Source of the DNA: an uncultured Lachnospiraceae bacterium
GTDB lineage: Bacteria; Bacillota; Clostridia; Lachnospirales; Lachnospiraceae
DNA length: 35,890 nucleotides
Reading direction: 5' to 3'
NCBI GenBank assembly: GCA_947570615.1
Contig: CANOVJ010000043.1
Coordinates: 1 to 35,890, forward strand
This document shows, piece after piece, positions 1-35,890 of this stretch (the first letter of the stretch is position 1; the number at the start of each line of letters is the position of its first letter). The notes beneath the pieces were generated by a model. It was not told the DNA's origin, did not search any database, and saw nothing but the letters and a program-made list of their open reading frames with translations. The translations under genes were made by a program, and so were the position numbers.

Positions 1-52
1 AGATATTGAATTTTCAAGGTACATAGCTAAAATCTATGTGCGAAGTTTGAGT
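1..52. mobile_element. Possible insertion or recombination boundary that truncates the GtrB-like gene
   Basis: Around position 50 the downstream glycosyltransferase stops matching its family: the expected last membrane helix is replaced by seven unrelated residues and a stop. The bases outside this point contain a small perfect inverted repeat, ACATAG at 21-26 and CTATGT at 34-39, with a 7-nt loop. A hairpin close to a sharp loss of coding similarity resembles the end of an insertion element, for example the hairpin-ended IS200/IS605 type, but no transposase lies inside the window. A deletion, an inversion breakpoint or an assembly join would look the same. Confidence 0.3.
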
Positions 53-854
53 TAAAAATAAATAAAGTTGTCCATCCACTCACTTCAATTAATCCTGACA
101 CCTTAAATATAAAGACCAGAACCGCCCATAGAAGTGAACCCAAAAAAGAAAAAATACCTATCATTGACACCAGCTTGATTGGAAGGGAAGAAAAGCTGAA
201 CAATGTATCCATGACCAGCCTGATCTTTTTCTTTAACGTCCATCTGCTTTTTCCCACCTCTCTGGCCCGCCTGGTATAATAGATTTTGTCTGTCCTGAAT
301 CCACTCCATAGTATCTGTCCCGTCAGAGCACTGTTTTGCTCATCCAGTGCCAAGAGTACGTTAATCACTTTTCTGTCAATCAGATATACGTCAAATCCGC
401 CTCTCGGCATTGTTGGAAGTGCCATCTTTCTCACCAACGTGTAATACAGATTGGCAAACAATATCTGTCGTCTGTCTTCCTCCCTCTCTTTTCTGAGCGC
501 AAGAACTACATTAAATCCCTTTTTCCAGCTTTCCACCATCTCGAGAATGATCTCTGTCGGTTCCTGCAAATCGGCAGCTTTTACTACCGCACAGTCTCCT
601 GTGCTCTCTGCCAGGCCGCAGAGTATCGCCGCATGAGAGCCAAAATTACGTGAAAGTCCATATATCTTAATTCGCTTATCCTGTGCGGCCAATTTTTGCA
701 TCACCTCGTAACTGTTATCCTGTGAGCCGTCATTGACCATAATAATTTCCCACTCAAACTCTGTACAGGTCAACAGTTTTCGGGAAATATCCTCATATAA
801 TGGGACTAAATTATCCTCATTAAAATAAACCGGAATCACTACTGATATCTTCAT
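27..854 (-). CDS. Polyprenyl-phosphate sugar transferase, GtrB/ArnC/DPM1-like GT2, C-terminally truncated
   Basis: This is a family 2 glycosyltransferase of the type that loads a sugar from a nucleotide donor onto undecaprenyl phosphate at the inner face of the membrane. The N-terminus reads MKISVVIPVYFNEDNL; NDGSQDNS is the nucleotide-binding loop and ADLQEPTE the metal-site region. The segment with GKSRWTLKKK followed by FSFSSLPIKL is typical of GtrB/ArnC proteins just before the two membrane helices. The first helix (about residues 228-250) is present. The second should follow GWTTLFIFN, but the frame runs into SNFAHRF and stops, giving 275 residues where about 310 is usual. It lies 70 bp downstream of the ketoisomerase gene and probably partners the GT-C gene upstream. 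A GC-rich hairpin abuts its ribosome site (860-866). Family assignment is firm; activity of the truncated protein is doubtful. Confidence 0.85.
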   Translation of the reverse strand: MKISVVIPVYFNEDNLVPLYEDISRKLLTCTEFEWEIIMVNDGSQDNSYEVMQKLAAQDKRIKIYGLSRNFGSHAAILCGLAESTGDCAVVKAADLQEPTEIILEMVESWKKGFNVVLALRKEREEDRRQILFANLYYTLVRKMALPTMPRGGFDVYLIDRKVINVLLALDEQNSALTGQILWSGFRTDKIYYTRRAREVGKSRWTLKKKIRLVMDTLFSFSSLPIKLVSMIGIFSFLGSLLWAVLVFIFKVSGLIEVSGWTTLFIFNSNFAHRF

Positions 855-866
855 TCTAACCTTCCT

Positions 867-925
867 GCCCGCTTTAGCGGGCGTAAATTCGCGGTTGAAA
901 AACTGTCACATATGGTTTTTCAACC
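867..925 (-). promoter_or_regulatory. Two perfect hairpins in the 70-bp spacer, the second abutting the ribosome site
   Basis: Read on the minus strand, an 11-bp stem (arms GGTTGAAAAAC at 893-903 and GTTTTTCAACC at 915-925) begins at the stop codon of the ketoisomerase gene. A GC-rich stem follows (arms GCCCGC at 867-872 and GCGGGC at 877-882, loop TTTA). The Shine-Dalgarno-like AGGAAGG (860-866) starts immediately after this stem and ATG follows at 854. There is no U-tract, so this is not a classical terminator. The same order of hairpin, hairpin, ribosome site, start recurs at 4681-4741. Confidence 0.5.
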
Positions 926-1347
926 TACACTCCCTGTTCATTCACCAGACTGACAAACTCTTCGTAGTCCCTGATATATTCAGCCGGATCATAGTGTTCT
1001 GACGAAACACAAAGCAAAACAGAATCCTCGCTGAATTCATACATTTCCTTCCACATCATCTCAGGAAGATAAATACCTGTGTGGGGACGGTTAAGAGAAA
1101 AAACAGCCTCATTCCCTTTTCCGTCTCTGACGCGAACCTTACTTGTTCCGGCGACATTGATCAGCAAAAACTTTGATTTTCTGTTTGCATGCTGTCCTCT
1201 GACTACATTCTTATCAGAACCATATATATAAAAAATCCGCTTAATATCAAAGGGTATATCCTCCATCCCCTCTATTATCACCAACCGTCCTCTCTCATCA
1301 CCCTTCTGAGAGAATTCAAGCATCTGCGCGCCTATATATTTTGACAT
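925..1347 (-). CDS. dTDP-sugar 3,4-ketoisomerase, FdtA/QdtA (WxcM-like) cupin
   Basis: This small cupin of 140 residues has the length and sequence pattern of FdtA/QdtA enzymes, which convert dTDP-4-keto-6-deoxyglucose to a 3-keto sugar on the way to 3-amino or 3-keto deoxyhexoses. The cupin core reads VRGQHANRKSKF, followed by a strand with INVAG and the family signature segment IYLPEMMWKEMYEFS. The C-terminus ends with HYDPAEYIRDYEEF, very typical of the family. The usual HAH pair is HAN here, so one histidine expected near the active site is asparagine; many WxcM-like relatives vary here, so loss of function should not be assumed. A GGAGAGG ribosome site precedes ATG, 9 bp after the GT-C gene. 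It is probably cotranscribed with the upstream aldolase, ThDP and GT-C genes and modifies the sugar they handle. Confidence 0.85.
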   Translation of the reverse strand: MSKYIGAQMLEFSQKGDERGRLVIIEGMEDIPFDIKRIFYIYGSDKNVVRGQHANRKSKFLLINVAGTSKVRVRDGKGNEAVFSLNRPHTGIYLPEMMWKEMYEFSEDSVLLCVSSEHYDPAEYIRDYEEFVSLVNEQGV

Positions 1348-1356
1348 TTTCCTCTC

Positions 1357-2822
1357 CTACCTTAGTCCAGTCACAATTTTTTGTGAGTCATTAATCAGAA
1401 AGATTTTTTCCTGGTTGTTCTCCAGAATGCTGCTCAAAACACCAATCCAAAGCATAAAAACTATAAGGTATACTGCAACAAAAATTGCCTTATTCTGTTT
1501 GAAACATAACGCAATTTTTTTCAAATCCATATAAAACAAGGCATAAAAGTACGCTGTAAAATGCACTCCTATAAAGAATCTGAGCTCCGGAGCCCCAAAT
1601 AACTGCAATAAACCGGGGATAAAAATTATAATTGCAATGACTAATAGTTTTATATCAACCTCCTTACCGTTAATACGGATCAGCAGGTTTGTTCCCGCCA
1701 GCAACCATATAAAAATAGCCGTCGCAACTCTCAACCCCTTGGCCACATATAAATCTGGTATATATGCTTCAGAAAATTTAGGGGTCAACAGCGCAATCAA
1801 ATGTCTGATGTAAACAGAGCACATATCAAGCGGATATTTTACAAAAAGTTCCAACAGGACTTTATAACTCAAACTGTCCTGCGTTATTTCTTCTCTCTCG
1901 GCAATCTCATTTCCGCCGGGATCGATAAATTTCACTCCTGGCGAAGGATATGCCGACTCATCGCCAATATAAGTCTCATAACTGTCAAAATAAATTCCCC
2001 ATAATACTTGCTGCATCTCCAGTCCGACTTCATAATTTGAAATCTGTTCCGTCAATACCCGGGGCGAACAGGATCCGGTGTACTGGTAGTTAATTAATGA
2101 CTGCGGTATCGCCATAAGAAGTCCGCCGCCTGATACAACAAGCAGGGAATACCACCTTAATTTCTTCTGCCTCAATTCCCATACGACATAAAACACTATT
2201 ACACCTATTACGCCATACAGATACGCCGCACGGGTATTATAAGCTAAATAAAGGCATATTCCTGCCCCCCCAAAGTTACAAATCGAATTACCCCCGGCTT
2301 CTCCTTCCTTTGAAGCAACAATGCTATTCCACAACATAAGAAAAACAGTGCCGGAAAATCTGATAATGGATATTGCAGAAAATCCCCCCAAAAATACAAT
2401 ACCACTATGACAACTCCGATGATCCTGATGCAGGGTCTGAGTCCGTCTATCCTCTTTTGAAAAATATCCGGTAATACTCTGGCAAAAAAGCATGCTATCA
2501 TCCCGGAAGATAATAGGCGAAGCCCCCAATACCCCTGCCCAAACAATTTTTCTCCCACTAATCTGACAATTTGCAGGAACACCGGATAAAAATATCCCCT
2601 GAACGTTTCCGGGAAATTCAATATATCAAATCCTTCCGAAACCACCGGTTCGGCTATCTCCCAATAGTATCTGCTGTCATGATAAAATTCTACAACATTT
2701 CTAATACATGAAAAGATAAAACAGACACAAAATATAGTAATGAACGCCACTAAAGCCCAGTTTATTTTTCTATTTTTCCATAATGCAGAATATCTTCCAA
2801 TATTCACTTCATCTTTCTTCAT
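1357..2822 (-). pseudogene. GT-C integral membrane glycosyltransferase (ArnT/GT39-like), frameshifted at a G7 tract
   Basis: Two overlapping frames belong to one protein of about 490 residues. The first (from ATG at 2822) carries a membrane helix at about residues 22-40 and the GT-C loop FYHDSRYYWEIAEP, then runs to a false end at 2244. The second continues with AGICLYLAYNTRAAYLYG, a typical GT-C segment, and about six further hydrophobic helices to the stop at 1357. The change of frame falls at seven consecutive G (C7 on the plus strand, 2265-2271); eight or five would restore one frame. Such enzymes transfer a sugar from a polyprenyl phosphate to a glycan outside the cell, matching the GtrB-like gene downstream. 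The break may be phase-variable slippage, decay or a base-calling error. The exact substrate cannot be read. Confidence 0.75.
2265..2271. repeat. Homopolymer C7 (G7 in the coding strand) at the frameshift site
   Basis: Seven C on the plus strand lie exactly where the GT-C reading frame changes. In the minus-strand reading TTG-GGG-GGG-C, adding one G or removing two G joins the two halves without a stop. This is the textbook arrangement for slipped-strand phase variation, although a tract of seven is short for that. Confidence 0.7.
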
Positions 2823-2868
2823 CCTGTTCTACCTCCCCCTCCATCTACCCTTTCGCCATGCCAGAATT

Positions 2869-4665
2869 CTATCCCTGTGCCATCACCGCTTCCAGTTCCT
2901 CCTTCGGCAAAAACGGATACATGTCCTCCATGGGAGGCGACACAATCCTTCCGTCCTCCAGCACCTTAGAGGACAATTTGGGTGTAAAAATCTGATTTTC
3001 ATCTGCCAACACTTCGCAGAAAAAAGGCCCTTCTGTCTCAAACATCTCTTTCAGCTTTTTCTCTGCGTCATCTATTTGATCTATTCTGTTAAACGGGATC
3101 CCATACGCCCACGCAATCTTTTCCATATCCGGAAAGCTCAGACCATTTCCGTCACAGACGCCCACCAGCGGCGGCTTAAACAGGTTATTCTGCGTCTGTC
3201 TGATGGAGTGATACCCATTGTTATTCAGGTAAATAATTTTGATATTTAAATGATTATAAACAACCGTCTGTAATTCCTGTAGATTCATCTGGAAGCTGCC
3301 GTCTCCGTCGATACAGATCGTCTGTTCCCCCCCACGTGCAACGCAGACGCCGATTGCCGCGGGGAAACCATACCCCATAGCTGCGCAGCCGGAGTTTGTA
3401 AACATCCTCTGATTCTTCTTCATCTCCATAGCCTGGAAGGTGATTACACATGCGCTGCCATTCCCGCAGATAATGGCACCCCCTTCCCTGGTCTGCCTGG
3501 AGAGCTCCTTCATAAAAGCATAAGGATTCACCGGAGATTTCCTGTCGTAATACTCAGGCAATACCGCCGGATAACGTCTGTTGACATTCCGGCACCACGC
3601 CAGCCATCTCTCATGCTCCGGATTTGCCTTATATTCGCTCTCTGCAATGGCTTTTAAAACCTCCTTCACATCTGCATGCACCGGCATATCTGCTGTAATC
3701 GTTGGCTTCTTCAATTCGTTTTTATCGATATCCACGATAATCTTGAAAGCATTGCGGGCAAAGTCATGGTCGTTATAGCTGATCATCCTGATATTGAGCC
3801 GACATCCCAGCGAAATAAGCAGATCACTCTTCTGCACCACAAAATTACCGCCCCGGGTTCCAACCGTCCCCGGCCTGCCGCAATCCAGGGGATAACCTTC
3901 CCAGAGAAGATCATGTGCATTCCAAGCGGTTACCACCGGAATCTGCAACTTTTCGATGGCATTCATAAATTCAGGATATGCATCCGCGATTCTGATCCCG
4001 GTACCCGCAAGTATGACAGGCCTTCTGGCATTATAGACACGATCCAGGATTTCAGGAAGCAGTTTCCTGTCAAATACCGGATTCTCCTTTTCCGCCAACT
4101 CCTCCGGCCGGAATCCTTCCAGTTCTTCCGTCTCAATCACTGCCGCCTGGACATCCAGCGGAATATCAAGCCATACCGGCCCCGGTCTGCCATTTGCAGC
4201 AAGATACAGGGCCCTCTCCAGATGATACCGTATCCTTTCCGGTTCCGTAATCATAACCGCATATTTCGTCATGGGTTTCACAGAGGCAACAATATTATAT
4301 TCCTGATCCCCCAATTGCCTTAACGGAACATCGGTTGACCAGGTAGTGGTGGCGCGCTTTACCTGTCCCGAAATAACCAGCATCGGTATCGAATCCAGCC
4401 ACCCACCCAATACTCCCGTGATCGCGTTGGTTCCCCCGGGCCCACTGGTGACGCACACTGCCGCTATTTTCCCTGAAAATCTGGCATAGGCCTCCGCGGC
4501 AATCGCACAGGCCTGTTCATGGTGATTGTACACACAGGCGAGCTCCATCTTATGCCCCAGGGAATCATTCAGATGCATAGCCCCGCCGCCTGTTACGGTA
4601 AAGACATATTCAATCCTGTTTCTCACCAGAAAATCCGCAATATAATCCGAAAGCTTTATTCTCAT
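2869..4665 (-). CDS. ThDP-dependent enzyme, acetolactate synthase large-subunit-like (IlvB/YerE type)
   Basis: The 598-residue protein has the three-domain order of the acetolactate synthase family. The N-terminal domain contains the catalytic glutamate (about E50 in NHHEQA) and the segment TSGPGGTNAITG. A central Rossmann-like domain follows. The C-terminal domain has the ThDP/Mg motif, starting GDGSFQMNLQEL near residue 451 and ending in LNNNGY. In glycan loci such enzymes are usually not for valine synthesis. YerE, a known relative, attaches a two-carbon unit to a keto sugar in yersiniose synthesis, so formation of a branched sugar is a reasonable inference here. The ATG is preceded by a strong GCAGGAGG, itself just after a perfect hairpin (4681-4703). 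The gene follows an aldolase and a HAD phosphatase and no small regulatory IlvN-type subunit is present. Family assignment is secure; substrate is unknown. Confidence 0.85.
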   Translation of the reverse strand: MRIKLSDYIADFLVRNRIEYVFTVTGGGAMHLNDSLGHKMELACVYNHHEQACAIAAEAYARFSGKIAAVCVTSGPGGTNAITGVLGGWLDSIPMLVISGQVKRATTTWSTDVPLRQLGDQEYNIVASVKPMTKYAVMITEPERIRYHLERALYLAANGRPGPVWLDIPLDVQAAVIETEELEGFRPEELAEKENPVFDRKLLPEILDRVYNARRPVILAGTGIRIADAYPEFMNAIEKLQIPVVTAWNAHDLLWEGYPLDCGRPGTVGTRGGNFVVQKSDLLISLGCRLNIRMISYNDHDFARNAFKIIVDIDKNELKKPTITADMPVHADVKEVLKAIAESEYKANPEHERWLAWCRNVNRRYPAVLPEYYDRKSPVNPYAFMKELSRQTREGGAIICGNGSACVITFQAMEMKKNQRMFTNSGCAAMGYGFPAAIGVCVARGGEQTICIDGDGSFQMNLQELQTVVYNHLNIKIIYLNNNGYHSIRQTQNNLFKPPLVGVCDGNGLSFPDMEKIAWAYGIPFNRIDQIDDAEKKLKEMFETEGPFFCEVLADENQIFTPKLSSKVLEDGRIVSPPMEDMYPFLPKEELEAVMAQG

Positions 4666-4680
4666 TTTTTACCTCCTGCA

Positions 4681-4741
4681 TACCGTGGGCTTTGCCCACG
4701 GTACTGCACCAATAGAGAGTTTGGAAGTTTACTTCCAAACT
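4681..4741 (-). promoter_or_regulatory. Paired perfect hairpins upstream of the ThDP enzyme ribosome site (within spacer 4666-4817)
   Basis: The 152-bp gap between the HAD and ThDP genes holds two perfect inverted repeats. In minus-strand order the first has 11-bp arms (AGTTTGGAAGT at 4718-4728, ACTTCCAAACT at 4731-4741). The second has 10-bp GC-rich arms (TACCGTGGGC at 4681-4690, GCCCACGGTA at 4694-4703) with a 3-nt loop. The ribosome site AGGAGG (4672-4677) follows within four bases. The layout repeats that at 867-925, although the stem sequences differ. No U-tract follows either stem, so a role in mRNA stability, processing or translation is more likely than termination. Nothing else recognisable lies in the spacer. 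Confidence 0.5.
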
Positions 4742-4817
4742 TTGTTTCCTCCACTCCGTAAGCTTCGCACACTCCAAATTATGACTGAAAAATCCTCCGT
4801 GACATTCGAAGTTTTCC

Positions 4818-5477
4818 TCACAGCTCTAAAATCGAAATGATTTCTCCTGCCTGTTCCGCCGGCAATATCGGGCTGTAAGTTTTTACATCCTCAGCCGTCT
4901 TAAATCCAAACCCGTAAAGGACTCCGAGGAAATCCATTCCCAGTTGATTTGCCGCCACAGCGTCATGGACGGTATCTCCGACCATAATTGCCTTTTCCGG
5001 AGGGCAATTCTCATATGTCTCCAGACATTTGCCTATAATATCCCTTTTTTTCAGCCGATTCTCATGATCCGCCCCGAAAATAATATCCGTATAACGGTCA
5101 AACCGAAAACGATGCATGATATCCCGTGCATAATCCTCTCTCTTGTAGGTAGCGATTGCAGGCTTCACCCCGACAGCGACCAGTTTTTCAAACACCTCAT
5201 ATATCCCATTATAGGGATATGCTTTCAGCAGTTCACAATCCTTGTATCTGGCTCTGAAAACTCCTGCCAACTCCTGCAGGTACTGTTTATCTTCAATACC
5301 ATACGCTCCTGCAAAGGAATCCTGTATTGGCGGCCCTATAAATGTTTCCAGGACATCCTCAGAAAGAGAGGACAGACCTTTCTTTTCTATCGTATATCTG
5401 ACTGCATTCAATATCCCTTCGGTTGTGTCCAGCAGTGTACCGTCCACATCAAAAATCACCATTTCGTATCTTTTCAT
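4818..5477 (-). CDS. HAD-superfamily phosphatase, phosphoglycolate phosphatase-like
   Basis: This 219-residue protein is a haloacid dehalogenase-type hydrolase with a cap between motifs I and II, like Gph/PgmB enzymes. Motif I is FDVDGTLLDT with both catalytic aspartates, and motif IV reads MVGDTVHDAVAANQLG near the C-terminus. A conserved lysine lies in RLKKRD. Its ATG overlaps the TGA of the upstream aldolase in an ATGA arrangement, which implies translational coupling and work in one pathway. The likely role is to remove phosphate from a sugar or keto-acid phosphate handled by the neighbouring aldolase and ThDP enzymes, but HAD substrates cannot be read from sequence. A general housekeeping phosphatase is less likely given the coupling. 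Confidence 0.8.
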   Translation of the reverse strand: MKRYEMVIFDVDGTLLDTTEGILNAVRYTIEKKGLSSLSEDVLETFIGPPIQDSFAGAYGIEDKQYLQELAGVFRARYKDCELLKAYPYNGIYEVFEKLVAVGVKPAIATYKREDYARDIMHRFRFDRYTDIIFGADHENRLKKRDIIGKCLETYENCPPEKAIMVGDTVHDAVAANQLGMDFLGVLYGFGFKTAEDVKTYSPILPAEQAGEIISILEL

Positions 5478-7081
5478 CTCCGACTCCCCTGATAAACAGA
5501 ATCTGTGATAAAGTTTACCTCCAGTTTATCTTCGAATTCTTTCAGACATCTGACAGCATACCCGTTAAACTCTGCAACCTTTCTCCGGGTAAACCAGTAT
5601 TCCATATCGGATTTGAGATAATTTTCTTCCGTCTCCGAATATCCGTCAAACCCCGCGCAGTAAACCTTCCCCACATTTATCCTTATCATAGCCCGGAGTA
5701 GCATAATAAAGGAGTGATCCAGCACGTCTCCCTCCAGGTCAAGCAGCCAGCTGCTGTTTAATGTATAGTGGAACTGTCCTTTTATCTTCGTAACATTGGA
5801 GGTCGCAATTACCTGCGTGTCTCTGTTTCTGCCCTCTTTCAGGGCATTATTCAGGCCAATGTACCTTCTCACATTGCTCAGAAAAACATAATCTACCCCA
5901 AAAGCATCCGGAATAAAGTTGACCGCTATAACAACAGGCTTATTTCGCCTCAGAAACCCGCTTACCTCCTCCTTTTCTCTTTCAAGATTTTTTCCCGGTC
6001 CGACCAACAGTACAGTCCTGTCTTTCAATGCACCCCCGAGTCTGCGGAGATCATCTGTATCATCAATTTCCGTGCATTGATATTCCGTGTACAGTTTCTC
6101 GATATACGCCTGATCATACATCAGTTTCTTTTCCGGCTCAATCACATCCAGAATTTCATTGATTGATTTCATGGACAGCATATGCTTGTCCAACAGAAAC
6201 TGTACATAGTTGGGATGACATTTATTGGATGCCGCCAGATAGTAAAACAGATTATACCCCCAGGGAGACTTCTGGTAAATTTTCATGATATTGCCGTCAA
6301 TCGCTTCCAGCATCTGGCTGATATCATACTTCTTCCCGTATTTTTCATTCAGGTGCATGGCAATCAGTTCTATAGGCGTATTACCGGCGCTCTTTCCCAT
6401 TCCATAGAGAGTGGCGTCAACAATGAGCGTCCTGTCCGCCTCCATTTCCAGCATTTCCATACAGTTGGCATAACCCAGCTGAAAATTATTATGGGAATGA
6501 TAGCCGATCCCTGTGGAGGAACACACCCGTTCGTTCAGGATGTTCAGATAATGCAGCAGGTTATCCTGATGAAGCAGTCCATATGTGTCCACTACGGATA
6601 CCGCATAGGGCTGTATACGGTTTACTTCCTCCACCAGTTCATACATTTCCTCATCCGAATAGCTGGTAATGGATACAGCCTGGACAAATACTCTGTATCC
6701 AAGCTCTTTCACTTTCGCACAGAATGCAATGGCCTCTTTCATCCGATGCTTCTTGAAAATAACACGGATCCCGTCAAGATAACTGTCCTCACAGGGCGTC
6801 AGATTCTCAATTGGACAGGTTCCGTAGTCAATCATCCCCACCACCATCGCGCGCATTTTGTCTACTTTGCCATATATCTTCTGCACACAGTCCGTATCCG
6901 GCATGATACTTCTGTTTATGTCAAACGACCTTCGCCCGTCCAGAAAGCCTGTCTCTATAATATCGACTCCTGCATTCACCATACGTTCAAATATACTGAC
7001 CAGCTCGTCGCTGCCAAAATTCCAGTCGTTGATATACCCGCCGTCACGCAGGGTACAGTCGAGTAGTTGGATGTTTTTCAA
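5474..7081 (-). CDS. HMG-CoA-lyase-type (DmpG-like) aldolase fused to an uncharacterised C-terminal domain
   Basis: The first roughly 270 residues are an HMGL-like TIM barrel as in 4-hydroxy-2-oxovalerate aldolase. DCTLRDGGYIND at the N-terminus holds the metal-binding aspartate and catalytic arginine, and YHSHNNFQLG provides the two metal-binding histidines. The last roughly 180 residues, starting at VLLVGPGKN, form an alpha/beta domain I cannot name. I chose a TTG start at 7081 because GGGAGGA lies six bases upstream and the protein then begins directly with the family N-terminus, giving 535 residues; a longer open frame to 7150 lacks this support and would run into the promoter. It is the first gene after the promoter at 7119-7146 and overlaps the HAD phosphatase by four bases. 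It may make or cleave a pyruvate-derived keto acid feeding the ThDP enzyme; the substrate is not known. Confidence 0.8.
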   Translation of the reverse strand: MKNIQLLDCTLRDGGYINDWNFGSDELVSIFERMVNAGVDIIETGFLDGRRSFDINRSIMPDTDCVQKIYGKVDKMRAMVVGMIDYGTCPIENLTPCEDSYLDGIRVIFKKHRMKEAIAFCAKVKELGYRVFVQAVSITSYSDEEMYELVEEVNRIQPYAVSVVDTYGLLHQDNLLHYLNILNERVCSSTGIGYHSHNNFQLGYANCMEMLEMEADRTLIVDATLYGMGKSAGNTPIELIAMHLNEKYGKKYDISQMLEAIDGNIMKIYQKSPWGYNLFYYLAASNKCHPNYVQFLLDKHMLSMKSINEILDVIEPEKKLMYDQAYIEKLYTEYQCTEIDDTDDLRRLGGALKDRTVLLVGPGKNLEREKEEVSGFLRRNKPVVIAVNFIPDAFGVDYVFLSNVRRYIGLNNALKEGRNRDTQVIATSNVTKIKGQFHYTLNSSWLLDLEGDVLDHSFIMLLRAMIRINVGKVYCAGFDGYSETEENYLKSDMEYWFTRRKVAEFNGYAVRCLKEFEDKLEVNFITDSVYQGSRR

Positions 7082-7118
7082 TTGGTATCCTCCCTGTAAA
7101 ACACTGTCTTTCCTGTCT

Positions 7119-7146
7119 ATTTTAGCATAAAAATTTGTTAGCACAA
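7119..7146 (-). promoter_or_regulatory. Promoter for the aldolase-HAD-ThDP operon
   Basis: On the minus strand TTGTGC (7141-7146) and TAAAAT (7119-7124) are separated by 16 bases. The -10 box is preceded by TGC, giving an extended -10. Transcription would start near 7112, leaving a leader of about 30 bases that contains the GGGAGGA ribosome site and the TTG start at 7081. Boxes were matched by eye. Confidence 0.55.
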
Positions 7147-7283
7147 CCATTTATTTCCGGGTTCCTGCATTTTTGTTACAGATACTTTTTATTCTCCATA
7201 GTATCCCAAAATCAGCTTTCCCTCTGCCTTACTGACTTTAGCGGATAAATTCCCGAACAAATTATTAATTTTTCATGAGAGGG

Positions 7284-7312
7284 TTGTCCAACTGTAAATA
7301 TTCTGTTACTAT
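7284..7312 (+). promoter_or_regulatory. Promoter for the small-protein/HD-hydrolase pair
   Basis: TTGTCC (7284-7289) and TACTAT (7307-7312) are separated by exactly 17 bases, a good vegetative-sigma match. The leader would run about 60 bases to the ATG at 7380. The 298-bp divergent region 7082-7379 otherwise holds only the opposite promoter (7119-7146) and the leader hairpin at 7353-7372. Confidence 0.55.
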
Positions 7313-7352
7313 ACGAATATACTAATCGGGGATGGGGCGCATATTGATGCAG

Positions 7353-7374
7353 CTCCTGTTTTTAACAGGGAGGA
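7353..7374 (+). promoter_or_regulatory. Leader hairpin that can sequester the ribosome binding site
   Basis: CTCCTGTT (7353-7360) can pair with AACAGGGAG (7364-7372), with one bulged G and a 3-nt loop. The right arm contains most of the Shine-Dalgarno AGGGAGGA (7367-7374) for the ATG at 7380, so folding would hide the ribosome site. Whether this is regulatory or incidental cannot be told from one sequence. Confidence 0.4.
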
Positions 7375-7379
7375 CACAA

Positions 7380-7763
7380 ATGTTTACTTTTGTGGGGGCT
7401 GAATATATTATTGCAAATTCACTGATCGCTCTGAAAAAGGCGAAGAACCAGACAAATGTTTCTTTGAGTGAATTAAATAAATTAGGATTCTATATTCAGC
7501 AGATGTCAACAAAAAAAGAGGTCGATGCTGTTTTTTTAATTTCACAGGATCAGATGGTGACCGCCGCCTGCGATTTCCCGGATTACTTTGAATATAATGC
7601 TGCCGAAAAAACCATTTGCGTTAAACAGACAAAACAGATTGCGGATCTGGCAAGCAGATTTGTAGGTTATCTACCCTGGAATGTCACAGCCTTTTTAGTA
7701 AAGACAACAAATGAGTTTGTCCAAAGTTCCTCACAGGCCGACCGCCAAAGGAGCATACAGTGA
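7380..7763 (+). CDS. Small protein of unknown function, coupled to the HD hydrolase
   Basis: I do not recognise this 127-residue protein. I start it at the ATG at 7380, which has AGGGAGGA five bases upstream; an in-frame ATG at 7332 lies in the leader and lacks a ribosome site. It begins MFTFVGAEYIIANSLIALKK, has no convincing membrane helix or signal peptide, and has a compact mix of helix-like and strand-like segments ending in a polar tail rich in S and Q. Its TGA overlaps the GTG of the HD-domain gene (GTGA), so the two are translationally coupled and probably act together, for example as a regulator, antitoxin-like partner or subunit of the hydrolase. This partnership is inferred from gene order only. 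Confidence 0.65.
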   Translation: MFTFVGAEYIIANSLIALKKAKNQTNVSLSELNKLGFYIQQMSTKKEVDAVFLISQDQMVTAACDFPDYFEYNAAEKTICVKQTKQIADLASRFVGYLPWNVTAFLVKTTNEFVQSSSQADRQRSIQ

Positions 7764-9406
7764 AGCAAATAAAAGACCCAATATACGAGTATATCAGCAT
7801 TGATGATGATTATATAAATGTGATTGATTCACCTGAATACCAGCGTCTGAGAAATGTGATCCAGACAAGCTTCCAGTCTCTGTATCCGTCAGCTCTGCAT
7901 AATCGTTTCACGCATTCTATTGGTGTGTTCCATTTAGGGCGAAAATTATTTACATCTTTCCGTGAAAATGTCAAAAATAATTTCCCCTGTTTTTTTATTG
8001 GAGACTGGGATAAACTGCAAAAAACATTTCTGTTAGCCTGCCTGTTGCACGACGTAGGGCATTCTCCATTTTCTCATACAGGAGAAGGTTTTTATAAAGA
8101 CAATTTCAGAGAAGAAATTCACAAAAGCCTGTCAGCAGACAGCGAGTTACATCAGGATATGGAACACGGAACCGGCAAACCCCATGAGGCTATGAGTGCA
8201 ATTGTTGGTCTTAAACTGATCAGGCGGCTCGGCATTACGGATATTGATGAGGGATTATTTATCCGGGCGATTACAGGTGTAAAATATGAGAAAAAAAGTG
8301 CCCCAGACGATCATCTGATCGAAAATATCGTTATCGGCATGTTGAACGGTTCTCTAATAGATGTTGATAAACTGGATTATCTCATCCGTGACGGATATGT
8401 AACCGGCTTTAATACCATGTCATTGGATGTGGAAAGGCTTTTTGCCGCCTACACCATAGCTGATTATACTGATTCTTCAGCATCTGAGTATAAGGTTCCC
8501 GCATACAAACGCAGTGCTCTCAGTGTAATTGAGAATGTAACTTTTGCCAATGATCTGGAAAGACACTGGATTCAAAATCACCCTTCAATTCTGTACGATG
8601 CCAGGCTGGTAGATTTGACAATTGCCAGCTATGATTCTTTTATGAAGAGGAAATACAGAGATGTTTTGACTGAAAATACCGTGTTTACACAAACAGCGCT
8701 TTCTTTAGATGGATATATTGATCAGGGCGTACCTTTAAGCCTTTTGTCAGATGATGATATTATTACATACCTTAAGAATGGGGAGGATAAATCAGAAAAT
8801 GCTGTTTTACTAAAGAAACAATATTTCGGAAGAGGGGAACGACTAAAAGCGTTGTGGAAAAGTGAATCAGAATTTTCCCATTTGGAGCGGGAGATTATGG
8901 GGTCAGCCATTCGGCGTTCTTTTAAAGCTGCTCTGAAAGCAATAAGCGGACACGCATTTTTTATCAATGAAAACGAAATGGAGAAAGCAAAAAAACAAAA
9001 AGAACTGATGGAAGCCGCCGAACAAAGTGAAGACCCTGATTTGAAAAGTGCGGCAGCAACTTCCCGGCGCGCGCAGGAAGCTGTAATAAGAATTTTTACG
9101 ACATTCCATCAGTTCTGCATTGAAAAATCTCTCGATTTTACTTTTGCTTTTATATTTGTTGAGCATCATTATGAAAGTAATTATTCCAAATTGCAAAACA
9201 GCGATATCTATATTGAATTTTCAAAAAAGAGAGTGATTCCCTTTCGTGACGCATTATCCGTAACTGCTGTACAACCTGATGAAGACGAAAAAAATGGATA
9301 TTATTATATTTTTTCTTCCAGCAAAAATATCTGTCAAATGCAGGCAAAAAATGAAGATTTCGGGCGAGAAATATTAAGATATATTTCCCGCAACTGGATA
9401 ACATAA
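7760..9406 (+). CDS. HD-domain dNTP triphosphohydrolase, SAMHD1/dGTPase-like
   Basis: The N-terminal half aligns by motif with SAMHD1-type dNTP triphosphohydrolases. HNRFTHSIGVFHLG supplies the first metal histidine (H52), LLHDVGHSPFSH the H97-D98 pair with H101 and H106 as the other active-site histidines, PHEAMS (about H142) another conserved histidine, and DVDKLDYLIRD (D203) the last metal ligand. These enzymes cleave dNTPs to nucleoside and triphosphate, or act on related nucleotides. The C-terminal 250 residues are less conserved and include a charged helical segment near 410-430. The start is GTG at 7760 with AAAGGAG six bases upstream, overlapping the previous stop. It is 548 residues, long for a bacterial dGTPase and close to the SAMHD1 catalytic core plus C-terminal lobe. 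It converges on the LicD gene with only 12 bases between stops; no terminator is visible there. Confidence 0.85.
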   Translation: MKQIKDPIYEYISIDDDYINVIDSPEYQRLRNVIQTSFQSLYPSALHNRFTHSIGVFHLGRKLFTSFRENVKNNFPCFFIGDWDKLQKTFLLACLLHDVGHSPFSHTGEGFYKDNFREEIHKSLSADSELHQDMEHGTGKPHEAMSAIVGLKLIRRLGITDIDEGLFIRAITGVKYEKKSAPDDHLIENIVIGMLNGSLIDVDKLDYLIRDGYVTGFNTMSLDVERLFAAYTIADYTDSSASEYKVPAYKRSALSVIENVTFANDLERHWIQNHPSILYDARLVDLTIASYDSFMKRKYRDVLTENTVFTQTALSLDGYIDQGVPLSLLSDDDIITYLKNGEDKSENAVLLKKQYFGRGERLKALWKSESEFSHLEREIMGSAIRRSFKAALKAISGHAFFINENEMEKAKKQKELMEAAEQSEDPDLKSAAATSRRAQEAVIRIFTTFHQFCIEKSLDFTFAFIFVEHHYESNYSKLQNSDIYIEFSKKRVIPFRDALSVTAVQPDEDEKNGYYYIFSSSKNICQMQAKNEDFGREILRYISRNWIT

Positions 9407-9418
9407 GACAGATCACAA

Positions 9419-11020
9419 TCACATTATATCCGGGCTTTTCACCGAATGCGTAGGTTTCCTGATATTGGCCGGCGGAAAGGACATAAAATTATGGTATCCA
9501 TGCGTCTCCAGAAAGTCCTCATACTTCGCGGGCGCCATGATCGGTGTCCCACACACCTCCAGATATGTTCCCTCGCCAAACAATTCCTTCGGGAATTTCA
9601 TGTGAAAGCACTTTGTCCAGCCATTCGACTCATAATAGCATGCACATTCCTCTTTACTGTTCCATCGGCGGAGCTTCTCATACATCCGGCAGATCCAGCT
9701 TAAAGGGAGTAATTTCCCTGCCCTGGAAGTCACATTGATAATAAAACGGGTTGCCATGCTTTCATTTTTATAAGTACCATAGTCGATAAAGGCCCTGTGC
9801 CCCATTCCAAGTCCATAGACACCCCTTATTAATGTGGTTATTATTTTATGCTTTGTCTCATTGTCGCTGGCCTTATCCAGAACATAAATATCCATCGATA
9901 CATGATCCGGCACGCCGTTGGTCATTTTGGAGGAGGCCTTTTTAAATATGTTGTTAGGCACTTCTTCCCTCATATATACAAGTCTTGTCATAAAATCCAG
10001 AAATACCCCATTCCCCATCTGGTCATAATCCAGAAATTTAAAATCGCCTTCCTTCCACTCCTGATCCACATGGGTCTTCAGCGCGTCAAAATCCTCCCTG
10101 GTCATCGCCACATCCACATCGTCGTCCCAGGGGATAAACGCATGATGTCTGACTGCTCCGATCAGGCTTCCGCAGATCAGATAATATTTCAGTTCATATT
10201 TCCTGCACACCCTGTCAAACTCTTTGAGCAGCTTCAGCAATATTTCATGTGACTTTCCCAGATATTCTCTCTCCTCCTTCAGGATAACGGCATATTCATC
10301 CGTGCGGGCAAACTCCGGCTCATAGCACATGGGCCTGTAATCAACATCGCCCATCCGACGCAGTTGCTCCGCTACAGGAAAATAGTCCTTACAGCACAAT
10401 ACGATAAACTTTTTCTTCAGATCTGCTTCTTTCAGGACATCCGGGGCCTTGATAGACACTCCCCGCCTGCGTGTTCCCCACTTCTCCTGTGAATTATCCA
10501 CCGCATATTCCGGAGGATATTTCTCCCCATAGCGTTCCATATACGCATCAAAATAACGGCCCGTCCCAAACAGGATGATCTGTCTGTCGAAATGAACGTT
10601 TTCAAGCGCATCTTCCAGTGGATCCGGATCAGAGCCCATCGATTCCGGGGCCATCAGAATCATATCCGCCCCATTTTCCTTCAGACAGATTCTATCCTGT
10701 TCGTACAGTCTTCCATACTCAACTCCCGCGAAACAGACATCATATCCGATCTGCCGGGCACTGTCCTGTTTGCAGATATTATCCCAGCCGATCTCCACCA
10801 CTTCATCCACATATCTGAGAGCTTCCAGAACCTCTCTGCGCTCCTTAAACGCAACTTCCGCGCGGCGGTTCTCCATGCGCAGAAACAGATCGTCCGAAAC
10901 CAATCCTACTACCAGCTTTTCGCAGTGTGCCCTGCAGGCTTTCAGGAGCCGGATATTCTCTCGGCTCAACTGCTCAAAAGTCCCGCAGGCGTAGCCCGTC
11001 CTGTATCGTTTGTTTTCCAT
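9419..11020 (-). CDS. LicD-family phosphotransferase with an N-terminal degenerate cytidylyltransferase and a central Rossmann module
   Basis: Three parts are visible. Residues about 5-130 resemble a TagD/GCT-type cytidylyltransferase but the catalytic H-x-G-H is lost: the motif reads GTFEQLSRENIRLL, and the later S-T-S signature is also absent, so this domain is probably catalytically dead. Residues about 148-225, from IILFGTGRYFDAY, are the Rossmann-like module shared across this locus. The remainder is a LicD domain with LICGSLIGAVRHH and IPWDDDVDVAM, the metal-binding DDD-x-D of enzymes that move phosphocholine or another phospho-alcohol from a CDP carrier onto a glycan. The second in-frame ATG (11020) is preferred because AAAGGAAC precedes it; the other ATG is at 11038. 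The intact cytidylyltransferase upstream could make its CDP donor. No choline kinase or transporter is nearby, so glycerol or another alditol is as likely as choline. Confidence 0.8.
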   Translation of the reverse strand: MENKRYRTGYACGTFEQLSRENIRLLKACRAHCEKLVVGLVSDDLFLRMENRRAEVAFKERREVLEALRYVDEVVEIGWDNICKQDSARQIGYDVCFAGVEYGRLYEQDRICLKENGADMILMAPESMGSDPDPLEDALENVHFDRQIILFGTGRYFDAYMERYGEKYPPEYAVDNSQEKWGTRRRGVSIKAPDVLKEADLKKKFIVLCCKDYFPVAEQLRRMGDVDYRPMCYEPEFARTDEYAVILKEEREYLGKSHEILLKLLKEFDRVCRKYELKYYLICGSLIGAVRHHAFIPWDDDVDVAMTREDFDALKTHVDQEWKEGDFKFLDYDQMGNGVFLDFMTRLVYMREEVPNNIFKKASSKMTNGVPDHVSMDIYVLDKASDNETKHKIITTLIRGVYGLGMGHRAFIDYGTYKNESMATRFIINVTSRAGKLLPLSWICRMYEKLRRWNSKEECACYYESNGWTKCFHMKFPKELFGEGTYLEVCGTPIMAPAKYEDFLETHGYHNFMSFPPANIRKPTHSVKSPDIM

Positions 11021-11109
11021 TTCTCTGTTCCTTTCCATTATCCCGGGTCACTGACCTCACGAATGGGCCTTCCCCCTCCTCTGGTCTGCATACCTGTCAA
11101 CACACTCCA

Positions 11110-11538
11110 CTATATAAGCCCCTGTGTGATCAATGCCTTGATCTTCGTGGAACTGGTACTCATGGTATACCGGAAGTACATCATATCCGATCCTCTCTCC
11201 TGTAGCTGCTTTCTGACCTCTATCCATTCTTCCACATGATCATCTCCGGAGAAATGGCAGTCGTAATGGTACAGCTCCCAGGCGGTCACTTTATCCGTAT
11301 TATGGTAGTCAACAGCTACCACCTCGTCCACATACTTAATGGCCTCCACGATGGCGATCCTCTCCTCAAACGGAATGTAGGGCCTTTTTTGCTTATAAAC
11401 CTCCACCATTTCGTCTGTCAGCACCCCTGCGATCAGATATTCACACTGTTCTTTGGACTTGCGCAGTAAATTCAGATGCCCAAGATGAAACAGATCATAG
11501 ACCCCCGGCACATATCCAATTGTATATTTCTTACTCAT
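11110..11538 (-). CDS. Cytidylyltransferase, TagD/GCT-like (CTP:phospho-alcohol)
   Basis: The 142-residue protein matches CTP:glycerol-3-phosphate-type cytidylyltransferases in length and motifs. GVYDLFHLGHLNLL contains the catalytic H-x-G-H, RPYIPFEERIAIV is the conserved segment around the substrate pocket, and YTMSTSSTKIK is the C-terminal nucleotide-binding signature. It would activate a phosphorylated alcohol as a CDP derivative for the two neighbouring LicD domains. The start at 11538 overlaps the stop of the upstream methyltransferase-LicD gene by eight bases and is preceded by GAGGAAAAGG lying inside that gene, so the two are coupled. The exact alcohol is not determinable; glycerol-3-phosphate is the family default, and ethanolamine- or choline-phosphate activity is less likely from the short length. 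Confidence 0.85.
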   Translation of the reverse strand: MSKKYTIGYVPGVYDLFHLGHLNLLRKSKEQCEYLIAGVLTDEMVEVYKQKRPYIPFEERIAIVEAIKYVDEVVAVDYHNTDKVTAWELYHYDCHFSGDDHVEEWIEVRKQLQERGSDMMYFRYTMSTSSTKIKALITQGLI

Positions 11539-14386
11539 CTTCCTTTTCCTCATACGCTTTTAATGCAAAGTCGGGATCCTCCAGACGGATCCACTCGCGA
11601 TGATCAATATAAATATAGTACTCCCGATAACCGGCCCTGCGCAGCCTGCTCTCCACATTCCGGATATAAATCGAACAGATTACCGGATAGATTCGGTTGA
11701 TATCGTCTGCCTGAAATTCCTCAAACCTTTCTGTGTGGATCCCGTAGAATTCCTTTTTCTCGCAGGGTCCCTCCACGTGTACGATATAAGCCGGTCTGTA
11801 CTTCTTCCCATACCTCTTAAACCAGGCCGCAATCTCAATATCATCGCCAAAGAGCACAATTTCCTTATCCGCCGCAGGCTCCGGCTTAAACAATCCGGCG
11901 AAACGCTTCTTATAATTCCGGTACGGCACATTCACCGCATAGAATGCGTGCCTGAGCATTCCTTCTGTATCCGTGGGCGCGCTCATATAGTTTCGGCCAT
12001 ACCGCTTTTTCAGGATCTCATCATACCCGGCCGGCGCTGGCAAAACCAGATCATCATACATCAGGCTAACGGTCTCCCCAAAATCCTTTGCCCGGAACAG
12101 CTTCATTTTTCCACCCCTGAACGCATAATGAGCGAAAACCCCAAAAGGCGCATTCTCTTCTTCCTCATCCCCACGGGCCATAATACCGTTGAGCCTGTCC
12201 GCCAGTTTTGACTGTGGGAACGGGAGTCCCAGATATTTATAAAACTTCCAGACCAGCAGGGGCATATCCAGAAACTCCGCAAAAAATCCATAGGCCTTCG
12301 CGTACAGAAGTCTCTGGTAAAAGCGGATCCTGCGTTCTTTCCATCTTTCCTTCCATTTATTGCAATAACCATAATCCAGCGGGAAAATATCGATGCTGAT
12401 CCCCTCGCAGCAAGGCACCCACCAGTTTTTTTCCACAATCGCAGTGGTCAGCGTATTGTGAAGCTTTACATATCCCCCATGAAAACACTTATCATTCCAG
12501 GGCGTCTGCAAAAAATAAGTACCTGAAAACTCCTCCGGCGCAACCTCCATCAGCTTCTCGTAATCCCTGCGGGGAAGCGCCACATCAATATCGTCATCCC
12601 AGGGAATCACCCCTCCGTGCCTGACCGCCCCCAGCAGAGTACCATAAATCATATAATACTGCAAATGGTATTTTTCACATACCCGCTTAAACTCCCAGAG
12701 CAGATCCATCTGCACCTCGTGTACCCTTTTCATAAGCGCTCTGTCTCTGGGAAGCCTTTGCACTGTCCTGCCTGTCATACTCAGGGAATATCTGTTGTCC
12801 AGCATCTTCCTGAAATCTTTTCCGAGCCATTTCATGGGCTGGTTATCTACCTGCGCCTGGAACTCCTCCTCCTTTTCAAGGCAGATCTTCCACATTTCTT
12901 CGGAAATCCCGTATCTTCTTTTTAACTCCTCCTGCGGAAAGTATTCCTGCATTCCCGGATTAAACAGCCAGGCATATCTGAGCGCCCGGAACATGACGTA
13001 TCTGGCCGGGAAATTTTCTCTGACGAACTCCTGATCATAAAAGAGAAGTTCCCCGTCCCGGTAAAAACAGTTCAGTGGAATCATCTCTATATAGGCCTTT
13101 TTCAGAACCGGCCCCCAGTCTGTCCCCTCTCCAAACGCGCACTCGTCAGAAAGATCGGAGGAATTAAGGATCAGCTCCCAGAGCCTGTCAAACATTTCAA
13201 TCAGACAGCCTGTATCCGCCTTCGTCTCCGCCAGCATTCCGACATATCGCTGCAGTGCCGGGGCATCGATATAGTCCATCTCCAGCGTATCCCCCCGCAG
13301 CGTCATATCCACCACCGGGATGTGCCTTTGTCCCAGCGCCTTTATCTCCTCACAGAGCTTCTCTGCATAGACGACCCCCTCCGGATACAGACAGCGCTTC
13401 CACACCTTCCCGCTGCTGGAAACCATTGTGGCAAATGATTTTTTCCTGCCCCGCAGAACAGACAACGCCGCATAGTTTATGTCAGAGCACATCCCTTCCC
13501 GGCCGGCCTCCACCAGAAAGATGTTCGCCACAAAAGGAAAGCACCCGTTTTGTGCGCTGTCCAGATAAATCTGCACATCATTGGCGAGCAGTGTACTGTT
13601 ATCCGGATAAAAGTCAGCCAGCCTCTCCAGAATATTATTCCCCGGCTGACATTCATCCGTATAGATCATCCGCGGCAATTCGCAGTCCGACACCGGATAA
13701 AAAAACTTATGACTCCCCAGCCCCGCCGACTCGAGGATCCGCTGCAGCTGCTTCCTGTGGAAGCCTCTACCCCACGTTCCTTCCGGATATCCCGCTATCC
13801 CGTCAAAAGGAATCCCTGTATGAGGCTCTCTTTTGCCGCACAGATACTGAATCCCATAGAGATTGTTCACGGTCAGCAGGATCCGGCCGTCCGGCTTCAG
13901 GTATTCCATGACAAGCTCCAGATACCGTACGTAATCCGCTTCCCTGGCGCTGCCCTTTGCCGCCTTCTCCAGACATCCGAACAGGATAATATAATCAAAT
14001 TTTTCTTCAAAGGTTATCTGCGCGATGTCTCCGGCAATCACTGTAAGGTTATCCCGCCCTCTGTATCTTTCAGCGATTGCCCTGGCACGAAAAACAGAGT
14101 TCTCCGTCACCGTAACCTTCCTGGCCCGGTCACAGAGAGCTCCGGTTATAGCCCCCATCTCGCCCTCCACCTCCAGTATCGAGGCATCCTCCTTAAACGG
14201 ATACCACCGGATCGACGCCCCTCTGAAATCACTCAGATGATGAGACACAAAGGCGCGTTCATCCGGTTCTGTAGCCTCGGAGTAATCCTCATTCCCGGAA
14301 TTTCGGACAATATAGTCGTATATGATCTTATCCTGGTACGATACTGCTTCCTCTTTACTTTTGAATGCAAGGTTCAGCTCCGCCAT
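11531..14386 (-). CDS. Four-part fusion: SAM methyltransferase, kinase-like region, LicD phosphotransferase, Rossmann-like module
   Basis: At 951 residues this is the largest protein in the window. Residues about 60-230 are a class I methyltransferase: ILEVEGEMGAITGALC is the SAM loop and FDYIILFGCLE the strand-4 region. Residues about 310-520 are uncertain; the pair MIPLNCFYRDGELLFYDQEF faintly resembles the catalytic and metal loops of aminoglycoside/choline kinase folds, but the catalytic aspartate is not obvious. Residues about 555-790 are LicD, with MIYGTLLGAVRHGG and IPWDDDIDVALPRRDY near 597-612. Residues about 837-930, from IVLFGDDIEIAAWF, are a divergent copy of the shared module. 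The protein could both methylate and phospho-decorate a glycan. The stop overlaps the cytidylyltransferase start, and its own ATG follows the previous gene by three bases. Confidence 0.75.
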   Translation of the reverse strand: MAELNLAFKSKEEAVSYQDKIIYDYIVRNSGNEDYSEATEPDERAFVSHHLSDFRGASIRWYPFKEDASILEVEGEMGAITGALCDRARKVTVTENSVFRARAIAERYRGRDNLTVIAGDIAQITFEEKFDYIILFGCLEKAAKGSAREADYVRYLELVMEYLKPDGRILLTVNNLYGIQYLCGKREPHTGIPFDGIAGYPEGTWGRGFHRKQLQRILESAGLGSHKFFYPVSDCELPRMIYTDECQPGNNILERLADFYPDNSTLLANDVQIYLDSAQNGCFPFVANIFLVEAGREGMCSDINYAALSVLRGRKKSFATMVSSSGKVWKRCLYPEGVVYAEKLCEEIKALGQRHIPVVDMTLRGDTLEMDYIDAPALQRYVGMLAETKADTGCLIEMFDRLWELILNSSDLSDECAFGEGTDWGPVLKKAYIEMIPLNCFYRDGELLFYDQEFVRENFPARYVMFRALRYAWLFNPGMQEYFPQEELKRRYGISEEMWKICLEKEEEFQAQVDNQPMKWLGKDFRKMLDNRYSLSMTGRTVQRLPRDRALMKRVHEVQMDLLWEFKRVCEKYHLQYYMIYGTLLGAVRHGGVIPWDDDIDVALPRRDYEKLMEVAPEEFSGTYFLQTPWNDKCFHGGYVKLHNTLTTAIVEKNWWVPCCEGISIDIFPLDYGYCNKWKERWKERRIRFYQRLLYAKAYGFFAEFLDMPLLVWKFYKYLGLPFPQSKLADRLNGIMARGDEEEENAPFGVFAHYAFRGGKMKLFRAKDFGETVSLMYDDLVLPAPAGYDEILKKRYGRNYMSAPTDTEGMLRHAFYAVNVPYRNYKKRFAGLFKPEPAADKEIVLFGDDIEIAAWFKRYGKKYRPAYIVHVEGPCEKKEFYGIHTERFEEFQADDINRIYPVICSIYIRNVESRLRRAGYREYYIYIDHREWIRLEDPDFALKAYEEKEDE

Positions 14387-14389
14387 CGC

Positions 14390-15640
14390 TTAAATACCGG
14401 GCTGCACAAGCGTATTCAGCGGGATCAGCCTGCTGTGCGTCTTATCCTGCAATGCCGCCTGGACAGATGCAAATTCCAGATACGGTGTGACGATAATCGC
14501 ATCTACCGCAGGAAGATCTTCTCCCGGCAGATACACCGGTACCTCTCCCGATTCCCCCTTCTTCTGTTTATCTATAAAATATTTGACGGGGATCTGTGTT
14601 CCCTTCAGATCCTCATACAGCATTCTGCCGTGATTTCCCGCCCCATATATCGCTACCGACTGATAACCTGCCTCCGCCAGCCGTCCCGCCACGGAGCCGC
14701 CGCTCAGCTTTAGCCGCATCCAGTTACACATAAGCTGATAAAAACTTCCCTTACGGTTCGTCTGCGCTCTCCACTTTTCGATTTCCTGTTTCTGATATTC
14801 CAGTAGCTTCGCAATCCGTTCCGGGCTGTCCCCGCAGGCCCGTATCAGTTCCGCATCCAGCTTCTCCTGCGGTATCTCCTCCCGTTCCTCCTCTATATAC
14901 AGGCGGTAATAATTTCTGATCTGATCTGCCCGGTCCAGTTCATCGAGATATCTGGAAAACAGCTGAAGTCTTTCCCTCAGTTCCACCTCTCTCTGCCGGG
15001 TCATTCCATCATACATAGTCCAGTTTTCCGAGAGCACTTCCTCCACACTGACCAGGCTACACCCTCTCTGATACATCCCCCTCAGAAGCAGCTCCCAGTC
15101 GGTGTTTGTAGCCATTTCCTCATTGAACAGCCCGATCTCCTCCAGAAATTTCTTCCTGTAAAGAGACGCGCTGGCATTTGCCAGACTATGGAGCAGAATT
15201 TCTTCTCTGCTTTCACAGGCAAAGTCCGGCTTAATCGGGAGCTCTCTCCATCCGAACCTGATATGCCTCTTATAGCGGCTGTAAATCACATCCACCTGCT
15301 CCCGGGACTGTTCCAGCTCCCCGGCAAAAATCTCCAGCTTCCGGGGATACCAGATGGCATCGCTGTCCAGAAAGGCCACATACTCTCCCCTGGCCTCCCG
15401 GATCCCCGTATTCCGAGAATGTCCCACACTGTGCTGTCCGTCTGCCGGATGACAAATATAACGAAGGTTCTCATACGCCTGCGACTCAATATACGCTCTG
15501 GTTCCATCGGTGGAGCCATCGTCTACCAGGATCACCTCCAGCGGCTTTTTCGTCTGCGCGCGGACGCTGTCCAGCGCGCGCTTTACTTCATATTTTCTGT
15601 TTCTCGTGGTCACAATAACCGAAATGTCTGTCGTCTTCAT
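14390..15640 (-). CDS. GT2 glycosyltransferase with C-terminal Rossmann module
   Basis: The N-terminal GT-A domain has ISVIVTTRNRKYEVKRAL, the loop DDGSTDGT and the DxD-type site FLDSDA, so it is a cytoplasmic family 2 transferase using a nucleotide sugar. A charged helical stretch (about residues 230-300) leads to a linker with a conserved tryptophan (CNWMRLKL) and then the shared module from VAIYGAGNHGRMLYEDL, with YFIDKQ as second strand and DAIIVTPYLEF as late strand, to the C-terminus. The same W-linker and module, aligned without gaps, occur in the products of 19344-20834, 22146-23741 and 23747-24223. It is followed after three bases by the methyltransferase-LicD gene. Sugar specificity cannot be read. 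Confidence 0.85.
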   Translation of the reverse strand: MKTTDISVIVTTRNRKYEVKRALDSVRAQTKKPLEVILVDDGSTDGTRAYIESQAYENLRYICHPADGQHSVGHSRNTGIREARGEYVAFLDSDAIWYPRKLEIFAGELEQSREQVDVIYSRYKRHIRFGWRELPIKPDFACESREEILLHSLANASASLYRKKFLEEIGLFNEEMATNTDWELLLRGMYQRGCSLVSVEEVLSENWTMYDGMTRQREVELRERLQLFSRYLDELDRADQIRNYYRLYIEEEREEIPQEKLDAELIRACGDSPERIAKLLEYQKQEIEKWRAQTNRKGSFYQLMCNWMRLKLSGGSVAGRLAEAGYQSVAIYGAGNHGRMLYEDLKGTQIPVKYFIDKQKKGESGEVPVYLPGEDLPAVDAIIVTPYLEFASVQAALQDKTHSRLIPLNTLVQPGI

Positions 15641-15654
15641 CTTCCTCTACCGCT

Positions 15655-17853
15655 CTACCAGAATATTTTCGCCATGGGAACCCCCATCCTTATCAGCTCC
15701 TGCTGAATCTCCTGCACCAGCTTCTCGCTGGCCACACCGATCAGTACATAATCAAACGCTGTCTCCAGTATCCGCTCCGGCGGGGAAATCTCCATCTCTG
15801 CCGTCACGCAGGCCGCACAGTTCTTATCCACCCACAGTACCACTCTGGCGTCCTTATTTTTCATCAGTCTGCGGAACATATTCCGTCCTCTTTTGCCTGC
15901 GCCATACAGAATAATCCTTCCCTTTACTTCCCGGAAATAGTCCCTTCCTCTGCCGGTTCCGGGCATGTTCAGGGACTGGTAATACTCTGCCGCTTCCCGC
16001 TCTCCGGCAGTCAGCCGAAGCAGCGAGAACATCAGATTATGCCCTGGATACCAGTCCTCCATTGGGGTTTTATACAGATACAACGCCCTTAACTGCTCAT
16101 CCGTAAGCCTGGGCGCATAGAAATCCAGTCCCGCATTGGTCCCCTCCTGGGAAAAGGGCAAATCCCCGATAAAGTCCTGTACCTCCGGCTCCGGATCCTT
16201 ACTGATGTGATCGATATAAGCCAGTGAAAGCGCCGAGAGCTCCTCTCCCTGGCATGACCAGTTCCTGCACATCTCCTGTGCGAAAGCCAGAATCCCGTCC
16301 ACATAATCCGCATATCCTTCGCTCATATACCCCTGGCCGGCCCCATTCAGCACAGGTGCCCACTTTCCATTCTCATCCTGCCGATATCCAAGCGTCTGTC
16401 CGTGGGGAGCCCGGGTAATCGTCTCCATAATCGGATCCAGCTTTCTGCCCGTGTACTTGTAGAAAATATTGCCGGGAGCCTGCACCTCTGTCATGCTTGC
16501 CATGGAATAAAAAAAAGTAATCACCGGCTCTCTATAGAAGTCTGTTACCAGCCTCTGCATACAATACTGTGTAAAACCAGTGCCGTTCATCTCCACAAAG
16601 GCAATCCTGCCCTCCGCTGATGAAATTTCCTGTCGGAGATACGCCTTCACCCGGTATCGAAGCGTTTTATTCCTTTCCCCGATCTTCTGCCATAGGCTCT
16701 CGTCTGACAAAAGAATCTCTTTTACTCTCTCCCTCTCTCTTCCGGAGTATTTTCTCCCTTTCCGCCTGAACAGCTCAGGAAAATACTCTGACAGTTCCTC
16801 CGGGGCCATATGCAGATCCTCTGTCACCTCGTCAAAGGAGGCAAAATTGACATTATACAGCAACCAGTCTCTGAAATCATCCTTATTTAAACTGACAGCA
16901 GGCGCCCTCCAGGCATATCTGGAGCCGTACAGATAACGCGTCTGCAGATCAAGCTGCTGCTCTGCGATAATCACATCTGCTATCTTCTTTAGAAGATAAC
17001 CGTCTCTGGCCACAAAAAACAGGGCGCCCATTCCCTGCCTTAAAGCCTCCTGCAGCACCCACAAAACATACCCATACAGAACGGGGCCTGCGAGGGATAC
17101 TCCCATCCGCCACTCTGCCGTGTTCCGCTTCTGAATCGTATTTCTGACTGTTCCCAGCACCGCCTGAACCGCATACTCTTTTCCGTGGCGTTGCAGCATT
17201 TCCTTCTCAAAGCGGGAAAAGATATAGCCTGTACATAACTCGCTCCGGGCTCCCATCCTCTGTGACATGACGTCATCCGCCACGGGATTGTCGCCAATAT
17301 GCACCCATTCCCACGTGTCGACGCCGTACTTTTCAAGGAAATAAGCAAACAGCCTGCCGCTTCCCTTCATCCGGTCCAGATCGCCGGAAACCAGAATCGG
17401 AATCTCCCCAAACACAGGATCCGCCTTCATCAGCATTTTGCGGATGTACTCTGTGGGAAGATACATGTCAGAGAGAAGGTAAACATCGTGCTCTCTGCGC
17501 AGCTCTTTGAGTTTCTCAATATTCTCCCGGATCGGAATACAGTTTTCCAGCTCCACCGCCAGCTCCAGATCCATAAGGCGGGCGACAGCGCGCTCCGACA
17601 TATGGTTCATATATGCCATGGCAGCGTATATTCTGTCTAATGTGACATCCTCCCGTCCGGCCTGACGCGCCCATATCCGCGCCTCCACTTCCGCGTTTGT
17701 CCTGAAATCACAGAAATTCTTTTTCAGATGCAGAGGAATTTCCCTGTAATCGTCCTGCTCCGAGAGGTGTCTTTGCATAATCACAAAGATTCCCGTAGGA
17801 TCTGCGGTAGTGCGGGTGATCAGGGTGTCGAATATGTCAAATGTGTATACCAT
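15655..17853 (-). CDS. Large HAD-like protein with C-terminal Rossmann module
   Basis: The 732-residue protein starts with MVYTFDIFDTLITR, a HAD motif I in which the second catalytic aspartate is replaced by phenylalanine (D-x-F). Later HAD motifs YLLSDMYLPTEYI and HIGDNPVADDV are present. It is therefore probably not an ordinary phosphatase; related large proteins are common in glycan loci of clostridia and their function is unclear. A central region (about 260-600) contains FFVARDGYLLKKIADV and YLYGSRYAWRAPA, a pattern seen repeatedly in that family. The C-terminus (about 643-732, from IILYGAGKRGRNMF) is the shared module with WVDKN as second strand. ATG follows an AAGGAAA ribosome site. 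Downstream of it the genes are G+C richer; upstream of it they are A+T richer. Confidence 0.7.
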   Translation of the reverse strand: MVYTFDIFDTLITRTTADPTGIFVIMQRHLSEQDDYREIPLHLKKNFCDFRTNAEVEARIWARQAGREDVTLDRIYAAMAYMNHMSERAVARLMDLELAVELENCIPIRENIEKLKELRREHDVYLLSDMYLPTEYIRKMLMKADPVFGEIPILVSGDLDRMKGSGRLFAYFLEKYGVDTWEWVHIGDNPVADDVMSQRMGARSELCTGYIFSRFEKEMLQRHGKEYAVQAVLGTVRNTIQKRNTAEWRMGVSLAGPVLYGYVLWVLQEALRQGMGALFFVARDGYLLKKIADVIIAEQQLDLQTRYLYGSRYAWRAPAVSLNKDDFRDWLLYNVNFASFDEVTEDLHMAPEELSEYFPELFRRKGRKYSGRERERVKEILLSDESLWQKIGERNKTLRYRVKAYLRQEISSAEGRIAFVEMNGTGFTQYCMQRLVTDFYREPVITFFYSMASMTEVQAPGNIFYKYTGRKLDPIMETITRAPHGQTLGYRQDENGKWAPVLNGAGQGYMSEGYADYVDGILAFAQEMCRNWSCQGEELSALSLAYIDHISKDPEPEVQDFIGDLPFSQEGTNAGLDFYAPRLTDEQLRALYLYKTPMEDWYPGHNLMFSLLRLTAGEREAAEYYQSLNMPGTGRGRDYFREVKGRIILYGAGKRGRNMFRRLMKNKDARVVLWVDKNCAACVTAEMEISPPERILETAFDYVLIGVASEKLVQEIQQELIRMGVPMAKIFW

Positions 17854-17873
17854 TGAATTTTCCTTATAAGAAA

Positions 17874-19289
17874 TTAAATACCAACTATATATTCACTGAA
17901 AATATTACTACTGATTCCTCTTTCTTTCAATAGCTTTTTTACCTGTCGCTGATTGTCGGGGTTGAGACCGAGAATAATTCCGATATTTTTCCCGGATAAA
18001 TCCAGGCCGGATAATTCGAATACAGGATGGTCGTTTATCTCTGTACTGTTCTGAGCCATGTCAGATACGATGAATCCGGCATACTCAATCTGCATTTCGT
18101 CCAAATAGCCGGCATATCTTATGGCGCATTTTCCTGCGCCGTAGATGTAGAGTGTTTTATTCTGGCGGGAGAACTTCTCAAATCTTTTTAGCTGCCGTTT
18201 ATGTTTTTTAATCTTTAATCTTCCAGCCTGTACCGGGGCCTGTGCTTTCCTCACCTGCCTAGCAGACATTCGAGCAATTTTCTTCAGCTCCCGCCGGGGA
18301 ATATCTGTCAATATTGGCCATTCATCTTTGAGTTCCCTGTATATAGATATATCATATTCTCCTCTGGCCCTCAACCCTAAAAAATCTCCAAAGGTTGCGT
18401 ATTTTCCATGTTTCTTTATAATAGCCGACTTAGTCTCCTCCTTATAGCAACCCGGTAACGCATATATTGCTTCTGGAAAACAATAGCCAAAAACATAAAA
18501 TCTTTCCTTATTCCATCCGGATGAAGCTCCCTGATACAAGGATGTCCTTTTCGCCGCTCCGGGCGGAAAACTTAAATTGACTGCAGAAAAATCTTTCAAA
18601 ATGGAGATCTGTTCCAACCAGAAACATAAATGCGAATGATTTACTCTCTCCGGTCTGTTGTATTTTGACTGCATCCTTTTCCAGTCCACATCGTCCAGCA
18701 TGGTATGAACATTTAGAACCGCCCCACCATAATATGTCAAATGCCATCCACACTCTTTTGCAAAATCGTTTATATCACAGTACCTCTTATCACCCAGTTT
18801 TTCTACATCTCTCCAATTAACTACGACCATATCATAGTCGTTTTCAAATTGAGCGCAGACTTTCGCAAACACTTCCCGTGTCCACCGGAAGGCATCCGTA
18901 CACACCCACAAATACTTATACTCCTTATGCCAGGCGTATTTTTGAAATATTTTATATACCTTCATATTAGAATGCAGCTCCGCGGGAAAACGGACATAGT
19001 ATAAATTGTGGTAATCCTCCATCCACCTTTTGACTATCAATTGAGTCCTGTTATCTTCGCTGGAATCGTAAATATATACATCCGCCTCAAATTCAGTACA
19101 TATTTCCATATTTTCCTGCAACAGTTCTTCGATCGCCTTTTCCCTGCAGTATGTAGGGATACAGATTGTCCATTTGCCCTTCCCCATTGGAACTACTGTC
19201 GATGGCATGACCTCGTCCGGATCCATGTATCCTAAATTTGCCGTACTATGTCTGATAAGTTCTCTCTCGTCCTTCTTTTTTTTATTCAT
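17874..19289 (-). CDS. GT2-like glycosyltransferase (TIGR00180-type) with C-terminal Rossmann module
   Basis: The N-terminal region reads KWTICIPTYCREKAIEEL with the nucleotide loop YIYDSSEDNR and a possible metal site VCTDAF, which fits the family 2-like transferases sometimes annotated as glycosyltransferase domain TIGR00180. A basic segment rich in K and R (about residues 335-370) links to the shared module from TLYIYGAGKCAIRY to the end. The gene starts with an A8 run at codons 3-5 (T8 at 19276-19283 on the plus strand), which could slip. GGAGG precedes ATG by 11 bases. It is the first gene upstream of the composition change near 17.86 kb and is visibly A+T richer than the genes downstream of it. 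Confidence 0.7.
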   Translation of the reverse strand: MNKKKKDERELIRHSTANLGYMDPDEVMPSTVVPMGKGKWTICIPTYCREKAIEELLQENMEICTEFEADVYIYDSSEDNRTQLIVKRWMEDYHNLYYVRFPAELHSNMKVYKIFQKYAWHKEYKYLWVCTDAFRWTREVFAKVCAQFENDYDMVVVNWRDVEKLGDKRYCDINDFAKECGWHLTYYGGAVLNVHTMLDDVDWKRMQSKYNRPERVNHSHLCFWLEQISILKDFSAVNLSFPPGAAKRTSLYQGASSGWNKERFYVFGYCFPEAIYALPGCYKEETKSAIIKKHGKYATFGDFLGLRARGEYDISIYRELKDEWPILTDIPRRELKKIARMSARQVRKAQAPVQAGRLKIKKHKRQLKRFEKFSRQNKTLYIYGAGKCAIRYAGYLDEMQIEYAGFIVSDMAQNSTEINDHPVFELSGLDLSGKNIGIILGLNPDNQRQVKKLLKERGISSNIFSEYIVGI

Positions 19290-19343
19290 ATCCTTATCTG
19301 CCTCCCAGAACTTACCAGATACTATATCGTCTCCCTTTTACTT

Positions 19344-20834
19344 TCAGTAATTTTCATATATCATCTCTTCGATTGATAAAACGGGACAATCAATCTTTCC
19401 CTCTATAATTTGCAATATATCTTCAAATTCCAAAAACGGAGTCACAATAATTGCATCCACCTGAGGCCACTTATCCTCAACAGTCAAAACTTTAACTGAA
19501 GTTTCTATATTTCTTCTGTCAATGACATACTCGACCTCAACAGCGGAATCCTTTAACTCCTGATGAAGATGTTTTCCAAAATCTCCCATTCCATATATTG
19601 CAACGTGCCGATACCCATTTTGTACTAAATAGTCAGCAAAATATTTCTTTTTACCCCGTAGTTCCATCCAATCATTAAGGATTTTATAATATATGCGGGT
19701 TTTATCCTCTGCCTCTTTGCCATTCTCTCTGTTTTCAGTCCAGAAGCTTTCCATCTCATCCTGACAATCCGCACAAACCGCTCTTTTATGACTTTCCAGA
19801 AATGCATACCCATTTTTCTCATCAGGCTCGATATACATCCCTTCTCCCCATTCATTCCATGCATTCAGGAATATGTAGTCACACCCATTTTGGTCACTTT
19901 TCTGTACCAGCATTCTATAATACTTTTCAAACAGTGATGGGGACTCTCCTTTTATTACCATCCCGTTCTCCCCATGCCGTGGAGTCTCATCATACCCCGT
20001 AAATCCCATATAAAATATATCTTTACCCGTTTGAGGTGTGTACTTAATAATATTACTCCATACACTATCATAATTTAATGTTCTGACGCCAAAGCACTCT
20101 TCCACTTCAGCTCTCATTTTCTTACAGGTTGTTGATGGCTGATGCTCCATAATCCCATTTACATATCTGAGCCTTTTAGTACAATTTTCTCCGATAATGT
20201 ATATCCCTGCAAACCCTGCCCTTATTGCTTCCTTATTCCAAAAACTAATCATCTGGCTCAAACAATACATTTCATCCGGTCTGTAGATTACGACAACTGG
20301 CCTGTTACCTTTTTTTATATATCTTGAATCTTTAAAAAATTGTAACAAATAATCAAAGTGGGTTTTCCAATCCTTTTCCCGCCCATATTTCTGTCTTAAT
20401 AAAATATTATCCTTTTTCTCGTTTTCTTTGTTGTATGTGCTTGTCCAAATATTTATTGGCCCGTAAAACTTACTCCATCTTCGAGCCCATGTTTCATTCG
20501 CCCAACAAAAACAGAACGGTATATCAATATCCTTCCATTTTAAGAGATTCTCTGTCGGTTTTTCTAAAATTTGCTTTCCTTTCTCAAACCAATAATGATA
20601 AAAACAAAACCCGTATATATCATATTTCTTTGCTAATTCTACCTGTTCTTTTAACGTGTCTTTATCCAGCAAATCATAATAATTACTGTTTAATGGTATT
20701 TTGGGCTGATCATGCCCTGGGAACAGGGGCTTCCCATCTTTTACTGCTACCCACTCAGTATATCCTTCCCCCCACCATATATTATTTTCTGCCACCTCAT
20801 GAAATTGTGGCAGATACATTGCTATTGTTTTCAT
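19344..20834 (-). CDS. WbsX/GH99-like glycan-processing protein with C-terminal Rossmann module
   Basis: The first roughly 360 residues match the WbsX family, a GH99-like barrel found in O-antigen and capsule loci. Diagnostic segments are IAMYLPQFHE, WWGEGYTEWVAVKDGKP, YGFCFYHYWFEKGK, FCFCWANETWARRW and FLNAWNEWGEG. GH99 relatives cleave endo-mannose linkages, but WbsX-type proteins in glycan loci are usually treated as transferases or processing enzymes of unproven activity. From about residue 365 the W-linker (LNDWMELRG) and the shared module (VAIYGMGDFGKHL, YVIDRR, DAIIVTPFLEF) follow. I chose the ATG at 20834 because a G6 ribosome site lies about seven bases upstream and the WbsX domain begins there; the frame stays open to 20957 but would overlap the preceding gene. 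Confidence 0.8.
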   Translation of the reverse strand: MKTIAMYLPQFHEVAENNIWWGEGYTEWVAVKDGKPLFPGHDQPKIPLNSNYYDLLDKDTLKEQVELAKKYDIYGFCFYHYWFEKGKQILEKPTENLLKWKDIDIPFCFCWANETWARRWSKFYGPINIWTSTYNKENEKKDNILLRQKYGREKDWKTHFDYLLQFFKDSRYIKKGNRPVVVIYRPDEMYCLSQMISFWNKEAIRAGFAGIYIIGENCTKRLRYVNGIMEHQPSTTCKKMRAEVEECFGVRTLNYDSVWSNIIKYTPQTGKDIFYMGFTGYDETPRHGENGMVIKGESPSLFEKYYRMLVQKSDQNGCDYIFLNAWNEWGEGMYIEPDEKNGYAFLESHKRAVCADCQDEMESFWTENRENGKEAEDKTRIYYKILNDWMELRGKKKYFADYLVQNGYRHVAIYGMGDFGKHLHQELKDSAVEVEYVIDRRNIETSVKVLTVEDKWPQVDAIIVTPFLEFEDILQIIEGKIDCPVLSIEEMIYENY

Positions 20835-20862
20835 CGATAAGTCCCCCCTGTAAATTCCCGGT

Positions 20863-22047
20863 TTACTCATATCTAATCTCGTACTGAACAGGTTTCCATA
20901 ATATTCTATTCTTTTCCATCCCTTTACAGACAAGTTCCTCTTCAATCTCAAGCGCAACCTTCTGATCCCTTACTGCCAGAATAATATAATCAAAATCTAT
21001 CTTAGAAATTATCTGGGGACTTTGGATTAATTTATGATTTTTGTTCTGGTAATTCTTATCCACCCATCCTACAACATTTATACGAGGGTCTAAAATCATT
21101 GATTTATATATTTCCCGTCCTGTTTTGCCTCCTCCATATACGATGACATCCTTCCCTTCTGCCTCAGGATATTCAATAACAATATTACATATATTTAACG
21201 CTATCCCATATGTCTTCTTTAACATGTCTACTGCCATATAAGATGTATAATCCCTAAGCTGTTTTAGAAGGATATCAGAATTTTCATTATTTTCAAATGC
21301 CTCATACAGCACTTTATGCAGATAATAGAGACTTTCATTTAAATGTCTGTCCCTGAGATTTCTTCTTTCACCTTGCCCGTCATAATAGTGATAAGTGGTC
21401 TCTGGTGAAATAACTATCCGCTTCGCCTTTAGCAACGCCGGATAAGTCACTGCCCCATCCTCCCCCAAAATTATTCTACTATCGACTTTATAACTGACCT
21501 GTTCCAGCACAGTCTTTTTGAAAATTTTAGCCCACAGGCATGGTAATATGCCAAACTTGTAATATTCCCCTGTGTAAAGCATCCTTGTATACACACTATG
21601 AATCAATTCCTCCCCTTCGTACACGCCTTCGGGAATATTTTGAAATGATTCCTCAAATATGCCTTCCTCTCGATCTCTTTTCAATCCAAAGCAAACGACA
21701 TCAGCCCTGTAATTCTCAACAGTATCTATAAGCCTCTTAATATGGGCATCCTCAATCCAATCGTCGCTGTCAACATAAGTAATATAATTTCCCGTCGCAT
21801 TGCGGAGTCCCTGATTCCTGGCATTTACAACTCCTGCCCTGCCACAGTCAATTAAATTTATGCGAGAATCGTGATCTGCATATTCCTGACAGATTTCCAG
21901 GCTTCTATCTGTGGAGCCATCATTAATCAAAATTATTTCCATATTCTCATATGTCTGATTGATAATACTGTCCAGGCAATTGCCAATTCGCTTTTCTTCA
22001 TTATAAATCGGTACAATAACAGATACCCGCTCCGCCACTCTTTTCAT
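20863..22047 (-). CDS. GT2 glycosyltransferase with C-terminal Rossmann module
   Basis: A family 2 GT-A domain opens the protein: VSVIVPIYNEEKRIGNCL, the loop NDGSTDRS and the metal site YVDSDDW. The shared module starts near residue 299 with VIVYGGGKTGREIYKSM, followed by GWVDKN and DYIILAVRDQ. The start is uncertain. The ATG at 22047 is placed directly before the GT2 domain with GAAAGGG 11 bases upstream. A GTG at 22164 would overlap the preceding gene by 19 bases and add 39 residues unlike the family; I prefer the ATG. The cysteine-poor, helical region between residues 210 and 290 is typical of this family's acceptor domain. Sugar and acceptor are not known. Confidence 0.8.
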   Translation of the reverse strand: MKRVAERVSVIVPIYNEEKRIGNCLDSIINQTYENMEIILINDGSTDRSLEICQEYADHDSRINLIDCGRAGVVNARNQGLRNATGNYITYVDSDDWIEDAHIKRLIDTVENYRADVVCFGLKRDREEGIFEESFQNIPEGVYEGEELIHSVYTRMLYTGEYYKFGILPCLWAKIFKKTVLEQVSYKVDSRIILGEDGAVTYPALLKAKRIVISPETTYHYYDGQGERRNLRDRHLNESLYYLHKVLYEAFENNENSDILLKQLRDYTSYMAVDMLKKTYGIALNICNIVIEYPEAEGKDVIVYGGGKTGREIYKSMILDPRINVVGWVDKNYQNKNHKLIQSPQIISKIDFDYIILAVRDQKVALEIEEELVCKGMEKNRILWKPVQYEIRYE

Positions 22048-22145
22048 CTCTTTATTTGCCCTTTCTGTACAATATCTTTTTTGATTTACAACGTGTTCTC
22101 CCAATCTGTTATTATCAATAAGTTCTCGTTTCAGTGTAGAATTTG

Positions 22146-23741
22146 CTATTTTTGCATACTGCACTCTTCAATTATATCTGAAAGCGATATTAGCGGAACG
22201 AGAGTCCTTTCTCCCAGTTTTTGTTTTATTATTTCAAACTCGTGTACTGGTGTTATCACAATACAGTCTGCATCCGGGATTCTTTCCTCCAGTGTAATTA
22301 ATGGAAAATTACAATAATTATCAGTTACCTTCCTGTCAATCGCGCATACGATATTAATATTGCTTTTCCTGATATCTTCTATCAGATGTTTCGCCATTTT
22401 TCCCATGCCATAAATAATAATTCTTTCTATTTTATGTGAAATAAAATAATTCTTAATTGATCTGCCCTTTTCATGCAATATCATCCATTTTTCCAATAAA
22501 CTGTAATACGAAATATACATTTGCATCTTTTCTCTTGCAACAGTATTCTGATAACTATTAATTCTTTCCTCGATTGTTTTTTCAAAATCATCCTGGGCGT
22601 TTTTTCTGCCCTGATTACTGTTAAAAATATCTTTAACCCACACCCCGCCGACTACATCATATGAGAACAACCGTGCCCTCTTCACCGCCGCAGCTGCCAA
22701 TTTATTCCTCAATTCGTCATTCCTAAACAGATGCACTATTTCACCTGCCAGTATTTCTTCCTCACGTGAGATTTCTTCCATATCATTTTCATTTATATAA
22801 GGCGTTATGATCCCGCATTCCCCTATCAGAGGGGTTGTAATATCTTTCTGCTCATATGAAATTCCAAGTTCCTCCCTGATCCCGCCAGGACTGTCACAGG
22901 ATACCACTGGAACGCCGGCACTTAGCGCTTCAAGAACTGAACACGGCATTGCCTCACACCTTGATGTCATGGCTAAAACTTTTGCTTCCGCTAAATAGTC
23001 CTGAACATTTTTTACATTTCCGGGCATTTCTATGTCATCTGATAAACCAAGCTGATCTATAATCGCTTTCAACCTGGGCCTTAATTCTCCATCGCCCAAT
23101 ATAATCATTTTACTGTCCGGACACATATCTTTAACCAGCTTAAATGCTTTGATAAGATGCCATTGCCGCTTGATCCCCTGCATTCTTCCTATCGCAAGCA
23201 GTATATTTTTTTTATCATCGTGTGTGCGAACCTGCATCATATGAACCGGATTATAAACCGTTCTGGTTATACCATTCTTGTCTCCATAATGATCCAACCA
23301 ATCTTTCCGGCAAAAATCAGATGGAAACGTTATAAAATCTGCGTATTGATATAAACTACTAAAAGTCTCCCCGGACCAGATGATTGACTTTTCGTGTTTT
23401 GCATATTCAGAATTTACGCTGTGTGTAGTAAGTATCACTTTCTCCTCACCTTTAGACAAAATATTAAGGTAATTAGGCCACTGTAAAAAACTGACTGCAA
23501 TATCGATATTGTATCTGTCTTTTAATTGCTTTAACTCATCTATCTTTTGCCGAAAAGTTGCCGGTAAATCAAACCGATAATCTATGAGAATGCCTGCATA
23601 ATCATATTCCACATTTAATGATAAATCCGTAAATATAAATACATGAAAACCTCTTTGAGTAAAAATCACACTCAAATCGGCTGCACAGCGCTCTGCCCCG
23701 CCTCCTCGTAATGCTGCTGTTATCAATGCAATATTCTGCAT
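22146..23741 (-). CDS. GT4 glycosyltransferase with C-terminal W-linker and Rossmann module
   Basis: This is a GT-B retaining glycosyltransferase of family 4. The N-terminal donor-independent half has TAALRGGGAERCAADL, and the C-terminal half has AIGRMQGIKRQW, GDGELRPRL and the E-x7-E signature EAMPCSVLE, with GVPVVSCDSPGG after it. From about residue 400 the W-linker (LEKWMILHEKG) leads into the shared module (IIIYGMGKMAKHLIEDI, AIDRK, DCIVITPVHEF). The ATG at 23741 has GGAG ten bases upstream; a GTG nine bases earlier overlaps the stop of the preceding small gene but has no room for a ribosome site. The close packing implies cotranscription with the anchored module gene. Confidence 0.85.
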   Translation of the reverse strand: MQNIALITAALRGGGAERCAADLSVIFTQRGFHVFIFTDLSLNVEYDYAGILIDYRFDLPATFRQKIDELKQLKDRYNIDIAVSFLQWPNYLNILSKGEEKVILTTHSVNSEYAKHEKSIIWSGETFSSLYQYADFITFPSDFCRKDWLDHYGDKNGITRTVYNPVHMMQVRTHDDKKNILLAIGRMQGIKRQWHLIKAFKLVKDMCPDSKMIILGDGELRPRLKAIIDQLGLSDDIEMPGNVKNVQDYLAEAKVLAMTSRCEAMPCSVLEALSAGVPVVSCDSPGGIREELGISYEQKDITTPLIGECGIITPYINENDMEEISREEEILAGEIVHLFRNDELRNKLAAAAVKRARLFSYDVVGGVWVKDIFNSNQGRKNAQDDFEKTIEERINSYQNTVAREKMQMYISYYSLLEKWMILHEKGRSIKNYFISHKIERIIIYGMGKMAKHLIEDIRKSNINIVCAIDRKVTDNYCNFPLITLEERIPDADCIVITPVHEFEIIKQKLGERTLVPLISLSDIIEECSMQK

Positions 23742-23746
23742 ATATC

Positions 23747-24223
23747 TCACACTCCGTAAAGTACCTCTTCCAGCGAAATAATCGGGTAATCATTTTTCTT
23801 ACTGAGTTTTTCTTCTATCTCAGCGAAAAAAGTAATTGCAGTTACTACAATAGCATCCACTTTTTCCAGCGTATCCTCCGGAGATACTGTATTAATGCCT
23901 GTAAAGATATGATCTGCATTTTTATCAATTCCGTATGCAACCTCTATCTTCGTACCTTTCAGTTCGTTTATAAGCGTTTCGCCCGCATAGCTCATACCAT
24001 AAACAGCTATTTTTCTATACCCATTCTGTTCAAAATACGATGACAAATTCTTCCCTTCCTGCTTTACTCTTACCCACTGAGACATCATACAAAATAATTC
24101 AAAATGTTTATTTGACTTATCACAGGCTTTTTCAAATTTATCGCCTTCCCTTTTCTTTACTATACTGGCACCAATAACTACACCTGTTAACATTGACAGT
24201 ATTGAAATCATTCCTTTTTTCAC
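23747..24223 (-). CDS. Membrane-anchored stand-alone Rossmann module
   Basis: This 158-residue protein carries no catalytic domain. An N-terminal hydrophobic helix (about residues 4-21, ISILSMLTGVVIGASIV) is followed by basic residues, predicting an N-terminal membrane anchor with the rest in the cytoplasm. After a helical stretch the W-linker appears (MSQWVRVKQEGKN) and then the shared module (IAVYGMSYAGETL, YGIDKN, DAIVVTAITFF, ISLEEVLYGV) to the end. It aligns without gaps with the C-termini of three enzymes in this locus. I chose the GTG at 24223 because GGAGGAA lies six bases upstream; the frame is open to 24238 but that GTG has no ribosome site. It could be a membrane docking partner for the module-bearing enzymes; no family name is known to me. 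Confidence 0.75.
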   Translation of the reverse strand: MKKGMISILSMLTGVVIGASIVKKREGDKFEKACDKSNKHFELFCMMSQWVRVKQEGKNLSSYFEQNGYRKIAVYGMSYAGETLINELKGTKIEVAYGIDKNADHIFTGINTVSPEDTLEKVDAIVVTAITFFAEIEEKLSKKNDYPIISLEEVLYGV

Positions 24224-24241
24224 TGAAGCTTCCTCCACTAT

Positions 24242-25333
24242 TTAATATTTATAAACCGCTCTAATAACACCATGCCTCAATATCGGGGTTCTTTTGGAAT
24301 ACGGATTCTCCGGAAACCACATATAGCCGCATGACGTTTCTATATCAAATTTATTCTCTTCAAAAAAGGCTTTAATGGCTTCATAAGCAAATTCCTGATG
24401 ATATGTACAGACAAAGCACTTTATACGTGGTGACCTATTAATCGTTTGTATTCCACCACTTAACGCGTAAAGTTCTTCTCCTTCAATGTCCATTTTCAAA
24501 ACATCAATCACTTCATTTTTCATTTCTCTATCAATTGTAGTCGTTGTTCTGTTTTCATAATCAGAAAGATTTTTCTGGATAATAACAACTTTTTCTTTAT
24601 ATGGTTCAAATGTATACTTTAATGCCTCCACCCAATTATCGTCGGGCTCAAACAGATAGATTTTTTTAGCTTTGTCTATCAAAGACAACGAGAAATTTCC
24701 TTCTGCTGCACCAGCATCCAATATAACTAAATCATCCCCCAGCCTATCGATATCTTCCACATACCTGTGCGGGGATTTTATATCCTGCTCCATACATAAC
24801 CATTTAAAATACTGCCTGGCCTTTTTCATCGTATTAAAAGTTCTGGAAAAAAACATTTTCTTTTCGTTATAAATGGCATAAAATAAGTTTTTACCCAAAT
24901 CGTATCTAATCTCACATTCCAGGTCAGCATAATCAGTTACAAATGAATAATTGAACACATGTAACGGATTATCCTCCAGGTATCTGGCAATCTCTCTCTG
25001 CTCAATGTCTCCTGAATTCCAATATCTGTCCATGATTTGCAGTCTTTGAATAAAATTTTCTTCTATCCTGACCCCATCAGCCAGCATACTATCCTGCAAC
25101 TGCTTTAATATTGCTTCTTTATAAGAATTGGCAAGAGCTAAATAGCAGTTTTTTTCATCCTGTAATTTGCTCGGCGGATATACCTTCTTCCCCCCGAACA
25201 GACTGCCCCATAAAGCCATATCATTATCAATATAACCTTTTATATTCAACTTCTCCATAATATGTCCATAATTGCGGTACATTCGCTGTGCTATTTTCCC
25301 TGTTCCCCAAATGTAATATTTTCTACTTTCCAA
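24242..25333 (-). CDS. FkbM-family methyltransferase with N-terminal Rossmann module
   Basis: Residues about 4-105 are the shared module: YYIWGTGKIAQRMY, GYIDND, and a later hydrophobic strand. From about residue 195 an FkbM-type SAM-dependent methyltransferase follows, with VILDAGAAEGNFSLSLID as the SAM loop, YLFEPDDNW as the second strand acid, and LKMDIEGEELYALSGG as the family signature. Such enzymes typically O-methylate sugars of surface glycans or natural products. The start is TTG at 25333 with GAGG eight bases upstream. It follows the fucosyltransferase-like gene by 18 bases and is separated from the anchored module gene by an equally short gap, so all are one transcript. Confidence 0.85.
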   Translation of the reverse strand: MESRKYYIWGTGKIAQRMYRNYGHIMEKLNIKGYIDNDMALWGSLFGGKKVYPPSKLQDEKNCYLALANSYKEAILKQLQDSMLADGVRIEENFIQRLQIMDRYWNSGDIEQREIARYLEDNPLHVFNYSFVTDYADLECEIRYDLGKNLFYAIYNEKKMFFSRTFNTMKKARQYFKWLCMEQDIKSPHRYVEDIDRLGDDLVILDAGAAEGNFSLSLIDKAKKIYLFEPDDNWVEALKYTFEPYKEKVVIIQKNLSDYENRTTTTIDREMKNEVIDVLKMDIEGEELYALSGGIQTINRSPRIKCFVCTYHQEFAYEAIKAFFEENKFDIETSCGYMWFPENPYSKRTPILRHGVIRAVYKY

Positions 25334-25351
25334 TCTGTTTTCCTCATTTCT

Positions 25352-26536
25352 CTACTTATAAAATCCGTCATCATAAACTAAAATATCTTTATATTTTCCC
25401 TGATTCCTTACAAGTGCAGCCATAGTTCCCCCACACATGCAATTAGCTACAATACCATCACAGATTGATAACATTTCTATCACCGTGCAATATTCCAGGC
25501 CTCGTAAATAACCATCGTTTTCACGTGGAAATTTTATTTTCATGAGAGGCATATCATACCGATCTGTTCTGTATTGCTCCGAATATATTAACTTATTCCC
25601 CATTCGTTCACTGAATATTTTCAAAAACTCACCGTCCTCCGTTGCAAGGTAGACCAAATCATAACATTTAGATTCTATTTTCCTCCAAACATCATTTATT
25701 ACATCATTTACAGGATGCGTAACAGGATGGCGCGACGGACAGCTTTTAAAATCCGTCCCGCGCATTAATACTCCTAATATTCTTTTCTTTTTCCAGCCCA
25801 ATCTTTCTTTTTCATTGCGAACTCTCTCCGCAAGAACTGAACTCGCACAAAAAAAATCAGCATATAACCTTCCAAGCTCTACATGAGGCAGATATTTGGC
25901 TTTATCCTCTGAAAAAATATCACCGATACGTTCTCTGTCCCACTCCGTCCCAAACTTACTTAATATCACATTTTCAGAACCGTAAGCCTCTTCCAGAGAG
26001 TAGCTGGATGGCTGCTCATAATACATCTCCCAGATATTACACTTCCCATAGTTTTCAGTTCCTGCATATTCTGTATAATAATTCTTCATATCTATTAAAA
26101 ACTCATAGCCATTTCGCCTTGCATAATGATATGTTCTGACTGCCCTGTTGAAAAAATTATAAAATCCGTTACTCTTTTCCTGCCAATGGGCCCTCAAAAT
26201 AAAAAAATATATTTCTGGGTTTTTATTTCCAAATGACATTTGTCGTTCTTGTGCAAACTCATCAACAAAGTGAACTATTCTTTCTTCGGGAATTTCATGA
26301 TCAACAATCAGTGTATTTTTAATTTCCTCAAACCATAAATATCCGGTCGTAACCAAAATCTTTTCAAAGTTTAGCCTCAGTCCATCCTCAATTGTATAAA
26401 ATCCATATTGGGGGGTGGATCTTTCCCATTTTCGATCTATAATCCCTGCCACTTTATAAATAGTCGGGATCCAGTATCTGTTCTTTTGGTAAATTTCACC
26501 ACAACCGTACACCAGAATCTGTTCTTTTCTCCCCAT
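25352..26536 (-). CDS. Fucosyltransferase-like glycosyltransferase (GT11/GT23-type) with N-terminal Rossmann module
   Basis: The N-terminal 95 residues are the shared module (ILVYGCGEIYQKN, GIIDRK, KILVTTGYLWF). The rest resembles the GT-B superfamily of alpha-fucosyltransferases. VLMRGTDFKS near residue 255 takes the place of the H-x-R-R-G-D-Y donor motif, YLATEDGEFLKIF is a typical following strand-helix, and VANCMCGGTMAALV near the C-terminus is a second conserved region. Fucose as donor is only suggested by family; motif changes mean another deoxysugar is possible. The ATG at 26536 is preferred because AGGG precedes it by six bases; an ATG at 26563 overlaps the stop of the GT2 gene before it. 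A C6 run inside the gene is in frame. Confidence 0.65.
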   Translation of the reverse strand: MGRKEQILVYGCGEIYQKNRYWIPTIYKVAGIIDRKWERSTPQYGFYTIEDGLRLNFEKILVTTGYLWFEEIKNTLIVDHEIPEERIVHFVDEFAQERQMSFGNKNPEIYFFILRAHWQEKSNGFYNFFNRAVRTYHYARRNGYEFLIDMKNYYTEYAGTENYGKCNIWEMYYEQPSSYSLEEAYGSENVILSKFGTEWDRERIGDIFSEDKAKYLPHVELGRLYADFFCASSVLAERVRNEKERLGWKKKRILGVLMRGTDFKSCPSRHPVTHPVNDVINDVWRKIESKCYDLVYLATEDGEFLKIFSERMGNKLIYSEQYRTDRYDMPLMKIKFPRENDGYLRGLEYCTVIEMLSICDGIVANCMCGGTMAALVRNQGKYKDILVYDDGFYK

Positions 26537-26556
26537 ATCTATCCCTGCTTTCGTTT

Positions 26557-27567
26557 TCACCATTCATATAATTGATATTTACGGATATAATATGCCAACA
26601 TGAAAAAACTCTTCCTTACACAAAAATATTCTATCCTTTCTCCCCCTTTCCCATATGTTATCGCATCCTTATAAAATATGTCCTCCGAAAGCATTTTATA
26701 GAGCTTATGAATATTAACCGTATATCGCCGTTGTGTTTGAACTTTTGAATTTAAACATAGCCTGATTTGCTCCAAATATGATTTGCAAAAAAGTATCTTA
26801 TCCTTATCACTAATTTGATTGTGATTGGTTAATTGATATAGCAAAATATAAGTCTTGTATATGTTCGCATAATTATAATTTCTACTTTGTTTAGATAACG
26901 AATTGCAGGTATCTTTCCGATAGTAGTACATAACCCTCTTTTGAACATAAATTTTTTTACAACGCAGTATATAACTCAGGCAAAAGTAAATATCTTCATA
27001 ATACTTCCATTTTTCATTAAACCTGATTCCATATTGCTCTATAATGCTTTTTTTATAAACCTTAGTTCCAATTGCATGCAAAGTACTTGAGTTGAACAGT
27101 CTCATCATAATACCATTCAGCTCACCATACTGAAACACTGTGTCATTTATGAATGGATAATATTGTTTTTCTTTTACTTTTCCGTTATTTTTAACATTCT
27201 GATATCCGCACAGATACGCATCAACAAAATCCTTGTCTAACCTGGACACCGCATTCTCCAGATAATCAGATTCAATATAGTCATCACTGTCAACAAAGAG
27301 AATATATTCTCCTTTAGCAAGATCCATCCCCGCATTTCTTGCTGACGAAACTCCTTTATTCTTTTGATGAACACATAAAATGTTATCGTTTTTACGAGAA
27401 TACTCATCACATAGTTCTTCACTTCCATCATCGGATCCATCATCAACAAGAATGATTTCCGTGTTTTTATATGTCTGATTTAGAACACTTTCCACACAAA
27501 CTGTAATATAACTTTTTGATTGATAAACGGGAATGACAATGCTAACCATTTTTCTAATATATTCCAT
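26557..27567 (-). CDS. GT2 glycosyltransferase without the Rossmann module
   Basis: This is a compact family 2 transferase of 336 residues. VSIVIPVYQSKSYITVCV begins the GT-A domain, DDGSDDGS is the nucleotide loop and FVDSDDY the metal site. The C-terminal 150 residues are a helical region rich in K and Y that ends at YEW, with no module. It is one of only a few proteins in the block lacking the module. Start choice between ATG 27567 and ATG 27549 is open; neither has a strong ribosome site and both keep the complete domain. It overlaps nothing and lies 16 bases after the GT4 gene. Sugar specificity is unknown. Confidence 0.85.
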   Translation of the reverse strand: MEYIRKMVSIVIPVYQSKSYITVCVESVLNQTYKNTEIILVDDGSDDGSEELCDEYSRKNDNILCVHQKNKGVSSARNAGMDLAKGEYILFVDSDDYIESDYLENAVSRLDKDFVDAYLCGYQNVKNNGKVKEKQYYPFINDTVFQYGELNGIMMRLFNSSTLHAIGTKVYKKSIIEQYGIRFNEKWKYYEDIYFCLSYILRCKKIYVQKRVMYYYRKDTCNSLSKQSRNYNYANIYKTYILLYQLTNHNQISDKDKILFCKSYLEQIRLCLNSKVQTQRRYTVNIHKLYKMLSEDIFYKDAITYGKGGERIEYFCVRKSFFMLAYYIRKYQLYEW

Positions 27568-27583
27568 AGCCTTTTACTTAAAT

Positions 27584-28786
27584 TTAAGCCTTCCTAATAC
27601 AATTTTTCCTGTACTTATGGTTTTCGATAACATATGTATATAACTGCACAAGTTTTACCACTACCTTTTCTGGCTTCAGTTTATCTATCCGTCTCTTTGC
27701 CCATTTTCCCATTTTCAGCTTATCGGCTTCGCTCATGGAAACTGCCGTCTGCATTTTATCCAGCAAATCCTGAGCATCCCCTATCCTGCACAGCAGGCCA
27801 TTTTTACCATGTACAATCAGTTGTTCGAAACTTGCACCGTCCGTCCCTATCACTACTCTTTCAAAAAACATTGCCTCAATACATGCGTTCGATAAATTCT
27901 CCATTAGTGAAGGCAGAACCACAAAATCAGCATTACGAATAACAGGATAAAGTTGTCTGTGTCCCAACGCATTTGAAATAATAATTCTGTCAGCATTTTT
28001 TCCTGCTTTTTCATGCAATATTTGTATTGGACTCTGTCCACAAATGCTTCCTGCATTCCCGATAAAAACGAAAAAGTAGTCAGGATTATCCTCTAAGAAT
28101 TTTCCGAGAATTTCTGCAATAACCAAAATCCCTTTTTCTGCATATAGTGTTCCAAAAAACAATACATACTTTTTTTCTTTTAAATAGGAGTCAAAATACT
28201 CGTAATCATATTCCTCCACATCATTTAAAAAAGGAGATTCTATTACTTTTACGCTTCTGTGACAATCATTGCCAAATGCTATGGCGTTATTTTTGCTTGG
28301 TGAAAAAATTGCATTACATTTTTTTGATGACAGTTTTTCAATAAAGGCAATTAATTTTACCGTTGTCGGAGAATATGTCTGATAGGATGAAAATGCCGTC
28401 CTGGCATAAGAAGACAGCCTTAGCACCGACGGAACATTTTCATGGTAAAACAAGGCGATCCCATATAATGAAGTGAATTGGATAATATCAATATCCGTTT
28501 GCTTTAGCAAATCCTTTATTTTAGAATTTAACGAATAACCTGTCCGCAATGCATATAATACATAATTCCATGCCGGTGACTTATAATTGCGATATATTCG
28601 TACTCCCACTGTCCAGATTTCTATCCCCTGCTCTACCCTATAGTCATCCCATTCTCCCGCAGCAAGAATAATTGGCTTATGGCCCAACTGTACCAATGCC
28701 AGAGATACACGATATAAATAGTTGGGGAAACCGGTGGTCGGTCGTCCCCGTTTAGGATAATCCGTTGATACAAATAGTATATTCAT
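27584..28786 (-). CDS. GT4 glycosyltransferase
   Basis: A 400-residue GT-B family 4 transferase. MNILFVSTDYPKRGRPTTGF opens the N-terminal domain and the C-terminal domain has FGTLYAEKGI, the E-x7-E signature in ENLSNACIEAM and ASFEQLI after it. The ATG at 28786 has TGAGG eight bases upstream and sits at the true domain start; the frame is open to 28810 and would overlap the preceding stop. It shares ENLSNACIEAM and ASFEQLI exactly with the GT4 product of 32595-33845, so the two are probably paralogues with related donors. It has no Rossmann module. Confidence 0.85.
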   Translation of the reverse strand: MNILFVSTDYPKRGRPTTGFPNYLYRVSLALVQLGHKPIILAAGEWDDYRVEQGIEIWTVGVRIYRNYKSPAWNYVLYALRTGYSLNSKIKDLLKQTDIDIIQFTSLYGIALFYHENVPSVLRLSSYARTAFSSYQTYSPTTVKLIAFIEKLSSKKCNAIFSPSKNNAIAFGNDCHRSVKVIESPFLNDVEEYDYEYFDSYLKEKKYVLFFGTLYAEKGILVIAEILGKFLEDNPDYFFVFIGNAGSICGQSPIQILHEKAGKNADRIIISNALGHRQLYPVIRNADFVVLPSLMENLSNACIEAMFFERVVIGTDGASFEQLIVHGKNGLLCRIGDAQDLLDKMQTAVSMSEADKLKMGKWAKRRIDKLKPEKVVVKLVQLYTYVIENHKYRKNCIRKA

Positions 28787-28799
28787 TTTATCTGCCTCA

Positions 28800-29930
28800 T
28801 TATATTGCATCCACTATCAGTTCTCTCAATCTGCTGTATAGTAAATAATCCACATCCCTTTTTAATCCCTTCTCCATAAGCTGTACTTCTATCTCATTTT
28901 CATACTCAGTAGAAGAGATAATTACCATATCCTTACTGGCACCCAATTTTTCCGGATTACATATTCTGATTCCGTCCATGTAATTTCCCCATACTTTTTC
29001 ATCATTGTCCCAAATCTGTGCTATACGAATACCAGCTTTTTTTAAAATACTGATCACCTGCATTCCCATCACGCCGCATCCGAATACTGAATAACATTCA
29101 CAGGGCAAAATCTTTCTTATTTTCGTTAAAATACTGTCATCCAGGTCAAGTATGCCACTCGTCAAAATACTCTGCATTCGGTATTTATATCGGTCACGGA
29201 CATTTTCAAGTTCTATAAGCTCTTTCCACTCCGCTTTCTCGCAGTCTGAAAGTTCTCTGTTTCTTTTCAGGGCAAGGAGCGACACCTTCTTTCTCTCCAT
29301 CAGATGAATGTCGAGCATCTCATCTTTTGTGGAGATTCCTCCATAACTGAAATTACACAACACTTTGTCTGTAACTGCAACAGACACATAGTTATCAAAC
29401 ATCCTCAACAACCAGTCATAGTCTGCCGCAATCTGAAATTGCGTATCAAACTTTCCATATTCTTCAAAAAGTGATCTTCTGACAAACATCGCCGGATGGG
29501 AAAATCCCATCCTGATACGAAGTTGTTGTTTCATCTTTTTTTCTTTAATATGGCTTCTTGTAATATGCCCATTTTGATGAATATACATCTCTCCACATAA
29601 AATCTGCATTCCATCCTTCACAAACTGTGTTGCGACTTCAGATAAAATATTCTCCGGATACCAGTCATCACTGTTTAAAAACGCTACTATTTCTCCGGTT
29701 GCCCGTTCAAGTCCTTTATTCATAGCATCATAAATACCCTGATCTGATTCGCTTACCCAATACGAAATATTCTTCGCATATTTTTTTATGATTTTTAACG
29801 TCCCATCTGTGGAACCGCCATCGATCACTATGTATTCCACATTTGGGTAGTCCTGTTGTATTACACTTTTAATTGTCCTTTCAATTGTCGTTTCACTGTT
29901 ACAACATACTGTAATAATTGAAAATTTCAT
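28800..29930 (-). CDS. GT2 glycosyltransferase (WcaA-like) with C-terminal Rossmann module
   Basis: The GT-A domain opens with FSIITVCCNSETTIERTI and carries IDGGSTDGT and the metal site FLNSDDW, the pattern of the WcaA-like subgroup of family 2. The acceptor half ends near residue 245. The shared module follows from YSVFGCGVMGMQVISIL, with QIWDND as second strand and DMVIISSTEYE as late strand; it lacks the W-linker found in other C-terminal copies. It follows the previous GT2 gene by 18 bases and precedes the GT4 gene by 13. Nucleotide-sugar substrate not determinable. Confidence 0.85.
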   Translation of the reverse strand: MKFSIITVCCNSETTIERTIKSVIQQDYPNVEYIVIDGGSTDGTLKIIKKYAKNISYWVSESDQGIYDAMNKGLERATGEIVAFLNSDDWYPENILSEVATQFVKDGMQILCGEMYIHQNGHITRSHIKEKKMKQQLRIRMGFSHPAMFVRRSLFEEYGKFDTQFQIAADYDWLLRMFDNYVSVAVTDKVLCNFSYGGISTKDEMLDIHLMERKKVSLLALKRNRELSDCEKAEWKELIELENVRDRYKYRMQSILTSGILDLDDSILTKIRKILPCECYSVFGCGVMGMQVISILKKAGIRIAQIWDNDEKVWGNYMDGIRICNPEKLGASKDMVIISSTEYENEIEVQLMEKGLKRDVDYLLYSRLRELIVDAI

Positions 29931-29948
29931 TTCTTATCTCTTATTTCC

Positions 29949-31133
29949 CTATAAAAATTCAAAACCATATTTTTCTTTTAAATATTTTTTACTTTCTCTT
30001 ATTCTCATTTCATCAAAACGTATTGCTTCATAACGTTTCCCCAATTCTCCTTCTAACAGCTTATGGTCATGTACCAGACATTTTATCCCCATATTGCCAA
30101 CTTTAAACCCCTGCATATTGGCACGATAGATAAATTCTATATCCTCATTCACAAAAATTTTTTCATCGTACCCGTTCATCTTCATAAAAAAATCTTTTCG
30201 CATCAGCGAAGCGCCTCCCGAGGTATATGTACACAGCATCGGTTCCCACATATCTCTCCCTTCACAGAATTGCATATCATTCAGGCAGGTAAGTTTCTTA
30301 TTTCCTGATTCATCAAATACAAACTCCAGATTACTGCCATAATTAACAACCCTTCTCACCCGTGCATTATAATAGGGAAGTCCCCAGATGCTACAGCCCA
30401 GTTGACTGATATCCTGGTTCATCTTTAAAACCGGATTTCCTGTGAGGTACATATCGTTGTCGAGCTGAAAGATCCATTCGGTTTTGCATTCCCTGTTAGT
30501 CATATTCTTGCCAATCGGAATCGGATAGTGTCTGTCAAATTTCAGAACTCTCCACGCCAATTTCATTCTCTGCAGTTTTCGCTCTAAAATGCGATATTCC
30601 TCCTGATCTGACCCATTGTCTCCAATCAATATTTCTCCCTTATATTCCGGCATAAACTCCTCGATTGAAGCAAGCAGCCTCACAGTCAACTCTGCCCTGT
30701 TGTAGGCTAATATGGAGACGGTCATATTTTCGCCATTTTCTCCGACATCTGTTCGGCTTCCCTGGAATATGTTTGAATATGATGCCAGGTAGTCTTTCCT
30801 GTGCTGGATTGCATATCTGCCATCTACAACCTCCACATCTTTTAGCTCTGGGCTTGCCTTTATCTGCTTATATATTTCATCAAAAGCCGCCGAAGTAACC
30901 ATAATTACAAAATCATGATCCTCTTTTAGATGTATAAGTTCATTAAAACTTCTTACCTGAAAAGATCTGCCTGCTACTTCAATCTGTTTCCCATGCTTAT
31001 TGATGTCATTATCAATCACAGCAAGTATCCTTCCACATAAATCTTCTTCTGCCCAGAAATATTTGCGCAGTTCGAAAATCTTTCCGGCTCCAAAGCATAT
31101 TATCAGTTTATTCTTTAACCGCTCCTTTTTCAT
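29949..31133 (-). CDS. GT2 glycosyltransferase with N-terminal Rossmann module
   Basis: The first roughly 115 residues are the shared module (LIICFGAGKIFELRKYF, AVIDND, DFVIMVTSAAF). A family 2 domain follows from about residue 137: MTVSILAYNRAELTVRLL, the loop GDNGSDQEEY and the metal site QLDNDMYL. Near the C-terminus are acceptor-domain features (NEDIEFIYRANMQGFKVG). ATG at 31133 follows GGGGAA. The 81-bp gap to the WcbI-like gene upstream is A+T rich and shows no clear promoter. The domain order here is the reverse of that in the GT2 gene immediately downstream, although both are family 2 enzymes. Confidence 0.85.
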   Translation of the reverse strand: MKKERLKNKLIICFGAGKIFELRKYFWAEEDLCGRILAVIDNDINKHGKQIEVAGRSFQVRSFNELIHLKEDHDFVIMVTSAAFDEIYKQIKASPELKDVEVVDGRYAIQHRKDYLASYSNIFQGSRTDVGENGENMTVSILAYNRAELTVRLLASIEEFMPEYKGEILIGDNGSDQEEYRILERKLQRMKLAWRVLKFDRHYPIPIGKNMTNRECKTEWIFQLDNDMYLTGNPVLKMNQDISQLGCSIWGLPYYNARVRRVVNYGSNLEFVFDESGNKKLTCLNDMQFCEGRDMWEPMLCTYTSGGASLMRKDFFMKMNGYDEKIFVNEDIEFIYRANMQGFKVGNMGIKCLVHDHKLLEGELGKRYEAIRFDEMRIRESKKYLKEKYGFEFL

Positions 31134-31214
31134 TTTCCCCTTCTATCAGATGATTTTATATGTATTCTGTTTAATGTAATGACTCAATTACTAAAGTATT
31201 ATCCCTTACAGGTT

Positions 31215-32378
31215 TTATATTCCGAAACTCCACCACAAATATTCTCTGATATATTCGTCAAAATCCATATGATCGCACATTTTCCTTCCTGTCTGGCTTT
31301 TCCTGATTTCATATTCATTCCATTCCAGTTTCAGGCATTTTTTTACTGTCGGGTAAACCGGGTTTTCAAAATCGTCTAAAAATATATTTGTATGGAGGTC
31401 TTCTCCAACAATATTTATTTCTCTCAAAATATCGATACAAATTCTCTTGAATATGATATTGGCAGGATGCCCTCCATCATAAAATAACTTATTTTTTTTG
31501 TAATTTTCCATTATGAAATCGTATATTTTTATATCCCATGCTTTCTCCCTCTTTTTGATTTTATCCATATATTTATTGAAATTATCTATAATAACATTTC
31601 TCTCTAAAGCAGAATCACCTTTACAAAAAGCAATAATATCCTCCACTTTCATTCCCTTTTCTACGCATTTATCAATTATTATGTCAGCATGGGGAAACAT
31701 ACCATTTTTCTCTTTTGCATTATTGATCGCTTCATTCCTCCTGTTCCATGCTGCCTGAGGAAAAAATGCATTGCCCATCCCAAACAGATGGGGGATAATA
31801 ATTTCCTTCTTATTGTAGTTACCCCCCCCCAACCATTTTCCCCTGATATATACATCAGACAAAAGATAACCGTACTCATTATCCTCCTGTATGTCTTCGT
31901 GGATCCACAGGTCACAGTAATCGAAAACCTTATCAGCAATTTTTCCTTCTTTATTATTACATATTAGTGGATTGGGATAAAATTCATATTTTTCTGCAAA
32001 TTTGTTCGATGATTCCAGATAAGACTTGATAATATGCATATGGCAATTACCGTGCAAAAGAACCAATTTCTTATCAAGCCATTTATAATAAATATAATCA
32101 TCAAATTCAACTAATCCCAGTTCATTTAACTGACCAGCTAACTCCAGATAAGTTGATATCCTGCCTACAGCAATAACTATATATATTCCTCGTGTCATAT
32201 ATTTTGTAGTTGGCTCATGCACCGAATATCCCATAAACGTATTAATCTTCTTGTTATTATTAAAAAAACTCTCTATGGAAATACCCTGAGCACAAAGATT
32301 ATATGCACATTTTACAGCATCCTTTCCTGTTCCAAATATTGCAATACTTCGGTTTTGTAAGGCATTTATTGAAATCAT
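31215..32378 (-). CDS. WcbI-like polysaccharide biosynthesis enzyme with N-terminal Rossmann module and an in-frame G9 tract
   Basis: Residues about 9-100 are the shared module (IAIFGTGKDAVKCAYNL, a polar second strand, IYIVIAVGRIS). The remainder matches the WcbI family of capsule proteins, which have a GDSL/SGNH-like fold and were proposed to be acyl- or acetyltransferases binding CoA. LLHGNCHMHIIKSYL near residue 110 holds the signature G-N-C, and FYDGGHPAN near residue 300 holds the other catalytic histidine. A run of nine G (C9 at 31822-31830 on the plus strand) encodes L-G-G-G near residue 184, and an A8 run lies further on; both keep the frame here. ATG follows GGGAG by eight bases. 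It would acylate a sugar of the glycan, by inference from family. Confidence 0.75.
   Translation of the reverse strand: MISINALQNRSIAIFGTGKDAVKCAYNLCAQGISIESFFNNNKKINTFMGYSVHEPTTKYMTRGIYIVIAVGRISTYLELAGQLNELGLVEFDDYIYYKWLDKKLVLLHGNCHMHIIKSYLESSNKFAEKYEFYPNPLICNNKEGKIADKVFDYCDLWIHEDIQEDNEYGYLLSDVYIRGKWLGGGNYNKKEIIIPHLFGMGNAFFPQAAWNRRNEAINNAKEKNGMFPHADIIIDKCVEKGMKVEDIIAFCKGDSALERNVIIDNFNKYMDKIKKREKAWDIKIYDFIMENYKKNKLFYDGGHPANIIFKRICIDILREINIVGEDLHTNIFLDDFENPVYPTVKKCLKLEWNEYEIRKSQTGRKMCDHMDFDEYIREYLWWSFGI
31822..31830. repeat. Homopolymer C9 (G9 in the coding strand) inside the WcbI-like gene
   Basis: Nine consecutive C on the plus strand sit in the middle of the WcbI-like coding region, read in frame as TTG-GGG-GGG-GGT. 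It is the longest G/C homopolymer I see in the window. Gain or loss of one base would shift the frame about halfway through the protein, so it is a candidate contingency tract. Confidence 0.8.
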
Positions 32379-32462
32379 ATATACAACTCCCGAACATAAT
32401 TATCATTTCGTTTACCTATGCAATTACAGTAATATTAAAATATGAATAAATATGGTTCACGA

Positions 32463-32588
32463 TTATATCTCTCCAGAGGTATCCGTTTGCCTCATGTACA
32501 AGTCTAAAGCAGGAATCATATTGTTATTTCGCACTTGCTCATAAAACCATTCCTGCCTGTCCAATCCAGTATACCAAATGACGATCAC
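32463..32588 (-). other. Short open fragment in the 216-bp spacer, possible gene remnant
   Basis: The spacer 32379-32594 has no recognised gene. On the minus strand, right after the GT4 stop and in the same frame, 41 further codons run without a stop from a GTG at 32588 to TAA at 32463. The peptide contains DRQEWFYEQVRNNNMIP and looks protein-like, with a balanced residue mix. The 10-base word CCATTCCTGC occurs both at the GT4 end and within this fragment. It may be the tail of a lost gene joined by recombination, or chance. No ribosome site convincingly supports translation. Confidence 0.25.
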
Positions 32589-32594
32589 TATAGA

Positions 32595-33845
32595 TTACCA
32601 TTCCTGCATTACTTTCTGATAAAAGCTCAAGTACTTTTCATATATTATATCAGGGCTGAGTAAATGAACTCTTTCTCTGCCTTTTAAAATTATTTGATTT
32701 TTATCACCGTCACTCATCCTTAATGCTTCGTTAATCGCATTTAAATACGAATCCGGATTATCTCTTTCACACAAGAACCCACTAATCCTATCATCAATCA
32801 GTTGTTCAAAACTTGCGTGATTCGTAGCCACCACAATCTTTCCCATTGCCATTGCTTCAATACACGCATTTGACAAATTCTCAATCCTTGATGGCAACAG
32901 GCATAATTGTGCATTTTGAATAAATGGATACAATTGCTCTCTCACCAGGCGTCCAACATAAATAACTCTGTCTGAATATTCCTCCGCACATCTTTCTACA
33001 TATTTATGTGCCTTTATATTATTTCCTTTTTCATCCAACAAATCTTCACTTATTCCCGCTAATACCAAATAGAAGTCCGGATAGGATTCCAAGATTTTTT
33101 TTGCGATTTGAGCTACAATGTGAGTTCCTTTCAAATACTTCAGACTTCCATAATGAATAATATATTTTTTTTCTTTCACAATTGAATCGTATACGCTGTA
33201 ATCCCAATTCTGTTCTTGAATGACAAACGGGCTTTCAAGCACTACAGCGTTTATGTCTAAATATAATTTGCACACATTGGCCAAAAGTTCACTTGGCGAA
33301 ATAACATATCTTGCCTTTTTTAAAGCATATTCTGTCAATTTATCTTTTATAGATAATTTATTAGCCTCATACCTTATATCTCCCTGAGGGGTATTAGCCC
33401 CGCGCAACATATTGCCCATATCTGACAGCCTGACTACATAAGGAATACCAGGGTTTGCTCTGACAGCAAGCGATCCCAGATTGCAAAAGTGTACAAAATC
33501 AACCTTTTCCAGTCTGTTGATTTCATCGATTTTATTTCTCACTTGTGTGCTTTTGTAAATATTAACAAAAAATCTTCTTATTTCCGTTACTTCTTCTTTC
33601 TTTCCAAATGCACAAACCTTCGCTGCCCTATCAAATGCATTCCAGACTACTTTTTTAACAAATGTTACAAATAAGGAAATGTTCTCATCAAATACTAATT
33701 TCTCATCTTTTGTCGCCGCCACTAATACAGTAACCTTATGACCCTTTAAGGCAAAAATTCTTGCCATATTTGCAGTATAACTCGCCAGGCCTCCTGACGA
33801 ATTATTTGAAGTCGCAAGTTCTGTTGTCACAAAAACTATATGCAC
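32595..33845 (-). CDS. GT4 glycosyltransferase, paralogue of 27584-28786
   Basis: This 416-residue family 4 transferase starts MHIVFVTTELATSNNSSGGL with the glycine-rich loop of the N-terminal GT-B domain. The C-terminal half has HYGSLKYLKGT, LPSRIENLSNACIEAM with the E-x7-E pair, and NHASFEQLI. The start is GTG at 33845 behind a GAGGGAGAG ribosome site. Shared motif wording with the GT4 product of 27584-28786 points to duplication within the locus. It carries no Rossmann module. It lies 47 bp after the GT32 gene. Confidence 0.85.
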   Translation of the reverse strand: MHIVFVTTELATSNNSSGGLASYTANMARIFALKGHKVTVLVAATKDEKLVFDENISLFVTFVKKVVWNAFDRAAKVCAFGKKEEVTEIRRFFVNIYKSTQVRNKIDEINRLEKVDFVHFCNLGSLAVRANPGIPYVVRLSDMGNMLRGANTPQGDIRYEANKLSIKDKLTEYALKKARYVISPSELLANVCKLYLDINAVVLESPFVIQEQNWDYSVYDSIVKEKKYIIHYGSLKYLKGTHIVAQIAKKILESYPDFYLVLAGISEDLLDEKGNNIKAHKYVERCAEEYSDRVIYVGRLVREQLYPFIQNAQLCLLPSRIENLSNACIEAMAMGKIVVATNHASFEQLIDDRISGFLCERDNPDSYLNAINEALRMSDGDKNQIILKGRERVHLLSPDIIYEKYLSFYQKVMQEW

Positions 33846-33892
33846 TTCGTCTCTCCCTCTTAAGATATTATCTTTACTATTTCTTAACTGCT

Positions 33893-34993
33893 TTAACTAT
33901 TTAAGAGTCGTTTTCGAATGTTTCTCTGAAATTTGATAAATTCCGCTTTCTCCTCTGAACTAACCCAGCTCAGTTCCGCATGGTGAATTGATACCGTTTC
34001 AGAAGAAAAATGGTTTGCTATCCCACTTGTGCCAAGAGGCGAGAGAACCTCCGGAGGATAAATAACATTTCCTTCGCGTTTCTGATAATTTCCATCAATT
34101 TTAAACTTATATTTTTCAAAAACAGGATGTTCATACCATGAGCACGAGGTCAGATTCTCTTTTCCATCATTTCCTATAAAAGCGTAACTGTCATAAACAT
34201 CCCTCAAGGCCTTTACCAGTTTATTATTTTTACATGCCCCAAACCCCAATCCCAGATTAAGTAATTTTCCAGATGCAAATCCACAAAACATTTCATCATT
34301 TAAAAGCTTATCCGGTGAAGAAATTAATTCGACATCCGTATCCAGATAAACTCCACCTTCCTGATAAATAATATCCAGTCTTGCATAGTCCGGAACGAAT
34401 CCCCATCTTTTGCATTCATATGCCTCTCGCATATATCTGTTTTTCTTCACATCATAATTGCTTTCATCCCATCTGATAATTTCATAATCAGGGCAATATT
34501 TTTTCCAGGAATCCATATACCGTAATAAATGATCAGGTATTGGAGCATGCCCAAACCAACAATAATGAATTTTTTTAGGTATTAGTTGCTCCCCTTTTGT
34601 ATATTCGAACTGTTGTTTATCAACACAATCATCTAAAAGTCTTCCTAAATAACAGTCCAATCCATTCAGGTCTTTTATTGCATCCAATTGTTCGATAATT
34701 GTCCATGCAGAATAAACCGCAGAGATTATAAGTATGACATTTTCGATTCCCTCTTTTTTTACTGCATTGATAAATGTTTCAACAGAAATAATTCTTATCT
34801 GCTTTCCATATAATTCAAGTTCTTTATTATATAAATCACTGTTATTATCAATTATTGCTTCGAGATTGTTCTCCAAATGATACGTGTTGCACAAATACCC
34901 TGCTCTTTTACCGGCTCCGAACATATATAGCTTTTTATGTTTTATCTGCTCATAAAAATACCCTGTACTTTTATTAACGATATTTATCATCAT
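33893..34993 (-). CDS. GT32 glycosyltransferase with N-terminal Rossmann module
   Basis: Residues about 17-115 are the shared module (LYMFGAGKRAGYLCN, AIIDNN, VILIISAVYSAW). A GT32 domain follows: IPKKIHYCWFG near residue 130 is the family N-terminus, RWDESNYDV and DYARLDIIYQEGG are typical, and YLDTDVELI near residue 215 is the DxD sugar-binding site. GT32 enzymes transfer mannose, galactose or similar sugars in polysaccharide and capsule assembly. ATG at 34993 follows AGGAGAA. The end SIHHAELSW is also usual for the family. Donor sugar is unknown. Confidence 0.85.
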   Translation of the reverse strand: MMINIVNKSTGYFYEQIKHKKLYMFGAGKRAGYLCNTYHLENNLEAIIDNNSDLYNKELELYGKQIRIISVETFINAVKKEGIENVILIISAVYSAWTIIEQLDAIKDLNGLDCYLGRLLDDCVDKQQFEYTKGEQLIPKKIHYCWFGHAPIPDHLLRYMDSWKKYCPDYEIIRWDESNYDVKKNRYMREAYECKRWGFVPDYARLDIIYQEGGVYLDTDVELISSPDKLLNDEMFCGFASGKLLNLGLGFGACKNNKLVKALRDVYDSYAFIGNDGKENLTSCSWYEHPVFEKYKFKIDGNYQKREGNVIYPPEVLSPLGTSGIANHFSSETVSIHHAELSWVSSEEKAEFIKFQRNIRKRLLNS

Positions 34994-35025
34994 TTCTCCT
35001 GTCTGACATTCCGTTTTTATGACAC

Positions 35026-35890
35026 TTATATTCCCATGTTGTTCTCTTTCAAAATTTGTTTTAATACTTTCGCTCTTGTACTTGTATAGTGTTTTTCCAA
35101 ATATTTTTTATACAAATTTATATCCACATCTCTCTGTGTAAAATCATTCATCATATTCTTAAATTCATCATACGACTTTACACATGTACATATTTTATCC
35201 ATTTCATACCATCTTGTATCTGCATTTACCGGATATCGTGCAATAATATGGCATTGAGCCGAAATTTCTTCCAGAAATCTTGGTGTTACCTGATTCCACC
35301 CATTAGCGTCTTTTCTGGTTCCATCCATTCCCGGTGTGGTATATAAAGCGATTTTAGATTTCTTCAGTAATTCTATATATTGTTCACGAGAGTCACCAAT
35401 TCCAACGATTTCCCCTGTGGCTGATAAGTAATAGATAAAATGCCCTTTTTCATATCTTCTTCTGAGGATTCTGGTCTGAGGATATTCATATTCATATTCG
35501 TTAACATATTTCATTAACAAAGGATTTTCTCTTCCTGCAATAATCAGGTCATATTCTTTATCATATATCTCATTTATCCTATACTGGTCAGGTAATGATA
35601 ATGGGAAATGAGCCACCTTCAAAGGACATTCTTTTGTTACTAAATATTCATACACCTCTCTGCTCGATATTAATACCAGGGGGTTTTTTCTGTACGCATT
35701 TAAGAAATTGGAATACATTATCTCGTCAAGAAAGTAATCGATCAGACACGGAATATATTTCTTATTATTATATATGCCATCCTGTTGCTTTGTACTGACA
35801 TCAAACATAATAGCTTTTTCTCCATGTCTGAAATCCAACAAATTAAACAGTCTGAAGAATGGAACTCCGATTCTCCTGTATATTTTTCTA
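35026..35890 (-). CDS. GT-B-like glycosyltransferase, 5' end beyond the window
   Basis: The minus-strand frame stays open to the last base of the window: codons upstream of the TTG at 35841 read on without a stop, so the gene begins outside. The visible 288 residues contain YDLIIAGRENPLLMKY and, near the C-terminus, NQVTPRFLEEISAQCHIIARY, a pattern usual in the second half of family 1/4-like glycosyltransferases. The Rossmann module would be missed if it were at the unseen N-terminus; the visible C-terminus lacks it. It ends 33 bp before the GT32 gene. Confidence 0.65.
   Translation of the reverse strand, partial: RKIYRRIGVPFFRLFNLLDFRHGEKAIMFDVSTKQQDGIYNNKKYIPCLIDYFLDEIMYSNFLNAYRKNPLVLISSREVYEYLVTKECPLKVAHFPLSLPDQYRINEIYDKEYDLIIAGRENPLLMKYVNEYEYEYPQTRILRRRYEKGHFIYYLSATGEIVGIGDSREQYIELLKKSKIALYTTPGMDGTRKDANGWNQVTPRFLEEISAQCHIIARYPVNADTRWYEMDKICTCVKSYDEFKNMMNDFTQRDVDINLYKKYLEKHYTSTRAKVLKQILKENNMGI

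Follow-up and report, generated by a model that had tools for sequence, protein, structure and literature searches.

A Rossmann-like module on unrelated glycan enzymes and on a membrane-anchored stand-alone protein in a Lachnospiraceae gene cluster

In cell-surface glycan biology it is an open question how soluble glycosyltransferases and modifying enzymes reach the membrane and its lipid-linked intermediate, and what balances the flux. Rossmann-like add-ons are known from several proteins of this kind and from regulators. Rex and TrkA are nucleotide sensors, and the PF13727 domain of WbaP-type transferases and PglF-type dehydratases, the latter represented by the solved structure 3nkl, which we take to carry PF13727, is likewise a Rossmann-like add-on of glycan enzymes. 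The published account of WbaP describes a PF13727 accessory domain that holds most of the inter-chain contacts of the WbaP dimer, almost wholly through a β-hairpin, and that as an isolated domain was stabilized by UMP, UDP, and UTP in a screen and destabilized by UDP-Gal (PMC10942596). EpsZ is described without that β-hairpin (PMC12802240, mBio). Two further solved relatives, 2g6t from Clostridium acetobutylicum, considered here with the PF22674 C2185-like_N entry, and 2py6, an FkbM methyltransferase with an N-terminal Rossmann domain from Methylobacillus flagellatus, yielded no paper on function among the literature results listed (for PF22674/2g6t and for 2py6). Here we describe a related module in a window of 35,890 nucleotides, the whole stretch of uncultured Lachnospiraceae DNA that was analyzed.

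A module family in the glycan gene block

A Rossmann segment of ≈95 residues is found in the products of 15 of the 19 genes of span 9419–34993. A preliminary description had counted 15 of 20 proteins; the 15 modules stand, but the twentieth gene (35026–35889) lies outside the span. All of the modules are on minus-strand genes, and their coordinates confirm the N-terminal, internal, or C-terminal placement described earlier. The copies are as follows, with leave-one-out profile scores in bits.

10283..10600, minus strand: module, internal (residues 147–252 of 9419–11038, between the cytidylyltransferase and LicD domains); 18.7 bits
11564..11881, minus strand: putative module, weakest copy, C-terminal (residues 836–941 of 11531–14386, methyltransferase-like and LicD); −1.1 bits
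14393..14677, minus strand: module, C-terminal, GT2 14390–15640, anchored-copy subfamily, W-helix; 48.1 bits, alignment
15658..15936, minus strand: module, C-terminal, HAD-like 15655–17853 (HAD match); 25.7 bits
17877..18173, minus strand: module, C-terminal, GT2-like 17874–19289, strand 2 ending V-S and not D; 14.0 bits
19347..19625, minus strand: module, C-terminal, WbsX 19344–20834 (PF14307), anchored-copy subfamily; 31.4 bits
20866..21168, minus strand: module, C-terminal, GT2 20863–22047; 22.0 bits
22149..22442, minus strand: module, C-terminal, GT4 22146–23741, anchored-copy subfamily; 50.3 bits
23747..24223, minus strand: membrane-anchored stand-alone module, whole gene (158 aa, module at residues 65–158); 54.3 bits, alignment, model
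24158..24208, minus strand: transmembrane stretch predicted for the stand-alone gene, GxxxG type (about residues 6–22); hydropathy 2.24
25022..25333, minus strand: module, N-terminal, FkbM methyltransferase 24242–25333; 36.3 bits, AlphaFold model with pTM 0.86
26222..26536, minus strand: module, N-terminal, 25352–26536 (no Pfam match over the cutoff; "fucosyltransferase-like" is the name given in the preliminary description); 11.5 bits
28803..29114, minus strand: module, C-terminal, GT2 28800–29930; 24.8 bits
30807..31124, minus strand: module, N-terminal, GT2-like 29949–31133; 21.0 bits
32049..32366, minus strand: module, N-terminal, WcbI 31215–32378 (PF18588); 17.0 bits
34634..34951, minus strand: module, N-terminal, 33893–34993 (PF04488, GT32 type); 15.9 bits

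Leave-one-out profiles built from the window copies recovered 14 of these 15 segments at 11.5 to 54.3 bits. The exception is the copy of 11531–14386, whose score rises to 25 bits only when the profile is iterated from a seed that already includes this copy. None of the 11 other window proteins tested exceeded 2.2 bits, including the four module-free genes of the span (11110–11553, 26557–27567, 27584–28810, and 32595–33845), which remained at or below this value in every leave-one-out run. That the 15 segments constitute one homologous module family is well supported, and the proposal of one module on unrelated enzymes is borne out for 14 of the 15 by this test, which the fifteenth fails. The late strand D-x-I-I-V-T-P, put forward previously as a general feature, is in the alignment typical of a single subfamily only (14390, 19344, 22146, and 23747).

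The genome search envisaged in the preliminary description was run with a profile of 14 segments. At E ≤ 0.01 it gave 43 matches, of which 14 are the window segments themselves, present by construction; the others fall on contigs C8 (16), C60 (10), C44 (two), and C13 (one). Apart from one another (14/15, leave-one-out), the segments find 29 places elsewhere in the genome; the 28 on C8, C60, and C44 lie among glycan genes, a setting judged by eye from ORF lists and with Pfam for some. The C13 match, also read by eye, is probably the NAD-sensing repressor Rex; this protein is included in a count of 216 of 475 and makes up one of 67 similarity groups, one more of which consists of an anchored copy whose predicted start makes it too long. 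On 325 ORFs from 20 stretches of other genomes, hand-picked as module-rich, the window-only profile is bimodal (170 below 10 bits or without a score, four at 10 to 15, and 151 at ≥15 bits). Across the 21 glycan loci examined, the module is carried by 138 of the 217 larger proteins, close to two thirds. Divergence is large, with a mean column identity of 21% over 80 modules (a set holding at most three per partner class and leaving out some of the 109 listed modules).

When modules are compared with one another, nearest neighbors share the enzyme type in 107 of 208 cases (13 expected) and the locus in 12 (7.8 expected), a count that left out modules below 20 bits and the C13 protein. Modules therefore track enzyme type and not locus, which argues against a locus-specific tag. 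Of the common tag proposed earlier, both options, a shared ligand and docking, are live. The terminus is fixed per enzyme group (GT2 C-terminal in 33/33, FkbM N-terminal in 17/17), and groups differ in the end used. Two proteins, L076:9529–11217 and L083:9358–11037, carry two modules in tandem. We also compared 116 of the 138 module proteins (counted from 230 aa) with all 79 module-free proteins of ≥180 aa inside the cluster spans: GT4 (PF00534) occurs in 6/116 versus 15/79, and FkbM in 15/116 versus at most 2/79. The 25 families listed for the module-free set include DegT, epimerase, UDP-sugar dehydrogenase, and Asn synthase, none of which is among the 25 of 49 listed for the module set.

Relatives, fold, and nucleotide-binding signature

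In a profile search of solved structures, the best sequence relative of the module is 3nkl (1.3e-10), accompanied by Rex, 2g6t, and WbaP, whose chains match at about 4e-6 over residues ~144–239; KtrA/TrkA is a further solved relative. A structure search with the 23747–24223 model was led by Rex, 2g6t, and 3nkl; with plain Foldseek, this model gave no match at E ≤ 0.001. PF13727-type members are thus matched by the module profile as solved proteins, and PF13727 itself was not reported in window proteins (E ≤ 0.1) or in the 80 sampled modules (E ≤ 0.01). PglD_N (PF17836), to which the preliminary description likened the fold, is not the nearest known domain; 3nkl, Rex, 2g6t, and WbaP are the best solved relatives by profile, and the first three also lead by structure. 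Two window copies match PglD_N at 18.4 and 15.0 bits, under the 23.4 cutoff, which is passed at one place on C8; at E ≤ 0.01, 17 of the 80 modules match PglD_N, 13 match PF22674, and four match Methyltransf_14. PF22674 has no match in the window copies and finds three places in the genome, two of them over the cutoff (on C60), where the window profile finds 43. PglD_N is, on sequence comparison, one weak relative among several.

The surroundings of the module set it apart from several of these systems. It is related to the NAD domain of Rex, but the DNA-binding domain of Rex is absent from the window modules and the partners differ; no PglD-kind acetyltransferase partner was found in the window proteins scanned. 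Unlike the WbaP accessory domain, the window module occurs on many mostly soluble enzyme families. The FkbM model aligns with both domains of 2py6 only at 10.7 Å rmsd, so the domain arrangement is not conserved between them.

AlphaFold2 models of two of the 15 copies (23747 and FkbM 24242) each give a Rossmann domain with high confidence, in agreement with the fold suggested in the preliminary description. On these two window models the fold of the module is well supported, and it is predicted to be a minimal Rossmann fold of the nucleotide-binding type. Among 364 modules of ≥20 bits, G8 is found in 98%, G10 in 84%, and D32 in 81%; G8, G10, and D/E32 occur jointly in 244, and the acid is replaced by V in 42. 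An alignment of 17 FkbM-type proteins (15 of 17 main-group proteins and two from a second group) leaves module residues G10, G12, and D36 invariant, along with methyltransferase residues. The third glycine of the motif does vary, as noted earlier, but the first two glycines and the strand-2 acid of the Gly-x-Gly…Asp signature persist in most of the copies borne by enzymes and make nucleotide binding by these more likely, not less. We regard it as reasonably probable that enzyme-borne modules bind a nucleotide. The second glycine is absent in 25 of 32 anchored copies, so that the anchored hub may differ from the enzymes in its ligand.

A lone module on a membrane helix

The stand-alone form of 23747–24223 is the most informative part of the locus for the docking option. 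The preliminary description correctly listed this gene as a module carrier but missed its module-only make-up and its membrane helix; new in this analysis is its assignment, from sequence features, as a lone module behind a predicted GxxxG membrane helix, with the catalytic domain absent. In the model a helix spans residues 12–55, with residues 1–14 at pLDDT <50. The accessory domain of WbaP is described as standing behind a four-helix membrane bundle, whereas here the module stands alone behind one helix.

This 158-aa gene recurs in many Lachnospiraceae and is strongly conserved in the alignment; 18 of its 20 relatives are matched from residue 1–9 onward. Of 32 anchored copies, 31 have GxxxG ahead of the module; shuffling gives an expectation of 14.5 and a maximum of 21 in 300. 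An anchored copy, classed by hand as an open frame of ≤185 aa with a match start at residue 30 or earlier, is present in 20/54 genomes with at least three other modules, in 3/36 with one or two, and in 4/244 with fewer than three. By the same criterion it is absent in 27 of 47 genomes with at least four module matches, and none was found in 16 hand-picked stretches from 11 such genomes lacking an anchor. The 298-genome family sample was drawn by tool, and at most 16 module candidates were scored per genome, so that high counts in it are lower bounds; loci L038–L057 were instead found via the anchored gene, and module density and anchor presence there thus come from a biased sample. The anchored subfamily is also represented on enzymes of genomes that yielded no anchored copy, among them G016, G023, G072, and G253. 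The module is present on GT4 22146–23741; its GT4 relatives in loci L048 and L059 lack one and are encoded immediately upstream of the anchored gene.

Possible roles of the module

Our tentative working interpretation, drawn by analogy with WbaP, is a nucleotide-binding, self-associating accessory domain that would regulate soluble glycan enzymes and gather them at the membrane. In this reading the module is a mobile domain, kin to the WbaP accessory domain, Rex, and PglD, that has been added mostly at one end of many glycan-cluster enzymes, and enzyme-borne copies would bind a nucleotide, uridine nucleotides or NAD being the likeliest. Pairing would take place between modules or, in genomes that have one, with the anchored copy; soluble enzymes acting on the same lipid-linked glycan would in this way be brought together on the membrane, their activity following the nucleotide supply. 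Homology, the retained signature, the WbaP precedent, the conserved anchored gene with its GxxxG, the more frequent presence of that gene in genomes with at least three other modules, and the partner bias speak for this reading. Against it count the module-rich genomes that lack an anchored copy, the anchored-subfamily modules on enzymes in genomes of that kind, the clustering of modules by enzyme type and hardly by locus, the loss of the second glycine in most anchored copies, the modules with V for the acid, the lack of a plain Foldseek match at E ≤ 0.001, and the destabilization of the WbaP domain by UDP-Gal. The assembly step, in which we infer pairing of modules, again by analogy, is possible but doubtful; neither of the two models lists an extra hairpin of the WbaP type in the module, which would therefore need a different contact. 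A more general scaffold code, in which an anchored module and the matching modules of dozens of soluble enzymes would form a nucleotide-gated membrane assembly line and gain of a module would recruit an enzyme, seems unlikely.

Nearly as likely as regulation with gathering is that each module is simply a nucleotide or NAD sensor acting allosterically on its own enzyme, with no contact between enzymes and with the anchored copy as a separate regulator. Retention of the signature in most enzyme-borne copies, the way modules follow enzyme type, and solved relatives that include known nucleotide sensors (Rex, KtrA/TrkA, and WbaP) are all as such a sensor would have it; left unexplained are a conserved copy free of any catalytic domain on a GxxxG helix and the sharing of the module by so many enzyme groups that are unrelated yet belong to a single kind of cluster, GT4 being more often without it. 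The PglD_N domain and the C-terminal domain of the C-methyltransferase are thought to grip the nucleotide of a nucleotide-sugar, and a module that did the same would present the sugar to the catalytic domain. The PglD_N and Methyltransf_14 matches and the confident overall arrangement of the FkbM model (pTM 0.86) fit this role, which we nevertheless consider improbable: the donor is already bound by the GT2, GT4, and GT32 domains themselves, the anchored copy has no catalytic domain to serve, and the arrangement is not conserved in 2py6. Least probable in our estimate is that gene shuffling spread the module and that its role is a minor one, in solubility or folding, each enzyme family keeping it by descent. 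Large divergence and the differing attachment ends among enzyme groups would suit such a history, but the retained signature, the terminus fixed within groups, the concentration of own-genome matches beside glycan genes, and the strong conservation of the anchored gene speak against it.

Together, these comparisons suggest that the module is a common handle by which glycan-cluster enzymes are regulated or gathered at the membrane. The module could mark the pathway membership of unannotated enzymes, and its occurrence on 138 of 217 larger cluster proteins together with a membrane-anchored stand-alone form offers a direct handle for studying how soluble enzymes find the lipid-linked intermediate and how flux is balanced.

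The module family in the window and its genome

The source genome is a 4.05-Mb draft in 112 contigs, with the window as contig C43. Positions 9419 to 34993 hold 19 minus-strand genes, spaced from a 23-base overlap up to 216 bases; the preliminary description had counted 20 and assigned one Rossmann-like module to 15 of their products. We excised and aligned the 15 segments and built a leave-one-out profile for each from the remaining 14. Fourteen of the 15 were regained at 11.5 to 54.3 bits, and 11 other window proteins scored ≤2.2 bits. The proposal that these segments find each other thus holds for all but the one at the end of 11531–14386 (−1.1 bits), where the module is only putative. The modules are homologous, and the two copies modeled show the Rossmann fold.

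A profile built from the 14 recovered segments gave 43 matches in the whole genome (E ≤ 0.01), of which 14 are its own seeds and the others lie on contigs C8 (16), C60 (10), C44 (2), and C13 (1). Those on C8, C60, and C44 are flanked by glycan genes (ORFs identified by eye, some by Pfam), and the recurrence of the module exceeds chance. Rossmann-type folds are common, and because the C13 match looks by eye like Rex, a true NAD-binding Rossmann protein, the profile separates the module incompletely from its nearest relatives. Across 325 ORFs in 20 stretches of other genomes, hand-picked as module-rich, scores with a window-only profile are bimodal: 170 fall below 10 bits or give no match, four lie at 10 to 15, and 151 reach at least 15.

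Several other features of the window were observed. A cytidylyltransferase–module–LicD protein (9419–11038), a stand-alone gene whose product by eye resembles a cytidylyltransferase (11110–11553), and a methyltransferase-like/LicD/module protein (11531–14386) are adjacent and possibly form a CDP-alcohol decoration set. A thiamine-diphosphate-type enzyme, an HAD phosphatase, a cupin-like protein (names mostly by eye), and an HMGL-like aldolase with an extra C-terminal part (Pfam) are grouped at 925–7150, possibly as a branched-sugar precursor pathway. At 1357–2822 (minus strand), overlapping frames 2244–2822 and 1357–2529 look like pieces of one multi-pass membrane protein broken by a frame change.

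Partner enzymes and conserved residues

In 33 loci plus the window (domain E-value 0.01), 216 of 475 ORFs carry a module, including the Rex-like C13 protein, and the nonmodule parts of 170 such proteins fall into 67 similarity groups. The module-bearing end is constant in the larger groups: C-terminal in GT2 (33/33) and WbsX (5/5), and N-terminal in FkbM (17/17), WcbI (6/6), and GT32 (6/6). The LicD group uses both ends (3 versus 2), and one GT4 group has a single exception (4 versus 1). Further Pfam partners include GT-D, DUF4422, TOD1/MUCI70, DUF268, radical SAM/SPASM, PIG-L, and TylF, among others. Module likeness tracks enzyme type far more than locus, with the nearest-neighbor module on the same enzyme type in 107 of 208 cases (13 expected) and in the same locus in 12 (7.8 expected).

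We compared 138 module ORFs (≥230 aa) with 79 module-free ORFs (≥180 aa, within cluster spans) from loci L038–L057 and the window. GT4 (PF00534) is scarcer with the module (6/116 carriers versus 15/79 module-free, p = 0.004), FkbM is more frequent (15/116 versus ≤2/79), and the GT2 share does not differ significantly (21/116 versus 10/79, p = 0.33). For the module-free set, 25 of 70 families were listed, and these include DegT, epimerase, UDP-sugar dehydrogenase, and Asn synthase families; none of these is among the 25 of 49 listed for the module set.

Among 364 modules scoring at least 20 bits, 98% have the first glycine, 84% have the second, and 81% have aspartate as the acid ending strand 2; 244 combine both glycines with an acid. 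An alignment of 17 FkbM-type proteins shows both glycines and the aspartate of the module to be invariant, along with residues of the methyltransferase. Valine replaces the acid in 42 of the 364 (V-S in printed examples), including that of the GT2-like protein 17874–19289; 20 of these carry a partner label, 10 of them GT2, and this subclass may bind a different ligand.

The anchored stand-alone copy

23747–24223, minus strand: anchored stand-alone copy, N-terminal hydrophobic helix followed by the module

We found 20 relatives of this gene in genome contigs. Of these, 18 align from residues 1 to 9 onward, and the record titles name Lachnospiraceae for 14 and Blautia for one more. An alignment of 39 sequences (this protein, 31 more anchored copies, and seven fused modules) reveals invariant W50, Y75, G76, D100, and D123. 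All 32 anchored copies retain the first glycine and the aspartate, and in all of them G or A occupies the site of the third glycine; unlike in the enzyme-borne FkbM set, the second glycine is found in just 7. A GxxxG motif precedes the module in 31 of 32 (mean 14.5 and maximum 21 in 300 shuffles), with a weaker signal for Gxxx[GAS]xxx[GAS] (17/32; mean 11.8, maximum 18). The predicted model has a single helix (residues 12–55) running toward the Rossmann domain, with low confidence for residues 1 to 14.

The W-helix also precedes the fused modules of 14390 (GT2), 19344 (WbsX), and 22146 (GT4), and the nearest neighbor of WbsX modules is an anchored copy in 4 of 5. Relatives of the 22146 GT4 in L048 and L059 (29–30% identity) have no module and sit immediately upstream of an anchored gene, which suggests split and fused forms of one arrangement. 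Neighbors of other anchored copies are varied. In some clusters there are two or three anchored copies (L050:9325–10369, where they are direct neighbors, L057:2321–6065, and L047:2845–13741), and short stand-alone modules that lack the hydrophobic N terminus adjoin enzymes at L055:8238–8678, L047:8323–8763, L038:8437–8766, and L039:13576–13926.

Of 298 family genomes, 91 contain a module match (E ≤ 1e-6) and 24 an anchored copy by our own criterion. The anchor accompanies module-rich genomes: it occurs in 20 of the 54 that have at least three other modules, in 3 of the 36 that have one or two, and in 4 of 244 when all genomes below three, including those with none, are counted together. It is absent from 27 of 47 genomes with at least four matches, and in 16 stretches from 11 such genomes we saw no short ORF that combines a module with a hydrophobic N terminus. 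The domain also reaches beyond the family: 19 of 299 phylum genomes have it (E ≤ 1e-8), two of these being the source genome and one of its family.

Relatives and proposed role

Solved structures 2py6 (an FkbM methyltransferase) and 2g6t (from Clostridium acetobutylicum) are single fusions of a similar kind; our literature search found no account of one module shared by most of the larger proteins in a glycan cluster that also has an anchored stand-alone copy. Among relatives that have been studied, the accessory domain of the sugar-phosphate transferase WbaP is the nearest. In WbaP, most interchain contacts lie within this domain, UMP, UDP, and UTP stabilize the isolated domain, UDP-Gal destabilizes it, and UMP inhibits the enzyme (PMC10942596). 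The WbaP contacts, as described there, are made by a β-hairpin that neither of our two module models shows; for a hairpin-less relative, a modeled dimer is described that forms by strand augmentation with a partner protein present (PMC12802240).

By analogy with WbaP, we infer that the modules may bind nucleotide and associate. Nearly as likely is a role for the modules as sensors only. Module-rich genomes without an anchor and the clustering of modules by enzyme type speak against a simple hub. Two proteins carry tandem modules (L076:9529–11217, minus strand, and L083:9358–11037, plus strand), one a GT2 and one radical-SAM-like by eye, and are useful for asking whether modules pair. In the nucleotide-binding, associating role, the anchored copy, where present, would keep the enzymes at the membrane.
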